A DNA stretch of 64,000 nt from Saccharopolyspora thermophila. Its GTDB lineage: Bacteria > Actinomycetota > Actinomycetes > Mycobacteriales > Pseudonocardiaceae. The DNA lies in contig NZ_BMMT01000023.1 of NCBI RefSeq assembly GCF_014646075.1, positions 1-64,000 of the forward strand. Reading direction: 5' to 3'. Below are positions 1-64,000 of this stretch, piece after piece. The notes beneath the pieces were generated by a model, which saw nothing but the letters and a program-made list of their open reading frames with translations, was not told the origin of the DNA and did no database searches. The number at the start of each line of letters is the position of its first letter. Position 1 is the first letter of the stretch. The translations under genes were made by a program, and so were the position numbers.

Positions 1-255
1 GTCGGCATCCCGTACTCCGCACCGTTGGCGGACATGCCGATAATCTCGATCGCACCCAGATTCGCCGAGATGAACGCCAACCCCGTCACCCACGCCGGCA
101 ACGCCCGCCCCGACAAGAAAAAGTCCAGACTGGTGGAAACCGCCCGCCGCGGCCAGATACCCAATCCCCAGCACGAAAACGAAGTACAACGCCAACAACC
201 CGTAATCCACGGCATTGGCATCAAGAAGCTGACCCTGGGCTAGCTGCACTGCCAC
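1..255 (-). pseudogene. N-terminus of a sodium:solute symporter, frameshifted and cut by the window edge
   Basis: Read on the minus strand from a GTG at 255 (alternative GTG at 249), behind GGAGGTGG. The first part gives a membrane segment (VDYGLLALYFVFVLGIG). After a shift near 140-155 the reading continues in another frame with DFFLSGRALPAW and FISANLGAIEIIGMSANG, the conserved start of the sodium:solute symporter (SSS) family. The bases at the shift are what is left if two bases (CG) are lost from a codon run encoding A-A-R-R-A-V. Either the gene is broken or there is a base-call error in this CG-rich run. Substrate cannot be predicted. The rest of the gene lies outside the window. Confidence 0.7.
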
Positions 256-556
256 CCCACCTCCAGACCCAACAAAGTCGAACGACAACCACCACATACG
301 CTCGCAGTCGGACAGTACCGCACAGCCGGTGGGGTCACCTCGGGCCGATATCAATTCGTTGGCTCCCGACCCTAGGGCGGTTCGCGGGTTCCCGCTGGTC
401 AACACGTGCCCGACGGAACGCGCGGCGTCCGCCCCGGCGCCTGGTCGAACCGGACGAGAGCGCCAGCCTGCTCGCCTACCTCGCGCCCCCGAAGGCGGCG
501 AGTACCGCCGGAGCGGATCACCTGACCGACGACACGCCGCGGGAACGGCCTGCCCG

Positions 557-756
557 GAGCAAGGGAACTTTCCTGCCACCCCGGCTCAACAGGACTGCAG
601 CAAGGGAACTTCCCTGTCACTTCCGCGCAGCACGGCCCGGGACGGTGCTCGTCTGCCCGGCAGGGAGCAAGGGAATTTTCCTGTCATCCGCGGGCAGCCC
701 GGAAAGCGGCAAGGGAACCTTTCTGCCACCTCGGCGGCAGGAAGGTTCCCTTGTGT
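557..756. repeat. cluster of five GGGAAC-TTTCC repeat units
   Basis: This sits in the 520-base gene-free stretch 256-775. Units in plus orientation begin at about 557 (GAGCAAGGGAACTTTCCTG), 597 and 665 (a variant with AATTTT). At 708-756 two units face each other and form a hairpin: the left arm starts CAAGGGAACCTT and the right arm ends AAGGTTCCCTTG, with a 5-base loop. Nothing else is recognisable in 256-556. The neighbours are the start of the symporter gene and the end of nucS, both on the minus strand. Confidence 0.85.
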
Positions 757-775
757 GCGGGTACGGCGTTCCGGC

Positions 776-1435
776 TCAGAACAGGCGGTACTCGTCCGGT
801 TCGATGCCGCGCAGCTTGTCGTAGTCCAGGATCACGCAGCGGATGCCGCGGTCCTCGGCGAGAGTGCGGGCCTGCGGCTTGATCTGCTGGGCCGCGAACA
901 CGCCGCGGACCGGCGCCAGCAGCGGGTCCCGGTTGAGCAGCTCCAGGTAGCGGGTCAGCTGCTCCACCCCGTCGATCTCACCGCGCCGCTTGATCTCCAC
1001 AGCCACGCTGGCCCCGGACTCGTCGCGGCACATCAGATCCACCGGCCCGATGGCGGTCGGGTACTCGCGACGCACCAGCGACCAGCCCTCGCCGAGGGTC
1101 GTGACGTGCTCGGCGAGCAGTTCCTGCAGGTGTGCCTCGACGCCGTCCTTGACCAGACCCGGTTCCACACCCAGCTCGTGTTTGGAGTCGTGCAGGATCT
1201 CCTCGATGGTGATGACCAGCTTCTCCCCGGCCTTGTTCTGGACGGTCCACACGCCGGGGTCCTCGATCAACCAGCACGGCGGGCTCATCCAGTTCAACGG
1301 CTTGTAGGCCCGGTCGTCGGAATGCACCGACACCGAACCGTCGGCCTTGACCAGCAGCAGACGCTGCGCCATGGGCAGGTGCGCAGTGAGCCGGCCGACG
1401 TAGTCCACCTGGCAGCGAGCAATGACGAGTCGCAC
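776..1435 (-). CDS. nucS: mismatch-specific endonuclease NucS
   Basis: A 219-residue protein, normal for the family. NucS/EndoMS provides mismatch correction in actinobacteria that lack MutS/MutL, cutting both strands around G-T, G-G and T-T mispairs. The N-terminal half carries the DNA-binding [14 protein letters not shown] stretch (about residues 40-53). The C-terminal nuclease half has a PD-(D/E)XK site at D133 (GPVDL), E147 and K149 (VEIK). The last residues, DEYRLF, fit the beta-clamp-binding tail of actinobacterial NucS. The GTG start gives the conserved VRLVIARC beginning. It diverges from the amino-acid permease across about 110 bases. Confidence 0.95.
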
Positions 1436-1544
1436 CCGGCACAGCGTACGGACGTCGATCCGGATGTCGAGCACCCCCGCCGCACTCCGCGGTTCGGGCA
1501 GGGGCCACCTCGGTGTCCCACTGGCCGAGATACGGTTACGCCTC

Positions 1545-2957
1545 GTGTCCTTCGCCCGATCCCTGCTCCGCGTCAAACCCGCCGAGCAACTCGCCGAAGA
1601 CGGATCGCACACCCCGCTGCGCCGAACCCTCGGGCTCGTGCCGCTGGTGGCGCTGTCGGTCGGCGCGACGCTCGGCACCGGAATCTTCGTGGTGCTGGCC
1701 GAGGCCGCACCCGCCGCCGGGCCCGCCGTGGTCGTCTCGTTCGTGCTGGCCGGGCTGGCCGCCCTGTGCTCGGCGCTGTCGTACGCCGAACTGGCGGGCA
1801 GCGTGCCGGTGTCCGGTTCCGCCTACTCGTATGCCTACGCCACGCTCGGCGAGCTGGTCGCCTGGATCTGCGGTTGGTGCCTGCTGCTGGAGTACGGGGT
1901 GTCGGTGGCCGCGGTCGCGGTCGGCTGGGGCGGCTATCTCAATGAGTTTCTGCGGGGCACGGTGGGCCTGACCATTCCCGATGCGTTCGCGGCACCGCCC
2001 GGCGACGGCGGTGTGGTGAACGTCCCGGCGGCGCTGGTCGTGCTGCTCGCGACGGCCGTGCTGCTGATGGGCGTGCGGGAGAGCGCGCGGGCGACCACCA
2101 TCACCACGCTGCTGAAGATCGCGGTGCTGGTGTTCTTCGTCGCCGTGGCGATCACCGCGTTCCGTTCGGCGAACATGACGCCGTTCGCCCCGGCCGGAAT
2201 CGCGGGCATCTCGGCGGGTGCCTCGGCGGTGTTCTTCTCGTTCATCGGGTTCGACGCGGCGTCCACGGCCGGTGAGGAGGCCCGCGACCCGGCCCGGGAC
2301 CTGCCGCGGGCGATCATCCTGTCGCTGGCGATCGTCACCGCCATCTACGTGCTGGTCGCGTTCGCGGCGGTCGGTGCGGTCGGTGTCGGTGTGCTCGGCG
2401 AGTCCGACGCCTCGCTGGCCACCGCCCTGCGGGTGGTGACCGGTCAGGGCTGGCCGTCGGTGGTGCTGGCGTTCGGCGCGGTGCTCGCCATCGCCTCGGT
2501 GGTGCTGATCGTGCTGTACGGGCAGACCCGCATCCTGGTGTCAATGTCCCGCGACGGGCTGCTGCCGGGAATGCTGTCGAAGGTGAATGGCCGCGCGGTG
2601 CCCGCCGGCAACACGGTGGTGGTCGGTGCCGTCGTGGCCGTGCTGGCGGCGGTGGTGCCGCTGAACCAGCTGGCGGAGGCCACCAGCATCGGCACCCTGG
2701 TGGCGTTCGGGCTGGTGAACATCGGTGTGCTGGTGTTGCGGCGGACGCGGCCGGAGCTGCCGCGCAGTTTCCGTACCCCGCTGATGCCGTGGGTTCCGCT
2801 GCTGGGGCTGGCGCTGTGCGTCTACCTGATCTTCGGGCTGGATGCGGTCACCTGGCTGACCTTCGCGCTCTGGACGGCGGTGGGGTTGGCGGTGTACTTC
2901 GGCTACGGCCGCCGCCGTTCGAAGCTCAATCGCACCGTGGTCGAAGCCGCCGACTGA
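1545..2957 (+). CDS. APC-family amino-acid permease (cationic amino acid transporter type)
   Basis: About 470 residues with some 12 hydrophobic segments. The first segment has the APC signature [17 protein letters not shown] near residue 40. Further family motifs are [18 protein letters not shown] (about residue 235) and [17 protein letters not shown] (about 330). Proteins of this group import amino acids, often arginine or lysine, by proton symport; the substrate here is not known. The GTG at 1545 is chosen because it gives the usual short cytoplasmic tail before the first membrane segment. Reading further upstream would overlap the nucS promoter interval. Confidence 0.88.
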
Positions 2958-2993
2958 CGGCAGGGGAGCGTCCGGTACCGCTGCGCGCCCGAA

Positions 2994-3016
2994 GTGACAG
3001 GAAAGTTCCCTTGCTC
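2994..3016 (-). repeat. single dispersed palindromic repeat unit
   Basis: Minus-orientation unit ending AAAGTTCCCTTGCTC, between the permease and the NUDIX gene (tandem interval 2958-3206). No partner unit is visible. Confidence 0.85.
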
Positions 3017-3206
3017 CGCGCACCGCATCCTGTGTGGACGGCCTGGTTCGGTGCTGTGAGGTGCGGTCGTGACGGGGTCGACGGCGGGAATCGTCCGGAG
3101 TGGACGTGGTGCTGCCCCGTGATCACGGCGCTCACCGGTTCGGGTCGCGCTGCGGGGCGAACGCCGTGCACCGGCGGAGCAAACCCGTTTCCGGCACCAT
3201 GGCCGC

Positions 3207-3743
3207 ATGAAGCAGATCAGCAGCCGCGCGGTGTACACGAATCCGTGGATGACCGTCCGGGAGGACGGCGTTCGCCGGGCCGACGGGTCCGAAGGCATCT
3301 ACGGCGTGGTGGACAAACCCGACTACGCGCTGGTGATCCCGCTCGATGGCGACCGGCTGCACCTCGTTGAACAGTTCCGCTACCCGCTCGGGTTGCGGCG
3401 CTGGGAGTTCCCGCAGGGCACCGCGCCGGACCGGCTCGACATGGAGGCGACCGAACTGGCCGCCCGGGAACTGCGCGAGGAAACCGGGTTACGGGCCGCG
3501 GAGCTGGTTGAACTCGGCACGCTCGACGTGGCGCCGGGCCTGTCCAGCCAGCGCGGCCGGGTGTTCCTGGCCACCGGCCTCACCCAGGGCGAGCACGACC
3601 GGGAACTCGAGGAGCAGGACATGCGCGCGGCGTGGTTCACCCGCGCCGAGTTCGAGAAGATGGTCGCCTCGGCCGAGATCACCGACGCCCAGTCGATCGC
3701 CGCCTACACCCTGCTTCTGCTGCACGAGCGCCAGCAGTCCTAG
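3207..3743 (+). CDS. NUDIX hydrolase, ADP-ribose pyrophosphatase-like
   Basis: 178 residues. The Nudix helix is visible as GTAPDRLDMEATELAARELREETG (described by its key residues: Gly, then REL-REE-TG), beginning near residue 72 and carrying a few extra residues compared with the canonical spacing. The preceding RRWEFPQG and the following DVAPGLSSQRGRVFLA resemble the ADP-ribose/ADP-sugar diphosphatase branch. It would cleave a nucleoside diphosphate linked to a sugar using Mg2+ bound by the Glu residues. The ATG start has no clear ribosome-binding site. It ends convergently with ehuA, with a hairpin between them. Confidence 0.9.
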   Translation: MKQISSRAVYTNPWMTVREDGVRRADGSEGIYGVVDKPDYALVIPLDGDRLHLVEQFRYPLGLRRWEFPQGTAPDRLDMEATELAARELREETGLRAAELVELGTLDVAPGLSSQRGRVFLATGLTQGEHDRELEEQDMRAAWFTRAEFEKMVASAEITDAQSIAAYTLLLLHERQQS

Positions 3744-3753
3744 GTCCCGCCGC

Positions 3754-3780
3754 CGGAGCAGGTCAGCCCGACCCGCTCCG
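3754..3780. terminator. bidirectional hairpin between convergent genes
   Basis: CGGAGC-a-GGTC pairs with GACC-c-GCTCCG around the loop AGCCC, giving 10 base pairs with one internal mismatch. It lies in the 53-base gap between the NUDIX gene and ehuA. There is no U-tract, so this is an inference from position and structure. Confidence 0.5.
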
Positions 3781-3796
3781 CCGCCGTCACCGGCGC

Positions 3797-4591
3797 TCAG
3801 GTCTCCTCCAGGATCGAGCGCAGGAACTTCCGGGTCCGCTCGTGCTCGGGAGCCTCGAACAGCTCGTCCGGCGGCTTGTCCTCGATGATCTTGCCGCGGT
3901 CGAACATCAGCACCCGGTCGGAGACGTCACGGGCGAACTTCATCGCGTGCGTGACGCACAGCATCGTGATGTCGGTGGTGCGGGCCAGGTCCCGCAGCAC
4001 GTCCAGGACCTCCGCCGCCAGCTCCGGATCCAGCGCTGAGGTGATCTCGTCAAGCAGCAGCACGTCGGGGCTCATGGCCAGCGCCCGGGCGATCGCCACC
4101 CGCTGCTGCTGGCCCCCGGACAGCTCCGACGGGTAGGCGTCGAGCTTGTCGCCGAGCCCCACCATCTCCAGCAGCTCCCGCGCCTGCCGCTGTGCGTCCT
4201 GCGCGGACCGCCCCAGCACGTGGATGGGCGCCTCGGTCACGTTGCGCAGCACCCGCATGTTCGGAAACAGGTTGAACTGCTGGAACACCATGCCGATCCG
4301 CCGCCGCATGCGGCGCAGGTGCTTCTCGTCGGCGGGCACCAGCTGGTCGCCGCGCCGCACGTGCGTGAGGCATTCGCCGCCGACGAAAATGGTGCCGCTG
4401 TTGACGCGCTCCAACGTCATCAGCAGCCGCAGGATCGTGGTCTTGCCCGAGCCGCTGGGCCCGATCAGCGTCACCCGCTGCCCCGGGCGCACCGCGAAGT
4501 CCAGTTCGTCGAGGACCACGTTGTCGCCGAACCGCTTGACCACCCGGTCGAACCGGATCATGTCGCTGGTTCCGGATTCAGATGCCGACAC
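3797..4591 (-). CDS. ehuA: ABC transporter ATPase, ectoine/polar amino acid type (EhuA)
   Basis: 264 residues. Walker A is GPSGSGKTT (about residue 43), the Q-loop is VFQQFNLFPNM, the signature is LSGGQQQRVAIARAL, Walker B is VLLLDE, and the switch His is in CVTHAMKFA. FPNM and LDEITSALDPEL are typical of the polar amino acid uptake (PAAT) family, and the set with the two permeases and binding protein matches EhuABCD, the ectoine/hydroxyectoine importer. The GTG start overlaps the end of ehuD by 14 bases, so translation is probably coupled. It is the last gene of the operon. Assignment to ectoine rather than another amino acid rests on overall resemblance. Confidence 0.85.
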   Translation of the reverse strand: MSASESGTSDMIRFDRVVKRFGDNVVLDELDFAVRPGQRVTLIGPSGSGKTTILRLLMTLERVNSGTIFVGGECLTHVRRGDQLVPADEKHLRRMRRRIGMVFQQFNLFPNMRVLRNVTEAPIHVLGRSAQDAQRQARELLEMVGLGDKLDAYPSELSGGQQQRVAIARALAMSPDVLLLDEITSALDPELAAEVLDVLRDLARTTDITMLCVTHAMKFARDVSDRVLMFDRGKIIEDKPPDELFEAPEHERTRKFLRSILEET

Positions 4592-5228
4592 GACGCTCCA
4601 ACCTCCGCACCAGCAGCGACGACGGGTAGCTCAGCAGCAGGAAGAACAGGCCCGCCAGCGTCAACGGCTCGACGTAGCGGTAGGCGTCCGACCCGGCTTC
4701 CTGCGCCGCCCCCACCAGGTCGAGCACCCCGATCGCCAGCAGCAGCGGCGTCTCCTTGAACATCGAGATGGTGTAGTTGCCCAGCGCGGGCAGCACCCGC
4801 GGGATGGCCTGCGGCAGCACCACGCCCGTCCACACCCGGTGGGTCGGCAGGCTCAACGCTGTGGCCGCCTCCCACTGGCCGCGCGGCACGCCGTCGATGC
4901 CGGCCCGGTACACCTCGGCGGTGTAGCAGGCGTAGTGCACGCCCAGACCGATCACACCCGTGGTCAGCGACGAGAACCGCACCCCGATGTCGGGCAGCAC
5001 GTTGTACAGGAAGTACAGCTGCACCAGCAGCGGCGTGCTGCGCACCACCTCGATGAACACCCACGTGGCGAGGCTGACCGCGCGGATCCGGGAGCGGCGC
5101 AGCAGCGCCAGCACGAGCCCCAGCGCGAACGCCACGGCCGACCCGAGCACGGTCGCCTCGAAGGTCACCAGGAGGCCACGCAGGATGTCCGGGATGATCC
5201 GGCCGGTGAACTCCCAGTCCCAGATCAT
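4578..5228 (-). CDS. ehuD: ectoine-type ABC transporter permease EhuD
   Basis: 216 residues with about five membrane segments. The EAA loop reads EAATALSLPTHRVWTGVVLPQAIP, which contacts the ATPase. The early EVVRSTPLLVQLYFLY motif is characteristic of PAAT permeases. It starts with ATG immediately after the TAG stop of ehuC, so the two membrane subunits are translationally coupled and probably form a heterodimer. Confidence 0.85.
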   Translation of the reverse strand: MIWDWEFTGRIIPDILRGLLVTFEATVLGSAVAFALGLVLALLRRSRIRAVSLATWVFIEVVRSTPLLVQLYFLYNVLPDIGVRFSSLTTGVIGLGVHYACYTAEVYRAGIDGVPRGQWEAATALSLPTHRVWTGVVLPQAIPRVLPALGNYTISMFKETPLLLAIGVLDLVGAAQEAGSDAYRYVEPLTLAGLFFLLLSYPSSLLVRRLERRVGI

Positions 5229-5936
5229 CTAGACCGCCCCACCCTGGCCGAGCACCCGCTCCGGTTCCACCGGGCGTCGCCCCACCGCCGCCGCGGCCCG
5301 CCGCTCCCACACCCGCATCACCGCCGTGATCAGCAGCGACAGCACCAGGTACAGCGCCAGCATCAGCAGATAGATCAACGCCGTCTGGCCACTGAAGTTC
5401 GGTTCCAGCACGTCCCGGCCCTGGTAGGTGATGTCGTGCACGAAGATCAGCGACAGCAGCGCGCTGCTCTTCAGCAACTGGATGAACAGGTTGTTGAACG
5501 GGGGGATCATCTCCACCACGGCCTGTGGCAGCACCACCCGCCACAGGCGTTGCACGCGGCTGAAGCTCAACGCCACCGCGCACTCGTACTGCTCCCGCGG
5601 CACTGACTGGACCGCCCCGCGCACGATCTCCCCGCCGTAGGCCCCGTGGTTCAGCCCGAGGACGAGGACCCCCGCCCACAGCGGCAGCAGCTCGAAACCC
5701 ACCAGCAGCGGCAGCGCGAAGAAAATCCAGAACAGCTGGACGACCTCGGACGTGCCGCGCCACACCTCCACGTAGATCCGCGCGACCACCCGCACCCACC
5801 GCCACGGCGCGAGCATGCCCAGCCCCGCGGCGAACGACAGCACCAGGCACAGCGCGATACCGCCCGCGGTGGCGAGCACGGTCGCGGGCACGCCCTGCAG
5901 CAGGACCACCAGGAAGTGCGAGACGTTCTCGAACAT
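5229..5936 (-). CDS. ehuC: ectoine-type ABC transporter permease EhuC
   Basis: 235 residues, PAAT-type integral membrane subunit with the WRGTSEVVQLFWIFFALP motif near residue 60 and the EAA-type loop ECAVALSFSRVQRLWRVVLPQA. The ATG is preceded by GGGAGGCGCC. It lies 21 bases downstream of ehuB and directly abuts ehuD. Confidence 0.85.
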   Translation of the reverse strand: MFENVSHFLVVLLQGVPATVLATAGGIALCLVLSFAAGLGMLAPWRWVRVVARIYVEVWRGTSEVVQLFWIFFALPLLVGFELLPLWAGVLVLGLNHGAYGGEIVRGAVQSVPREQYECAVALSFSRVQRLWRVVLPQAVVEMIPPFNNLFIQLLKSSALLSLIFVHDITYQGRDVLEPNFSGQTALIYLLMLALYLVLSLLITAVMRVWERRAAAAVGRRPVEPERVLGQGGAV

Positions 5937-5957
5937 GGCGCCTCCCGCTGCCCGCGG

Positions 5958-6854
5958 TCAGGCACCGGCGCACAGCCGGTCCGTGGTGACATCGGCCGGC
6001 GGCAGGTTGTCGCGGGTGAAGCCGAACGGCTCGGTGATGCGGAGCCATTCGCCGCTGCCGTGCAGCTTGGCCAGCTCCGTGTTGAAGGCGTCGCGCAACG
6101 TCGTGTCACCCGACCGGAACACGAACGCGCCCGCCTGGATCTCCGCTCTGCCGTCGATCATCGGGGTGAAGCCCTGGGTCACCTCGACCGGCGCGCCCGG
6201 GTTCTTGCGGACCAGGTCGTTGAGCGAGATGTTGGTCAGCGCCGCGCAGTAGACGCGCCGGTCGGTGACCGCCTGCAGCAGCGCGTTCTGCGTGTCGAAG
6301 ACCTGCACCTGGGACTCCGGCACCCCCAGGCGGAGCGCGTAGTTCTTCTCCACCGCGCCGCTGAGCACCGCCACCCGCAGGTTCTTGCGCGTGACGTCCT
6401 CGAACCGCGTGACACCCTCGGGATTGCCGCTGGGCACCAGGAACGCCGTGGGCGCGATGTAGTCGGGGATGGAGAAGGCGGCGTTGCGGCAGCGCTCGGG
6501 CGTGATGAACATGCCCGCTGCGACGACCGCGAATTTACCCGCGTTCAGCGCGGGGATGAGCTGGTTGAAGTCGACCTGGGTGGCCTGCACCTCGTTGACC
6601 CCCAGGTTCCGGAACACCGCGCGCGCCACCTCGGGTGCTTCGCCGGTGACCCGGCCGGTCTGGTCGGTGAAGCCGTAGGGCGCCTCACCGGCGATACCGG
6701 CCTGGATCGTTCCCGAACTGCGCGCCGCCTGCAGCGGGTCGCCTCCCGCGTCCCGGCCACCGGTGGGGGTGCAGCCGGTGAGCACCCCACCTCCGAGGAC
6801 CACGGCACCGGTGCCCCGCAGAAAGTCCCGTCGCGTCCACGCCGTGCTCGCCAT
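5958..6854 (-). CDS. ehuB: ectoine-type extracellular solute-binding lipoprotein EhuB
   Basis: 298 residues. The N-terminus TRRDFLRGTGAVVLGG is twin-arginine-like and ends in a lipobox (LTGC), predicting export and lipid anchoring outside the membrane. The mature part is a family 3 solute-binding protein (PYGFTDQTGRVTGEAPEVAR, then the ligand-contact region NLRVAVLSGAVEKNYA). The ATG at 6854 follows AAGGGGCG. It is the first gene of the ehuBCDA operon. Uptake of ectoines serves osmoprotection or catabolism; no ectoine synthesis or degradation genes are next to it. Confidence 0.85.
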   Translation of the reverse strand: MASTAWTRRDFLRGTGAVVLGGGVLTGCTPTGGRDAGGDPLQAARSSGTIQAGIAGEAPYGFTDQTGRVTGEAPEVARAVFRNLGVNEVQATQVDFNQLIPALNAGKFAVVAAGMFITPERCRNAAFSIPDYIAPTAFLVPSGNPEGVTRFEDVTRKNLRVAVLSGAVEKNYALRLGVPESQVQVFDTQNALLQAVTDRRVYCAALTNISLNDLVRKNPGAPVEVTQGFTPMIDGRAEIQAGAFVFRSGDTTLRDAFNTELAKLHGSGEWLRITEPFGFTRDNLPPADVTTDRLCAGA

Positions 6855-6966
6855 TGAGGATCGCCCCTTCACCACGCGGAGCAAAGTCCTCGTCCATGGT
6901 CGACCCCAACCATGTGACGCGCATGACCAGGTGCGGCGGCGTTCTCGGCCGGGATTCACCAGTTCC

Positions 6967-6983
6967 CACCCCGAATCGGGGTG
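6967..6983. promoter_or_regulatory. palindrome upstream of ehuB
   Basis: CACCCCGAATCGGGGTG has perfect 7-base arms around AAT and lies about 113 bases upstream of the ehuB start, in the murA-ehuB gap. It could be an operator for the importer or part of the murA terminator; TTTT follows on the plus strand only. Position alone cannot decide. Confidence 0.4.
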
Positions 6984-7055
6984 TTTTCCGCACGTCCAGG
7001 CGCAACACAAGGCGCCTCCGACCACGCAACTCGGCCGGACGGCACCCTGCACTCA

Positions 7056-7071
7056 TCACTCGATCGAGTGA
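7056..7071. promoter_or_regulatory. perfect 16-base palindrome just after murA
   Basis: TCACTCGATCGAGTGA is a perfect dyad 11 bases past the murA stop. A protein-binding site for control of the ehu operon and a short murA 3' hairpin are both possible. Confidence 0.4.
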
Positions 7072-7082
7072 CAGTAGTGGGT

Positions 7083-8345
7083 TCAGTCGGTGACGCGTTC
7101 GATGTCCGCGCCGAGACTGCGGAGGTTCTCCACGAAGTTCGGGTAGCCGCGGTCGATGTGGAACACGTCCCACACCTCCGTCACCCCGTCCGCGCACAGG
7201 CCGGCCAGCACCAGGCCCACACCCGCCCGGATGTCGGTGGCCCACACCGGGGCGCTGGACAGCTTGTCCAGACCGCGCACCACCGCATGATGCCCGTCGG
7301 TGCGCGCGTCCGCCCCCATCCGCACCAGCTCCTCGATGAACCGGAAGCGGGACTCGAAGAGATTCTCGGTGATCATCGACGTGCCGTCGGCCACCGCCGA
7401 CAACGCCAGCGCCATCGGCTGCAGGTCGGTCGGGAACCCCGGGTAGGGCAACGTCACGAAGTCGACCGCCTGCGGACGGCCCCGCATCACCACCCGGAAG
7501 CTCTCCTCGCCGGTGGTCACCTCGGCGCCGGCGCTGCGCAGCTTCTCCAGCACCAGGTTCACGTGCCGCGGATCCACCCCGCGTACCTCGATGTCGCCCC
7601 GCGTCGCCGCCGCGGCAAACGCCCACGTGGCACCCACGATGCGGTCCCCGATCACCCGGTGCTCCACAGCCCGCAGGGACGACACCCCGTGCACGGTCAA
7701 CGTCGACGTGCCCGCACCCTCGATCTTGGCGCCCATCTGCTGCAGCATCACGCACAGGTCGACAATCTCCGGCTCACGGGCCGCGTTGTCGATCACCGTG
7801 GTGCCCTCCGCCAGCACCGCGGCCATCAGGATGTTCTCCGTCGCCCCCACGCTCGGGAAGTCCAGCCAGATCTGCGCGCCGCGCAGGTTCTCCGCCTCGG
7901 CCACCACCGCGCCGTGCTCGATGTGGCTGGTCGCGCCGAGCTGCCGCAGGCCGCTCTGGTGCATGTCCAGCGGGCGCGAGCCGATCGCGTCCCCACCCGG
8001 CAACGTCACCACCGCGCGGCGGCACCGCGCCACCAGCGGCCCCAGCACGCACACCGACGCACGCAGCTTGCCCATCGACGGCGACACCGCCTCGTGGCTG
8101 ATCACCGCCGGAGTCGTGATGCGCACCGTGCCGCCGTGGATCTCCACCTCGCAGCCCAGGCTGCGCAGCACGTCGGCCATCAGCGGAACGTCCAGGATCT
8201 CCGGGCAGTTGACGATCGTCGTCGTGCCCTCCGCCAGCAGAGCCGCAGCCATCAGCTTCAGCACGCTGTTCTTCGCCCCCACCACGTCGACCTCGCCGAC
8301 GAGGCGCGCTCCGCCGTGTACCCGGAAGTGCTCACTCACGAGCAT
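7083..8345 (-). CDS. murA: UDP-N-acetylglucosamine 1-carboxyvinyltransferase MurA, Asp active-site variant
   Basis: About 420 residues. It catalyses transfer of enolpyruvate from PEP to UDP-GlcNAc, the first committed step of peptidoglycan synthesis, in the cytoplasm. The start [12 protein letters not shown] (about residue 23) and the catalytic-loop region [20 protein letters not shown] are clear. The loop that usually reads LPGGC reads LPGGDAIG here, so the usual active-site Cys is Asp (residue 119 by this numbering). The same change in M. tuberculosis MurA makes the enzyme insensitive to fosfomycin. The ATG at 8345 is chosen; a GTG six bases further in (LVSEHF) is an alternative. It diverges from the adenosyltransferase gene across a repeat hairpin. 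Confidence 0.95.
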
Positions 8346-8416
8346 CGAGGTTACGGCCCGAGCCCCACCGCTCTCGGAGCGGGTGCGCACGCCCCTCGGA
8401 GCGGGTGCGCCGGCGC

Positions 8417-8464
8417 GAGCATGGGAACTTTCCTGTCACCTGCGACAGGAAGGTTCCCTTGCTC
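8417..8464. repeat. head-to-head repeat pair (hairpin) in a divergent interval
   Basis: The left unit begins GAGCATGGGAACTTTCCTG and the right unit ends AAGGTTCCCTTGCTC, with a short loop of about six bases. It lies between the starts of the divergent murA and adenosyltransferase genes, where a terminator would make little sense. Confidence 0.9.
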
Positions 8465-8492
8465 ACCACGGCGCCGCGCCTAGGCTGTCGGC

Positions 8493-9065
8493 ATGGCTGT
8501 CCACCTGACGAAGATCTACACGCGGGCCGGCGACGCGGGCACGACGCGCCTGTCGGACAACTCCGTGGTGCACAAGACCGATCCGCGGCTGATCGCCTAC
8601 GCCGACGTGGACGAGACCAACTCGGTGATCGGGGTGGCCCTGGCCACCGCGCGACTCGGTGACGACGTGGTGACGGTGCTGCGGGCGGTGCAGAACGATT
8701 TGTTCGACGTGGGCGCGGACCTGTCCACCCCCGTGGTGGAGAACCCGAAGTATCCGCCGCTGCGTGTCACCCAGTCCTACGTCGACCGGCTCGAAGGCTG
8801 GTGCGACGAGTTCAACGCGCGGCTGGGCAAGCTCGACTCGTTCATCCTGCCCGGCGGCACCCCCGGCGGCGCGCTGCTGCACCAGGCCAGGTGCGTGGCC
8901 CGGCGGGCCGAGCGCTCCGCATGGGCGCTCGTGGCGGCCGACGGCGACCGCACCTCGACCCTGCCCGCCAAGTACCTGAACCGGCTGTCGGACCTGCTGT
9001 TCATCCTTGCCCGGGTCGCCAACCCAGACGGCGACGTGCTGTGGAAGCCGGGCGGCAACGCCTAG
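8493..9065 (+). CDS. cob(I)alamin adenosyltransferase, PduO/MMAB type
   Basis: 190 residues. It transfers the adenosyl group of ATP to cob(I)alamin to make adenosylcobalamin. Family motifs are KIYTRAGDAGTTRL at residues 7-20 (ATP phosphate binding), DETNSVIGVA near residue 40, and FILPGGTPGGALLHQARCVARRAER near 125-150. The ATG at 8493 gives the normal N-terminus. The pairing beside divergent murA is the same as in mycobacteria (Rv1314c-murA). Confidence 0.93.
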   Translation: MAVHLTKIYTRAGDAGTTRLSDNSVVHKTDPRLIAYADVDETNSVIGVALATARLGDDVVTVLRAVQNDLFDVGADLSTPVVENPKYPPLRVTQSYVDRLEGWCDEFNARLGKLDSFILPGGTPGGALLHQARCVARRAERSAWALVAADGDRTSTLPAKYLNRLSDLLFILARVANPDGDVLWKPGGNA

Positions 9066-9142
9066 TTCCTCGCGGAGCACGCGACGCCCGGCATCCCCGC
9101 ACCCGAACTCCCGGCAACCAGCACTGCCGCCACACCGTGGGG

Positions 9143-9613
9143 CTAGAGCTCCTTGGCGAAGCACCGGCTCAGCGGGTCGTCGCGGTACACGCCGAACTTC
9201 TCGGTCTCGACGTACCCAGACGACTCGTAGAGGCCGATGGCCTCGGGCTGGCGGATTCCGGTCTCCAGCACCAGGCGCCTGCAGCCGGCCAGCGCGGCAG
9301 TCCGCTCCAACTCCACGAGCATCTGCCGCGCCAGCCCGTTGCCGCGGGCCTCCGGCACGATGTACATGCGCTTGATCTCGGCGTCACCGTCCCGGAAGCC
9401 CAGCTCGGCGTCGTCGTGCCGCCGCCACCCGCCGGACGCCACCGCGCGTCCGCCCCGGTAGCCGAGCAGGAACAGCCCGTTCGGCGGCGCGAACTCGACG
9501 GGGTGCACCGGCGTCAGGTCCTCCTCGCCGTAGCGGGCGACGTACTCCTGTTGGAGGGCTCCGATCAACTGCTGGGCGTCGGGGTGGTCGTAGCCGACGA
9601 TCACGATGCGCAC
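9143..9613 (-). CDS. GNAT family N-acetyltransferase
   Basis: 156 residues with a complete GNAT fold. The acetyl-CoA loop is PEARGNGLARQML (about residues 87-99), preceded by EIKRMYIV and followed by LVLETGIRQPEAIGLYESSGYV, the usual beta-6/beta-7 region. The N-terminal part resembles small-molecule acetyltransferases rather than RimI. Substrate unknown. It lies 29 bases downstream of a second GNAT gene, probably co-transcribed; the two share the same architecture and look like an old tandem duplication. Confidence 0.88.
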   Translation of the reverse strand: MRIVIVGYDHPDAQQLIGALQQEYVARYGEEDLTPVHPVEFAPPNGLFLLGYRGGRAVASGGWRRHDDAELGFRDGDAEIKRMYIVPEARGNGLARQMLVELERTAALAGCRRLVLETGIRQPEAIGLYESSGYVETEKFGVYRDDPLSRCFAKEL

Positions 9614-9642
9614 GAGCGCAGACTAGTTCGCGAGCCGCATCC

Positions 9643-10119
9643 TCAGTCCAGACTTTTCTCGTACCAGAACTGGGCGTATGCGTTGTTGTTGTAGGCCGGG
9701 ATCTGCCGGTAGCCGGCGGACTCGTAGAGTCGGCGGGCCTCCACGAGCTCGGCCGCGGTGTCCAGCCGCACCCGGTCGCAGCCGAGCCGGCGCGCCTGGT
9801 CCTCGAGAGCCGCGAGCAGGGCTCGCCCGGCTCCCCTGCCGCGCAACTCGGGCGCGATCCACATGCGCCGGATCTCCCCCACGCCGCCCGGCTCGGTGCG
9901 CAGCGCACCACAACCGAGGACCTGCTCCTCCACCCGCACCACCAGGAACGCCCCGGCCGGTGGGGCGAAGTCGTGCCTGGCCGGTGGGGCGGCACGGCTG
10001 GTGTCGAACCCGCCCGGGAAGCGGCGGTCCAGCTCCGCCACATACCGGGCCAGCGCACGCTGGGCGTCCGGGCTGTCGACGGGTTCCGGTTCGATCGTGA
10101 AACTGGCCTGCTTGGTCAC
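9643..10119 (-). CDS. GNAT family N-acetyltransferase
   Basis: 158 residues. The acetyl-CoA loop is PELRGRGAGRALL (about residues 92-104), with EIRRMWIA before it and [19 protein letters not shown] after it. It is the first gene of a two-GNAT operon that diverges from a LysR-type regulator across about 70 bases, so it is a likely target of that regulator. Substrate unknown. Confidence 0.88.
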   Translation of the reverse strand: MTKQASFTIEPEPVDSPDAQRALARYVAELDRRFPGGFDTSRAAPPARHDFAPPAGAFLVVRVEEQVLGCGALRTEPGGVGEIRRMWIAPELRGRGAGRALLAALEDQARRLGCDRVRLDTAAELVEARRLYESAGYRQIPAYNNNAYAQFWYEKSLD

Positions 10120-10156
10120 GCCGTCCAGTCTCGCGACCAGGCCCCTTCACTTCCAG

Positions 10157-10179
10157 TTACGCAACCGAAGGACGCGTAA
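10157..10179. promoter_or_regulatory. LysR-type operator dyad
   Basis: TTACGC and GCGTAA face each other across exactly 11 bases in the divergent interval between the GNAT operon and the LysR gene. The right arm overlaps TAAAGT (10177-10182), a possible -10 box placing transcription start about at the LysR ATG (leaderless). This fits autoregulation and control of the divergent genes. Confidence 0.55.
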
Positions 10180-10190
10180 AGTCAACCTTC

Positions 10191-11090
10191 ATGCTGGACC
10201 CGTCCCGCCTGCTCGTGCTGCTCGCCCTGCACCAGCAGGGCAGCGTGACGCGCGCCGCCGAACAACTCGGCCGCACCCCGCCCGCCGTGTCGCAGCAGCT
10301 GGCACGGCTGGAGAACGACGTCGGCGCGCAACTCGTCGACCGCCACGCCAACGGCGTCCGGCTGACCCCACTCGGCATCCGGCTGGCCGAACAGGCCGCG
10401 CGCATCGCCGCCGCGGTGCGCGACGCCACCGACGACGCCGAGCGCTTCCGCGGCGAACACCGCAACCGGCTCCGCCTCGGCGCGTTCCCCACCGCCGGCC
10501 TTGCCCTGCTGCCCGACACCCTCGCCGCCCTACGGCACCGGCACCCCGACGCCGAACTGTCCGTGGTTGACCTCGGGCCGCACGAAGGCATCGAGCGCGT
10601 CGCGGCCCACCAGCTCGACCTGGCGCTCGTCGGCGAGTACGACGCGCCCCTGGGCTCGCCACCCGGGGTCCGCCTGGTGCACCTCCTCGACGACCCGGTG
10701 CACGCCGTGCTGCCCAGCGATCACCCGCTGGCCCGAGCCGCCGCGCCGCGGCTCGGCGACTTCCGCGCCGACGCGTGGGCCGCGGCCCCGGCCAGCCTGC
10801 CGAACCGGCGCCAACTCGAAGCCGCGGCACGAGCGGAGGGGTTCGCGCCGACCGTGGCGTTCGAGTTCGAGTCCTACGCCGTCGCCGAAGCCGTGGTCTC
10901 CGCCGGGGTGGCGGTGTCGTTCATCCCCCTCCTGGCCATCACCGGCCAGCCCGGCACGGTGCACCGCCCGCTGGCCACCGGCCTGCACCGCCGCATCCAC
11001 GCCGCCGTGCCCACCAGCACCCGCCATGCCCCGCTGACCGACGTGTGCCTGCGCCTCCTCCACGACCTCTGCGCCGACCTGGGCCGCTGA
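10191..11090 (+). CDS. LysR-type transcriptional regulator
   Basis: 299 residues. The N-terminal winged helix-turn-helix is plain: LALHQQGSVTRAAEQLGRTPPAVSQQLARLE (key helix residues SVTRAAEQL and PPAVSQQL). The C-terminal type 2 periplasmic-binding fold senses an unknown ligand (RLGAFPTAG, PLARAAAPRL). The ATG lies 12 bases after the operator-like dyad, and no Shine-Dalgarno is seen, consistent with a leaderless mRNA. It diverges from the two-acetyltransferase operon. Confidence 0.92.
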   Translation: MLDPSRLLVLLALHQQGSVTRAAEQLGRTPPAVSQQLARLENDVGAQLVDRHANGVRLTPLGIRLAEQAARIAAAVRDATDDAERFRGEHRNRLRLGAFPTAGLALLPDTLAALRHRHPDAELSVVDLGPHEGIERVAAHQLDLALVGEYDAPLGSPPGVRLVHLLDDPVHAVLPSDHPLARAAAPRLGDFRADAWAAAPASLPNRRQLEAAARAEGFAPTVAFEFESYAVAEAVVSAGVAVSFIPLLAITGQPGTVHRPLATGLHRRIHAAVPTSTRHAPLTDVCLRLLHDLCADLGR

Positions 11091-11093
11091 GGT

Positions 11094-11115
11094 GAGTAAG
11101 GGAACCTTTCTGTCA
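11094..11115 (+). repeat. single dispersed repeat unit
   Basis: GAGTAAGGGAACCTTTCTG unit starting just after the LysR stop codon, in the convergent gap before the DUF2550 gene. No facing partner follows. The rest of 11116-11310 shows nothing recognisable. Confidence 0.85.
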
Positions 11116-11311
11116 TCCGCGACAGCAGCACCCCGGCGCCGCCGCCGACGACCGGGCAGCGACACCTGGCGGGAAGCCGACAACCACCCAGGTTCCACCG
11201 GCTCCCGTCCGCACGCGGCACCAGTGCGCATGCGCGGACCTGTCGCGCCCCACCAGCAGCAGGATGGTTCAGCGAATCAGAACGCGGACACGCGTCGAGA
11301 AAGCGCGGCCC

Positions 11312-11366
11312 GAAAACGAAAAGCGCACCGCTCGCGGCCCGCGGCAGGCGCGACGAACCGGTGCGC
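11312..11366 (-). terminator. intrinsic-type terminator of the ATP synthase operon
   Basis: On the minus strand GCGCACCG pairs with CGGTGCGC across a structured GC-rich loop, followed by TTTTCGTTTTC. It starts nine bases past the DUF2550 stop, the last gene of the atp operon. The U-rich tail makes it the best intrinsic terminator in the window. Confidence 0.75.
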
Positions 11367-11374
11367 GGTGCGAG

Positions 11375-11818
11375 TCAGGACGCCCAGGGCACCGAGTGGC
11401 CCGGGGGCGCGGACTCCAGCCAGGACAGGAAACCGGTCAACGCGTCGGTGCCCATCGCCAACTCCAGCTCCGTGCCGCTGCCGGTCAGGTCGAGCACCGT
11501 GGCCCCCGGCGGCATCGCGTAGGACTCGGCCAACGACGGCTCCCGCCGACGTGCGATCTCCACGTCCCGGCGGTTGATCACCCAGTTCGGCCCGGACCGC
11601 AGGCTCAGCACCCGGTACCAGGCGAACTCCTCACCCCGGTAGTGCGCCACCCCGAGGTGCCAGCCGCGGCCGCTGCTGTCCGTGGTGGCGCGCAGCGCCA
11701 CATCGATGCCGCCCACACGCAGTTCCCGCAGCCGACGCCACGCGAGCGCTCCGATGACCAGGGCTGCCACCAACAGCAGCCCCAACACCGCGGCGACCAA
11801 CACGACCGGGGAACCCAT
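11375..11818 (-). CDS. DUF2550 membrane-anchored protein
   Basis: 147 residues. One N-terminal membrane helix (VVLVAAVLGLLLVAALVIGALAW) is followed by a cytoplasmic domain with GRGWHLGVAHYRGEEFAWYRVLSLRSGP and NRRDVEIARRREP, the DUF2550 pattern. It directly follows atpC by 12 bases, as does Rv1312 in M. tuberculosis. Function unknown; conserved linkage suggests a role with the ATP synthase or the envelope. Confidence 0.88.
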   Translation of the reverse strand: MGSPVVLVAAVLGLLLVAALVIGALAWRRLRELRVGGIDVALRATTDSSGRGWHLGVAHYRGEEFAWYRVLSLRSGPNWVINRRDVEIARRREPSLAESYAMPPGATVLDLTGSGTELELAMGTDALTGFLSWLESAPPGHSVPWAS

Positions 11819-11830
11819 GTGCGACCCGGA

Positions 11831-12196
11831 TCAGGCGGAGTGGCCGGCTGCTCGCAATCGGCTCAACGCCCGTGCTCGGGCTTGTTCGTCCGCGCTCTTG
11901 GCGTCCTCGCGAGCCTGCGCCACGTCGATCTCGTGGGCGAGCTCCGCGGACTCCGCCAACACGCTCACCCCGTCTGCGGTGACCGACAGGAACCCGCCGT
12001 GCACCGCCGCGGTGACGGTCTCCTTGTCGGACGTGGTGATGCGCACCACGCCACCCTCGACCAGCTCGCCGAGCAGCGGCTCGTGCCCCGGCAGGATGCC
12101 GATCTCCCCTTCGGTGGTCTGCGCGACGACGGCGGTCGCTTCCCCGGACCACAGGCGGCGCTCGACGGCGACCAGTTGGACGGACATGTTGGCCAC
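11831..12196 (-). CDS. atpC: ATP synthase epsilon subunit
   Basis: 121 residues. The N-terminal beta-sandwich ([37 protein letters not shown]) is typical of the central-stalk subunit that regulates rotation. The C-terminal helical part is short, as in mycobacteria. The GTG start lies six bases after GGAG. A strong hairpin lies in the 163-base gap from atpD. Confidence 0.95.
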
Positions 12197-12288
12197 GCGC
12201 GTCTCCTTTGTCGGGTGTGTGCCCGCAGTCTAGCCAACGCCACCTGGGCGATCGTGACCGGCCGGGCTGGGAAGTGCTGTTTGCAAGC

Positions 12289-12318
12289 GGGGTCGGGATC
12301 CGCGCGGACCCCGACCCC
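12289..12318 (-). promoter_or_regulatory. hairpin between atpD and atpC
   Basis: On the minus strand GGGGTCGGG pairs with CCCGACCCC; a G-U pair and TCC/GGA extend the stem to 13 pairs with loop GCGC. It is inside an operon, so it is more likely an mRNA-processing, stabilising or attenuating element that tunes atpC than an end of transcription. This is inference from structure and place. Confidence 0.5.
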
Positions 12319-12359
12319 GTCGCCGGTGTGGTCGACCCCGCCGGGGCGGGGCCGCCCGC

Positions 12360-14718
<2,359 letters not shown>

Positions 14719-14729
14719 GGCTTACCCGG

Positions 14730-16379
14730 TCACTTCTTCGGCGCGGGCCGGTTGATCTTCACCGTCTCCTGCCCCACCTCGTCGGCGGCCAGCGCCTCGG
14801 CGTCGGGCTCGGCGCCCGGGGCGACCGACTCGCCGCTGGAGGCGGTGAACTGCTTCTTGAAGTCCTCGACCGCGTCGACGATCGTCTTCTCGGCGTCCTC
14901 GGAGAGCTTGCCGGTCTCAACGATGTCCTTGAGCGTGGTCTCGTGGGTGCGCCGCAGGTGCGCCAGGAACTCGGACTCGAAGCGGCGCACGTCGGCAACC
15001 GGCACCGAGTCCAGGTGGCCCTTGGTGCCGAGGTAGATCGCGACGACCTCCTCCTCGACCGGCAGGGGCTCACCCTGGCCCTGCTTGAGGACCTCCATCA
15101 GGCGGGCGCCGCGGTCCAGCTGGGCCTTCGACGCGGCGTCGAGGTCGGAGGCGAAGGCGGAGAACGCCTCCAGCTCCCGGTACTGCGCCAGGTCGATCTT
15201 CAGCGACCCGGTGACCTGCCGCATCGCCTTGATCTGCGCGGAACCACCGACGCGGGACACCGAGATACCGACGTCGATGGCCGGGCGCTGACCCGCGTTG
15301 AACAGGTCGGACTGCAGGAAGCACTGCCCGTCGGTGATGGAGATGACGTTGGTCGGGATGTACGCCGACACGTCGTTGGCCTTGGTCTCGATGATCGGCA
15401 GACCGGTCATCGAACCGGCACCCATGTCGTCGGAGAGCTTCGCGCAGCGCTCCAGCAGGCGGGAGTGCAGGTAGAAGACGTCACCCGGGTACGCCTCACG
15501 GCCCGGCGGACGACGCAGCAGCAGCGAGATCGCGCGGTACGCCTCGGCCTGCTTGGAGAGGTCGTCGAACACGATCAGAACGTGCTTGCCCTGGTACATC
15601 CAGTGCTGGCCGATGGCCGAACCGGCGTACGGGGCCAGCCACTTCAGACCCGGCGAGTCCGAGGCCGGGGCGGCGACGATGGTGGTGTACTCCATCGCGC
15701 CCGCGTCCTCCAGGGACCGCTTCACACCGGCGATCGTGGAGCCCTTCTGGCCGATCGCCACGTAGATGCAGCGGACCTGCTTCGCCGGGTCGCCGCTGGC
15801 CCAGTTCTGCTTCTGGTTGATGATGGTGTCGACCGCGACCGTGGTCTTGCCGGTCTTGCGGTCGCCGATGATCAGCTGGCGCTGGCCGCGGCCGATCGGG
15901 GTCATCGAGTCGATGGCCTTGATGCCGGTCTGCAGCGGCTCGTGCACGCCCTTGCGCTGCACGACCGTGGCCGCCTGCAGCTCCAGCGCGCGCTGCCCCT
16001 CGGCGGCGATCTCGCCGAGGCCGTCGAGCGGCTCACCCAGCGGGTTCACCACGCGGCCGAGGAAGCCGTCCCCGACCGGGACCGAGAGGACCCGGCCGGT
16101 CCGCCTGACCTCCTGGCCCTCCTCGATCTTCTCCGACTCACCCAGGATGACCGCACCGATCTCCTGGGTCTCCAGGTTCATCGCGACGCCGTAGATGCCG
16201 CCCGGGAACTCCAGCAGCTCCTCGGTCATCACCGAAGGCAGACCCTCGACATGGGCGATGCCGTCACCGGTATCGGTGACGACCCCGACCTCCTCGCGGC
16301 TGACCTCCGGGGAGTAGCTGGAGACGTACTTCTCGATCGCACTGCGGATCTCGTCCGACGAGATCGTCAGCTCCGCCAT
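14730..16379 (-). CDS. atpA: ATP synthase alpha subunit
   Basis: 549 residues. Walker [20 protein letters not shown] (about residue 170) and the [18 protein letters not shown] segment are clear. The C-terminus is about 35-40 residues longer than in E. coli and ends in a charged tail ([12 protein letters not shown] region), as in mycobacteria, where this extension suppresses ATP hydrolysis. The ATG follows AGGAACGAG. Confidence 0.98.
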
Positions 16380-16436
16380 GTCTCGTTCCTGCCCTCGGTT
16401 CGTTCTTGGAAGGGAGTGGTTGCTCGAGCGCCCCGC

Positions 16437-17267
16437 TCAGTCGGCGAGATCGCGTCGAAGGGACTGCAGGCGTCCCGTGATGCTGCCGTCGATGACCTCG
16501 TCGCCGACCCGGATCAGCAGCCCGCCCACGATCTCCGGGTCGACCTCCAGGTGGAGGGCGATCGGTCGCGAGTAGATCCGCTGCAGGGTGCGCGAGAGCC
16601 GCTGCTGCTGCTCGTCGCTGAGCGGCATCGCGGACTTGACGTGCGCCACCGACCGCTCCCGGCGCTTCGCCGACAGCTCGGCCAGCTCTTCCAGCCCCTC
16701 GCTGATCCGGCGGCCGCGCGGCCGCGCCACCAGCTGGTGGACCAGGTTCAGGGTGACCGGCTCGACCTTGCCCTCGACGAGCTGGTCGACGATCGCCTTC
16801 TTACCCGCCGCGTCCGCCGCCGGGTCGGACAGCAACCGCTCCAGGTCGACCTGGGAGCCGATGATGCGCCCCAGCCGGAACAGCTCGTCCTCGACGGCGT
16901 CGAGGCGACCGGCCCGCTCGGCCTGCACCAGCAGCGCGGTGCGGCCCATCCGCTCCAGCCCCTCGACCAGGTCGCTGGGGCTGGACCACCGGGCCCGGAC
17001 GGCCTCGACGACCACCGGCAGCGCCCGGGCGCCGAGCCGGTTCGCCAACAGCCCGCGGGCCAGGTCTTCCCTGGACCGCGGGTCCGTGGAGGCGTCGGCG
17101 AGCGCCCGCCGCAGCGTGGACTCGCGGCCCAGCAGGCCGGCCACGCCGAACAGCTCGTCGGCGAGCCCGGTGATCTCCGCGGCCGAGGCCCCGTCGGTGG
17201 CCTGCAGCAGCTGCAGCTCGGTGGCTGCCAGCGCCTCCCGGCTCGCGGCGTTCACGAGGGTGCTCAA
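16437..17267 (-). CDS. atpH: ATP synthase delta subunit
   Basis: 276 residues, longer than the typical 180 of E. coli but not fused to the b subunit as in Mycobacterium. The C-terminal part [21 protein letters not shown] and [22 protein letters not shown] is the conserved OSCP signature. It joins the stator stalk to F1. The start is TTG at 17267 (STLVNAAS) or GTG at 17255 (VNAASREAL); neither has a strong ribosome-binding site. Confidence 0.95.
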
Positions 17268-17288
17268 CTCTCAGCGCCTTTCACTCGG

Positions 17289-17855
17289 TCAGGACTTGGC
17301 CGCTTTGGACGAAGCCGGGGCCGAGGTGGCTTCCAGCTCCTCGAGGAACCGGTCGACGGTGCCCCGCCGACGAGCCTCGTCCTCCAGGGACTCGCCGACC
17401 ACCCGGCTGGCCAGGTCCACCGCGTGGCGGCCCAGCTCAGCGCGCAGTTCGGCGACGATCTGCGCCCGCTGATGCGCCAGCTGGGCCTGGCCCTGGCTGA
17501 CGATCCGCTCGGATTCGGCCTGCGCCTGCGCGCGCATCTCTTCCAGGATCTGCTGGCCCTCGGCGCGGGCGTCATCGCGGATCCGAGCCGCTTCCGCGCG
17601 GGCCTCGGCCAGCTGCGCCTTGTACTGCTCCAGCGTCCGCTGGGCCTCGGCCTGCGCGGCCTCGGCCTTGGCAATCCCGCCCTCGATCCGCTCGCTGCGC
17701 TCCGCGTAGATCTTCTCGAAGCGCGGGATGGCGTACTTCCAGAGCACGAACAGCAGCAGCCCGAATGCGATCAGACCGACCACGATCTCCGCGGGCTCCG
17801 GGACGATCGGGTTGTGCTCGCCTTCCGCGGCCAGCAGCATCTGCGTCTTCACCAC
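17289..17855 (-). CDS. atpF: ATP synthase b subunit
   Basis: 188 residues. One membrane helix ([21 protein letters not shown]) is followed by a long Ala/Glu/Gln-rich coiled coil, the peripheral stalk. The start is set at GTG 17855 because GGGAG lies five bases before it; a second GTG follows immediately. It sits between atpE and atpH. Confidence 0.95.
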
Positions 17856-17884
17856 AACGTCTCCCAACGCGTTGAGCCGTGAGA

Positions 17885-18145
17885 TCAGGCGCTGGCGATG
17901 AAGTAGATGACCAGACCGATCAGCGCAAGCACCTCGACCAGAACGAAGGAGATCCAGGCGATGCCCTGCAGCTGGCCCTGGGCCTCCGGCTGGCGGGCGG
18001 TGCCGTTGATGACGGCCGCCCAGATCAGGCCGACGCCGATACCCGGGCCGACAGCGCCCAGGCCGTAGCCGATCGCGGCCAGACCGGGGTTGATGTTGAC
18101 CGCGGCCTCAGCAGCCTGCGCAAGAACGATGTTGCTCACTTTCAC
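17885..18145 (-). CDS. atpE: ATP synthase c subunit
   Basis: 86 residues, two membrane helices joined by the polar loop [10 protein letters not shown]. The first helix carries the Gly-rich motif [14 protein letters not shown], and the second the ion-binding Glu in [12 protein letters not shown]. No Na+-binding signature is evident, so proton coupling is expected. It forms the rotor ring. Confidence 0.97.
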
Positions 18146-18197
18146 TACCTTTCACTCGGTCCGCTATCTCGGCGCGGATCGGAGGTCTTGGTCCTTC

Positions 18198-18977
18198 TCA
18201 GTGGCCTTCGGCCAGCGCTGCACCGATGAAGTTGGCGGCCAGCAGCGCGAAGATGTAGGCCTGCAGCACCTGGATCAAGGCTTCGACGAACGTCAAGGCA
18301 ATGGCGAAGGCGAATCCGATGACCGAAACCGGCTTGAACCCCGCACTCGCCTCCAGGAGCAGGAACTCGCCGCCCAGGGTGAACACCAGCAGGATGAGGT
18401 GCCCGGCGAACATCGCGGCGAAGACTCGGATCGCCAGCGCCGCCGGCTGGAACAGGAACTTCTGCAGGAATTCGATCGGGGCCAGCAGGAGGTAGATCGG
18501 CTTCGGCACCCCGGGCGGGAACATGATGTGCTTGAAGTAGCCCAGGAACCCGTGCCGCGCGAAGCCCACGGAGTGGAACACCAGGTACACCACGGCCGCC
18601 AGGGCGAGCGGGAACCCGATGCGCGACATCGTCGGGAACTGGATGATCGGGATGATGCCGAAGAGGTTGTTCACCAGAATGAACGTGAACAACGTGAAGA
18701 TCAGCGGCACGAACGGACGGAAGTCCTTGGCCCCGATCTGCTCCCGCGCGATCTTGTTGCGGCTGAATTCGTAGATGAACTCGGCCACGAACTGCCCCTT
18801 GCCCGGAACCAGCTTCAGGTTGCGGGTGGCGATCACGAAGTAGGCGCCCACGATGATCGCCGAGAGCACGACAAGGACCATCGGCTTGGTTACTCCGCCG
18901 AAGATCGGCGGAAGGACAAAGCTATCGGCACCTGGCGGCTGGAAAGTTCCGCCCTCGGCCAGCATCAGCGCGCCCAA
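18198..18977 (-). CDS. atpB: ATP synthase a subunit
   Basis: 259 residues, about five membrane segments. The essential Arg is in the LAIRVFAAMFAGH segment (near residue 200), the residue that releases protons from the c ring. AAGGAG lies five bases before a TTG at 18977, so TTG is preferred over the in-frame ATG at 18965. The 275-base gap upstream (18978-19252) probably contains an operon promoter, but no convincing -35/-10 pair was found. Confidence 0.95.
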   Translation of the reverse strand: MGALMLAEGGTFQPPGADSFVLPPIFGGVTKPMVLVVLSAIIVGAYFVIATRNLKLVPGKGQFVAEFIYEFSRNKIAREQIGAKDFRPFVPLIFTLFTFILVNNLFGIIPIIQFPTMSRIGFPLALAAVVYLVFHSVGFARHGFLGYFKHIMFPPGVPKPIYLLLAPIEFLQKFLFQPAALAIRVFAAMFAGHLILLVFTLGGEFLLLEASAGFKPVSVIGFAFAIALTFVEALIQVLQAYIFALLAANFIGAALAEGH

Positions 18978-19252
18978 CTGGGCTCCTTCCGGTTCTCCCG
19001 GTGAACGTCACTCTGCCGGGGGAATCGTCACGTTTTGCACTTAACGTACCTGATACGCGATCTGGCACGCGTAGGGGCCCTCCCCACCGAGTGGAGCCAA
19101 GGACCTCGATGGAGTCCTTCGACCCGCGCTGAGCAGGGAAGGCTGTTCGCGGCGCAGACGATACCAGCGCTTAGGTAGGCACCCGACACACCGGTCCGCT
19201 ACTGCTGCCCGGGGACGCCCGGAACGAGCTCATGACAGGAGTTGGAACCGGT

Positions 19253-19723
19253 TCAGCTCCCTGGAACGATCGTTGGGATCCGGGTCCGCTTGAAGGCCAC
19301 CACCTCGGCCCCCGCCCACACCAGCACGGTCGCCAGCATGGTGAACGCCGTCGCCTCCCGGTGCACCAGCTCGATACCACCGAGCACCGTCATCACCACC
19401 AGCAACACCAGCATCTTGCCGACGTACCCGCCGAGCGCGGCGACCATCACGAACTGCGGATTCATGCCACCGGTGAAGCGCATCAGCCAGATCGTCAGCA
19501 GCGAGGACCCGAAGGCCACCGCGCCGCCGACCAGCGCCCCCACCAGGCCGGGCAGCCCGACCAGGACGGTTGCCACGACCGCCCCCAGCACGACCGTGAC
19601 CAGCCCGGGCCACACCGCCGTGCGCAGCATCGCCGAGGCGAGCCTCCGCACCGTCTCGGCGTGCGGGTTCTCCGGCTCGGCCTGCTGCTGGCCGGGGGTC
19701 GGCGCGTCGGTCGCTTCGCTCAT
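19253..19723 (-). CDS. AtpI-like ATP synthase assembly membrane protein
   Basis: 156 residues, hydrophilic N-terminus then four membrane segments (VWPGLVTVVLGAVVATVLVG, LVGALVGGAVAFGSSLLTIWLM, MVAALGGYVGKMLVLLVVMTVLGG, TMLATVLVWAGAEVVAF). Its place between wecA and atpB is that of Rv1303 and of atpI genes, which help assemble the c ring. Its ATG overlaps the TGA of wecA by one base (TGATG), so the two are translationally coupled. Confidence 0.82.
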   Translation of the reverse strand: MSEATDAPTPGQQQAEPENPHAETVRRLASAMLRTAVWPGLVTVVLGAVVATVLVGLPGLVGALVGGAVAFGSSLLTIWLMRFTGGMNPQFVMVAALGGYVGKMLVLLVVMTVLGGIELVHREATAFTMLATVLVWAGAEVVAFKRTRIPTIVPGS

Positions 19724-20889
19724 CAGGACTCTCGATCGGCTCGGCTGCGCATGCGCGGAATCACCGAAATGATAGCCGCCAGCAGCACCCCGAGGCCGAC
19801 GACCCACGCCACCACCACGGCGTTGAACAGGGTCAACGACACCGCACCGAACGCGATGACCGCCGCCCACAGGTAGATCAGCAGCACCGCGCGCCGCTGC
19901 GAGTGCCCGATCTCCAGCAGCCGGTGGTGCAGGTGCATCTTGTCGGCGTGGAACGGGCTGCGGCCCGCACGGGTGCGCCGCACCACGGCCATGATCAGGT
20001 CCAGCAGCGGCACGAACAGCACCGCCGCGACCACCAGCAGCGGCGACAGCAGCGCGATCGTGTCGGTCGGGTTCGACCCGGTGTAGTCCATCTTCCCGGA
20101 GGCACTGGTGCTCGCGGTGGCCAGCATCAGCCCGATCAGCATCGAACCCGAGTCGCCCATGAAGATCCGGGCGGGCTGGAAGTTGTGCGGCAGGAAGCCC
20201 AGGCACGCCCCGGCGATGGCGGCCGCGATCAGCGCCGGCGGGTAGGCGGTGACGTCGCCGTTCTGCCGGTCCAGCACGCCCAGGCAGAACACGAACGTGG
20301 CGGTGGCCGACACCAGCCCGATGCCCGAGGCCAGCCCGTCGAGGCCGTCCACGAAGTTCATCGCGTTGATCATTGCCACGGTCAGCAGCACGGTCAGCAG
20401 CTGGCCCTGGTTGCTGCCCAGCACCATCAGCTGGCCCACGTGGTCCTCGGAACCGCCCCAGGGCACCCAGAAGTTGAACCACTGCACGCCCAGCAGCACC
20501 AGGATCCCGGACGCGGTGACCTGCCCGGCCAGCTTGGTCAGCGAATCCAGCTCGAACCGGTCGTCGAGCGCGCCGACCGCCACGATCAACCCGCCGGCGG
20601 CGATCACCGCGAGCGCATCCTTGGAGTAGTCGAAGCTACGGGACAGCGCGGGCAGGTTGGCGGCCAGGAACATCGCCGCCAGCACCCCGCCGTACATGGC
20701 CACCCCGCCCATCCGGGGCATCGGGGTCACGTGCACGTCCCGCTGGCGCGGGTAGGCGACCGCGCCGACGCGGATCGCCAGCAACCGCACCAGCCCGGTC
20801 AGCAGGAACGTGGTTGCCGCAGCGGTCAGCAGCACGAGCAGGTATTCGCGGGCGGGCAGCCCCACCGGAGCCCAGGATGCGTTGTCCAT
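19723..20889 (-). CDS. wecA: undecaprenyl-phosphate GlcNAc-1-phosphate transferase (WecA/Rfe type)
   Basis: 388 residues with about 11 membrane segments. Transfers a sugar-1-phosphate, in this family usually GlcNAc-1-P, to a polyprenyl phosphate, which starts arabinogalactan or another wall polymer. Family motifs are PMPRMGGVAMY (about residue 57), GALDDRFELD (about 107), NAMNFVDGLDGLASG with the catalytic Asp residues (about 180), FMGDSGSMLIG, and the carbohydrate-recognition HADKMHLHHRLL. Orthologous by position to Rv1302. Confidence 0.92.
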   Translation of the reverse strand: MDNASWAPVGLPAREYLLVLLTAAATTFLLTGLVRLLAIRVGAVAYPRQRDVHVTPMPRMGGVAMYGGVLAAMFLAANLPALSRSFDYSKDALAVIAAGGLIVAVGALDDRFELDSLTKLAGQVTASGILVLLGVQWFNFWVPWGGSEDHVGQLMVLGSNQGQLLTVLLTVAMINAMNFVDGLDGLASGIGLVSATATFVFCLGVLDRQNGDVTAYPPALIAAAIAGACLGFLPHNFQPARIFMGDSGSMLIGLMLATASTSASGKMDYTGSNPTDTIALLSPLLVVAAVLFVPLLDLIMAVVRRTRAGRSPFHADKMHLHHRLLEIGHSQRRAVLLIYLWAAVIAFGAVSLTLFNAVVVAWVVGLGVLLAAIISVIPRMRSRADRES

Positions 20890-21026
20890 ACCGGCGGCTC
20901 ACCCGCTCCTCTGCGGGTCGTCGGCGTCCAGCCCCCAGAACGGAGTTCTCAAGCCCGGCGCTCCTCATCGCTTCCCACGTGGCGGATTTCGGGCACTAAC
21001 GCTATCGGCCCCCGCCGCGGCCGCTG

Positions 21027-21686
21027 TCACCGGTCCGCTTCGACGTCCTCACCGAGCACTTCGGACACCTCGGACAGGCTCACCGCACCCTCCCGCAGCA
21101 CCCGCGGCCACCCCTGGGTCAGGTCGATGATCGTGGAGGCCACCGGTTCCCCCGACGGCCCGCCGTCGAGGTACACCTGCACCGAGTCGCCCAGCTGCTC
21201 GCGGGCCTCGGCCACGGTGCTCGCCGGTGGCTGACCGGTGCGGTTGGCGCTGGAGACGGCCATCGGGCCGACCTCCCGCAGCAGGTCCAGGGCCACCGGG
21301 TGCAGCGGCATCCGCAGGTTCACCGTGCCCCGCGTGTTGCCCAGGTCCCAGTTCAACGACGGCGCCTGCGGCAGCACCAGGGACAGGCCGCCCGGCCAGA
21401 ATGCCTCGATCAGGGCCCGCGCCTGTTGCGGCACCGACATCACCAGCCCATCCACAGTGGACCAGGAGCCGACCAGCACGGGCACCGGCATGTCCGGACC
21501 GCGCCCCTTGGCGGCCAGCAGCGCGTGCACCGCGGTGGCGTCGAAGGCATCCGCGCCGATGCCGTACACCGTGTCGGTGGGCAGCACGACCAAGCCTCCC
21601 GCGCGAACCGTGTTGGCGGCGGCGGCCAGCCCCTCTTCGCGGCCGGCTGGGGTCCTGCAGTCATAGACGGCGCTCACGACTGGCAT
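21027..21686 (-). CDS. L-threonylcarbamoyladenylate synthase (Sua5/YrdC)
   Basis: 219 residues. Makes threonylcarbamoyl-AMP from threonine, bicarbonate and ATP for t6A modification of ANN-decoding tRNAs. Conserved segments are GGLVVLPTDTVYGIGADAFD (residues 30-50), AAKGRGPDMPVPVLV with the KxR motif, and VSSANRTGQPP. ATG at 21686 is used; the GTG three codons in is an alternative. Position matches Rv1301. Confidence 0.93.
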   Translation of the reverse strand: MPVVSAVYDCRTPAGREEGLAAAANTVRAGGLVVLPTDTVYGIGADAFDATAVHALLAAKGRGPDMPVPVLVGSWSTVDGLVMSVPQQARALIEAFWPGGLSLVLPQAPSLNWDLGNTRGTVNLRMPLHPVALDLLREVGPMAVSSANRTGQPPASTVAEAREQLGDSVQVYLDGGPSGEPVASTIIDLTQGWPRVLREGAVSLSEVSEVLGEDVEADR

Positions 21687-21966
21687 CCTGGCACGCTCGC
21701 TTGCGGCCCGTTCGAGTGGTGCGGCGGATCACCGTCCGGGACCATTCGTGCGGGGCGCGAGGGGCTTCGGCGGACCTCGGACCCGCGCAGGTGTGCACCG
21801 GCCGCCGCCGCACCCACCCGACCGGCGGCACCCCACGGGCCACAGGCGTAACACCGGTGCGCTCGACTGAGATCCGTTGGGTGTGCTCGCGGACCGGACA
21901 ACGTCCGTGGCGCTGGGACGTCAGCCGGACGCGGCACAACACCAAGCGAGCACGAGGAGAGAGAGC

Positions 21967-22836
21967 ATGACCGCCCCACCCCAGGGTGTCGAGGTCGACC
22001 ACATCGAGTTCCCCGCCGGCAAGATCCGCTACTACCGGGCCGGATCCGCCGGGCCGGCGATCGTCCTGCTGCACGGCGGCGGGCCGGACAACGCCCTGAT
22101 CAGCTGGCGCCACGCGATCGGTGTGCTCGCCGCCGACCACCGGGTGTTCACCCCGGACCTGCCCGGGCAGGGCGGCAGCATGCCGTGGCGGGGACGAGCC
22201 AACCAGCGCACCTTCGAGGAGGTGCTGCGCTGGCTGCTGGACGCCTGGCAGGTGCCCGAGGCGACCCTGGTCGGCCTCTCCATGGGCGGCAGCATCGCCA
22301 CCGGGTTCACGCTGCGCAATCCGCAGCGAGTGCGGGGACTGGTGCTTGTGGACAGCACCGGGCTGCAACACCGGCTGCCCCGGCACCTGCTGACCCACCT
22401 GCTGTTGCGATCCCGGTTCGCCGGGCCGGCGGCGGCGAGACTCCTGCGGCTCAACCGGTCCCTGGTCCGCTGGATGCTCACCCGGCTGTTCTTCGCTGGC
22501 GACCACCAAGTGCCGGACCTGGAGTCCATTGTCGACGAGGTGCGCGCGGAAGCCGCGGCGCGCGGCTCGGTGTTCGCCGACTGGCACGCCGACGCCGTGG
22601 ACAGCCGCTCGATGCGCATCAACCACCTGCCGGACGTCAGCCGCATTCACTGCCCGGTCATGATCGTCCACGGTGAACGCGACGCCATCGTGCCGCTGTC
22701 GGCGGCCCAGGACGCGGCCCGGGCGATCCCCGGCTCCACCCTCCGGATCGTCACCGGAGCGGGCCACTGGCCCAACCGGGAGAAGCCCAACGAGTTCAAC
22801 GCCCTCCTCCGCGAATTCGTCAACACCCACGGCTGA
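21967..22836 (+). CDS. alpha/beta-fold hydrolase
   Basis: 289 residues. The fold is plain: oxyanion loop LLHGGGPDN (about residue 36), nucleophile elbow GLSMGGSIA (Ser about residue 102), acid in VHGERDAIVP (about 235), and His in GAGHWPNREKP (about 262). It resembles MhpC/BphD-like and lipase-like hydrolases; substrate unknown. GAGGAGAGAGAGC precedes the ATG. It is on the opposite strand to the surrounding core genes and interrupts the conserved sua5-prmC pair, so it is probably an insertion. Interval 21687-21966 holds its promoter region but no recognised motif. Confidence 0.9.
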   Translation: MTAPPQGVEVDHIEFPAGKIRYYRAGSAGPAIVLLHGGGPDNALISWRHAIGVLAADHRVFTPDLPGQGGSMPWRGRANQRTFEEVLRWLLDAWQVPEATLVGLSMGGSIATGFTLRNPQRVRGLVLVDSTGLQHRLPRHLLTHLLLRSRFAGPAAARLLRLNRSLVRWMLTRLFFAGDHQVPDLESIVDEVRAEAAARGSVFADWHADAVDSRSMRINHLPDVSRIHCPVMIVHGERDAIVPLSAAQDAARAIPGSTLRIVTGAGHWPNREKPNEFNALLREFVNTHG

Positions 22837-22838
22837 CC

Positions 22839-22970
22839 GGAGCAAGGGAACTTTCCTGCCACTCGCCCCACGGCGCCACGGCGACCGCCAGTGGAGCAAG
22901 GGAACTTTCCTGCCACTCGCCCCACGGCGCCGCCCGGTGCCTGCAGGTGAGCAAGGGAACCTTCCTGCCA
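22839..22970 (+). repeat. three directly repeated units, two within an exact 39-base duplication
   Basis: Units start at 22840, 22894 and 22949 (GAGCAAGGGAACTTTCCTG, the last with CCTT). Bases 22839-22877 and 22893-22931 are identical, including flanking CGCCCCACGGCGCC, giving a 54-base period; the third copy follows after 55 bases. The array lies between the convergent hydrolase and prmC genes. Confidence 0.95.
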
Positions 22971-23008
22971 CCGGCCGCACGAGGGGCGCGGGAGCGGAGA
23001 TTTTCAGG

Positions 23009-23884
23009 TCACGCTTCGGGGCGGGTTCGGCGGGCCGTGGCGAAGCGGGGGCGGCCCGCCAGGTCGGTGTGCTCCTCGACGTCGGTGAGGACGCGGCGGG
23101 CCCGCAGCAGGGCGGGCACCGAGCCGCCGTGAGTGTCGTCGTGTTCGATGGCCACTCCCCCGCCCGGCTTGAGCAACCGGGCTGCGCAGGCGACCACGTG
23201 CCGCACCACATCCAGCCCGTCCCGCCCGGCGAACACCGCATCGTACGGGTCGTGGTCGCGCACCTCGGGCGGCACCGGGGTGCCCTCCGGCACGTACGGC
23301 GGGTTGCACAGCACCAGGTCGACCAGGCCCTCCAGCTCCATGAACAGCATCGGGTCGGTGATGTCACCCGAGTACAGGCGGACCGGGGTGTCCCCGGCCT
23401 GCGCCTGCTGGTCGGCGTTGCGCCGCGCCCACGACAGCGCGGTCGGGTCCTTCTCGACGGCGTGCACCGCGGCGTCGGGGCGAGCGTTGGCGACCGCCAA
23501 CGCGAGCGCACCGGACCCTGTGCAGAGATCCACCACGATCGGTCGGTCGACGCCCTCCAGCGTCGCCAGGCCCCACGCCAGCAGCAGTTCGGTCTCCGGG
23601 CGCGGCACGAACACGCCCGGCCCGACGTTGAGCGTCACGTTTCCGATCGAAGCCGTTCCGGTGATGTGCTGCAGCGGCTCCCGCGCCGCGCGGCGCCGCA
23701 CCAGCTCGTGCAGTGCCTGCACCACGGGCGGGTCGACCAGCGGCACCATCATCAGTTTGGTGCGCTCCACGCCGAGCAGGTGAGCTGCGAGCAGCTCCGC
23801 ATCGGTGCGCGGGCTCACCACACCCGCCGCGGACAAAACGCGTTCCGCCTCAAGGATGGCCAGGCGCAGGGGCTGTCGGGTCAC
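23009..23884 (-). CDS. prmC: release factor glutamine methyltransferase PrmC
   Basis: 291 residues from the GTG at 23884. It methylates the Gln of the GGQ motif in RF1/RF2, and prfA lies directly upstream. The SAM-binding motif is VVDLCTGSGALALAVA, the catalytic NPPY motif is LVLCNPPYVPEG, and the substrate-binding GVFVPRPETELL is present. Residues further upstream in frame are not family-like, which supports the GTG start. Confidence 0.93.
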   Translation of the reverse strand: MTRQPLRLAILEAERVLSAAGVVSPRTDAELLAAHLLGVERTKLMMVPLVDPPVVQALHELVRRRAAREPLQHITGTASIGNVTLNVGPGVFVPRPETELLLAWGLATLEGVDRPIVVDLCTGSGALALAVANARPDAAVHAVEKDPTALSWARRNADQQAQAGDTPVRLYSGDITDPMLFMELEGLVDLVLCNPPYVPEGTPVPPEVRDHDPYDAVFAGRDGLDVVRHVVACAARLLKPGGGVAIEHDDTHGGSVPALLRARRVLTDVEEHTDLAGRPRFATARRTRPEA

Positions 23885-23978
23885 ACCGGCCAGCTTAGAA
23901 GGCCCGGCGGGCTGTGCTGCGGAAGCGCTGACCCGCGCGCCGGGTCGCCGGGCGCTGGTCGGAGCGGGCACCGGAGGC

Positions 23979-25046
23979 TCACCGCGCGAGGCGTTCCCGT
24001 CGGTCGGCGGCGACGAGCGCGTCGAGAACCGCGTCCAGGTCGCCGTCGAGGACCTGGTCGAGGTTGTATGCCTTGTAGTTCACCCGGTGGTCGGAGATCC
24101 GGTTCTCCGGGAAGTTGTAGGTGCGGATGCGTTCGGAGCGGTCCACGGTGCGGACCTGGCTGCGCCGCGCCTCCGCGGCCTCCCGCTCCGCCTCCTCCTC
24201 GGCGAGCGCCTGCAGCCGGGCCTTGAGCACCTGGATGGCGCGCTGCTTGTTCTGCAGCTGCGACTTCTCGTTCTGGCAGGACACCACGATGCCGGTCGGC
24301 AGGTGGGTGACCCGCACCGCCGAGTCGGTGGTGTTCACGCTCTGCCCGCCGGGGCCCGAGGACCGGTACACGTCGATGCGGAGGTCCTTCTCGTCGACCT
24401 CGACCTCGACCTCCTCCGGCTCCGGGTACACCAGCACCCCGGCCGCGGAGGTGTGCACGCGGCCCTGCGACTCGGTGACCGGCACCCGCTGCACGCGGTG
24501 CACACCGCCTTCGAACTTCAGCCGCGACCACACCCCGTCCGGGCTGGTGTCGCCGCTGCGGCCCTTGATGGCCAGCGTGACGTCCTTGTAGCCGCCCAGG
24601 TCCGATCCGGTGGCGTCGAGCACCTCGGCCCGCCAGCCCTGGCGCTCCGCGAACCGCAGGTACATGCGCAGCAGGTCCCCGGCGAACAGCGCGGACTCCT
24701 CGCCGCCCTCCCCGGACTTGATTTCCAGCAGCACGTCCGAACCGTCGTGCGGGTCGCGCGGCAGCAGCAGCTCGGTGAGCCTGGCCTCCAGAGCAGGCAC
24801 CGACTCGGCGAGCCGCTCGGCCTCCGCGGCGAAGGCGGCGTCCTCGGCGGCGAACTCGCGGGCCGTCTCCAGATCCGACCGGACTTGGTCGAGTTCCCGG
24901 GCGGCGCGCACGATCGGGGTCAGCTCGGCGTAGCGGCGGCCGAGCTTGCGTGCCTTCGCCTGGTCGGCGTGCACGCCGGGATCAGCCAGCCGCTGCTCCA
25001 GCTCGGCGTACTCGGCGAGCAGCCCTTCGAGCTTCGTCGTCTCCAC
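23979..25046 (-). CDS. prfA: peptide chain release factor 1
   Basis: 355 residues. The GGQ motif is in [24 protein letters not shown] (about residue 225) and the stop-codon recognition loop includes [18 protein letters not shown]-terminal coiled coil is normal. GTG start preceded by AGAGGATC. Followed by prmC, its methyltransferase. Confidence 0.96.
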
Positions 25047-25097
25047 TGGCGATCCTCTTCTGCTGGCTGCGGACGTCCTGGCACCAAACGCAACAAC

Positions 25098-25133
25098 GGC
25101 GCCCGTCCCACGCCGCAGCGGGGGACGGGCGCC
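25098..25133 (-). terminator. terminator hairpin after rpmE
   Basis: GGCGCCCGTCCC pairs with GGGACGGGCGCC (12 perfect pairs), followed on the minus strand by GTTGTTGCGTTTGG. It begins about ten bases past the rpmE stop, between rpmE and prfA. It would limit transcription reading from rpmE into prfA. Confidence 0.65.
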
Positions 25134-25143
25134 GTCGGCGCAG

Positions 25144-25365
25144 CTACTTCTGCGTCTTCTGGCGCTTGCCGTAGCGGGCCTCGAAGCGCGCCACGCGGCC
25201 GCCGGTGTCCAGGATCTTCTGCTTGCCCGTGTAGAACGGGTGGCAGTTGGAGCACACCTCGACGGTGATCTGGCCGGTGGTGCGGGTGCTGCGGGTGGTG
25301 AAGCTGTTGCCGCAGCCGCAGGTGACCTGCGTCACCACGTACTCGGGGTGAATACCACTCTTCAA
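25144..25365 (-). CDS. rpmE: 50S ribosomal protein L31 (zinc-binding type)
   Basis: 73 residues. The zinc ligands are in VTCGCGNSF (CxC) and [14 protein letters not shown] (CxxC), marking the Zn-containing C+ form that is normally replaced under zinc limitation. The start is TTG (KSGIHPEY) behind AGAGGACG. It lies between rho and prfA as in mycobacteria. Confidence 0.96.
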
Positions 25366-25644
25366 CGGCTCGTCCTCTCGTCATGGGCCGCCGGGTCCGC
25401 TGGCCGTTGCCGCGCGGTGAACCGGTGCCGGGATCAGCCTTGCATTCTGCCAGACCAAGGCTCGCGACCTGCAACGCAGGGGTCGGGGGCGATATTCCCG
25501 GCCGCCGTTCGCCGCACCGCCAGGACCGTCCGGCGCAGGAAACGAACCGCCCGCCGAGCGGGTTCGCCACGAGGGTGCGTTCGGCCGGATGCCGCCGTCA
25601 TCCTCGATGGCGTGCTGCTGTGTTCGGTCCTGGGAAAGCTCACG

Positions 25645-26019
25645 GTGCGGTCATGGGTGTCCCTCCCGCTGCTGTTCGTCGGCAGCGCCGCCGGCGTCGC
25701 GGCCCTGCTCGACGTGCTGCTGAGCCACGACCGGACGCTGGACCAGGAGCTGAGCCTGTCCGCGCCCCTGCTGTTCGGCTTCGCCGCCGCGCTGAGCATG
25801 CTCAGCGCCAACCACGTGCGCTGGACGTTCCGCTGGCAGCGCCGCGGCCTGCGGTTCAGCTACCCGCTGCTGATGCTGGTGTGCGCCCTCGCCCTGCCCG
25901 GCCTGGAACTGCCGGTGGTGGCCGCGCTCACCGTCGGCCCCGTCGCCTTCGCCCTGCTGGCGGCGCTGCTGGTCCGCGCCTACCAGGACTGCGACCTGCC
26001 GGAGTGCACCCGAGCCTGA
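25645..26019 (+). CDS. small four-helix membrane protein, unknown
   Basis: About 124 residues with four hydrophobic segments (LPLLFVGSAAGVAALLDVLL, LSLSAPLLFGFAAALSML, LLMLVCALALPGLELPVVAALTV, VAFALLAALLVRAY) and an Arg-rich cytoplasmic loop. GGGAAAG precedes GTG 25645; GTG 25612 is an alternative. It is on the plus strand between rpmE and rho and ends at a repeat hairpin. No family recognised; reality of the gene rests on hydrophobic pattern and codon bias. Confidence 0.5.
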   Translation: MRSWVSLPLLFVGSAAGVAALLDVLLSHDRTLDQELSLSAPLLFGFAAALSMLSANHVRWTFRWQRRGLRFSYPLLMLVCALALPGLELPVVAALTVGPVAFALLAALLVRAYQDCDLPECTRA

Positions 26020-26030
26020 TCGGTGACGGA

Positions 26031-26076
26031 AGCAGGGGAACCTTCCTGTCACGAGCGGCAGGAAGGTTCCCTTGTG
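26031..26076. repeat. head-to-head repeat pair between convergent genes
   Basis: Left arm AGGGGAACCTTCCTG and right arm CAGGAAGGTTCCCTTG pair almost perfectly around ACGAGC. Both arms carry the CC variant of the core. Located just past the end of the small membrane protein and 80 bases from the rho end. Confidence 0.9.
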
Positions 26077-26099
26077 CAGGTCACCGGCCCCGCGAACGC

Positions 26100-26136
26100 G
26101 ACCAGGGCCCGCACCGGGTGGGTGCGGGCCCTGGTC
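26100..26136 (-). terminator. rho terminator hairpin
   Basis: GACCAGGGCCCGCACC pairs perfectly with GGTGCGGGCCCTGGTC (16 pairs) around GGGTG, 19 bases past the rho stop codon. No U-tract follows, as is common for actinobacterial terminators. Confidence 0.7.
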
Positions 26137-26154
26137 GTGTCGGGCGGGACGGCG

Positions 26155-27978
26155 TCAGTCGTCGTCCTTGCCCGGGGTGGTCTTGGCGACCTGCATCAGG
26201 AACTCGATGTTGGTGCGCGTCTTGCGCAGCCGGTCCTGCAGGAGTTCCAGCGCCTGCTGCGTGTCGAGCGCGGCGAGCACCCGGCGCAGCTTGTGGGTGA
26301 CGGCCAGTTCGTCGGGCGAGAGCAGGATCTCGTCCTTACGGGTGCTGGAGGAGTCCACGTCCACCGCCGGGAACAGCCGCTTGTCCGCGAGCTTGCGGTC
26401 CAGCTTCAGCTCGGCGTTGCCGGTGCCCTTGAACTCCTCGAAGATGACCGTGTCCATGGTGGACCCGGTCTCCACCAGCGCCGTGGCGAAGATGGTCAGC
26501 GAGCCGCCGTTCTCGATGTTGCGGGCCGCGCCGAGGAACCGCTTCGGCGGGTACAGCGCGGTGGAGTCCACACCACCGGACAGGATGCGCCCGGACGCCG
26601 GGGCCGCCAGGTTGTAGGCGCGGCCCAGTCGGGTGATCGAGTCCAGCAGGACGACCACGTCGTGGCCCATCTCCACCAGCCGCTTGGCTCGCTCGATGGA
26701 CAGCTCGGCGACCGTGGTGTGGTCCGACGGCGGCCGGTCGAAGGTCGAGGCGATGACCTCGCCCTTGACCGAGCGCTGCATGTCGGTGACCTCTTCCGGT
26801 CGCTCGTCGGCGAGGACGACCATCAGGTGGCACTCGGGGTTGTTGGTGGTGATCGCGTTGGCGATCGCCTGCAGCACCATCGTCTTACCGGCCTTCGGCG
26901 GCGAGACGATCAGCGCGCGCTGCCCCTTGCCGACGGGCATCACCAGGTCGATGATCCGGCCGGTCAGGTTGTGCGGCTCGGTCTCCAGCCGCAACCGCTC
27001 GTTCGGGTACAGCGGGGTCAGCTTGTGGAACTCGGGGCGGTTGCGGGCCGCCTCGGGCTCCAGGCCGTTGATGGAGTCGACGCGCACCAGCGGGTTGAAC
27101 TTCTGTCGCTGCTGCTCGCCCTCCCGCGGCTGCCGGATGACGCCCTTGATCGCGTCGCCGCGGCGCAGCCCGTACTTGCGGACCAGCGACAGCGACACGT
27201 ACACGTCGTTCGGCCCGGCGAGGTAACCGGAGGTCCGCACGAACGCGTAGTTCTCCAGCACGTCCAGGATGCCGGCCACCGGCAGCAGCACGTCGTCCTC
27301 GCGGACCTCGGGCTCGCCGCCCTCACCGCGGCCGCGGTTGCGGCGGCGGTCCCGGAACCGGCGACCGCGACCGCGACGACCGCCCTCGTCGTCCTCCTCC
27401 GGTCGGCTCTCCTGGCGGGTCTCCGCCCGGTTGTTGTCGCGGGTTTCCGGCTTGCGCTCGGCGGTCCGCGCCTCTTCGGCACCACCCGACTCGGTGGCGG
27501 CCGCAGCACGCCCGGACGAGCGACGGCGGCGGCTGCTGCGCCGGCTCTCGTCGTCACCGGCGGTCTCGGCGGCCTGCTGCCGCCGCGAGCGGGTGCGGGT
27601 GGGCGCGGCCCCGTTGCTGGTCGGTTCGCCCTGGTCCTCACGCGCGGCGGGCTCGCTGTCGGCCTCGTCGAGCGCAGGCTGGTGGGCCTTGGTGGTGGCC
27701 GCGGGGGCTTCCTCGGCCCGGGTCTGGGTCTTCTTGGTGGCCCGGGACTTCGGTGCCGTGGTACCGCCCTGCTTCTCCTTGATGGCGGCGATCAGGTCTC
27801 CCTTGCGCAGGCCACCGGTCTCGATCCCCAGTTCCCCCGCGAGTTGGCGCAGCTCGGCCAGAACCATGCCGGAGAGTCCGCCACGTCGCCGCGGGGTGCC
27901 GTTGGCCTCGGAAGCCTGCTGGCCAGCCGAAGAGGTGCCGTTGGCCGCCTCGCTGCTCAACAGTTCGGTATTGCTCAC
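26155..27978 (-). CDS. rho: transcription termination factor Rho
   Basis: 607 residues, RNA-dependent helicase that ends transcription. Rho_N helical domain at about 35-75, then a long insert rich in Arg, Glu and Gly (about 80-230, with runs such as RRSSRRRRSSGR), typical of actinobacterial Rho and thought to bind RNA. The cold-shock-like RNA-binding domain starts at ILDVLENYAFVRTSGYL, the P-loop is VSPPKAGKTMVLQ, and the secondary RNA site includes ALVETGSTMDTVIFEEFKGTGN. GTG start behind AGGAAGGACATTC. An 800-base gap lies upstream. Confidence 0.97.
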   Translation of the reverse strand: MSNTELLSSEAANGTSSAGQQASEANGTPRRRGGLSGMVLAELRQLAGELGIETGGLRKGDLIAAIKEKQGGTTAPKSRATKKTQTRAEEAPAATTKAHQPALDEADSEPAAREDQGEPTSNGAAPTRTRSRRQQAAETAGDDESRRSSRRRRSSGRAAAATESGGAEEARTAERKPETRDNNRAETRQESRPEEDDEGGRRGRGRRFRDRRRNRGRGEGGEPEVREDDVLLPVAGILDVLENYAFVRTSGYLAGPNDVYVSLSLVRKYGLRRGDAIKGVIRQPREGEQQRQKFNPLVRVDSINGLEPEAARNRPEFHKLTPLYPNERLRLETEPHNLTGRIIDLVMPVGKGQRALIVSPPKAGKTMVLQAIANAITTNNPECHLMVVLADERPEEVTDMQRSVKGEVIASTFDRPPSDHTTVAELSIERAKRLVEMGHDVVVLLDSITRLGRAYNLAAPASGRILSGGVDSTALYPPKRFLGAARNIENGGSLTIFATALVETGSTMDTVIFEEFKGTGNAELKLDRKLADKRLFPAVDVDSSSTRKDEILLSPDELAVTHKLRRVLAALDTQQALELLQDRLRKTRTNIEFLMQVAKTTPGKDDD

Positions 27979-28744
27979 GAATGTCCTTCCTGACCGGACC
28001 GCGCCTCCTACGCGGCCCAGCGGATTGCCCGCCCGCTCGGAAGTGCGGGCGGCCGGTGTGTGCTACCAGCCCTTGTGCCGGTCGGATTTCACACGCGCAC
28101 GCGGCACGACCGACGTCGTTGGTTCCGGGAACCAGCAGCACCGGGCGGTGGGAGGTACCCGGCTCGCGTGGTCCATGTGCGACGCATCCACTCCGATCCA
28201 CACGTGCCGATGCACGCCCCGCTGCCGCCTCGTTTCAGGAATCCCCGACTCGTTCGCGCCCCGGTGACTGGTGGGCGCATCGTGGAACTTAGAGCCCCCA
28301 CCCCGACATCGGCAACGGCTGCGCCGCCGATCGTCCCGGAGCGAACGCAATTGAGTTGACAACTCCTGCCTCGGTCACCGCGATCGCCGTAAGTTGATCT
28401 TCACCCGTCGCGGGCGGAGCTCAATTCACAGCGGGAGATGCGGTCCGGAAAACGATGTTCCGAACACGGCACCGGCGCCCTGGGCGCGGTGACTGATTGA
28501 CCTTGAGGGTAGACGCCCCGTAGTTCGGGTGCAACAACCCCCTGGGCGTGTGGCACGCCCACGTCGATCGCGCCGTCGACAACCACCAGCAGCAATACAC
28601 CGCCCCGGCACCACGGCCCTGGATGCGACCCGGCCTGGACGAGCCCCGTCCGGATGCGAACTGGGCTGGCTGGGAACCGGGGGGTGACCGCTGTTCGCAG
28701 TCGACGACACCTCCTTTGTACCACTCCCACGCAAGGTGCCGCGT
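27979..28744 (-). other. long untranslated region upstream of rho
   Basis: No convincing gene on either strand. It holds a possible promoter (28506-28534) and the dyad GAGTTGACAACTC at 28353-28365, and is less GC-rich around 28340-28400. If the promoter is right, rho mRNA has a leader of about 520 bases, room for autogenous Rho-dependent attenuation as known for E. coli rho. Confidence 0.45.
28506..28534 (-). promoter_or_regulatory. candidate promoter for rho
   Basis: On the minus strand TTGCAC (28534-28529) and TACCCT (28511-28506) are separated by 17 bases, close to the vegetative SigA pattern. Start would be near 28499. Sequence match only. Confidence 0.3.
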
Positions 28745-28782
28745 GCGGGGCCGTGAACAGGGCTTTCGCCGCCCGGCCCCGC
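28745..28782 (-). terminator. hairpin after thrB
   Basis: GCGGGGCCG and CGGCCCCGC form a nine-pair stem with a 20-base loop, six bases past the thrB stop and thus at the end of the lysA-hom-thrC-thrB run. No U-tract. Confidence 0.5.
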
Positions 28783-28787
28783 TCCGG

Positions 28788-29699
28788 TTAGCCCGTGCTG
28801 ACCCTGACCCCGTTCAGGTCGACCGGCAGGTGCAGCATCTGGAAACCGTTCGGGGCAAGGCCGGCGGGAAGTTGCCCGCCGGGCGGGAACGCCAGCACCG
28901 TCGGTCCCGCGCCGGACACCGCCGCCGCGATCCCCGCCGACCGCAGCGCGCGGACCAGCGCGATCGTGTCCGGCCAGGCCGGCTCCCGGTAGTCCTGGTG
29001 CAGCCGGTCGTCGGTGGCGGCCAGCAGCAGGTCGGGGTCACGGGTCACGGCGTGCACGGCCAGCGCCGCGCGGCTGGCGGCGAACGCGGCGTCGACGTGC
29101 GGTACCCGTTCGGGGAGCAGGCCGCGCGTGGTGTGCGTGGCCGACTCCACCTGGGGGACAAGGACGATCGGCGCGACGTCCGGGTGCGGCTGCATGCGCA
29201 CCGCCCGGAAGCAGCCAGATTCCTGCCAGGCCACGACGAACCCGCCAAGCAGGCTCGCCGCAGCGTTGTCCGCGTGGCCCTCGCGGGCCGCGGCGAGCTG
29301 CAGCGCGCGCTCGGCGTTGTCCTTGTCGCGCAGGTCGAATCCGGCCAGCTCGAAGGCGGCGGCAACGCCGGCGACGATGGCCGCCGCCGAGGAGCCGAGG
29401 CCCCGCGAGTGCGGAATGGTGTTGCGGCAGTGCAATCGCAGCGCCGGCGGGCGGAAACCCAGTTCGACCAACGCCTCGTGGACGACTCGCGCCACCAGGT
29501 GTCGCTCGTCGGTGGGTACCGCGCCGACGCCCTGGCCCTCGACCGTGACCTGCGCGGTGCCCGGCTCGCCCTCGACGATCCGCACGTGGACCTCGTCGTG
29601 CAGGGCGAGCGCCAGGCCGAGGGTGTCGAACCCGGAACCGAGGTTCGCGGTCGAGGCCGGCACCGTCACCCGGACGGCCGAGGTGGGCAGTCCGGTCAT
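28788..29699 (-). CDS. thrB: homoserine kinase
   Basis: 303 residues. Phosphorylates homoserine in threonine synthesis. GHMP-kinase signatures: [21 protein letters not shown] near the N-terminus, the ATP-binding [21 protein letters not shown], and the C-terminal [11 protein letters not shown]. The ATG overlaps the thrC stop (ATGA), which fixes the start and indicates coupling. Confidence 0.95.
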
Positions 29700-30799
29700 G
29701 CCAGTTCCAGCGCGGTGGCCACCGCACCGGGGTCCACCGGCAGCGGCTCGACGTCGACCATGCCGGCCAGCGCGGTGTCCGGGTCCTTGAGACCGTGCCC
29801 GGTCACCGTGCACACCACGATGGACCCGGCGGGCAGGCGGCCGTCGGCGGCGGTGGCCAGCAGCCCGGCGACACTGGACGCGGAGGCGGGTTCGACGAAC
29901 ACGCCCTCCCGGGCGGCCAGCAGCCGGTAGGCGGCGAGGATCTGCTCGTCAGTCACGGCGGCGAACAGCCCACCCGACTCGTCCTTGGCCTTCACCGCGC
30001 CCGCCCACGAGGCGGGGCTGCCCACCCGGATGGCGGTCGCGACGGTCTCCGGGTTGGCGACCGGCTGGCCGTGCACCAGCGGCGCAGCACCGGCAGCCTG
30101 GAACCCGAACATCCGTGGTGTGGCATCAATCACACCGTCGGCGGCGTACTCGGTGTAGCCCTTCCAGTAGGCGGTGATGTTTCCGGCGTTGCCGACCGGC
30201 AGGCAGTGCACGTCGGGCGCCCGGCCGAGCACGTCGCAGATCTCGAAGGAGGCCGTCTTCTGCCCCTCCAGGCGCACCGGGTTGACCGAGTTGACCAGGG
30301 TGACCGGGTGTTCGGCGGCGGTCTTGCGGGCCAGTTCCAGGCAGTCGTCGAAGTTGCCCTGCACCTGCAGGATCCGCGCACCGTGCACGACGGCCTGCGC
30401 CAGCTTGCCCATCGCGATCTTGCCCTGCGGCACCAGCACCGCCGAGGTCAGCCCGGCGCGCGCGGCGTACGCGGCGGCCGAGGCGGAGGTGTTGCCGGTG
30501 GAGGCACAGATGACCGCCTTGCTGCCCTCGGCCAGCGCGTAGGTGATGGCCACGGTCATACCGCGGTCCTTGAACGACCCGGTGGGGTTGGCGCCCTCCA
30601 CCTTCAGGTAGACGGTGCTGCCGGTGAGCTCCGAGAGGTGGGGCGCGGGCACCAGCGGGGTGTTGCCCTCCTGCAGGGTTACGATGCGCGCCCCGTCCGG
30701 CACGGGCACGCGGTCCCGGTACGCCTCGATCAGGCCGGGCCAACCGGGCCCGGAGGCCACGGGCGCACCGAGCCCCGCCGAAGGCTGGATGTTCGTCAC
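29696..30799 (-). CDS. thrC: threonine synthase
   Basis: 367 residues. PLP enzyme converting O-phosphohomoserine to threonine. The PLP Lys is in [11 protein letters not shown] (about residue 70), with the phosphate-binding region [20 protein letters not shown] and the later [18 protein letters not shown] start overlaps the hom stop by four bases; stop overlaps thrB. Confidence 0.96.
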
Positions 30800-32100
30800 G
30801 ACGGTTCACCTTCCACGCGCATCACGCTGACCACCTCGCGCACCACCGGGAGCTGCGCGATCTTGTCCACTGTGGACCTGAGTGCGGCGTCGGGGGCGGT
30901 GTGGGTGACCACCACGAGGCTGGCCTCCGCGCCGCGCCCCTGCTGACGCACCACCGAAATGCTCACATCGTGCTCGTTGAAGGTGGCCGCGACCTGCGAG
31001 AGCACGCCCGGCCTGTCGGCCACCGCGAGGCTGATGTGGTAGCGGGTCGGGGTGCGGCCCATCGGGCGCATCGGCAGCTGCGCGTGCGCCGACTCCCGCG
31101 GGCCCTTGCCCGCCACGACGAGATTGCGGGCCACCGCGACAAGGTCGCCGAGTACCGCGCTGGCCGTCGGCGCCCCACCGGCGCCCTGCCCGTAGAACAT
31201 CAGCTGCCCGGCGGCCTCGGCCTCGACGAACACCGCGTTGAAGGCGTCGCCGACCCCGGCCAGCGGGTGGCTGCGCGGAATCATCGCCGGGTGCACGCGC
31301 GCCGACACCGACTCGGTGCCGTCCTCGTCGACCACCCGCTCACAGATCGCCAGCAGCTTCACGGTGCGGTCCAGGGCGCGGGCCGCGGCGATGTCACCGG
31401 GGGTGACCCCCGAGATGCCCTCCCGGTAGACGTCGCTGGCGGTGACCCGGGTGTGGAAGGCCAGCGAGGCGAGGATGGCGGCCTTGGCGGCGGCGTCGAA
31501 ACCGTCCACGTCGGCGGTCGGGTCCGCCTCGGCGTAGCCCAGCCGACCGGCCTCGTCCAGCGTCTCGGCGTAGCCGGCACCGGTGGAGTCCATCGCCGAC
31601 AGGATGTAGTTCGTGGTGCCGTTGACGATGCCCATGACCCGGTTGATCCGGTCCCCGGCCAGCGACTCGCGCAGCGGCCGCAGCAGCGGGATGGCCCCGG
31701 CCACCGCGGCCTCGAAGTAGATGTCGGCACCGGCGGCGTCGGCCGCCGCGTACAGCTCCGAGCCGTGCTCGGCCAGCAGCGCCTTGTTCGCGGTCACCAC
31801 CGACTTGCCGGATTTCAGCGCGCTCAGCAGCAGTGACCGGGCCGGCTCGATGCCGCCGATCAGCTCCACCACCACGTCGACGTCGCCGTCCACCAGCGCC
31901 TGCGCGTCGGTGGTGAGCAGGTGCTGCGGCACCTCCGGGTGCTTGTGCGGGCGGCGCACCGCGACCCCGGTGACCTGCATCGGCGCACCGGTGCGCGCCG
32001 CGAACTCCTCCGGCTGGTCCTGCAGCAGCCTGAGCACCTCGGTCCCGACGGTGCCGCACCCCAACAGCGCGACCCTGATCGGTTCACGGTCCTGGATCAC
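30796..32100 (-). CDS. hom: homoserine dehydrogenase with ACT domain
   Basis: 434 residues. NAD(P)-binding [17 protein letters not shown] at the start, catalytic-domain [18 protein letters not shown] and [27 protein letters not shown] with the catalytic Lys, and a C-terminal ACT domain ([31 protein letters not shown]) that senses threonine. It reduces aspartate semialdehyde, feeding threonine and methionine. GTG start directly follows the lysA stop. Confidence 0.96.
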
Positions 32101-33519
32101 TCACACCTCCAGCCGGAGCAGGTCGTCCTCGGTCTCCCTGCGCAGCAGCAACCGCGCCTCGCCCTCGCGGACCGCCACCACGGGCGGCTTGGGCAGGCGG
32201 TTGTAGTTGCTGGCCATCACGTAGCAGTACGCGCCGGTGGCGGCCACCGCGAGCAGGTCCCCCGGAGCAATGTCCTCCGACAGCCAGCAGTCGCGCACCA
32301 CTACGTCACCGGACTCACAATGCTTGCCCACGATGCGGGACAGCGCGGGGGGTGCCTCGGCGCGGCGCGACACCAGCCGGCAGTCGTAGACCGCGTCGTA
32401 CAGCGACGTGCGGATGTTGTCACTCATGCCGCCGTCGACGCTGACGTACTTGCGCTGCACGTCGCCGCCCACGGTCACGTCCTTGATGGTGCCGACCTCG
32501 TAGACGGTGACCATGCCGGGCCCGACGATGGCGCGCCCGGGCTCCACGGCGATCTTCGGCACCGGGATGCCGGCGTTGTCGGCCTCCTTGCTGACGATCT
32601 CGCGCAGCCGGACGGCCAGCTGGTCCGGCGGCAGCGGGTCGTCCTCGGCCGTGTAGGCGATGCCCAACCCACCACCGAGGTCCACAGTGGATACCGTGGC
32701 GAGGGCTTCGGCGCCGTGCTCCTCGCGCAGCTCGGCCAGCAGCCGCACCACCCGGTGGGCGGCCAGCTCGAAGCCGTCCACGTCGAAGATCTGCGAACCG
32801 ATGTGGCTGTGCAGCCCGGTCAGCACGAGCGAGTCCGCCTTGAGCACCCGGCGCACCGCTTCCGCGGCCTGACCGTTGGCCAGCGAGAACCCGAACTTCT
32901 GGTCCTCGTGCGCGGTGGCGATGAACTCATGGGTGTGCGCCTCCACACCCACGGTGACCCGCACCAGGACGTTCTGGCGCACCCCCCGCTCGGTGGCGAC
33001 GTGGTCCAGCCGGGTGATCTCGTGGAACGAGTCCAGCACCACCGAACCGACCCCGGCCTCCACGGCGGCGGCCAGCTCGGCGACGGACTTGTTGTTGCCG
33101 TGGAAGGTGATCCGCTCCGGCGGGAACCCGGCGCGCAGCGCCACGGCCAGTTCACCGCCGCTGCACACGTCCAGACTCAGGCCCTCCGCGGCGACCCACC
33201 GCGCGACCTCGGTGCACAGGAACGCCTTCGAGGCGTAGTGCACCGACGCCGGGTCGCCGAACGCCTCGGCGTAGTCGCGGCAGCGGGACCGGAAGTCGTC
33301 CTCGTCGAGCACGAACAGCGGGGTGCCGAACCGCTCGGCCAGCTCGCGGACGTCGATGCCGGCGAAGCGGACGGCACCGTCGGCGCCGCGCTCGCTGTGG
33401 CGCGGCCACACCTGCGGGTGCAGGTGGTCGAGGTCGGCGGTGTCGGCCGGGGCGGGTCCTGCGGTGTTGCCGGCCGGCACGACGTCGGCGTGCCGCGGCC
33501 CGGCGGGATGGGCGCGCAT
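32101..33519 (-). CDS. lysA: diaminopimelate decarboxylase
   Basis: 472 residues. Last step of lysine synthesis (meso-DAP to lysine). PLP-binding HYASKAFLC with the catalytic Lys, [35 protein letters not shown], and the C-terminal [13 protein letters not shown] with the catalytic Cys. AAGGAGCTTCAG before the ATG. The N-terminal extension of about 45 residues is usual in actinobacteria. Confidence 0.96.
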
Positions 33520-33591
33520 CTGAAGCTCCTTCGCGCAGCCTGCCGCTGGACAGGCCGTGGGTGTCTGGGGTTCCCGGAGGGCTCGGCCCGG

Positions 33592-35253
33592 TTACATCTG
33601 CTCCGGCGCGCTGACGCCGAGCAGCCCGAGGCCGTTGGCCAGGACCTGGCGCGTCGCCTCGCACAGCTGCAACCGCGCGATGGTCAACGGGCTCGCCTGG
33701 TCGTCACCGGGCTGCAGCACGCGGCACGCGTCGTAGAACTTGTGGTAGGCGCTGGCCACGTCCTCCAGGTAGCGGGCCACCCGGTGCGGTTCCCGCAGCT
33801 GGGCGGCCGACCGCACCACCCGCGGGTACTCGCCGAGGGTGCGGATCAGGTCGCCCTCACGATCGTGGGTGAGCAGCGACAGGTCGGCGTCGTCCACCGA
33901 TCCCCGCTCGATGCCGAGCGCGGCGGCGTTGCGCTGCAACGAGGACAACCGGGCGTGCGCGTACTGCACGTAGAAGACCGGGTTCTCGTTGGTGCGCTTG
34001 CTGATCAGGTCCAGGTCGATGTCCACGGCCGAGTCCACCGAGGACCGGATCAGCGAGTAGCGGGCGGCGTCCACGCCGACCGCGTCCACCAGGTCCTCCA
34101 GGGTGACCACGGTGCCGGCACGCTTGCTCATCCGCACCGGTTTGCCGTCGCGCACCAGGTTCACCATCTGTCCGATGAGTACCTCGACGACGGCCGGGTC
34201 GTCACCGAACGCGGCGGCGGCCGCCTTCAACCGGGCGACGTAGCCGTGGTGGTCCGCGCCCAGCATGTAGATGCACAGGTCGAACCCCCGGTTGCGCTTG
34301 TCGCGCAGGTAGGCCACGTCGCCGGCGATGTAGGCGGGCGCGCCGTCGCTCTTGATCAGCACCCGGTCCTTGTCGTCGCCGAACTCGGTGGAACGCAGCC
34401 ACCAGGCGCCGTCGGCGAAGTAGACGTGCCCGGACTTCTTCAGCTGCTCGACCGACTCGGCGACCGCCCCGGAGGTGTGCAGCGAGTCCTCGTGGAAGAA
34501 CACGTCGAAGTGCGTGCCGAACTCGTGCAGGCTCTGCTTGATCTCGTCGAACATCAGGCCCACGCCGACGCGGCGGAACGTCTCGTGCTGCTCGTCGGCG
34601 GGCAGTTGCAGAGCCGTCGGCTCGGCCTTGAGCACCGCGGCGGCGATGTCGTTGATGTAGTCGCCGCCGTAGCCGTCCTCCGGGGTCGGCTCGCCCTTCG
34701 CGGCGGCGATCAGCGACCGCACGAACCGGTCGATCTGGGCGCCGGCGTCGTTGAAGTAGTACTCGCGGGTCACCTCGGCGCCCTGCGCGGCCAGCACCCG
34801 GCCGAGGGCGTCGCCCACCGCGGCCCACCGGGTGCCACCCAGGTGGATCGGTCCGGTGGGGTTGGCCGAGACGAACTCCAGGTTGACCTTCAGCCCCCGG
34901 TACAGGTCGCCGCGACCGTAGTCGGCGGCGCGCGTGATGACCTCACGCACGATCTGGCCCTGCGCGTCGGCGGCCAGCCGGAGGTTCAGAAAGCCCGGCC
35001 CGGCCACGTCGACCGAGTCGATGGCGTCCTGCCCGGTCAGCGCCTGCGCCAGCCAGGTCGCCAGGTCGCGCGGCGCCACCCCGACCTTCTTCGCGACCTG
35101 CATCGCCAGGTTCGTCGCGTAGTCCCCGTGCTCGGGGTTGCGGGGTCGCTCCACGGTCACCGCTTCGGGCAGCACGGAGGGGTCCAGGCCCCGGGCGGCG
35201 AGGACCTCGACGGCGGTGTTGCGAACCAGTTCAGCGAGCGCGGCGGGAGTCAC
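33592..35253 (-). CDS. argS: arginyl-tRNA synthetase
   Basis: 553 residues from the GTG at 35253 ([12 protein letters not shown]). Class I synthetase: HIGH-like motif in [20 protein letters not shown]-like motif RMSKRAGT, and the ArgRS N-terminal Add1 domain ([13 protein letters not shown]). C-terminal anticodon domain ends [17 protein letters not shown] 13 codons upstream is possible. First gene of the run into lysA. Confidence 0.96.
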
Positions 35254-35329
35254 CTCATGAAGTCTAGGGAAGCGTCGCCGCTGCTCAGCCAACGGGTATG
35301 GCAGTCACGAGCAGCGTGGACCACGGGGA

Positions 35330-35345
35330 GTGATCACACGATCAC
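35330..35345. promoter_or_regulatory. inverted repeat in the argS/DUF3105 divergent promoter region
   Basis: GTGATC and GATCAC flank ACAC, a 6-4-6 dyad in the 210-base gap between divergent argS and the DUF3105 gene. It resembles but does not fit the Crp consensus spacing. Candidate operator only. Confidence 0.4.
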
Positions 35346-35463
35346 ACAGATGTGAGAACGTGGTGGCGAGCATAAGACGAACAGCCACCCGCGGCACCGG
35401 CAATCTCTACACTGGCGGGCCGGGTACCCGGTGGTTCCAGGCGAGACGAGGTTTGCGAACAGC

Positions 35464-36249
35464 ATGGCGAACAAGAAGAACAAAACGGTGCGCGGCGCCG
35501 CGGTGCATCAGCGGTCGATCCCCTGGATGCTGATCTCCGCCGTCACCGTCGTGGTGGTGTTCGCGGCCGTGATCTTCGGCTACGCGTACAGCCGGTGGTC
35601 GGCACAGGAGTCGGTGCGACAGGCCCAGGCCGAGGCAGAGAAGGTCACCGCCCCGTTCCGGCCCTCGCCGCAGAACCCGGACCCCTCCAAGACCATCCCC
35701 GGTGTGACCATCGTCAACTACCCCGGGCAGATGCACGTCCGCCCGGACCAGCGCGTCGCCTACGACCACACCCCACCGTTCGGCGGCCCACACGACGGCA
35801 TCTGGGCCGACTGCACGGGCGTGGTCTACCCCGAGCCGGTGCGCACCGAGAACATGGTCCACTCCCTCGAGCACGGCGCGGTGTGGATCGCCTACAACCC
35901 GGAGCGTGTCGACGAGGCCGGGCTGGAGCGGCTCAAGGCCCGCGTCGAAGGCAAGCCCTACACGATGATGTCGCCGTACCCCGGCCTGGACACCCCCATC
36001 TCGCTGCAGTCCTGGGGCCACCAGCTCAAGGTCGACACGGCCGACGACCCGCGTATCGACCAGTTCATCACCGCGCTGCGGCTGAACAACAACGGCGTGT
36101 ACCCGGAGATCGGCGGCTCCTGCCAGGCATTCCCGGGCGCGTTCAACACCAACGACCCGCCGAAGTTCGACCCGACCCCGCCCGGCCCGGGCGCGGTCAC
36201 CATGGACGGCCGCGGCGCCACCCCGGCCACCGGCCAGATGGGCCAGTGA
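35464..36249 (+). CDS. DUF3105 membrane-anchored protein
   Basis: 261 residues. Basic N-terminus, one membrane helix (WMLISAVTVVVVFAAVIFGYAY), then an extracytoplasmic DUF3105 domain with YDHTPPFGGPHDGIWADCTGVVY and ENMVHSLEHGAVWIAYNP. The His-rich motifs (HxxPPFGGPH, HSLEHG) look like a metal site, and two Cys residues could form a disulfide. Three bases before the DUF305 gene, so co-expressed. Function unknown. Confidence 0.88.
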   Translation: MANKKNKTVRGAAVHQRSIPWMLISAVTVVVVFAAVIFGYAYSRWSAQESVRQAQAEAEKVTAPFRPSPQNPDPSKTIPGVTIVNYPGQMHVRPDQRVAYDHTPPFGGPHDGIWADCTGVVYPEPVRTENMVHSLEHGAVWIAYNPERVDEAGLERLKARVEGKPYTMMSPYPGLDTPISLQSWGHQLKVDTADDPRIDQFITALRLNNNGVYPEIGGSCQAFPGAFNTNDPPKFDPTPPGPGAVTMDGRGATPATGQMGQ

Positions 36250-36252
36250 GCC

Positions 36253-36918
36253 GTGTCTGAAGCACGACACCCTCTCCCGGCCCGCATCTTCGTGGCGGTC
36301 GCGGCGGCGGTGGCCCTCCTGCTGCTGGGGGCGGCGCTCGGACTGCTCATCCGGCTGCCGTCGTTCGACCGGGCCGAACCACAGCCGAGCGCGGTCGACA
36401 TCGGCTTCGCCCAGGACATGACCACCCACCACCAGCAGGCGGTCACCATGGCGACGCTCGCCCGGGAGCGCGCCGCCGACGTGGCGGTGCGGCAGCTGGC
36501 GTTCGACATCGAGACCAACCAGCGCGACCAGATCGGCCGGATGCAGGGCTGGCTGAGCCTGTGGGGCCAGCCCGCCCAGTCCAGCGGTCCGCCCATGCAG
36601 TGGATGACCGACGAAGGCGGCCACGCCCACGGCAGCGGCCCCGCGGCCACGCAGCCGGGGGCCCTGATGCCCGGCATGGCCACCAGCGCCGAGCTCTCCC
36701 GCCTGCAGTCCCTGCGCGGCCCGGAGTTCGACGTCTACTTCCTGCAGCTCATGCTCCGCCACCACGAAGGCGGATCGGCGATGGCCGACTACGGTTCCCG
36801 CCACGCCGCCCTCCCCGCGGTCCGGGAACTCGCGAAGAACATGCTGGGCTCCCAGAGCACCGAGAGCACCCTGATGCGAACAATGCTCACAGAACGCGGA
36901 GCCCAGCCCCTTCCCTGA
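36253..36918 (+). CDS. DUF305 membrane-anchored protein
   Basis: 221 residues. N-terminal membrane helix (IFVAVAAAVALLLLGAALGLLI), then two DUF305-type helical repeats with paired histidines: FAQDMTTHHQQAVTMA and FLQLMLRHHEGGSAMA. Met- and His-rich linkers (GPPMQWMTDEGGHAHG) suggest copper or other soft-metal binding at the cell surface, as proposed for this family. GTG start three bases after the DUF3105 stop. Confidence 0.88.
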   Translation: MSEARHPLPARIFVAVAAAVALLLLGAALGLLIRLPSFDRAEPQPSAVDIGFAQDMTTHHQQAVTMATLARERAADVAVRQLAFDIETNQRDQIGRMQGWLSLWGQPAQSSGPPMQWMTDEGGHAHGSGPAATQPGALMPGMATSAELSRLQSLRGPEFDVYFLQLMLRHHEGGSAMADYGSRHAALPAVRELAKNMLGSQSTESTLMRTMLTERGAQPLP

Positions 36919-36921
36919 CCT

Positions 36922-37000
36922 GAGCAAGGGAACTTTTCTGTCACTCCCGAGGCACGACCACCCCGTGCCCGGGGGTTGCAGTATGGGAACTTTCCTGTCA
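36922..37000 (+). repeat. two direct repeat units
   Basis: Units at 36922-36944 and 36978-37000 (second begins GCAGTATGGGAACTTTCCTG), 56 bases apart, almost the same period as the array at 22839. Located between the convergent DUF305 and cation diffusion facilitator genes. Confidence 0.88.
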
Positions 37001-37014
37001 CGCCCCGGTGCTGA

Positions 37015-37932
37015 TCACCAGGTGAGGGCCTGGCAGCGCTTGGCGCATTCGGCGGGTTCGACCTGCAGCGTCGCGTGGTCGATCCGGTAGCGCTCGGAAA
37101 GCAGGCGCTGGGCCGCCACCAGCACGCCGCTGTGGTCGGCGGAGGACGCCGTGGTCAGGTGCGCGGAGGCGACCTCCATACCCGATGTCAGCGTCCAGAC
37201 GTGCAGGTCGTGCACCTCGGTTACCGACGGCAGCGCGGCCAGATCGGCGCGAAGCTGCACCACGTCGACGCCCTCCGGGGCTTGCTGGACGAGGATCCGC
37301 AGCGCCTGCCGGGCGAGCTTCCAGGTGCGCGGCAGGACGAACAAGCCGACGGCGACCGCGACGATCGGGTCGGCCAGGTACCAGCCGAAAGCCCAGGACA
37401 CCAGGCCGCCGACGAGCACCCCGACCGACCCGATGGTGTCGGCCAGAACCTCGAGGTAGGCGCCGCGGACGTTCAGGCTCTCGTTCGCCCCCTGCCGCAG
37501 CAGCGCGAACACGACCAGGTTGGCGGCGAGTCCGGCCAACGCGGTCAGCATCATCGGCACGCCCGCGACCTGCGGTGGCTCCAGGAACCGAGCCGCGGAC
37601 TCGTAGAGGATGTAGCCGGCGACGCCGAACAGCAGCACGGCATTGGCGAGCGCGGCCAGCACCTCCATGCGGTACAGCCCGAAGGTTCGCTTGCTCTCGG
37701 TGGGCCGCCGGGCCGCGGTGATGGCTGCCAGCGCCATCCCGACGCCGAGCACGTCGGTGAGCATGTGCCCGGCATCGGACAACAGGGCCAGCGACGAGGT
37801 GAGGAAGCCGACGAGAGCCTCGAGGAGGAAGAAGGCCAGCAGGATCGCGAACGAGGCAGCCAACCGGCGCACGTACCGTCCGGACGCGCTGATCGCATCG
37901 GCTGCGGAGCCGTGCCCGTGTCCGTGCCCCAT
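37015..37932 (-). CDS. cation diffusion facilitator (CzcD/ZitB-like)
   Basis: 305 residues, six membrane segments. His-rich start (MGHGHGHGS), metal-site helices with LALLSDAGHMLTDVLGVGMAL (HxxxD) and AYLEVLADTIGSVGVLVGG (DxxxS variant of HxxxD), and a C-terminal cytoplasmic domain with VTEVHDLHVWTLTSGMEVASAHL. Exports zinc or related divalent cations by antiport with protons. GGAGGACAG precedes the ATG. A short dyad lies upstream. Confidence 0.92.
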   Translation of the reverse strand: MGHGHGHGSAADAISASGRYVRRLAASFAILLAFFLLEALVGFLTSSLALLSDAGHMLTDVLGVGMALAAITAARRPTESKRTFGLYRMEVLAALANAVLLFGVAGYILYESAARFLEPPQVAGVPMMLTALAGLAANLVVFALLRQGANESLNVRGAYLEVLADTIGSVGVLVGGLVSWAFGWYLADPIVAVAVGLFVLPRTWKLARQALRILVQQAPEGVDVVQLRADLAALPSVTEVHDLHVWTLTSGMEVASAHLTTASSADHSGVLVAAQRLLSERYRIDHATLQVEPAECAKRCQALTW

Positions 37933-37973
37933 CGACTGTCCTCCTCGCGCCCGTCCCGACACATAGCGAAGTA

Positions 37974-37985
37974 TGCATGAATGCA
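37974..37985. promoter_or_regulatory. dyad upstream of the cation exporter gene
   Basis: TGCATGAATGCA (5-2-5 dyad) lies about 42 bases before the gene start, within a locally AT-rich stretch where a promoter is expected. Could be a metal-sensor operator; no regulator gene is adjacent. Confidence 0.35.
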
Positions 37986-38013
37986 ACCCCAGCAGCAGCC
38001 TCCGCGTCAACGG

Positions 38014-38035
38014 TGACAGAAAGATTCCCTTGTTC
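38014..38035 (-). repeat. single dispersed repeat unit
   Basis: Minus-orientation unit TGACAGAAAGATTCCCTTG, with the GATT variant, in the divergent interval between the cation exporter gene and tRNA-Arg. Confidence 0.8.
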
Positions 38036-38140
38036 CCATCTGGTCGTACAGCAGCCGTGAACAGGGCGGCCGCACTAAGCCGACCCCCGCCGCACCCGCC
38101 TCACCGGGTGCGCTAAGCTGACGATCGTCCGCAGCGACAA

Positions 38141-38213
38141 GCCCTCGTAGCTCAGCGGATAGAGCACTGCCCTCCGGAGGCAGGTGTCGCAGGTTCGAGT
38201 CCTGCCGAGGGCG
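38141..38213 (+). tRNA. tRNA-Arg (anticodon CCG)
   Basis: A 73-base cloverleaf. Acceptor stem GCCCTCG / CGAGGGC, D-arm with AGCTCAGCGGATAGAGCA, anticodon stem CTGCC / GGCAG enclosing CTCCGGA (anticodon CCG, reading CGG codons), T-arm CAGGTTCGAGTCCTG, discriminator G. CCA is not encoded. Its 3' side borders a decayed integrase, so it was probably an integration site. Confidence 0.97.
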
Positions 38214-38228
38214 CATTGCGGTACCAGT

Positions 38229-38283
38229 CAGATTCGCCCCTGTGCAGACACAACACCACCAGGGGCGAATCTGTCTCTCTGTC
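38229..38283 (+). terminator. tRNA-Arg terminator
   Basis: CAGATTCGCCCCTG pairs perfectly with CAGGGGCGAATCTG (14 pairs, 17-base loop), followed by TCTCTCTGTC. Fifteen bases past the tRNA. Confidence 0.8.
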
Positions 38284-38311
38284 ACTGTCTGCCACCGCCA
38301 GGGGTGGTCCG

Positions 38312-38595
38312 TCATGGTTCACGTGCAATGCACGTATACGCCCCGTCAGGCGTCGGGCCGGTACCCGAAGAGGTCCGCCCCCTCCTACGGGCGATCACAT
38401 CCTGGCCGTGCAGGCACGCGGCGTAGGTCTTCAGCAGGACGGTGACGGAGTGGCCTGCCCAGCGAGCGACGGTCGGGGACCCCGGCGGCGAGCCACGCAC
38501 TGACGGCGGCGTGCCGCAGGGACTACGGGCGCCAGCAGAGCCGCGAGGCCGCGGTCTCCACGGTGAAGATCGGGTCGCCGCCCCAGGAGACGCCG
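38312..38595 (-). pseudogene. remnant of a tyrosine-type integrase
   Basis: On the minus strand one frame gives ASRLCWRP-stop-SLRHAAVSAWLAAGVP and, after a frameshift, another gives TVARWAGHSVTVLLKTYAACLHGQ. Together these match the C-terminal catalytic part of actinomycete tyrosine recombinases: the R-H pair in LRHA, the H in WAGHS, and the nucleophile Tyr in KTYA. A stop replaces the expected Tyr before LRHA. Only this C-terminus remains, with its 3' end facing the tRNA as in integrative elements such as pSAM2. It is the trace of an element once inserted at tRNA-Arg. Confidence 0.8.
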
Positions 38596-38611
38596 GTGGA
38601 GGTGCTCGGAC

Positions 38612-39340
38612 TCACGCGGTTCCGACCTCGTAGAAGTCGTTGATGTGGCCGCGGACCAGTTCGACGGCTCTCCGGACGTTGTGCTCCTTGATGGCCGTCA
38701 GGATCTCGCGGTGTTCCGTCCGCACCTCCTCCGCCGACCGCCGCCAGTCCGCCAGCCGCTCGTAGGCATCGATCATCTGCCGCTGGATGGCTGTGCGCAG
38801 CGAGCTCATCAGGTAGGAGGCGAGCGCGTTGCCCGTGGCCTGGGCGATCCGCACGTGAAACTCGGTGTCGAGGCGGTTGAACTCGCGGGCCGTCAATTCC
38901 GACGAATCCATCTGGTCGAGGATCTTCCGCAGGGCCGCGTGGTCGGCTTCGGTGGCGTTGCGGGCCGCGTCAGCGACGGACCACTCCTCCAGCATCAGCC
39001 GTGTGCGAAGCACATCCGTGTCGCTGAAGTGCCCGAGCGCCAACTGCATCTTCAGCAGGACCGCGAAACCCTCGCCCGGGTGCCCGACGAACACCGTGCC
39101 GCCTTCCGGCCCGCGACCCGGCCGCACCTCGACGATGCCCAGCGCTTCGAGCACCCGCAGCGCCTCGCGCAGCGATGGGCGGCTGACACCGAGAAGGTGC
39201 GAGAGTTCCCGTTCGCTGGGCAACCGGTCGCCCGGCGCCAGCAGTCCGTCCAGCATGCGCTGTTCGATCTGCGCCATGACCTGCTCGTAGGTGCGCACCT
39301 TACGCACCGGCTCCCATGAGCTCTGGTCTGCGGAAGTCAC
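38612..39340 (-). CDS. GntR-family regulator, FadR subfamily
   Basis: 242 residues from GTG 39340, which follows GAGGAGACGC. Winged helix: LAPGDRLPSERELSHLLGVSRPSLREALRVLEALGIVEVRPGRG. The C-terminal all-helical FCD ligand domain has the metal-binding pattern (DTEFHVRIAQATGN and TEHREILTAIKEHN). Such regulators often control the adjacent catabolic gene. Here the gene immediately upstream on the same strand is only a remnant, so its original target may be lost. Confidence 0.9.
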   Translation of the reverse strand: MTSADQSSWEPVRKVRTYEQVMAQIEQRMLDGLLAPGDRLPSERELSHLLGVSRPSLREALRVLEALGIVEVRPGRGPEGGTVFVGHPGEGFAVLLKMQLALGHFSDTDVLRTRLMLEEWSVADAARNATEADHAALRKILDQMDSSELTAREFNRLDTEFHVRIAQATGNALASYLMSSLRTAIQRQMIDAYERLADWRRSAEEVRTEHREILTAIKEHNVRRAVELVRGHINDFYEVGTA

Positions 39341-39420
39341 GCGTCTCCTCGGTATCCAGCAGGGCCGCCTGGGACCGCTCCACTTTACGGGCGACGAGTT
39401 CATCCGTTCGTGTCGGAACT

Positions 39421-39762
39421 TCAGCTCCGTGCAGACTGCTCCAACTCCTGCCTCAAGCGCACCGCGAGAACGGAATCGTTTACTTCCACATCAGACCAGC
39501 GGAGTGCCTCTCCTGCGGGAACGTCGTTGCGGAGCTTGACATCCCGGGCCAGGCCCATCGGGAGCGTGCCGAGCCGCAGCGACGCCTCAGCCGGGGCAAG
39601 GTTGCCGTTGACCATGTAGCCGCCTTCGCCGTCGAGGAGTTCACCCGTTCGCAGGGGACGCGTGGCCACTGAGATCACGTCGCCGCAGAATCCGGTTCGA
39701 CAGCCGGTGGGCTCACCGCGCACCGCAGCCGACGCGATGCTGACACCGAGTTCCAGCCACCA
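39421..39762 (-). pseudogene. 3' remnant of an SAF-domain oxidoreductase
   Basis: About 110 codons on the minus strand, from LELGVSIASAAVRGEPTG through VISVATRPLRTGELLDGEGGY, ANGNLAP-like and LGTLPMGLARDVKLRNDVPAGEALRWSDVEV to a stop. This is the C-terminal SAF domain of homoserine-dehydrogenase-like oxidoreductases. Upstream of about 39762 the similarity ends abruptly and there is no start, no NAD-binding domain, so most of the gene is deleted. It lies 80 bases from the GntR regulator on the same strand. Confidence 0.65.
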
Positions 39763-39803
39763 CCTCCAACCACGAGCACAGGGGACCACCCTTCCAACGA
39801 TCT

Positions 39804-39822
39804 AATGAAAATGATTATCATT
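39804..39822. promoter_or_regulatory. Zur-type (zinc uptake regulator) box
   Basis: AATGAAAATGATTATCATT is a near-perfect Fur-superfamily palindrome that closely matches actinobacterial Zur boxes. Usual Zur targets (znuABC, cobW-like, alternative ribosomal proteins) are absent. On the plus side the next gene is an acetyltransferase 90 bases away behind a repeat unit; on the minus side only the SAF remnant follows. It may be left over from a deleted gene. Confidence 0.7.
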
Positions 39823-39847
39823 ACTTTGAGGTCTTGCTGCCCGACCT

Positions 39848-39869
39848 GAGCAAGGGAACTTTCCTGCCA
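39848..39869 (+). repeat. single dispersed repeat unit
   Basis: GAGCAAGGGAACTTTCCTG unit between the Zur box and the acetyltransferase start, 43 bases before the ATG. Confidence 0.88.
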
Positions 39870-39911
39870 CCTCGACGCGAACCACCGTCCCCGAACCCCA
39901 GAAAGGACGCG

Positions 39912-40463
39912 ATGAGGTACGACCTGGAACACCACATCGACGACTACGCCCTGCGCCTGGCGCGACCTGCCGACATCGACGGGGCGCGGAAGGTCATGCT
40001 CGACACCTTCTACAACGAGTTCGGCCATGGCTACCGGCCGGAATGGCATGCAGACGTGATCGACATCGAAGGCGCCTACCTCCGCAACCCGCGGCATGCG
40101 CTGTTCGTCGCTGTCCGCGGCGGCGAGGTCACGGCAACCACCGCGGTCCGAGCCAACGGCCCGAGCAGCCCGCCACATCCCCAGTGGCTTGCCGACCGGT
40201 ACCCGAGCGGTGAAACCGCCCAGTTCTTCCGGGTGTACGTAGCGCGGGAGCACCGGCGCCACGGCCTCGCCCGTGCCCTGGTCGCAATGGCATGCGACTT
40301 CGTCGCCGCTACGCCAGGGTTTTCCTCGATCTACCTGCACACCAACCCGGCCATCGAAGGGGCAGAACCGTTCTGGCGTTCCGTGGCGAAGGAAATCCAC
40401 GACGCACGGGGCGACGGCCAGCACAGCCCGGTCATCCACTTCGAAATTCAGATCCCCCGTTGA
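39912..40463 (+). CDS. GNAT family N-acetyltransferase
   Basis: 183 residues. Acetyl-CoA binding loop VAREHRRHGLARALV (about residue 107) preceded by AQFFRVYV, and C-terminal IYLHTNPAIEGAEPFWRSVAKEI. GAAAGGACGCG precedes the ATG. The substrate is unknown. It is the first intact gene downstream of the Zur box. Confidence 0.82.
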   Translation: MRYDLEHHIDDYALRLARPADIDGARKVMLDTFYNEFGHGYRPEWHADVIDIEGAYLRNPRHALFVAVRGGEVTATTAVRANGPSSPPHPQWLADRYPSGETAQFFRVYVAREHRRHGLARALVAMACDFVAATPGFSSIYLHTNPAIEGAEPFWRSVAKEIHDARGDGQHSPVIHFEIQIPR

Positions 40464-40550
40464 GGTGACCCTCACCAGGTCTTCGCGCGCCGAGAACCTG
40501 AACTCGCCTCGACCACGCGCCGGGCACAGCATCCCTCAGCGCCATGCTCA

Positions 40551-40602
40551 GCGAGTAAGGGTATCTTTCTGCCACCTACGACAGGGAAGTTCCCTTGCTC
40601 GC
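40551..40602. repeat. head-to-head repeat pair between convergent genes
   Basis: Left GCGAGTAAGGGTATCTTTC and right GGGAAGTTCCCTTGCTCGC face each other. The left arm has diverged (GTATC), leaving mismatches in the middle of the stem, but the outer arms CGAG/CTCG still pair. Between the acetyltransferase and actP ends. Confidence 0.85.
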
Positions 40603-40703
40603 GCGCCTTTCCCGCAGTGGAAGGAAGTAGTGGTGCGCCATCCGATGCGGATCGGCGGCGGCGTCGGGCCCCACAAACTGGTCCCCGACTGCTGCATCCC
40701 GGC

Positions 40704-42275
40704 TCATGAGGCGGTGATTCCGGTGAGGGAGCGGACTTCCATTTCCGCCGCGCGGTCCCGGCTGGCCTGGTCGCGGCCCCCGAGGAGGGTGCCGATGTAG
40801 CCGCACAGGAACGAGATCGGGATCGACACGATGCCCGGGTTGCTGAGCGGGAACCACGCGAAGTCCACGTCCGGCAGGATCGAGTCCGGCGAACCCGACA
40901 CCACCGGCGAGAAGACGACCAAAAGCAGGCAGGAACCGAGGCCGCCATAGATGCCCCACAGCGTTCCCCAGGTGTTGAAGCGCCGCCAGAACAGGGAAAA
41001 CAGCAGGGTGGAGAGGTTGGCTGAGGCGGCGAACGCGAACGCGAGGGCGACGAGGAACGCGATGTTCTGCCCGTTGACGAGGATGCCGCCGGCGATCGAG
41101 GCGGCACCGATCACGAGGGCCGTCAGCCGCGCCACCCGCACCACGGCGTCGGAATCGACCTTGCCACGTTTGATCACGTTGGCGTAGACGTCGTGGGCGA
41201 AGGACGTGGACGCGGTAAGCGTCAGTCCGGCGACCACGGCGAGAATGGTGGCGAAGGCGACCGCGGCGACGATTCCCAGCAGCACGGTCCCGCCGACGCG
41301 GAAGGCCAGCAGCGGTGCGGCGGAGTTCTCGCCGCCCGGCGCGGCGAGGATCGTTTCGGTGCTGTTGACCGCTCCTGCCCCGTAGCCGATCACGAGCGTG
41401 CACAGGTAGAACACCGCCATCGTGCACGTCGCCCACACCACCGACCGCCGGGCCTCCAGCGCGTTGGGAACGGTGTAGAAGCGCATGAGCACGTGCGGCA
41501 GGCCGGCCACGCCGAGAACGAGAGCCAGGGACAACGACACGAAGTCCAGTTTGGTCAGCTCGTTCTCGCCGTACTTGGCGCCGGGCGCGAAGATCCGCTC
41601 GTCCAGCGGGTTCTGCTGAGCCGCGTGCTGCAGCAGTGAGGTGAGGCTGTACCCGAACTTGCCGAGTAGGAACAGGGTCATCAGGGCCGCGCAGAGCATC
41701 AGCATGCCTGCTTTGATGATCTGGACCCAGGTCGTGCCCTTCATGCCACCGACGAGCACGTACACCACCATGACCAGGCCGACGCCCGCGATCACAAGTG
41801 CCTGACCTTTGGTGCCGTGCACGTCGAGCAGCAGCGCCACGAGGCCGCCTGCGCCGGCCATCTGGGCGATCATGTACACGAAGGAGATGACGAGCGTGGA
41901 CACGGCCGCGGCGGCGCGCACCGGTCGTTGCCGCATCCGGAAGCTCAGCACGTCGCCCATGGTGAAGCGACCGGTGTTGCGCAGCCGTTCGGCGATGAGC
42001 AGCAGGTTCACCAGCCACGCGACGAGGAAGCCGATCGAGTAGAGGAATCCGTCGTAGCCGTGCACCGCGATGGCCCCGGCGATGCCGAGGAACGATGCCG
42101 CGGACAGGAAGTCACCGGAGAGCGCGATGCCGTTCTGCGCGCCGCTGAAGCGGCCACTGGCGGCGAAGTAGTCGGTGGCGGTGCCGATGCTGCTGACGCG
42201 GTACACCACGACGAGGGTGATCAGCACGAACACCCCGAAGATGCTCATGTTGAGCAGCGGGTTGGCGTCGATCAT
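40704..42275 (-). CDS. actP: cation/acetate symporter (ActP-like, SSS family)
   Basis: 523 residues, about 13 membrane segments. SSS-family features: TDYFAASGRFSGAQNGIALSGDFLSAASFLGIAGAIAVHGYDGF near the start and GVAGLPHVLMRFYTVPNALEARRSV mid-protein, characteristic of the acetate/monocarboxylate branch. GGGGAGGAACC precedes the ATG, which overlaps the DUF485 stop (ATGA). The DUF485-actP pair is the normal yjcH-actP arrangement. Confidence 0.9.
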   Translation of the reverse strand: MIDANPLLNMSIFGVFVLITLVVVYRVSSIGTATDYFAASGRFSGAQNGIALSGDFLSAASFLGIAGAIAVHGYDGFLYSIGFLVAWLVNLLLIAERLRNTGRFTMGDVLSFRMRQRPVRAAAAVSTLVISFVYMIAQMAGAGGLVALLLDVHGTKGQALVIAGVGLVMVVYVLVGGMKGTTWVQIIKAGMLMLCAALMTLFLLGKFGYSLTSLLQHAAQQNPLDERIFAPGAKYGENELTKLDFVSLSLALVLGVAGLPHVLMRFYTVPNALEARRSVVWATCTMAVFYLCTLVIGYGAGAVNSTETILAAPGGENSAAPLLAFRVGGTVLLGIVAAVAFATILAVVAGLTLTASTSFAHDVYANVIKRGKVDSDAVVRVARLTALVIGAASIAGGILVNGQNIAFLVALAFAFAASANLSTLLFSLFWRRFNTWGTLWGIYGGLGSCLLLVVFSPVVSGSPDSILPDVDFAWFPLSNPGIVSIPISFLCGYIGTLLGGRDQASRDRAAEMEVRSLTGITAS

Positions 42276-42691
42276 CGCGGTTCCTCCCCGGCCGCGTTCT
42301 GGTACAGCTCCCGCACGCGGGGGTCGATGTGGCGGGCGGCGTAGCGCAGGTAGAGGAAGGTGATCAGGATCGTGGTCGCGAACTGCCCCATGCCCATGAT
42401 CAGCCCGACGTTGATCTCGCCGACGATCCTGGTGGCCATGAAGTCGGGCAGGTAGGCGGCGACGATGACGTAGCCGAGGTACCAGACGAGAAAAGCGGCG
42501 CTCATCGGGAATGCGAAGCGGCGGAACCTGGCGCGCAGCTCGCGGAATTCGCGGCTCTCGGCGATGGCGGCATAGTCGGGTGACGGTGCGGGTGCGCGGG
42601 ACGCGGACCTGGTGATGCCGCCGAAGGTGGCCGCCGGGGCGGGTCTGGTTGCGGTGCCCTGCGGTGGTGGGGACTGGGTTGCGTGGGGCAT
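42272..42691 (-). CDS. DUF485 membrane protein (YjcH-like)
   Basis: 139 residues. A disordered Pro-rich N-terminus, then the DUF485 core: FRELRARFRRFAFPMSAAFLVWYLGYVIVAAY and GLIMGMGQFATTILITFLYLRYA, two membrane helices. Always found with ActP-type symporters and co-translated with actP here. GGAAGGACGC before the ATG. Role probably in symporter function. Confidence 0.9.
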   Translation of the reverse strand: MPHATQSPPPQGTATRPAPAATFGGITRSASRAPAPSPDYAAIAESREFRELRARFRRFAFPMSAAFLVWYLGYVIVAAYLPDFMATRIVGEINVGLIMGMGQFATTILITFLYLRYAARHIDPRVRELYQNAAGEEPR

Positions 42692-43342
42692 GCGTCCTTC
42701 CAAAGCAGTCGAACAGCTGAATCGACGTGTTCTCGCGTCGATGTGTGGAGGTTCCCCGCGTTTCCGCACCGGCCGTGCCCCGCGCCCGCGCGGTTCCGCG
42801 CTGGCGGTTCGGCCGGGAATCGGGGCATCGGCGACCGCAACGGCCGCGCTGCCTGCGATGCATGCGGCCCGCCGAGTCTAACCAGCGGACCCGCGCAGAA
42901 AGCGGTCGGCAACGACACAGCACACACATTGATGAATCTGCCGATCACGTTTTGTGTTCGACGCGTGGTGTGAACCTCGCTCACTCCCCCATGGCCGCAC
43001 CTCTGTCCAGCTCACGAAAACCACCACGAGAACCGCCGTTTCCACTAGTCAGGGCTGATTGTCCCGCGAAGGCGGAACCGATTCTGCAAGCACACCCGAT
43101 CCCCAGCGAACCCTGACACCATTCGTAGGACCACCATCTATCTATCGGGCGACAAAAGGTGATCCCCGAGGCGGGACGGCGAACACGATCAGTGTTCACC
43201 ATGCGCAGCGAATTCCGACCAACACCCCACCATGCTCTTCCGAAATGACGTATTCGCTGGTCAAGAGGGCACATCAGGGGAAGTTCCAAGATCGTTTCAG
43301 TGCGGTAGTGTTCTGCAACCGACAACAGGAGACAACCCACTG
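42692..43342. other. gene-free stretch between actP operon and conservon
   Basis: No convincing gene. Contains the inverted repeat ATCGACG / CGTCGAT at 42721-42742 (8-base spacer), 30 bases before the DUF485 start, and a comparatively AT-rich segment 42900-43330 with likely promoters for both divergent operons. No repeat unit of the dispersed family is present. Confidence 0.5.
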
Positions 43343-43546
43343 GTGAACCGCGATTCCTCCCCGAAAATCGCACGCCTCGGAGCCGTTGTCGAGGCCCACA
43401 CCGGCCACCGGCGACACCCGGCCGCTGACACGCCGCCAGCCATGCACGACCTGCCGCGCACACCACACACGGGGCCAGCCTGCCCACCACACGAACGCGC
43501 TGTTGGCAGCCAAGCTTCGACCGCGCGGGAAAGGACTGCGTCGTGA
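43343..43546 (+). CDS. possible small protein translationally coupled to cvnA
   Basis: 67 codons from GTG 43343 behind AGGAGA (10-base spacing). The stop TGA overlaps the cvnA GTG as GTGA, the arrangement typical of coupled genes. The product (NRDSSPKIARLGAVVEAHTG start; Pro/His/Ala-rich, no hydrophobic helix) resembles nothing I know. It could equally be a leader whose translation opens the cvnA start. Confidence 0.35.
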   Translation: MNRDSSPKIARLGAVVEAHTGHRRHPAADTPPAMHDLPRTPHTGPACPPHERAVGSQASTARERTAS

Positions 43547-46467
43547 GCAGCGGACTCGACGACACGCCCGCGAACGCGATCCGGGCGTCCACGGGGTCGC
43601 GCGCCACACCGACGATCATCCAACGGATCACCAGGTGGCGGAACTGGAAACTACCGGTCAAGCTGACCGCTGTCGTACTCGTTCCGGTGATCTTCGCGCT
43701 GGTGCTCGGCGTGCTGCAAATCCGCAGCCAGATCAACCAAGCCAACCAATACGCGGAACTGGACCGCATCGTCACCGCAGGCAGCGCGGTGCGCTCCGCC
43801 GTCGGTCACCTGCAGCAGGAACGCAGCCGCAACGCCGAGTTCCTGATGCGCGGCCCGGTCTCCGCCCAGCACGTGCAGGACGGGTTCACCGCGACCGACC
43901 GCGCGCTGGACGCGGTCCGCAGAACCCTCCGCAACGCGCCGAACACCGAAGCCGTTCGCTTCGCAGGGCAGGAAACCGAACGGCAGATCACCGAACTCGC
44001 CCCGATCCGCCAGCAGGTCCTGGGCACCCACGTCGACGTGGGGGTCGCCACCAACGCCTACAGCGAACTGATCAGCGTGCTGCTGTCCCTCCACCGCACG
44101 CTGATCAGCCAGATGTCGTCCTCCCAGCTGGTGTCGACCGCCACCACCGCGCACGAACTGGCGAAGATCAGCGAAGAGATCCAGCTGCAGCAGGCCCTGG
44201 TGCTCACCGGGCTGACCCGCGGCAACTTCACCACCGACAACCTCACGCGGCTGGCCGCCAGCGAGTCCCGGCGGAGCGCCGCTGTCAAGGAGTTCCGCGC
44301 CGCCGCCACCCCGCAGCAGCGCATGCAGTACGACCAGCTGTATGCCAGGCCCGAAGTGCCGGCCCGGGAATCGTCCGTGCGGCTGGCCATGACCGAGCAC
44401 GGCAGCACCAAGTCCCGGCTGTCTCCGCTGCTGGTGTCCGCCGCGACGTGGAAGGAGCAGTCGCGGACCTCCCTGGAAGCCCTCAACGCGCTGCAGGACC
44501 AACTCGACCGCCAACTGCACGAAACCGCTTTCCGATTGCAGGACTCGGCCAGCAATGCGGCGGGGCTTGAATCCGTGATCCTGCTGTCCGCCCTGCTCGT
44601 CGCCAGCGCGATCGTCGTGGTCGTCGCCCGGCAGCTGCTCAGGTCCCTTGACGCGCTGCGGCGCAGCGCCCTGGACACCGCCAGCCACGAGCTGCCGCGG
44701 GCTGTCGCCGACATCCGCGCCGGTCAAACACCTCTCGTCCCGATCCGCCAGGTGCCCGTCGACACCGGCGACGAGATCGGCGACGTGGCACGCGCCTTCG
44801 ACGCCGTGCACACTCAGGCCGTCAACCTCGCCACCGAGCAGGCCGAGCTGCGGCGCAGCTACCGCGACTCCTTCGTCAACGTGTCGCGGCGCAGCCAGAG
44901 CCTCCTGGAACGGCAGCTGCGGCTGTTCGAACAGCTCGAACGCGACGAAGAAGACCCCGACCAGCTGGCGACCCTGTTCCAGCTGGACCACCTCGCCACC
45001 CGGATGCGGCGCAACAACGAAAACCTGATGGTGCTCTCCGGGGCTGACCTCACCCGCCGGTTCACCCAGCCGACCGCACCCGCCGACCTCATCCGCGCCG
45101 CCGTGTCCGAGATCGAGCACTACCCGCGGGTCATCGTGGAACCAATGCCGGACACCAGGATCGTCGGCTACGCGGCCAGCGACCTGGTGCGGCTGCTGTC
45201 CGAACTGCTCGACAACGCGGCGAACTTCTCCGCACCCCAAACGCAGGTCGTCGTGTCCGGCCACCGGTGCGGAGACGGGTCGCTGGGCATCGAGATCGTC
45301 GACCGCGGCATCGGCATGACCACCGACGAACTCACGGCCGCCAACGAACGACTGACCACCGACGGGGAGATCGAACTGTCCACGTCCCGGCGCATGGGCC
45401 TGTTCGTCGTCGGCCGTCTCGCGATCCGCCACGGAATCCACGTCGAACTGAGCCCCGGCCCCGAATCGGTCGGGCTGCGGGCCTCGGTGACCCTCGGCCC
45501 CGAACTGCTGCTGGAAACAGAGGGCGCGCCACCGGCACCGCAGCCCAACGGCACCGCGCACGGAGCGCCCCGGGGCGACGACACGCTCGTCGCGGAGTTC
45601 GACTGGGAAGCTGCGGAGCAGGACGCCGTCAGCCAGCGCCCCCTCATCCACAACGGCTTCCACCTGCTCCGGCCACCTGCCGAAGAACGACAGCAAAGCG
45701 ACCCGTTCGTCACCGAGGAGATCGACCCCGAACCGCGACACCACCAGTCCACCCGAAACGGTTCAGCCCCGACACCGGCCTCCGACAACCCGGCCTCAGC
45801 ATGGTTCCAGGCGGCCCAACCCATCCCCCACACCCCACCGCCGCAGGCCATGAGCATGGGAACTTTCCTGCCACAAACGGCAGCACGGTTCCCATCCTCA
45901 CCACCTGCCGTGGCGGCGAAACCCATGTCCAACGGGTGGAGCTTCGCCAACGACCAGGCCCGGCGGCGGGCGGAGGAGGTCGCCGCAGCCGAACCGTCCG
46001 ACTTCACCTCCGCGGGGCTGCCGCTGCGGATTCCCCGCGCCCACCTGGTCGCCGGCAGCGCTGCCGCCGAAGCCGGGGACCGGGCGCGACGGCCCCGCGA
46101 TCCCAACGTCGCCCGCGGTCGCCTGGCCAGCTTCCAGGCCGGTTTGCGACGCGGACGGAACCGCAACCAACACGCATCCAACAACACCAACCCGACGGGA
46201 GGGCCCGCATCCATGGACTGGAATCCCCACCCGCACGGCACCGAACTCCCCGACTTCACCCAGGAACCGGTCGACTACACCCAAGCCGGGCTGCCCCGGC
46301 GAACCCCCAGAGCCCAACTGGTGCCGGGCACGCCCACCGAACCAGCGGCCAGCCCGCGCCGCGACGCGGACCTGATGCGCGGTCGGCTGACCAGCTTCCA
46401 GCGCGGAGTCCGCGAAGGCAAACACAGCCTCCGCGACTCGGAGCGCACAGGCAGCGAGTGCCGGTGA
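43543..46467 (+). CDS. cvnA: conservon sensor histidine kinase-like protein CvnA
   Basis: 974 residues. Two membrane helices (about 37-60 and 345-368) flank an extracellular NIT-type sensing domain (GHLQQERSRNAEFLMRG). Then a HAMP-like region, the dimerisation helix SRRSQSLLERQLRLFEQLERDEEDP with LDHLATRMRRNNENLMVLSG, and an ATPase domain (LLDNAANFSAP N-box, DRGIGMT, RMGLFVVGRLA). A long disordered tail follows. It contains an in-frame dispersed repeat (residues about 770-787) and two copies of a GLP-R-PRA-L...RGRL-SFQ-G motif. Start GTG overlaps the small upstream frame. It acts at the membrane with CvnB-D, as in Streptomyces conservons. Confidence 0.92.
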   Translation: MSSGLDDTPANAIRASTGSRATPTIIQRITRWRNWKLPVKLTAVVLVPVIFALVLGVLQIRSQINQANQYAELDRIVTAGSAVRSAVGHLQQERSRNAEFLMRGPVSAQHVQDGFTATDRALDAVRRTLRNAPNTEAVRFAGQETERQITELAPIRQQVLGTHVDVGVATNAYSELISVLLSLHRTLISQMSSSQLVSTATTAHELAKISEEIQLQQALVLTGLTRGNFTTDNLTRLAASESRRSAAVKEFRAAATPQQRMQYDQLYARPEVPARESSVRLAMTEHGSTKSRLSPLLVSAATWKEQSRTSLEALNALQDQLDRQLHETAFRLQDSASNAAGLESVILLSALLVASAIVVVVARQLLRSLDALRRSALDTASHELPRAVADIRAGQTPLVPIRQVPVDTGDEIGDVARAFDAVHTQAVNLATEQAELRRSYRDSFVNVSRRSQSLLERQLRLFEQLERDEEDPDQLATLFQLDHLATRMRRNNENLMVLSGADLTRRFTQPTAPADLIRAAVSEIEHYPRVIVEPMPDTRIVGYAASDLVRLLSELLDNAANFSAPQTQVVVSGHRCGDGSLGIEIVDRGIGMTTDELTAANERLTTDGEIELSTSRRMGLFVVGRLAIRHGIHVELSPGPESVGLRASVTLGPELLLETEGAPPAPQPNGTAHGAPRGDDTLVAEFDWEAAEQDAVSQRPLIHNGFHLLRPPAEERQQSDPFVTEEIDPEPRHHQSTRNGSAPTPASDNPASAWFQAAQPIPHTPPPQAMSMGTFLPQTAARFPSSPPAVAAKPMSNGWSFANDQARRRAEEVAAAEPSDFTSAGLPLRIPRAHLVAGSAAAEAGDRARRPRDPNVARGRLASFQAGLRRGRNRNQHASNNTNPTGGPASMDWNPHPHGTELPDFTQEPVDYTQAGLPRRTPRAQLVPGTPTEPAASPRRDADLMRGRLTSFQRGVREGKHSLRDSERTGSECR
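45852..45902 (+). repeat. dispersed repeat pair inside the cvnA coding sequence
   Basis: Left unit GAGCATGGGAACTTTCCTG, right unit containing GGTTCCCATCCTCACC, facing each other with a five-base gap. The element is read through in frame as SMGTFLPQTAARFPSSPP in the disordered tail of CvnA. The right arm is partly degenerate. The same arms occur between genes elsewhere in the window. Confidence 0.88.
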
Positions 46468-46502
46468 CCACACCCGAATCAGCGAGGAGGACAGGAGGCG
46501 GA

Positions 46503-46943
46503 ATGAGCGCCCACCAATCCCAACCCAGCCAGTTCGGCTGGCTGGTCACGGATTTCACCGAACGCGTGCCTGGCGTGGCGCACGCCGTGGTGGTCTCGGC
46601 TGACGGCCTGCTGCTGACAGCGTCGGCGAAACTCCCCACCGACCGCGCGGACCAGCTCGCCGCGGTCGCGTCGGGGCTGCTCAGCCTCACCCAGGGCGCC
46701 GCGCGCTGCTTCGAAGCCGGGGCGGTCACCGAGACCGTCGTAGAAATGGAACGCGGGCTCATGCTGCAGATGGCAATCAGCGACGGCTCGTGCCTCACGG
46801 TGCTGGCCGCGCCGCACTGCGACATGGGGCTGATCGCGTACGAAATGGCCCTGCTCGTGGAACGAGTCGGTCAGATCCTGACACCGGAACTACGCTCCCA
46901 GCTGCGGGGGACGAACCGGGTGATGACCGGCCAGTCGGTGTGA
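46503..46943 (+). CDS. cvnB: conservon roadblock/LC7 protein CvnB
   Basis: 146 residues. Roadblock fold: FGWLVTDFTERVPGVAHAVVVSADGLLLTAS, ADQLAAVASGLLSLTQGAA and MGLIAYEMALLVERVGQILTPELR. Such proteins act as platforms or regulators for small GTPases; in conservons they bind CvnA and CvnD at the membrane. GGACAGGAGGCGGA precedes the ATG. Confidence 0.93.
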   Translation: MSAHQSQPSQFGWLVTDFTERVPGVAHAVVVSADGLLLTASAKLPTDRADQLAAVASGLLSLTQGAARCFEAGAVTETVVEMERGLMLQMAISDGSCLTVLAAPHCDMGLIAYEMALLVERVGQILTPELRSQLRGTNRVMTGQSV

Positions 46944-46950
46944 GGAAGGC

Positions 46951-47556
46951 ATGAGCACAGGTCCGGACCCATCCGGGCGGCATCGTTGGGGCGATCACGA
47001 CGTCCCCGGCGCTGACGCCATGGCCGAGGTCTTCAACCGGTTCACCCTCGACAGTGATCGTCGAGAACGCCGCCGTAAACGCGAACGCGACGAGCCGGCA
47101 CCGCAGCCTGCGGCCACCCCCGCATCCGAGCCGCCGTGGCCGAAGTTCGAGGCCAACGACCCACCGGTCGTGGCGACGCTTTCGTTCACCGAGGAACCGA
47201 GCTCACCGGGTGAAGAAGTCGCTGCCACCTACATCCGTCCCTACGCGTGGACAGGTGGCCGCACCCGATCGAACCACCGGTTGGAACTCGAAACCCTGGT
47301 GTCCACGAGCGAGTCATGTGACCCGGCGCGACTGCACCGGCTGGAACATCACACCATCGCGGGCCTGTGCTGGCATTCGCGGTCGGTGGCCGAGGTCGGC
47401 GCACTGCTCGGTGTTCCCCTCGGGGTGGCGAAGGTCCTGCTCAGCGACATGGCCGACCTCGGTCTGATCACGGTGCACCACACGGTCAGCGAGAACGGCA
47501 GCACATCGCACCTGATGTTGATGGAGAGGGTTCTGAGCGGGCTTCGTCGCCTCTGA
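46951..47556 (+). CDS. cvnC: conservon DUF742 protein CvnC
   Basis: 201 residues, longer than usual because of an N-terminal charged, Pro-rich extension of about 85 residues. The DUF742 domain is the C-terminal half: TYIRPYAWTGGRTRSNHRLELETLVST, HHTIAGLCWHSRSVAEVGALLGVPLGVAKVLLSDMADLGLI, a winged-helix-like region. Seven bases after cvnB. Confidence 0.92.
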   Translation: MSTGPDPSGRHRWGDHDVPGADAMAEVFNRFTLDSDRRERRRKRERDEPAPQPAATPASEPPWPKFEANDPPVVATLSFTEEPSSPGEEVAATYIRPYAWTGGRTRSNHRLELETLVSTSESCDPARLHRLEHHTIAGLCWHSRSVAEVGALLGVPLGVAKVLLSDMADLGLITVHHTVSENGSTSHLMLMERVLSGLRRL

Positions 47557-47634
47557 AACCCTCCGGCACCGGTCCTGTGCGGCAGCGCGCGAACCGCAGA
47601 CACCAGCTCGACTCGACAACTGAGGTGGGCAGAC

Positions 47635-48237
47635 ATGACACCTGAAACGAGAGCTCGGCCTGCATACCCAGGCAGGTCCGCGACCGCGACGTCGGCGAAG
47701 ATCGTCATCGCCGGTGGTTTCGGCGTCGGGAAAACAACCTTGGTCGGCTCGGTGTCCGAGATAGTGCCGCTCACCACCGAGGCCGTGATGACCGAAGCCA
47801 GCAAGGGCATCGACGACCTCCACGCCACACCGAACAAGAACACGACTACGGTGGCGATGGACTTCGGCCGGTTGTCCCTTGAATCCGACCTCATCCTTTA
47901 CCTGTTTGGCACCCCTGGCCAGCAGCGGTTCTGGTTCATGTGGGACGACCTGGTGCGGGGCGCGATCGGTGCCGTCGTGCTGGTCGACACCAGACGTCTC
48001 GCGGACTGCTTCTCGGCGATCGACTTCTTCGAGGACCGCCAGTTGCCCTACGTCGTCGGGCTCAACTGCTTCAACGGAGCCCTGCACCACCGCATCGAGG
48101 AAGTGCGGGAGGCGATCGCGATCGCACCGGATGTTCCGATCGTGACCTGCGATGCCCGCAACCGCGAGTCCACCAAGCAGGTTTTGATCACCTTGGTCGA
48201 GTACGCCATGCAATGGTGGATGCGGCGTACCGCGTAG
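47635..48237 (+). CDS. cvnD: conservon Ras-like GTPase CvnD
   Basis: 200 residues. P-loop GGFGVGKTTLVGSVSE (about residue 27), switch region TTTVAMDFGRLSL, G3 region LYLFGTPGQQRFWFMWDDLVRGAIGAVVLVDTRRL, and VVGLNCFNG in place of the usual NKxD. This is the output GTPase of the cvn module. Ends 12 bases before a repeat hairpin. Confidence 0.93.
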   Translation: MTPETRARPAYPGRSATATSAKIVIAGGFGVGKTTLVGSVSEIVPLTTEAVMTEASKGIDDLHATPNKNTTTVAMDFGRLSLESDLILYLFGTPGQQRFWFMWDDLVRGAIGAVVLVDTRRLADCFSAIDFFEDRQLPYVVGLNCFNGALHHRIEEVREAIAIAPDVPIVTCDARNRESTKQVLITLVEYAMQWWMRRTA

Positions 48238-48249
48238 TTGTGGTGGAGC

Positions 48250-48297
48250 GAGCAAGGGAACTTTCCTACCAGTCCTGACAGGAAAGTTCCCTTACAC
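48250..48297. repeat. head-to-head repeat pair between convergent genes
   Basis: Left GAGCAAGGGAACTTTCCTA and right AGGAAAGTTCCCTTACAC pair over AAGGGAACTTTCCT, both with the CT variant. It fills the 63-base gap between cvnD and the HtrA-type protease gene. Confidence 0.92.
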
Positions 48298-48300
48298 ATG

Positions 48301-49533
48301 TCACCGGCCGTATCGCTCGCTGCCGTAGGGCCACCCGTACGGGGCTTGTGAGCGGCTTCCCGAGTTGTCGTAGTCGGCTGTTTCGGCGGCCTCGTCCTGC
48401 TCGCTTCCCAGGGTCACTTCGACCTGGTGCCGGTTGGCGCCCTGTGCGTCCGCGACTGTGAGGGTGATCTTCGCACCTGGTGCGTTGGAGCTGATCTGGG
48501 CGACGAGGTCGGCGAAGCTGCTCACGGTCCGGTCACCAACCTTGGTGATTGTTTCTCCGGCCTTGATCCCAGCGCGGTCCGCGGCCGAACCGGGGACGAC
48601 CGAAGTGACAGCAGCAGTACCTGTCTGGCTGTCGGTGCCCGTGACGCCGAGCTGCGGTTTCGTGGCGACACCGTTCTTGATCAGCTCGTTCGCGACACGG
48701 CTCGCGGTGTCGATGGGGATCGAGAAACCGAGGCCGATGTTGCCTTGGCTGTTGGAGACGATGCTGGAATTGATGCCGATCACCTGGCCATCCAGGTTCA
48801 CCAACGGCCCACCGGAGTTACCGGAATTGATCGAAGCGTCGGTCTGGATGCCGTTGTAGATGACGGCCTGCCCATTGTCGCCCTGCACTTCGACGGTCCT
48901 GTTCAGGGCGCTGATGATGCCGGACGTCACGGTACCTTCGAGGCCAAGCGGGGAACCGATAGCCACCACCTGTTGACCGACCGTCAACGACGACGACTTG
49001 CCGAGCTCCGCTGGTGTCAGTCCGGACGCACCGTCGAGTTTGATCACGGCCAGGTCGTAGGACGGCGAGGTGCCGATGACCTTGGCATTCTTGGTCGTTC
49101 CGTCAGCCAGGGTGACGTTGATCGCGCCGCCGTTGCCCACCACGTGGTTGTTCGTGAGCACATAGCCGTCGGAGGTCAGCACAACACCGGTTCCTTCTGT
49201 GCCGCTCCTGCCCGATCGCACTCTGATGTCCACTGTGCTCGCGGACGCCTTGGTTGCCGCATACTGCACGGTGCCTGTCTGAGACTTGATCTGCGTTCCG
49301 GTGACCGGGTCGTGCTGGGTGAGCGCTGCGCTTCCATTGCCGCCATCAGCCAGCAGGTATCCACCGGCGACTCCGATGCCGCCACCGATAACCCCGGCGA
49401 TCGCCGCAGCCGCGATCACGCCACGCAGGCCACGTCGCCGAGTCCTTAGCTCCACCAGTTCGGGGCCCACGGGGCCCGACACCGGCCCGAACGCGCCAGG
49501 CGGTACCTGCTGGTGCGCCGAAGGTTCGTCCAT
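48301..49533 (-). CDS. HtrA/DegP-type membrane-anchored serine protease
   Basis: 410 residues from ATG 49533 (AGAGGTGGC before it); ATG 49578 is an alternative. Cytoplasmic Pro-rich tail, one membrane helix (GVIAAAAIAGVIGGGIGVAGGYLLA), trypsin-like domain with His in VLTNNHVVG, Asp in SYDLAVIKLD and Ser in SINSGNSGGPLV, then one PDZ domain (AVTSVVPGSAADRAGIKAGETITKVGDRTV). It degrades or repairs misfolded exported proteins outside the membrane. C-terminal tail is Gly/Tyr/Ser-rich. Confidence 0.93.
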   Translation of the reverse strand: MDEPSAHQQVPPGAFGPVSGPVGPELVELRTRRRGLRGVIAAAAIAGVIGGGIGVAGGYLLADGGNGSAALTQHDPVTGTQIKSQTGTVQYAATKASASTVDIRVRSGRSGTEGTGVVLTSDGYVLTNNHVVGNGGAINVTLADGTTKNAKVIGTSPSYDLAVIKLDGASGLTPAELGKSSSLTVGQQVVAIGSPLGLEGTVTSGIISALNRTVEVQGDNGQAVIYNGIQTDASINSGNSGGPLVNLDGQVIGINSSIVSNSQGNIGLGFSIPIDTASRVANELIKNGVATKPQLGVTGTDSQTGTAAVTSVVPGSAADRAGIKAGETITKVGDRTVSSFADLVAQISSNAPGAKITLTVADAQGANRHQVEVTLGSEQDEAAETADYDNSGSRSQAPYGWPYGSERYGR

Positions 49534-49670
49534 GCCACCTCTGTACTCCGGCGCTTCGCCGGAACCCTGTCCTGTCATGACATCGACAGTGCTCCCCGAA
49601 CCTGAGAGCCACCTAGGGGGTTCCTGGCGGATTCGTCGGAATCAACCGTGGAGCCCTCACCCGATGTCGA

Positions 49671-49720
49671 TGAGCAGGGGAACTGTGCTGTCGATGGCGG
49701 CAGGATTGTTCCCTTGCTCA
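49671..49720. repeat. degenerate head-to-head repeat pair in a divergent interval
   Basis: TGAGCAGGGGAACTGTGCTG faces CAGGATTGTTCCCTTGCTCA. Outer arms TGAGCA/TGCTCA pair perfectly while the core has several changes, so it seems an old copy. Between the divergent protease and AbiEi-like genes. Confidence 0.8.
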
Positions 49721-49821
49721 TCCGCTAGCACAGCCTGTGGCGAAATTGGGTGCACGACACAGGTGCGGAAAGTGGCGAAATCAGCAGAGCCTTCAGCAAT
49801 CCATGCTGGATAGTCCGGTGC

Positions 49822-50484
49822 ATGCAGACGACTACCAAAGCAGCCAGAGCCGTGTCAGAGACCGGTCGGCGGGTGTTCCGCGTCGCCGAACTGGAGAAGT
49901 GGGGGATTTCGCAGTCGGCCTCGTACCGGCACGTTCGCGCCGACGGTCCGTGGACCCGGTTGGCACCGGGTATCGCCTTGGTCGTGCCCGGAGAGCCGAC
50001 GCTTGACGACCGCATACAGGCCGCTCTGCTACGTGCAGGACCGGGTGCGATGGTCACGGGTTTCCATGCCGCTCGCCTGCACGGTCTTGAGACGCCGAGC
50101 AAGGACGCCGACATCCACATCCTCATTCCGCACGGACGCAAGATCCAGAGCTATCCGGGTGTTCGGTACGAACGCACGACCCGACTGCCGCAGCCCGTTT
50201 ACATCGAGGGTGTTCCCACTGCACCCGTAACCAGGGCCGTCATGGACGGAGCCCGCACCTGGCAGACGTTCACGTTCACGAGGCGGCTTCTTTTCGAAGC
50301 CATCATGGAGAAGAAAGGCTGCAGGGCCGACGAGCTAACCGCCGAGATGGAGGCTGGTTGCCGCCGTGGCACTGGTTTGCCACGCGCGATCCTCCGTGCC
50401 TTCAGATCTGGTCTGACATCAACCGGTAGCCAACAGGAGCACGCCGCACCACCTGATTTCACACCGCAGCAGAGCGCTGCCTGA
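49822..50484 (+). CDS. AbiEi antitoxin-like DNA-binding protein
   Basis: 220 residues from ATG 49822. The N-terminal winged helix VFRVAELEKWGISQSASYRHVRADGPWTRLAPGIALV is the AbiEi antitoxin N-terminal type, followed by the domain ALLRAGPGAMVTGFHAARLHGLETP and DADIHILIPHGRKIQSYPGVRYERTTRLP, as in many stand-alone actinobacterial proteins. No AbiEii nucleotidyltransferase toxin follows, so it is more likely a regulator than a working antitoxin. Confidence 0.7.
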   Translation: MQTTTKAARAVSETGRRVFRVAELEKWGISQSASYRHVRADGPWTRLAPGIALVVPGEPTLDDRIQAALLRAGPGAMVTGFHAARLHGLETPSKDADIHILIPHGRKIQSYPGVRYERTTRLPQPVYIEGVPTAPVTRAVMDGARTWQTFTFTRRLLFEAIMEKKGCRADELTAEMEAGCRRGTGLPRAILRAFRSGLTSTGSQQEHAAPPDFTPQQSAA

Positions 50485-50587
50485 AGCCACCGGAGCACGG
50501 CGGTGGAGGGCTGGTGTTCGTCAGTGCGGCCAGGCACGATGCCAGGCACCGCCAGCCGTCGTGGGAGGTGTTGTTCCGACTGTTGGG

Positions 50588-51288
50588 ACGCCCTGGTCCC
50601 TGCCAGCCGGATCGTCACCATGGCCGACGAGACGTACCTGGATGCGGCCCGGCCTGCCCTGGCTCGTGGCTGTCGGGGACCTGGGGGACCTGCGCCGCCG
50701 CATGCCCGAAGCGGCTCTGGTCGACGTCGGCGAGTCCACGGTGGTGCCGGGCTTCACCGCTGCCCACCAGCATCGACGGTGACTGCGGCCAACCAGCGGG
50801 GTGTCGACTTGTCGGGTGCTGAGTTCTCGACACGCGGCCTCGGGAAGGATTACCCGGCGAATGGGTACTCGCAACGCGCCACGACCACGGCAAGGCGACC
50901 GGTGGAACACCCTTGACCGGGGCTGAGCTGGGCGAGGCAGCACCCGTGCTGCTGAGCAACCTCGCTGCGCACCGGGGCGTGCTCAACACGGCGGGCCTGG
51001 CCGCGGCCGGGTTGTTCGATAACAGCACGGCCCCGCCAGGTGGTGAGCTGACCCGGATGCCGTCGGCCGGCTCGCTGGTGTGGTTGACATACAGGTGCTG
51101 CTCGACCTGGCGTGTCCGTCACTGTCTCGAGGGCACACGGCGTTGCCCTCCCACGACGTCGAAACTGCACTGACGCAGCTCAAGCGCGCATTGCGGGAAG
51201 TGAAAACGTTGCCGACATCACGAGCGTCGGTGATGCCGTGGTGGGACGAGCTCGCCCTGCTGCAGGAGTCCCAGCAACGACACAGGCA
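50588..51288 (+). pseudogene. decayed YtcJ-type amidohydrolase
   Basis: No single frame is open, but successive plus-strand frames match the family in order: ASRIVTMADETYLDAA, then GDLGDLRRRMPEAALVDVG and STVVPGFTAAHQH (start of the metal-binding barrel), then DHGKATGGTPLTGAELGEA, SNLAAHRGVLNTAGLAAAG, STAPPGGEL, LLDLACPSLSRGHTALP, then ITSVGDAVV and DELALLQESQQR. Several frameshifts and deletions separate these pieces, and the rest of the gene (the product is normally over 500 residues) is missing. The region ends at the patatin gene on the other strand. Confidence 0.75.
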
Positions 51289-52233
51289 TCACCTCATGTT
51301 GGGGGCGGTCTCCGAGACTCCGAACTCGCCTTCGGTGATCGGTCGGCCACAGATGTCCACGGGACCTGCTGGCACGGGCTTCGCCGTCGGATACCAGCGT
51401 TTCGCGATCTCCCACGATGCGTTGATCAGGGCTTCGGCGTGCGAGAAGGAGTACGGGGACAAACCGGCCACTGTCGGCGCGGGCAGGACGTAGAGCTCGC
51501 AACGGGTGGCGTTGAGCTGCATGTCCAGGCGCGCGGCTGACACCATTGCCGCACCCAGTGCTGCCCCGTTCACGCCGCCAACGGACCTCGGTGGCGTCTT
51601 CGGCGGCGGCCAAGTCGCGATCGAACCGATGCCGCGGCGGCGTGGGGTGAATTCGAACGGCTCTGTCCCGCCGCAGGGCAGCACGAACACTCGCTCCGCG
51701 CCCTTCTCGACGGCGCGGCTGATCGGCATGAACGCCGCCGGACCACCATCCACCAGCCACCGGTCACCGACCTTGATCGGCGGGAACATGCCCGGGATCG
51801 AGCAGGAGGCCACCAGCGGTGGCAACGCCGGGCCGCTTTCGAAGTACACGGCTTCCCCGGTGTCGATGTCGGTTGCCGTCACGGTCAGCGGGATCTTTCC
51901 GTCCTCGAGGCGCCGGAACGGCAGGTTGTTGTGCAACCAGCGGGCCAAGCCGCGGTTGCTCATGACGTGGTTCGACAGGCCGAGCTTCCCCGCGAGGATC
52001 AGCGACGGCTGGATCGGAAAGACGTCCGTGCGACGCATCGACTTCCACAGTTCGCGGAGTTTCGCCGCGCCGCGCGCCGTGGGGTCACCCGCCAGCCAGG
52101 CCGCGTTGAGCGAGCCGGCCGAAGTGCCGACCAGCAGGTCAGGTTCGACACCAGCTTCGAACAACGCCGAGACCAGGCCCGCCTGGATGGCTCCGAAGGT
52201 GGAGCCGCCCGGCAATACCCACGCCGTGCGCAT
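51289..52233 (-). CDS. patatin-like phospholipase
   Basis: 314 residues. Oxyanion/Gly-rich start WVLPGGSTFGAIQAGLVSAL, nucleophile elbow LLVGTSAGSLNAAWLAG (Ser about residue 39), and the dyad Asp in WLVDGGPAAFMP (about residue 163). Acts as a serine lipase or esterase; membrane lipids are the usual substrates. ATG start. It lies 63 bases downstream of arfB on the same strand. Confidence 0.9.
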   Translation of the reverse strand: MRTAWVLPGGSTFGAIQAGLVSALFEAGVEPDLLVGTSAGSLNAAWLAGDPTARGAAKLRELWKSMRRTDVFPIQPSLILAGKLGLSNHVMSNRGLARWLHNNLPFRRLEDGKIPLTVTATDIDTGEAVYFESGPALPPLVASCSIPGMFPPIKVGDRWLVDGGPAAFMPISRAVEKGAERVFVLPCGGTEPFEFTPRRRGIGSIATWPPPKTPPRSVGGVNGAALGAAMVSAARLDMQLNATRCELYVLPAPTVAGLSPYSFSHAEALINASWEIAKRWYPTAKPVPAGPVDICGRPITEGEFGVSETAPNMR

Positions 52234-52296
52234 CAGCAGTGTCCTTTCTGCTCACGTTCCCCATCGAGGCTAGCTCCGAACTGCGTTGGCATAAGC

Positions 52297-52731
52297 TCAG
52301 CCATCGCCGGGATCACCTCGACGGCGCTGCCTCTTCACCTCGCCCCGCCGCTTCTTGGTCGCCAAGCGGCGCAGTTGAGAGCCTTTGGTGGGTTTGGTGC
52401 GTTTGCGTTTGGGCGGTGGCGGTTTGACGGCTTCTGCCAACACCTGAGCCAGCCGTTCTCGTGCGGCTTGACGGTTGGCGAGCTGCGCACGGCACTCGGA
52501 TGCCACAATAGTGATCACACCATTGGTGAGCCTGTGGCTGAGTCGTGCCAAAGCGCGCTGGCGCAGCGTCTCCGGAACAGAGTGCGCATGGGCAAGGTCG
52601 AAGCTCAGTTCGACCCTGGAATCAGTGGTGTTGACCCCTTGCCCGCCTGGACCAGACGACCGCGAAAAGCGCTCGGACAGCTCCGCTTCGGGAATGCTCC
52701 AGCGGCTGGTCACGGTCAGGTCTGCGGCCAT
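52297..52731 (-). CDS. arfB: alternative ribosome-rescue factor ArfB (YaeJ)
   Basis: 144 residues. The release-factor-like GGQ motif is in [21 protein letters not shown] (about residue 28) and the basic tail KPPPPKRKRTKPTKGSQLRRLATKKRRGEVKR (key feature: Arg/Lys-rich) enters the mRNA channel. Frees stalled ribosomes by hydrolysing peptidyl-tRNA. The ATG at 52731 gives the usual length. Confidence 0.92.
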   Translation of the reverse strand: MAADLTVTSRWSIPEAELSERFSRSSGPGGQGVNTTDSRVELSFDLAHAHSVPETLRQRALARLSHRLTNGVITIVASECRAQLANRQAARERLAQVLAEAVKPPPPKRKRTKPTKGSQLRRLATKKRRGEVKRQRRRGDPGDG

Positions 52732-52815
52732 ACCACAAGGATGCCCCACGGGTTTCCAGCCGTGCCTCAAGGCAGTCCGCATCCCTTCCACCGGGCTTCG
52801 CGCCGCAGGACGGGT

Positions 52816-52865
52816 CGAGTGAGGGAACCTTCCTGCCGCTGGTGACAGGAAGGTTCCCCTGCTCG
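52816..52865. repeat. head-to-head repeat pair between tandem genes
   Basis: CGAGTGAGGGAACCTTCCTG faces CAGGAAGGTTCCCCTGCTCG, both CC variants, nearly perfect stem. Between arfB and the serine hydrolase gene, both minus strand. Confidence 0.9.
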
Positions 52866-52881
52866 CTGACCTCGCGGGTGG

Positions 52882-54243
52882 TTACTGGGCGGCGCGCCAC
52901 CCGGTGACGCCGCCCGGTACGGGGGCTTCTGTGTCGTAGGGGGTGCGGGTGAAGATGAAGGTGTTCAGGTTGAGGTGGGTGGGCACGCCGTCGGCGTTCC
53001 GGCCGATCCGTAGCACCTCTCCCGCGTAGTAGCCGTCCAGCCCTGTCCAGGTGTCGTCAGCGTTGGCCCGGAACCGTGACGCCCGGCCGCGGCCCTGCCA
53101 CGGGACCAGGTCGAGCAGTCCGCTGGGGAGCACCCGCAGCACGTACGGGGTCGGTCCCCAGTACCACTGGCCCGTCAGTTCGAGGAGCCGAATGTCGACG
53201 TCGGGTCGCGGTTCCCACGGTTCGGGGATGCGCGGCTCGTGCTCCGCGAGCAGGTCGAGCAGGTCGGTGGCGAACGCCCCGGTCACCCCGGCGGTGGTGT
53301 TGGCCATGAAGATCACGGAAGTGGACTCGGCGGGGTCGGACCACAGGGTCGCCAGGAAACCGGGCATGGATCCGGTGTGCCCGGCCAGGCGCCGCCCGCG
53401 GTGCCGCGCGAGCTGAAATCCGAGCCCGTATCCGGCGCGCCATTCGCCGCCGTCGTCGACCGAGGCCGGTGCGCGCATCTCGGCGACGGTGTCGGGATGC
53501 AGCACGTCGCCGGTGTCGCCGTTGATGAAGCGCGCCCACCTGGCCAGGTTGTCGAAGGTCGACCACAGCTGGCCTGCCGGGGCCATCGCCCCGGCGTCTT
53601 CTGCTGGCTCGGGCAGCACCACATCCGCCCACGGGTGCACTGCGAAGCCTCTGGCGTGCGGTGCCACGGGACCGAGGGTGGTGCGGGTCATGCCCAATGG
53701 GGTCAGGATCTCGCGCTGGAGGACCTCGTGCCACGGGGCGCCGCGCAGCCGGGACACCAGTTCACCGAGCACTCCGAAGCCGACGTTGGAGTAGTGGAAG
53801 CCGTGGCGAGGGGTGGGACGCACTGCCTGGGCATCGATGCTGGCCAGCAGCTCTTCAGCGCTGCCGCCAGGCGTGCGCTCCCACCACTGACCTGCGGGTT
53901 CGGCAGTCAGACCACTCGAATGCGAAAGGATCTCACCGATGTTCCGGTTGCCGATCGAGGTGCCTGTGACGTGTTCGTCGAGCTTGTCGGCGAGGTCAAG
54001 CCTGCCTTCGTCGCGCAGGCGCATCACGAGCACGGCAACGAAAGTTTTCGTGATCGAACCGATCCGGTACTGGGTGTCCGTTGTGGAGGGTTGGCCTTCG
54101 ACCTTGCCCCGGCTGTCCACCCAGATCGTCTCCCCGTCGCGGACCAGCCCGGCGATCAGCGAGGGGATGCGGTTTTGGCTCTGCTCCACCGCCAGGCGCC
54201 GCAGCAGGGCGCGCTCGGTGGAGGGCAGCAGACTCGTCAACAT
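52882..54243 (-). CDS. serine hydrolase, beta-lactamase class C / DD-peptidase family
   Basis: 453 residues, no export signal. SxxK motif GSITKTFVAVLVMRL (Ser about residue 63), YxN motif FHYSNVGFGVLGELV (about residue 150), and HTG in LAGHTGSMPGFL replacing KTG. A C-terminal DUF-like domain of about 110 residues follows (QWYWGPTPYVLRV). Function is probably an esterase or peptidase rather than antibiotic resistance. GGAGGA immediately precedes the ATG. Confidence 0.88.
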   Translation of the reverse strand: MLTSLLPSTERALLRRLAVEQSQNRIPSLIAGLVRDGETIWVDSRGKVEGQPSTTDTQYRIGSITKTFVAVLVMRLRDEGRLDLADKLDEHVTGTSIGNRNIGEILSHSSGLTAEPAGQWWERTPGGSAEELLASIDAQAVRPTPRHGFHYSNVGFGVLGELVSRLRGAPWHEVLQREILTPLGMTRTTLGPVAPHARGFAVHPWADVVLPEPAEDAGAMAPAGQLWSTFDNLARWARFINGDTGDVLHPDTVAEMRAPASVDDGGEWRAGYGLGFQLARHRGRRLAGHTGSMPGFLATLWSDPAESTSVIFMANTTAGVTGAFATDLLDLLAEHEPRIPEPWEPRPDVDIRLLELTGQWYWGPTPYVLRVLPSGLLDLVPWQGRGRASRFRANADDTWTGLDGYYAGEVLRIGRNADGVPTHLNLNTFIFTRTPYDTEAPVPGGVTGWRAAQ

Positions 54244-54336
54244 TCCTCCATGCTTCCACCTTAAGAGCTTCGGTTTCAGGATCGTCGTGTTCGCCGGCTG
54301 CCCGCCCGCACAGATTGACAGGAATATGCCCGTGCT

Positions 54337-55314
54337 TCAGCGGCGGCTGCGCCGGTTGACGCCCCGGGAGATCCCGACCTTTGGTTTCTCCAAGCGCACG
54401 GGGAGTTTGCCGAACATGACAAGCACCAGAATGACCAGTGCGAGCGCGATCCAGCCCGTCCAGCCGAGAAGCCCGACCGAGGCGTTGTCGACGGGATGCC
54501 CGGCCTGGCTGAACAACGTCGCCAAACCTGCTGACGCGTTGAGGAAACCGTGTGCGATCACCGGGGGCCAGACGCTGCCGGTGGCGAGCCTGAGCCAGCC
54601 GAGCACGACCCCGACGAGCGTGCAGAAACACACCATCATGATGAAAGCCACCACGATCGGGACGGTCGGATAGTTGTAGCCGAGGATCAACACTGGCGCG
54701 TGCCAGAGGCCCCAGAGCACACCGGTGGTGAGGAAGGCGCCGGGTTGCCCGAGCGGCAGCAACGCCGGCGTCAGGTAACCACGCCAGCCCAGTTCCTCGC
54801 CGAGCGCAGGCACGATGCGCAACCACCCCAGCAGGAAGACCTGGACGATCTGGAAGAGCGCCAATGCCCCCGGGGACTTCAGCTGCTCTTCACCGACAAC
54901 AGCCCCGCCGACTTGCTCCACCAGCCCGGAGAAACCCGTCCAGTCGGCCTTGTAGACGCCGAGCATGTAGCCGATGACGAGAGCCAGGAGCATCACCAAC
55001 GGTGGGCCCAGCCAGGCGACCAGGATGTATCGCCACCACGTCTTGATGCCTCCGGGGTTGGTGATGCCGAGGCTGCGGAGAAGCTTGGGTTTCGGGCTGA
55101 TCCACTTGTTGACCACGAGCGCGGCCACTGCGGGCATGAACATCATGACGGTGAGCACGAGCGGAGCCCAAGCCCACGTCAGCCCTTCGCCGGTCAGCCA
55201 GAGCGGTAACGTCACCAGCCATGCCGGGGCGTAGGCCAACGCGACGAAGCTGACCGCGCCGCGGACATCAACCCGGTCCTGCTCGGTACTCACGTCGGCA
55301 TTTTGCCAAGCCAT
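54337..55314 (-). CDS. CPBP-family intramembrane metalloprotease
   Basis: 325 residues, about eight membrane segments. ABI motif 1 PALGEELGWRGYLTPALL (Glu-Glu and Arg, about residue 178), motif 2 VLWGLWHAPVLI (His), and a third HGFLNASAG. The extended hydrophobic segments before it are typical of the CAAX-protease-and-bacteriocin-processing family. Targets unknown. Confidence 0.88.
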   Translation of the reverse strand: MAWQNADVSTEQDRVDVRGAVSFVALAYAPAWLVTLPLWLTGEGLTWAWAPLVLTVMMFMPAVAALVVNKWISPKPKLLRSLGITNPGGIKTWWRYILVAWLGPPLVMLLALVIGYMLGVYKADWTGFSGLVEQVGGAVVGEEQLKSPGALALFQIVQVFLLGWLRIVPALGEELGWRGYLTPALLPLGQPGAFLTTGVLWGLWHAPVLILGYNYPTVPIVVAFIMMVCFCTLVGVVLGWLRLATGSVWPPVIAHGFLNASAGLATLFSQAGHPVDNASVGLLGWTGWIALALVILVLVMFGKLPVRLEKPKVGISRGVNRRSRR

Positions 55315-55342
55315 CCTGAATGCTCCCTGAGCGCCAAGGACT

Positions 55343-55394
55343 TGGAGCAGGGGAACTTTGCTGTCACTGGCGGCAGGAAAGTTCCCTTGCTCCA
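55343..55394. repeat. head-to-head repeat pair between tandem genes
   Basis: TGGAGCAGGGGAACTTTGC faces AGGAAAGTTCCCTTGCTCCA. Both arms have the CT variant and the outer arms TGGAGCA/TGCTCCA pair. It sits upstream of the CPBP start and downstream of the penicillin-binding protein terminator. Confidence 0.92.
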
Positions 55395-55415
55395 GCCGGT
55401 GATGTGGTGGAAATG

Positions 55416-55455
55416 CGAGGAACCTCCCTGCCTGGGGTGGCGGGGAGGTTCCTCG
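55416..55455 (-). terminator. terminator of the penicillin-binding protein gene
   Basis: CGAGGAACCTCCC pairs perfectly with GGGAGGTTCCTCG (13 pairs, 14-base loop), 11 bases past the stop codon. Not a member of the dispersed family despite some similarity (GAACC/GGTTC). Confidence 0.65.
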
Positions 55456-55466
55456 GGTGTTGTCGG

Positions 55467-57566
55467 TTACGGAGCCGGGGTGCCTGGTAGCGGCTGCACC
55501 GGTAGACCCTCGTGGATCTTTTTCATGGCCGCGAACCAGGTCCTCGCCGGAACCTTGCCGCCGTAGATGTTGCCGCCGTGCTTGCCGCAGAGGAACGGGG
55601 GCGTGTCACCGCCGCCGTCGCAGATACCTTGGGGGCTGCTGCCGTCGGCGTAGGTCAGGACGGCCCCGGCCATCTGCGGGGTGGCGGCTATGAACGCCGC
55701 CGACTTGTGCTCCTGCGTGGTCCCGGTCTTGCCGATGATCGGCCGATTCCAGCCGGCTGCCTGCGCTGCGGCGTGGGACGTGCCGCCGGCGTCGGCGTCC
55801 TTGCTCATGCCCTGGGCGAGGGCGGCGGCGACCTGCGGCGACACGGCCTGCTCGCAGGGGGCTTCCTTGAGCGGCACCAGGTTGCCGTGCCGGTCCCTGA
55901 CCTCTTCCAACGGGGTGGGCGGGCAGTAGACACCGTCGCTCATGATCGTCGCGGCGACATTGGACAGCTCCAGCACGCTGGTCGGGGTGTAGCCGAGGGT
56001 GAAGGCACCCCGGTTGCCCTTCTTGATGGCTTCGGCCTGGGAAGGCCCGTTGGAGCCGTCCGATTTGAGGCGTTGGCCGCGGGCGTTGACGCCGTTCATG
56101 CCGACCCGCAGGCCGAGGCGCGAAGCCATGTCGACGACGTTGTTCAGGCCGACCCGCTCCTGGAGCATCACGAATGCCGTGTTCGGCGACGTGGCCAACG
56201 CCATCTGCAGCGTTCGCGGCCCCGGGGCGACGCCGTCGGCGTTCCCGACGGTGTAGGGGGCGCTTCCGTTCCGGTATACGCGGGAGGTGTACGTAGGCGG
56301 CACGTCGATCGTGTCGTAGGGGCTCATGCCCTGTTCGATGGCGGCCGCCGCGGTGAACACCTTGTAGACCGACCCGGCACCGAAGGGCTGCACCCGGCTG
56401 ACGATGTCATACGCCGTCTGCCCCTTGCTCGCGTCGTTGCCGTAGTCGCGGTTGGCGACCAGCGCGCGCACCTTGTGCTTGTCCTTGCCGGGCTCAACCA
56501 CGGCCATCGCGTTGGCGATGCCTTCGGTCTGCGTGGGCACCTGGGCTTCGGCAGCGTCCTTGGCCGCGTCGGTGGCTTTGCGGTCGAGCGTGGTGCGGAT
56601 GGTGTAGCCGCCGGTCTTCAGCTGGTCGCTGTCGATACCGAGCCGCTCGAGGTAGTCGACGAGGTAGGTGCAGAAGAACCCGTCGGTGGTGCCGTCGCCG
56701 ACGCCGACGCAGCCGTTCGGCGGGCGGCCCAGCGGGGACAGTACGCCGAGCGGCTCCTTCTTGGCGATCTCGGCGTCTTCCTTGGTGATGCGGATGCTGT
56801 TGTTCGGATCCGTCATCAGGTCGATCACGAGGTTGCGCCGCTGCAGCGCATCGTCGGGGTTGCTGTTGGGGTTCAGCGAGCCGGGCTGGTTGACGATCGC
56901 GGCCAGCAGGGCGGCCTGGGCGATGGTCAGCTTGTCCGGGGTGGTGCCGAAGTAGGTCTGGGCGGCGGCACCGACGCCGAAGGTCTGGTTGCCGAAGGGC
57001 ACCACGTTGAGGTATCCGGTGAGGATCTCCTCCTTGGTCATGGTGCGCTCGAGCTCGACGGCGATCTTGGCCTCGCGAAGCTTGCGGGCGATGGTCGTCT
57101 CCTTGGCCTTCTCGGCCTCCATCGCGTTGTTCGCCGCCACGTGCACCAGGTAGTTCTTCACGTACTGCTGGGTGATGGTGGAGGCGCCCTGCGCGGCTTC
57201 ACCGCTGCTGAGGTTGGTGGCCAGGGCGCGCATGGTGCCGTGCCAGTCGACGCCGCCGTGGTCCCAGAACCGCTTGTCCTCGACCGCGGTGATCGCGGCC
57301 TTCATCGTGTCGGAAATCTGCTCGGGTGGTGTCTCGACCCGGTAGTCCTTGAAGAAGTACGCGATCGGGGCGCCGTCCTTGTCAGTGACCGTCGACACCT
57401 GCGGCATGTCCCGCCGCGCCAACGAACTCGACATTTTGGACATGGCGTCGGTCGTCTGGTTGATCACCGCCCCGGCACCGGTGGCCATCGGCAGCAGCAA
57501 CGCCGCCACCAGCACACCAGCCAGGACGCACAGCCCGAACATCTTCAACAGCACGCCGCTGCGCAC
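55467..57566 (-). CDS. class A penicillin-binding protein (glycosyltransferase/transpeptidase)
   Basis: 699 residues. One N-terminal membrane helix, then the glycosyltransferase domain (AITAVEDKRFWDHGGVDWHG, GASTITQQYVKNYL, RKLREAKIAVELERTMTKEEILTGYLN) that polymerises lipid II. The transpeptidase domain has SVYK in PFGAGSVYKVFTAA, SPN in LATSPNTAFV, and KTGTT in IIGKTGTTQEH. Single-pass type, without PASTA repeats. It diverges from the RHIM-like gene. Confidence 0.93.
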   Translation of the reverse strand: MRSGVLLKMFGLCVLAGVLVAALLLPMATGAGAVINQTTDAMSKMSSSLARRDMPQVSTVTDKDGAPIAYFFKDYRVETPPEQISDTMKAAITAVEDKRFWDHGGVDWHGTMRALATNLSSGEAAQGASTITQQYVKNYLVHVAANNAMEAEKAKETTIARKLREAKIAVELERTMTKEEILTGYLNVVPFGNQTFGVGAAAQTYFGTTPDKLTIAQAALLAAIVNQPGSLNPNSNPDDALQRRNLVIDLMTDPNNSIRITKEDAEIAKKEPLGVLSPLGRPPNGCVGVGDGTTDGFFCTYLVDYLERLGIDSDQLKTGGYTIRTTLDRKATDAAKDAAEAQVPTQTEGIANAMAVVEPGKDKHKVRALVANRDYGNDASKGQTAYDIVSRVQPFGAGSVYKVFTAAAAIEQGMSPYDTIDVPPTYTSRVYRNGSAPYTVGNADGVAPGPRTLQMALATSPNTAFVMLQERVGLNNVVDMASRLGLRVGMNGVNARGQRLKSDGSNGPSQAEAIKKGNRGAFTLGYTPTSVLELSNVAATIMSDGVYCPPTPLEEVRDRHGNLVPLKEAPCEQAVSPQVAAALAQGMSKDADAGGTSHAAAQAAGWNRPIIGKTGTTQEHKSAAFIAATPQMAGAVLTYADGSSPQGICDGGGDTPPFLCGKHGGNIYGGKVPARTWFAAMKKIHEGLPVQPLPGTPAP

Positions 57567-57574
57567 GCCAGCCC

Positions 57575-57799
57575 CTATTCACCAAGTGTCCACACGACTT
57601 GACCACCGACGCGGGTCGCAGTGCCCACCCAGGACCCGTTCGCCGACCGCACCGACCGGCTGGAGAGCATCCCGCCGACGCCCGCGGCGCGGGCTTCAGT
57701 CGGCACCTGCTTCTCTTTGCTGTCAGCCAATTCGTTGATATCACATCCGGCTGTCCACGCTGCGTTGAACCGAACGGCCGAGCCCGCGTCGAGCGGCAC
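57575..57799 (-). CDS. possible small protein upstream of the penicillin-binding protein
   Basis: 74 codons from GTG 57799, stop eight bases before the penicillin-binding protein start. The product (end GSWVGTATRVGGQVVWTLGE) has balanced composition and could be a co-transcribed small gene, but the start lacks a ribosome-binding site and I recognise no family. Confidence 0.3.
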   Translation of the reverse strand: MPLDAGSAVRFNAAWTAGCDINELADSKEKQVPTEARAAGVGGMLSSRSVRSANGSWVGTATRVGGQVVWTLGE

Positions 57800-57813
57800 A
57801 CGGAACCGGATTG

Positions 57814-57833
57814 GATCACTACACTTGGTGATC
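57814..57833. promoter_or_regulatory. inverted repeat upstream of the RHIM-like gene
   Basis: GATCAC and GTGATC flank eight bases (TACACTTG), 27 bases before the gene start and in the divergent interval. The half-site GTGATC also forms the dyad at 35330-35345. Possible operator. Confidence 0.35.
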
Positions 57834-57859
57834 GCCGTAGCCGATCACGCGGAGGAGAA

Positions 57860-58240
57860 ATGACCGACCCGTTCCTGGATTCCCTGGCCACCGCGCTCGC
57901 CGGGCAGGTCGCCACCGCACTGGGTGCCGCGGGCACCCGGGCGCTCGAAAAGGTCCGCGAACTGCTGCGGCGCAGGTCGCAGAGCGACCCTGAGACCAAG
58001 GCCGCACTCGAGGCGGCCGAGCAGGATTCGGCCGGACCGGAGCAGATCACCGCACTGGCCGAGCGTCTGGACCAGGTGTGTGCGGAGGACGCCCAGTTCG
58101 CCGAGGAGCTGCGCGCCGAGGGCGCAGAGGTGTACAAGGAGATCTCGGCGAGCGAGAACAGCGTGGTGAACGTCAACCACGGCAAGGTCCGGAACCTGAT
58201 TCAGGCCCGCGAGATCCACGGCGGGATCACGTTCAACTAG
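57860..58240 (+). CDS. small protein with RHIM/BASS-like C-terminal motif
   Basis: 126 residues, GGAGGAGAA before the ATG. An amphipathic helical part (DPFLDSLATALAGQVATALGAAGTRALEKVRELLRRR, then Ala/Glu-rich helices) is followed by a short C-terminal segment NVNHGKVRNLIQAREIHGG. This tail follows the G-x-V-x-x-(V/L)-(V/I)-Q-A-x-x-(I/V)-x-G-G pattern seen in many actinobacterial proteins and resembles the RHIM core of animal necroptosis proteins and the bacterial amyloid-signalling motifs (BASS) of NLR-like systems. No NLR or effector gene is adjacent. Function is inferred from the motif only. Confidence 0.7.
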   Translation: MTDPFLDSLATALAGQVATALGAAGTRALEKVRELLRRRSQSDPETKAALEAAEQDSAGPEQITALAERLDQVCAEDAQFAEELRAEGAEVYKEISASENSVVNVNHGKVRNLIQAREIHGGITFN

Positions 58241-58661
58241 CTCGCCGGTCGGCCTCGTTGAGTTCGGCGAGGTACCGGTTGTACGCAGCAAGTTCCGGAT
58301 CTTCGGAGGCATCGACCGGGGGCGCCGGGGGCGGCAGCAGTGGTCGCTTCCGGCGCGCCGTCGCCTCGGGAGGCTCGCCCCCGCTGCTGTCGGCCTCGCG
58401 CGCAGCGGGTTGCTCGACGGCCTCCGGTTCGGTGTCGTCGACGTCCCGCCGCAGCTCCATGCGCATCAGCTTGATCCAGAGGTAGATCGTGAACGCCCCG
58501 AACAGGGGCCACTGCAGGGCGTACCCGAGGTTCTGGAAGCTTCCCCCGGCTTCGTGGGCGCGGTCCCACTGCCACACGGCCAGGAAGCCGGTGGCGATCG
58601 TGGCCACGATGAACAGCGCGTGCAGAAGCAGCCAGCGCGGCGTCAAGAGGCTGCGGGACAC
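58233..58661 (-). CDS. two-helix membrane protein, unknown
   Basis: 142 residues. Two membrane helices (WLLLHALFIVATIATGFLAVWQWDRA and ALQWPLFGAFTIYLWIKLMRMELR), then a charged, Pro-rich cytoplasmic tail ending AAYNRYLAELNEADRR. This pattern is common in actinobacteria without a known role. Its 3' end overlaps that of the RHIM-like gene by eight bases. Confidence 0.75.
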   Translation of the reverse strand: MSRSLLTPRWLLLHALFIVATIATGFLAVWQWDRAHEAGGSFQNLGYALQWPLFGAFTIYLWIKLMRMELRRDVDDTEPEAVEQPAAREADSSGGEPPEATARRKRPLLPPPAPPVDASEDPELAAYNRYLAELNEADRRAS

Positions 58662-58767
58662 ACTCGAATTCTAGGCGCCACAGCTCCGGACCATCTCGCG
58701 GCTCGGTCACAGACCGTCCCGGCCACCCTCGGTAACAGCTGAGGCAGACGAAAACCGAAGAAACAAA

Positions 58768-58783
58768 TGTGATCAATGTCACT
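58768..58783. promoter_or_regulatory. Crp-like binding site
   Basis: TGTGATCAATGTCACT matches TGTGA-N6-TCACA at all but the last base, in an AT-rich stretch 107 bases upstream of the two-helix membrane protein gene. Candidate site for a cAMP receptor protein homologue. Confidence 0.5.
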
Positions 58784-58805
58784 TCCTGTGGAAGGGTTGC
58801 TGCTG

Positions 58806-58954
58806 ACGCAGGGGAACCTTCCTGTCACCCGCTGATCATCGACGCCTCCGCCCCAGTTGGTTACCGAGCCGCGCACGCGTGACAGGAAAGTTCCCGTGCT
58901 CGCGTGCGGCGCGCACCCGGCGTCGGGGTGGTGGCAGAAAGATTCCCTTGCTTC
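58806..58954. repeat. three dispersed repeat units in one interval
   Basis: A plus unit at about 58806-58829 (CGCAGGGGAACCTTCCTG), and minus units at 58880-58903 (ending AAAGTTCCCGTGCTC) and 58933-58954 (GGCAGAAAGATTCCCTTG). The last covers the first two bases of the MFS stop codon (minus-strand TGA, 58953-58955). Confidence 0.85.
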
Positions 58955-60104
58955 AGCCGTGACGCCGGTGTGCCCTGGTGGCAAGTGGGGTGCAGAGGGC
59001 GACGAGGAGCGCTGCGGCGATGAAGGCAGTCGGGTAGCCGGTGAGGGTGACCAGGAGGCCGAAGCCGATCGAGCCCAGGCCGTTGCCCGCGTCGTAGGCG
59101 ACGTTCCACGCCGTGCTCGCGACACCGGACTCGGCCCGGTCGAACATCGCCACCAAGGTGATGTTCTGAGCCGCACCGAACCCCGCGCCGAACGCGACCG
59201 CACCGACCACCGCCAACGGCCCCGCGCCCCACGAGGCAGCAGCCACCAGGAACGTGCCCAGAGCGGTCGCCACGACAGCGGGCAGCAGTACCCGCGTGTG
59301 ACCGAGCCGGTCTCCGAGCTGCCCGGCGAGCCAACGACCGAGCATCGTCGTGGCAGCGAACACCATCAGGGCTGCCGGGGCGACCGAGCCGGCGACTGCC
59401 AGCGGCAAGAACGCCACGAGCCCACCGGCCGCAACTGCAACCGCGGTCATGACCGTCCACGGCGCCAGCAGCGTGCCCGGCACGGTCGGGGCACCGCCTC
59501 GGCCAACCGAGCGGGCATGCACCCGCGCGATACCCACCACCGCCGCAGCCGCCACGACAGGCAGTCCAGCGGCGATCCAGAACAGCGGCGCGAACCCGAT
59601 GTGCTGGGCAAGCCACACTCCGGCGGGCAGGAACACGATGTTGGGCAGGCCGACAGCCAGCCCGTACAGGCCGGCTGCCCGGCCGCGCTGAGTAACCGGC
59701 ACGAGCTCGGCGACCAGCGCACTGCCGGTCACGGTCAGCAACCCGAAGCCAACCCCGCGCAGGCCCGACACGCACAGCAGCAGCCACAGGTCGCTGGACA
59801 GCGCGAACAGCGGCGTGGGTGCGCCGATCAGAACAGTGCCCATACCAAGCGCGAGGCGGTGGTCGACGCGCTTCAGCAACCATGGCATGGCCAGCTGGGT
59901 GGCCACCGTGACGAGCATGAAGACGGCGTTCGTCGCGCCCGCCGCGATCTCACCGGCCCCACCCACCACTGCCCAGAGCGGCACCACCGACAACAGCAGC
60001 GCATATCCCGCGAACCCACCGAGAGTGGTCACCAAGAGCAGCTGAAAAGACCGGCGCCGCAACGGGGTCTGTTCGCGGGAACGATGGGCTGCCGGAACTC
60101 TCAC
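58953..60104 (-). CDS. MFS transporter
   Basis: 383 residues, 12 membrane segments. Features include SVVPLWAVVGGAGEIAAG in the first helices, the LRGVGFGLLTVTGSALVAELVP region with a GxxxG pattern after helix 4, and GRWLAGQLGDRLGHTRVLLP, the second-half motif A. Likely drug or metabolite efflux, substrate unknown. GTG start. The stop codon lies within a repeat unit. Confidence 0.85.
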   Translation of the reverse strand: MRVPAAHRSREQTPLRRRSFQLLLVTTLGGFAGYALLLSVVPLWAVVGGAGEIAAGATNAVFMLVTVATQLAMPWLLKRVDHRLALGMGTVLIGAPTPLFALSSDLWLLLCVSGLRGVGFGLLTVTGSALVAELVPVTQRGRAAGLYGLAVGLPNIVFLPAGVWLAQHIGFAPLFWIAAGLPVVAAAAVVGIARVHARSVGRGGAPTVPGTLLAPWTVMTAVAVAAGGLVAFLPLAVAGSVAPAALMVFAATTMLGRWLAGQLGDRLGHTRVLLPAVVATALGTFLVAAASWGAGPLAVVGAVAFGAGFGAAQNITLVAMFDRAESGVASTAWNVAYDAGNGLGSIGFGLLVTLTGYPTAFIAAALLVALCTPLATRAHRRHG

Positions 60105-60462
60105 GAACTCTTGATAGGCCGTGTCCCCGGTCCGTGTCCATCCCGGTTGAGCAGCTCAACGTGGCAGCCGACAACGCCTGCAGTCTGCGGCGAACCAGAA
60201 CCCCGGCTTCGGCAACGTCACGCAGGACATCAACCTGCCGGGGACCCAGGCGGGGCCTTCCCGTTCCCTTGCTCTCTGTCGTGGGCATGGGCGGGTGGCA
60301 GGAAAGTTCCCTTGCTTCGGTAGGCGGCCCGGTGGGGTTGGGGTGGTGGGTTCGCTTGTTCTGGTGGTGGGTGGCTGCAGGCGGGTCGCGTGGCACGACG
60401 GGACCGCCCGGGCAGCCGTGCTGGCCGGGGTGGTGTGGGGTGGGTGAGCCGTTGGGTGGTGG
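60105..60462. other. gene-free stretch with repeat units and GC-rich filler
   Basis: Contains the repeat units listed separately at 60263-60318 and otherwise only low-complexity G/T-rich sequence (60320-60460). No gene supported. Confidence 0.5.
60263..60318 (-). repeat. one full and one partial dispersed repeat unit
   Basis: GTTCCCTTGCTC at 60263-60274 is a half unit; a full minus unit, GGCAGGAAAGTTCCCTTG, lies at 60296-60318. Confidence 0.8.
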
Positions 60463-61134
60463 TTAGCGGGAGAGTTCGTCGAGGGCCGCCTGGGCCGCTT
60501 CGAGTTCCGCGCGCAGCTGCTCCACGCGGGCTCGCTGCTGCTCTCGCGCCGCTTCGATCAGCGGCTCGACAGCTGCCGCGACTTGGTCGTGGAGGGCCTT
60601 CGCCGCTTGCGCGACGGCGCTGGCCGCCACCGGCGTTGGACGCACCACGCGCTTCTTGCCGGTGGTGACCTCGACGCTCCACTGCCCGTCTTGGTCCGCC
60701 GTCAGCGTGACGGTGGCTCCACCGATCACCGGCTTGCGCCGCGCCGTTCCGCTCGCCTGCTTCGCCGCTCGTGGCTTGGTCGCTTGCGGTTTGGCAGCCT
60801 GCGGCTTCGACTCCACCGCGGGGCGAGGCTCCGCCGCTGGTCGCGGCTTCGCCGCCGGAGCCGGCTTCGCCGGTGGTGGTTCGGCGGCTACCGGGCGCTT
60901 GCGCGGCGGCTTGACCCGCGTCACTTCGGCGGTGGAGAAGGACAGGACGTCCTTCGACCCGGCGGGGCGGACCTGGATGAAGTCCCCCTCCGCGGGCTCG
61001 CCGAGCGCGATGACCTTGCCGGAGCGCCCTTCGGGGACGCCCACGGCCGCGGCGGTGAACCACACTGTCGGTGTGGTCCCGGCGTTCAACTCGTCGCGGA
61101 TTTCGCGCAGGTCCTCGGACGACAGCGGAGACAT
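60463..61134 (-). CDS. conserved hypothetical, possibly DUF6319
   Basis: 223 residues. N-terminal domain (LSSEDLREIRDELNAGTTPTVWFTAAAVGVPEGRSGKVIAL, then GDFIQVRPAGSKDVLSFSTAEV), a Lys/Pro/Ala-rich flexible linker (about residues 75-130), then VTLTADQDGQWSVEVTTGKKRVV and a C-terminal coiled coil. A resemblance to the DUF6319 family is from memory only. It may bind nucleic acid through its basic linker. AAGAGGCGGCG precedes the ATG. Confidence 0.6.
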   Translation of the reverse strand: MSPLSSEDLREIRDELNAGTTPTVWFTAAAVGVPEGRSGKVIALGEPAEGDFIQVRPAGSKDVLSFSTAEVTRVKPPRKRPVAAEPPPAKPAPAAKPRPAAEPRPAVESKPQAAKPQATKPRAAKQASGTARRKPVIGGATVTLTADQDGQWSVEVTTGKKRVVRPTPVAASAVAQAAKALHDQVAAAVEPLIEAAREQQRARVEQLRAELEAAQAALDELSR

Positions 61135-61216
61135 CGCCGCCTCTTGCTCCAGGGTGCGCCCCAGCGGGGCGGTTCGACAGGGACTCTCCCACTATATCGA
61201 ACGCCCGTGCGAAGCT

Positions 61217-62713
61217 TCAACGACGTCGGCCGGCGGTGATCTCGAAGTCGGCGGGGTTGGCCTTCCGGGTGCGCAGCCAGTACTTCCAGGTGAAGCCGGG
61301 CCAGATGGTGCGGTTGACGCCGTTCTCGTCGAGGTACCAGCTGCGGCAGCCGCCCACCGACCACACGGCGTGGGTGAGCTTGGCCTGGATCTCGGCGTTG
61401 TAGGCGTCCTGCACGGGCTGGCGCACGTCCACCTGGGCGATGTCGCCGCGGCAGATCGGCTTCAGGCAGCTGAGCACGTAGTTGATCTGCGACTCGATCA
61501 TGAACACGACCGAGTTGTGACCGAGTCCGGTGTTGGGGCCGAGTAGGAAGAACAGGTTGGGGAAGCCGGAGACGACGATGCCGAGGTATGCCTCCATGCC
61601 GTTGCGCCAGGCGTCCTGCAGCTTGCGCCCGTCGCGGCCGGTGATGTCGAGGTGGGCGAAGCCGTCGGTGACGTGGAAGCCGGTGCCGAAGATGATGGCG
61701 TCCACCGGGTGTTCCCGGCCGTCGCCGGTGACCACGGAGCGCTCCCGCACCTCGGTCACACCGCTGGTCACGAGGTCCACGTTGGACCGGTTCAGCGTCG
61801 GGTAGTAGTCGCTGGAGAGCAGGATCCGCTTGCAGCCGATGGCGTAGTCGGGGGTGACCGCCGCGCGCAGCTGCGGGTCCTTGATGACCTTGCGGATGTG
61901 GCGCTTGGACAGGGTTTCGGCGATCTTGCCGAGGCGGCGGTTGAACACCGCGATGTAGCGGGCCTCCAGCCCCCAGTACAGCGCCGCGCGGGCGGCGCGC
62001 TGGGCCAGCGGAACACGGCGGAACCAGCGCTGCACGGATTCGGGGATGGGGCGGTCCGGTTTGGGTTGGATCCACGGCGGGGTGCGCTGGAACAGGTGGA
62101 GTTGCTCGACCTGCCTGGCGATGCGCGGCACGAACTGGATGGCGCTGGCGCCGGTGCCGATGACCGCCACGCGCTTGCCGGTCAGGTCGAAGTCGTGGTT
62201 CCACTCGGCGGAGTGGAAGACCTCGCCTTCGAAGCGTTCCAGGCCGGGCAACTCGGGATAGCTGGGGATGTGCAGGGCGCCGATGCCCGAGACCAGGGCG
62301 CGCCCGACGTACTCGGCGCCGTCCGCGGTGGCGACCCGCCAGGTGGCGGTGTCCTCGTCGTACTCGGCGCCGGTGAACCGCACGCCGTAGTGGATGTGGT
62401 CGCGCACCCCGTACTTGTCCGCGCAGTGCTGCAGGTAGTCGGAGATCTCCTGCTGCTCGGCGAACACTCGGGACCAGGCGGGGTTCTGCTCGAAGGAGAA
62501 CGAGTACATCAGTGACGGCACGTCGCAGGCGCAGCCGGGGTAGGTGTTGTCGCGCCAGGTGCCGCCGAGGTCGGCGGCCTTCTCCAGGACAATGAAGTCG
62601 TCGATTCCGGCCTGCTTGAGCTTGATCGCCATCCCGAGCCCGGCGAACCCGCTTCCCACGATGACCACCGAGGTTCGGTATCTGCGCTGGTCCCGCGATT
62701 GCGGTTGCACCAT
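61217..62713 (-). CDS. FAD-dependent Baeyer-Villiger-type monooxygenase
   Basis: 498 residues. FAD site VVIVGSGFAGLGMAIKLKQAG, then GGTWRDNTYPGCACDVPS; the Baeyer-Villiger fingerprint FEGEVFHSAEWNHD (FxGxxxHxxxW) around residue 160, the NADPH site VAVIGTGASAIQFVP, and the C-terminal LGPNTGLGHNSVVFMIE. It inserts oxygen next to ketones or aldehydes. The ATG at 62713 is chosen because AAGGAGG lies five bases upstream. It diverges from the TetR gene across paired operators. Confidence 0.92.
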   Translation of the reverse strand: MVQPQSRDQRRYRTSVVIVGSGFAGLGMAIKLKQAGIDDFIVLEKAADLGGTWRDNTYPGCACDVPSLMYSFSFEQNPAWSRVFAEQQEISDYLQHCADKYGVRDHIHYGVRFTGAEYDEDTATWRVATADGAEYVGRALVSGIGALHIPSYPELPGLERFEGEVFHSAEWNHDFDLTGKRVAVIGTGASAIQFVPRIARQVEQLHLFQRTPPWIQPKPDRPIPESVQRWFRRVPLAQRAARAALYWGLEARYIAVFNRRLGKIAETLSKRHIRKVIKDPQLRAAVTPDYAIGCKRILLSSDYYPTLNRSNVDLVTSGVTEVRERSVVTGDGREHPVDAIIFGTGFHVTDGFAHLDITGRDGRKLQDAWRNGMEAYLGIVVSGFPNLFFLLGPNTGLGHNSVVFMIESQINYVLSCLKPICRGDIAQVDVRQPVQDAYNAEIQAKLTHAVWSVGGCRSWYLDENGVNRTIWPGFTWKYWLRTRKANPADFEITAGRRR

Positions 62714-62746
62714 CAGGCCCTCCTTGGACACCGGTCACCCCACGAT

Positions 62747-62788
62747 CTACTCATCAGTAGCCTACTGCAAGTAGGTTACTTGCGGTAG
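62747..62788. promoter_or_regulatory. TetR operator pair
   Basis: A 27-base dyad, CTACTGCAAGTA and TACTTGCGGTAG around GGT (62762-62788, 11 of 12 bases matched), and a shorter one, CTACT/AGTAG, at 62747-62760. Both lie between the divergent monooxygenase and TetR genes; the larger overlaps the TetR promoter (TAGGGT, -10 like), so TetR probably represses both. Confidence 0.75.
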
Positions 62789-62798
62789 GGTGTGTTTC

Positions 62799-63404
62799 GT
62801 GGAGACGCAGCACGCACCCACGACCGGGCGCAGGCGCATGCCGCGGGCCGAGCGGGAACGGCAGATCCTGGCCGTGGCCGAGGAGGTCTTCGCCGCCGAC
62901 GGCTACCAGGCGGCGTCGATGGACGACATCGCGGCGCGGGTCGGGTTGTCCAAGCCGATGCTGTACGAGTACTTCGGCTCCAAGGAGGGGCTGCTGCTGG
63001 CGTGCCTGCAGCGCGCCAAGCGGGAGCTGATCGAGGCCACGACGGTCGCCGCCGCGGGCGCCAGCACTCCCGAGCAGCTGCTGCACGACTGCCTGCTGGC
63101 CTTCTTCCGGTTCAGCGACGACCACGCGCAGGCGTGGGCGCTGCTGCGCAACGAGGCGGCGGTGCCGAGCGCTTCGGTGAACTCCGAGCTGGAGGCGATC
63201 CGGATGCAGCAGGTGGAGTTCACCGCCGGTCTGCTGGAGCACGCCCGCCCGGACCTGGACCGGCTGCAGTCGGAGGCGTTCGCCGAGGCCATCATCGGCG
63301 CGTGCGAACGGCTCGCACTGTGGCGGGAGCGCCGCCCCGAGGTGACGGCGGAGCAGGCTACCGAGCACCTGATGGCGCTGCTGCTGCCCAGCCTCGCGAT
63401 GTGA
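62799..63404 (+). CDS. TetR-family transcriptional regulator
   Basis: 201 residues. Helix-turn-helix: RERQILAVAEEVFAADGYQAASMDDIAARVGLSKPMLYEYFGSKEGLLLAC. C-terminal ligand domain unclassified. GTG 62799 is preferred because TAGGGT eight bases upstream would make the mRNA leaderless; GTG 62790 is an alternative. Likely autoregulator and controller of the monooxygenase. Confidence 0.9.
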   Translation: METQHAPTTGRRRMPRAERERQILAVAEEVFAADGYQAASMDDIAARVGLSKPMLYEYFGSKEGLLLACLQRAKRELIEATTVAAAGASTPEQLLHDCLLAFFRFSDDHAQAWALLRNEAAVPSASVNSELEAIRMQQVEFTAGLLEHARPDLDRLQSEAFAEAIIGACERLALWRERRPEVTAEQATEHLMALLLPSLAM

Positions 63405-63533
63405 CAACTCACGGCGTGAAACCCGCCCGAACTCACTCGTTCGTGCGGTATCCGGTCCACGGGGTCAAGATCGTCGGCACGTCCTCCGATACCGATGCAG
63501 CCGTGCCAACGAAATCGGAGTCAAGGAGAAATC

Positions 63534-64000
63534 TTGCGCCCCTGGACCACGCGCACAGTACAGGCAGCCGTTGTGGCCGCGGGGTTCGCCGCAGTCGGGA
63601 CCGGTGCCGCCAATGCCGCGGAGAACCCGGAACTCCCGAAGCCGGACCTGTCGTCCGTCCCGGACCACGTCGGCTTCTTCGCCCCGGTGAACGCCTGCCA
63701 GATGCAGGAAGGGGCCGGTTTCGGCCCGACCAAGGCCCCGTGCGCGGACGCGCAGCTGCACGCGGGGTCGCCGAACCTGGTCAAGCAGGTGGGTGTGGAC
63801 ATCACCACCACCGCGCACGGGGTGGCCGGTGAACTGCGGGACGGCCGCCCGCTGCTGGCTCCCGGCAAGCCGGACCGGGTCCTCGGCCACGTCGCCACCC
63901 AGGCCGCGCGCGTCGAGCAGCTGACCAGGACCCGGCCGACGATCGGCGGTTCGGTGCTGCCGGACCACCTCGGTGTGGTTGACAAGCGGGTGCCCAACGC
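63534..64000 (+). CDS. secreted protein of unknown function, partial
   Basis: AAGGAG five bases before a TTG start. The first 155 residues are in the window, no stop. N-terminal basic region and hydrophobic core (TVQAAVVAAGFAAVGTGAANA) form a signal peptide with cleavage after ANA. The mature part has two Cys residues (FFAPVNACQM and TKAPCADAQL) that could form a disulfide. No family recognised; the rest lies beyond the window edge. Confidence 0.65.
   Translation, partial: MRPWTTRTVQAAVVAAGFAAVGTGAANAAENPELPKPDLSSVPDHVGFFAPVNACQMQEGAGFGPTKAPCADAQLHAGSPNLVKQVGVDITTTAHGVAGELRDGRPLLAPGKPDRVLGHVATQAARVEQLTRTRPTIGGSVLPDHLGVVDKRVPN

Follow-up and report, generated by a model that had tools for sequence, protein, structure and literature searches.

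A palindromic repeat family confined to one chromosome block in Saccharopolyspora thermophila and its relatives: candidate sites of a domain-marking protein

What does a short palindrome do that recurs, singly, in direct arrays and as facing pairs, between the genes of an actinobacterial chromosome? The question is raised by a stretch of 64,000 nucleotides from Saccharopolyspora thermophila, referred to here as the window. A sequence-only reading of it had described a dispersed family of over 30 units at about 22 sites, doubted that a plain terminator role would explain their placement, and named REP/MITE-type elements or a chromosome-organising binding site as the closest ideas. Among the literature matches listed, in which coverage of subscription papers is thin, nothing concerned this repeat, and those returned for 11-13-base forms of the sequence were, by title, papers on viruses and mammals.

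The repeat unit and its setting

The palindromic repeat family in the window is confirmed as real. With up to two mismatches, AAGGGAACYTTCCTG is matched 31 times against 0.04 expected, and none of 100 shuffles reached this number. The longer unit GCAAGGGAACYTTCCTGYCAC, with up to four mismatches, gives 32 units spanning 559 to 60315, which bears out the earlier count of units; grouping of units less than 600 bases apart reduces the proposed 22 sites to 17 loci (Table 1). All three forms, singles, direct arrays and facing pairs, are found in the window as had been stated, and the GGAA-NN-TTCC dyad claimed to lie inside each unit is present. A search with Rfam at gathering score returned only a tRNA and an L31 leader in the window, and none of these matches lies at a unit.

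Table 1. Repeat loci of the window, with positions numbered from its first nucleotide
Position	Strand	Units	Context
559..754	mixed strands	array of 5 (++++-)	downstream of nucS 3' end
2994..3014	-	single, exact	tandem interval, amino-acid permease / NUDIX
8419..8462	both	facing pair (+-)	divergent interval, murA / cobalamin adenosyltransferase
11096..11116	+	single, 3 mismatches	5 bases past lysR-type gene; facing pair in G003 syntenic interval
22842..22971	+	direct array, 3 exact	convergent interval
26032..26075	both	facing pair	convergent interval adjoining rho
36924..37001	+	2 direct	convergent interval; G003 syntenic interval occupied
38013..38033	-	single, 3 mismatches	close to tRNA-Arg; G003 syntenic interval occupied
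39850..39870	+	single, exact	
40555..40598	both	degenerate facing pair (4 + 3 mismatches)	convergent interval; pair also at neighbouring G003 orthologue
45854..45874	+	single	within called ORF 43543-46467; orthologous G003 ORF contains facing pair
48252..48295	both	facing pair	convergent interval; G003 and G033 occupied, G032 keeps decayed pair
49697..49717	-	single, 3 mismatches	
52819..52862	both	facing pair	tandem interval; pair also at neighbouring G003 orthologue
55347..55390	both	facing pair	G003 units at same place
58808..58951	mixed strands	three (+--)	G003 syntenic interval occupied
60295..60315	-	single, exact	tandem interval
1..64000	.	entire window	within repeat-marked block, which runs on over the first 39 kb of contig C2 and the first 47 kb of C22

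The unit is ~21-25 bp long and, in the consensus of six genomes, has a nearly invariant core, GGGAAC-Y-TT, with 5' letters that are lineage-specific. Opposite-strand neighbours less than 70 bp apart are strictly phased, 119 of 136 being exactly 23 bp apart as facing units. Placement is overwhelmingly intergenic (146 of 150 units), beside core genes that are unrelated to one another, among them atp, rho, murA and nucS. Using interval types that rest on the gene calls of a simple purpose-made caller, 17 window units are convergent, 10 tandem and 4 divergent, with one in a called ORF, so that the mixed placement described earlier stands. The doubt about a plain terminator role is likewise upheld, since, where the units of a tandem interval all point one way, 16 have the gene sense and 27 the opposite sense.

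A single syntenic block with lasting positions

Genome-wide motif searches overturn the description of the family as dispersed. In the 5.36-Mb genome of S. thermophila all 62 copies (at most one mismatch) lie on three contigs, which are joined by synteny into one block of ~159 kb. The fetched syntenic region holds 386 of the 392 copies (at most two mismatches) carried by six genomes from three genera; the blocks measure 122-165 kb, and one stray locus lies apart in G003. These blocks hold 63-100 units in about 30 loci (26, 34, 30, 32, 34 and 32 per fetched region) and end near the same genes, although the position of the left end can differ by several genes and, in g54 genomes, that end is rearranged. 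On the 6.56-Mb chromosome of G003 all 70 units (at most three mismatches) lie in 203 kb, 67 of them in 157 kb, and in G006 all 55 (at most one mismatch) lie within 231 kb. The two blocks are 0.93-1.08 Mb and 1.10-1.33 Mb from dnaA, respectively, and the former distance places the G003 block on a chromosome arm and not at the terminus. The sequence-only reading had regarded a scarcity of copies elsewhere in the genome as grounds for abandoning the family; such scarcity is literally what is found, but it is by just this confinement that the family is unusual.

Positions within the block are long-lasting. Between G137 and G154, 29 loci are occupied in both genomes, 2 in one and 42 in neither, and between G137 and the distant G033 the corresponding numbers are 8, 4 and 17 (p = 3e-4), with eight of the nine G137 loci in this comparison occupied in G033 too; agreement of position gave p above 0.05 in five of 15 genome pairs. 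The proportion of alike columns between G137 and G119 is 0.80 in units versus 0.46 in near flanks. For G137-G154, the closest pair, this proportion is 0.80 in units and scarcely lower, 0.78, in the remainder of the intervals that hold them. Letters flanking the units differ by lineage, and the number of units in an array varies between close species.

Presence of the family is nearly all-or-none. Each of the 17 sampled members of the genus carries 13-121 copies; among relatives, G065, G098 and G032 have none and G071 has one. Nine genomes of genus g24 contain a scattered variant of the unit in low counts (1-11). Three relatives keep most genes of the region yet are without the array, one of them with a lone decayed pair surviving in an interval that is shared, and the array is therefore dispensable.

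Possible roles of the block

The explanation that we favour, tentatively, is that the units may be sites through which a putative sequence-specific protein would mark out a chromosome domain, in a manner like that of MatP/matS but on an arm. Here we infer the protein, its binding and the folding role of the block. The unit would be the site of a predicted DNA-binding protein, which would occupy the loci of the stretch, mainly between genes and often at two inverted sites 2 bp apart. Once bound, it could bridge loci or recruit a partner, e.g. a condensin, and the stretch would thereby gain a folding, mobility or position of its own, as MatP gives at matS in the Escherichia coli terminus. In common with a macrodomain, the repeat forms a site family in one region that is conserved among related species. 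The earlier idea of a binding site would be in keeping with the conservation of one block and the invariance of the core.

Known systems offer partial parallels. The likeness to MatP/matS lies in short palindromic sites confined to one chromosome region; matS, as described in PMC3116907, is a 13-bp site with 23 repeats in Ter and the consensus GTGAC(A/G)N(T/C)GTCAC. The repeat differs from it in sequence, length and number of units, in its pairs and arrays, and in lying, by dnaA distance, away from the replication terminus, with a binder that is putative. SlmA-binding sites are also palindromic and, according to PMC3116907, are believed to act more through their chromosomal place than through the adjoining genes; they number about 50 and are scattered across the chromosome except in Ter, unlike the one block seen here. 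ParB/parS likewise has palindromic sites that cluster in a single part of the chromosome, but the repeat is unlike the parS 16-mer. Of the 12 genomes with a parS match, 11 have it on the dnaA contig and G007 on another contig, and no match lies in the repeat blocks located.

The main rival, which we consider possible but less probable, is a REP/REPIN- or MITE-like family without any domain role, which spread locally long ago and was then kept, gene-converted and lost by chance. As in REP, BIME and REPIN elements, short intergenic palindromes occur as singles, facing pairs and arrays, and units are scarcer in divergent than in convergent intervals (1.13 versus 4.53 per kb). Variable array sizes in close species and absence of the array from three relatives with most of the region's genes also speak for such a family, and gene conversion or palindrome correction is consistent with both the lineage dialects and the resemblance between the two arms of a facing pair. 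At variable positions, those arms match in 18.80 of 21 columns against 18.38 in shuffles (none of 2000 reached the observed value), an agreement not expected from simple independent binding; direct neighbours in the same test gave 98 and 260 of 2000 shuffles. Genome by genome, agreement exceeds shuffles in four of six (43, 9, 13 and 2 of 1000) and was not found in the S. thermophila genome (763 of 1000) or G154 (371 of 1000); a pure hairpin constraint was rejected. A second palindromic family in G137, dense at 690-918 kb and otherwise scattered, indicates that copies may cluster regionally with no domain role involved. In G003, no other family of like abundance was found in 0.8-1.0, 5.34-5.477 or 5.643-5.82 Mb or in 60 kb of control sequence. 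Against a REP-like origin stand the block ends and many loci that are stable across genera, and we know of no spreading mechanism that keeps to the same ends in three genera. The genome-wide spread of REP elements is also missing, as is the Y1 transposase (PF01797), with no match in the five carriers tested (G000, G003, G137, G119 and G033); the check for a RAYT-type transposase that had been proposed thus came out negative, and G098, which is without units, has two PF01797 matches. Neither GTAG nor CGTC, the tags that PMC3733652 gives for one end of such elements, occurs in the six-genome consensus. With these absences, the single-block distribution and the lasting positions, a RAYT-type REP is not supported. 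No exact 19-mer match was found in viral contigs, and a phage origin was rejected. Two foreign-gene islands in the block, of about 21 and 11 kb, are free of units, a weak argument because gaps of 18 kb or more without units occur elsewhere too.

An RNA-level role, in which the facing pair forms a long transcript hairpin for bidirectional termination or 3'-end protection, appears unlikely. It would account for the folding of facing pairs (-38.0 and -47.2 kcal/mol in two examples) and of consensus single units of g54 and G033 (-10.0 and -10.8 kcal/mol), for the agreement of facing arms, for the density in convergent intervals, and for 102 of the 211 units nearest a stop codon lying within 20 bases of it. 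However, 3' ends are needed genome-wide and the family occupies one block, units also stand in 24 divergent intervals, those of one orientation in tandem intervals follow no gene sense, and the bare consensus unit of the S. thermophila type folds weakly (-3.3). A transcription regulon whose genes chance to sit together would explain intergenic sites, some between divergent genes, but is very improbable, given that divergent, promoter-bearing intervals are the poorest in units and the adjoining genes are unrelated. Against the domain-marking explanation itself count the uneven spacing of loci (even spacing was looked for in the blocks and not found), the dispensability of the array, the agreement of facing arms, the nearly equal likeness of units and intervals in G137-G154, the five genome pairs with p above 0.05, the variable left end, the clustering of the second G137 family, the scattered g24 variant and the result of the gene search described below.

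Relatives without the array

The carrier pattern was defined as presence in G003, G137, G154, G119 and G033 and a missing or weak match in at least two of G032, G098 and G025. A comparison of the regions of eight genomes, run for 160 genes from the S. thermophila block and its surroundings, found no gene that followed it. A candidate factor at the left end (C2:37900-39060, 386 aa), present in carriers' regions and missing from those of G098 and G041, was rejected as it occurs in 116 of 249 genomes, namely all 22 carriers and 94 others. By eye, its product resembles a membrane/TPR protein. A search for repeats that replace the block family in these relatives gave three candidates and established none: AGTGAACGGWCCGTTCRYC of G098 is widespread in G065 and G137, and exact copies of the array repeat with CCCGCAAGGCCAGGG of G032 are spread over the chromosome, its counts at two mismatches (63 and 61) being near control (52 and 42). 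The third, TCGCGCGAAACCG of G025, has about 10 copies in the stretch examined.

In E. coli, according to PMC5441646, matS/MatP marks Ter and maoS/MaoP marks Ori, whereas the Left and Right domains depend on position and not on DNA sequence. The block may, with similar caution, represent an arm counterpart of the Ter system, in which an actinobacterial clade would carry a sequence-encoded domain of about 30 palindromic loci with a putative binder, its ends kept across genera and the whole set absent from some close relatives. A gene common to carriers and absent from the array-less relatives would offer a short route to the putative protein. To our knowledge, few site families that mark one chromosome region are known, and an arm block marked by sequence, with the marking missing from close relatives in which most of the block's genes persist, would provide a natural comparison for the effect of the marking.

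Confinement and distribution of the repeat family

The palindromic repeat family with core AAGGGAACYTTCCTG, proposed in the sequence-only reading, is borne out in the 64-kb window, where the core has 31 matches (<=2 mismatches) against 0.04 expected, an abundance far above chance; the longer unit GCAAGGGAACYTTCCTGYCAC (<=4 mismatches) gives 32 units in 17 loci, a locus being a group of units less than 600 bases apart. Every one of the 62 copies found at <=1 mismatch in the source genome (G000; 5.36 Mb in 59 contigs) falls on contig C2, C22 or C23, the window itself being C23:1-64000; the reversed-pattern control has one match. Synteny with the single-contig chromosome of a second carrier, G003, orders these contigs as C2 (reversed), C23 and C22, giving a block of ~159 kb. 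Across the six carriers compared, 386 of 392 genome-wide copies (<=2 mismatches) lie within the region fetched around the block. The dnaA gene of G003 (6.56 Mb) lies at 0.7 kb, adjoined by parS, and the block is thus 0.93-1.08 Mb from dnaA, a distance that leaves it well before the point opposite dnaA on the circle.

Among 249 genomes of the taxonomic family, 34 have a match (<=2 mismatches): all 17 of the source genus (13-121 copies each), the single genome of genus g22 (47 copies), four of six in genus g54 (68-88 copies), nine of genus g24 (1-11 scattered copies of a variant, GCAAGGGACCTTTGCTGTCAC) and three others with one copy each. The repeat was found in none of eight genomes from other families of the order, and viral contigs held no exact 19-mer match. 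Among genomes of 84,980 species, 103 stretches contain the exact 21-mer, and all 80 listed of these 103 are from Saccharopolyspora. Mobilisation by a RAYT-type transposase is not supported.

Copies (local/genome-wide; <=2 mismatches unless stated), unit spans and coordinates of the block and neighbouring features
Genome	Feature	Position	Copies	Span or remark
G000	all units in region		58/58	159 kb
G003	all units in region		59/59	203 kb (157 without stray locus)
G137	all units in region		87/88	152 kb
G154	all units in region		72/72	165 kb
G119	all units in region		68/68	122 kb
G033	all units in region		42/47	132 kb
G003	copies, <=3 mismatches	5.478-5.681 Mb	70/70	67 at 5.478-5.635 Mb; other 3 are one stray locus at 5.681 Mb
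G006	copies, <=1 mismatch	7.594-7.825 Mb	55/55	dnaA at 6.497 Mb
G003	unit-free island	5553-5574 kb		~21 kb
G000	unit-free island	C22:17-28 kb		~11 kb
G000	long ORF with unit	window 43543-46467		sensor-kinase-like by eye
G000	L31-Actinobacteria ribosomal protein leader	window 25386-25431		directly upstream of short gene 25144-25365
G032	decayed facing pair	7.0979 Mb		same interval occupied in G000, G003, G033
G198	GCAAGGGACCTTTGCTGTCAC variant (example)	C1:904-1161 kb	8/11	within 260 kb
G137	AGTGAACGGWCCGTTCRYC, dense part	C1:690-918 kb		elsewhere scattered, among matches listed
G032	array with CCCGCAAGGCCAGGG	C1:6962936; 7014079-7014248; 1216811-1216992		~56-bp period
G003	10-mers around GAGCCTGTCTTYGAA	0.8-1.0 and 5.72-5.82 Mb		dispersed, low-copy
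G025	palindromic motif TCGCGCGAAACCG	C3:66-215 kb	~10	intergenic, in 160 kb

Unit anatomy and the persistence of loci

The consensus differs by lineage (GAGCAAGGGAACYTTCCTGYCAC in the source genus, GCGAGGAAGGGAACCTTCCTGTCAC in g54, GTGACAGTAAGGGAACTTTCCTGTCAC in G033), as do the 5' letters at shared loci. Spacing is strongly phased: 119 of 136 opposite-strand neighbours closer than 70 bp form facing units at exactly 23 bp, exactly one facing pair is present in 94 of 189 occupied intervals, and direct arrays keep a 29-bp period in the three g54 genomes compared (67 cases), with different spacings elsewhere. In four regions, 146 of 150 units are intergenic, and density falls from convergent (4.53 units per kb) through tandem (3.77) to divergent intervals (1.13), types that are approximate because the genes come from a simple purpose-written caller. 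The long window ORF may have its true end earlier, or its unit may be translated; the G003 orthologue holds a facing pair.

Both ends of the block are largely shared. On the right it stops just past a gene of 58 aa, itself preceded by one of 1228 aa (by eye, 2-oxoglutarate dehydrogenase), in all carriers compared except G003, where the last dense locus comes three genes before that point. The left end falls in the same interval in G000 and G003, within a few genes of it in G033, G137 and G154, and a few genes further inward in G119, with gene order there rearranged in g54 genomes. Locus positions agree (p <0.05) in 10 of 15 genome pairs; G137 and G154 share 29 occupied loci, with 2 occupied in one and 42 in neither, and for G137 and G033 the counts are 8, 4 and 17 (p = 3e-4). 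In three pairs, unit columns are identical at 0.80, 0.80 and 0.74, as against 0.62, 0.46 and 0.43 in near flanks and 0.78, 0.61 and 0.58 in the rest of the same interval, values that score gaps as differences and overstate constraint to some degree, since repeats may draw the alignment. Two foreign-gene islands in the block lack units, an absence that carries little weight, as other gaps between units are equally long; the island genes have no orthologues in most compared genomes, and the G003 island adjoins a gene whose orthologue in the window neighbours tRNA-Arg.

Relatives without the family

The family was not found in the corresponding regions of G098, G032 and G025, despite retention of most genes, as judged by reciprocal best hits against the region of G003 (154, 136 and 94, respectively). 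One decayed facing pair is left in G032; no residual units were found in the regions of G098 and G025. A tree of 73 concatenated proteins places G098 beside the g54 carriers and G032 beside the source genus, whilst G025 and G033 shift with the outgroup. Because loci and ends are common to the carriers, the simplest account is shared ancestry followed by two or three losses.

Other repeats were seen in these genomes. The directional palindrome AGTGAACGGWCCGTTCRYC has 441 strand matches in G137 (<=2 mismatches, with some places counted on both strands); one copy falls within the 220 kb fetched, a little beyond the block. CCCGCAAGGCCAGGG has at least 20 exact copies in G032, those listed lying at 0.47-1.54 and 5.97-7.36 Mb.

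Putative role of the units

The arms of facing pairs agree at 18.80 of 21 columns, compared with 18.38 in shuffles, and 0 of 2000 shuffles reach the observed value; for direct neighbours, 98 and 260 of 2000 shuffles reach the observed agreement. The effect is strongest at column 2 and absent at column 18, and is compatible with a hairpin and with a two-fold complex, as well as with imperfect palindromes being corrected. The main rival explanation, an old, locally confined REP-like family without function, is considered somewhat unlikely. The invariant core, the fixed phasing and the lasting loci and ends together suggest protein sites, and the units are quite possibly targets of a domain-marking protein with sequence-specific binding.

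In the literature searched, none of four forms of the unit sequence turned up in a paper on bacteria, judged by title, and the family is not classed as a member of any known system compared. The lateral macrodomains of Escherichia coli are reported to be set by position, not sequence (PMC5441646). The nearest system in kind is MatP/matS, in which, according to PMC3116907, a 13-bp motif occurring 23 times in Ter was found in silico before its protein, MatP. The repeat family differs from matS in sequence, density and chromosomal place, but as a set of putative domain-marking sites it would work likewise.
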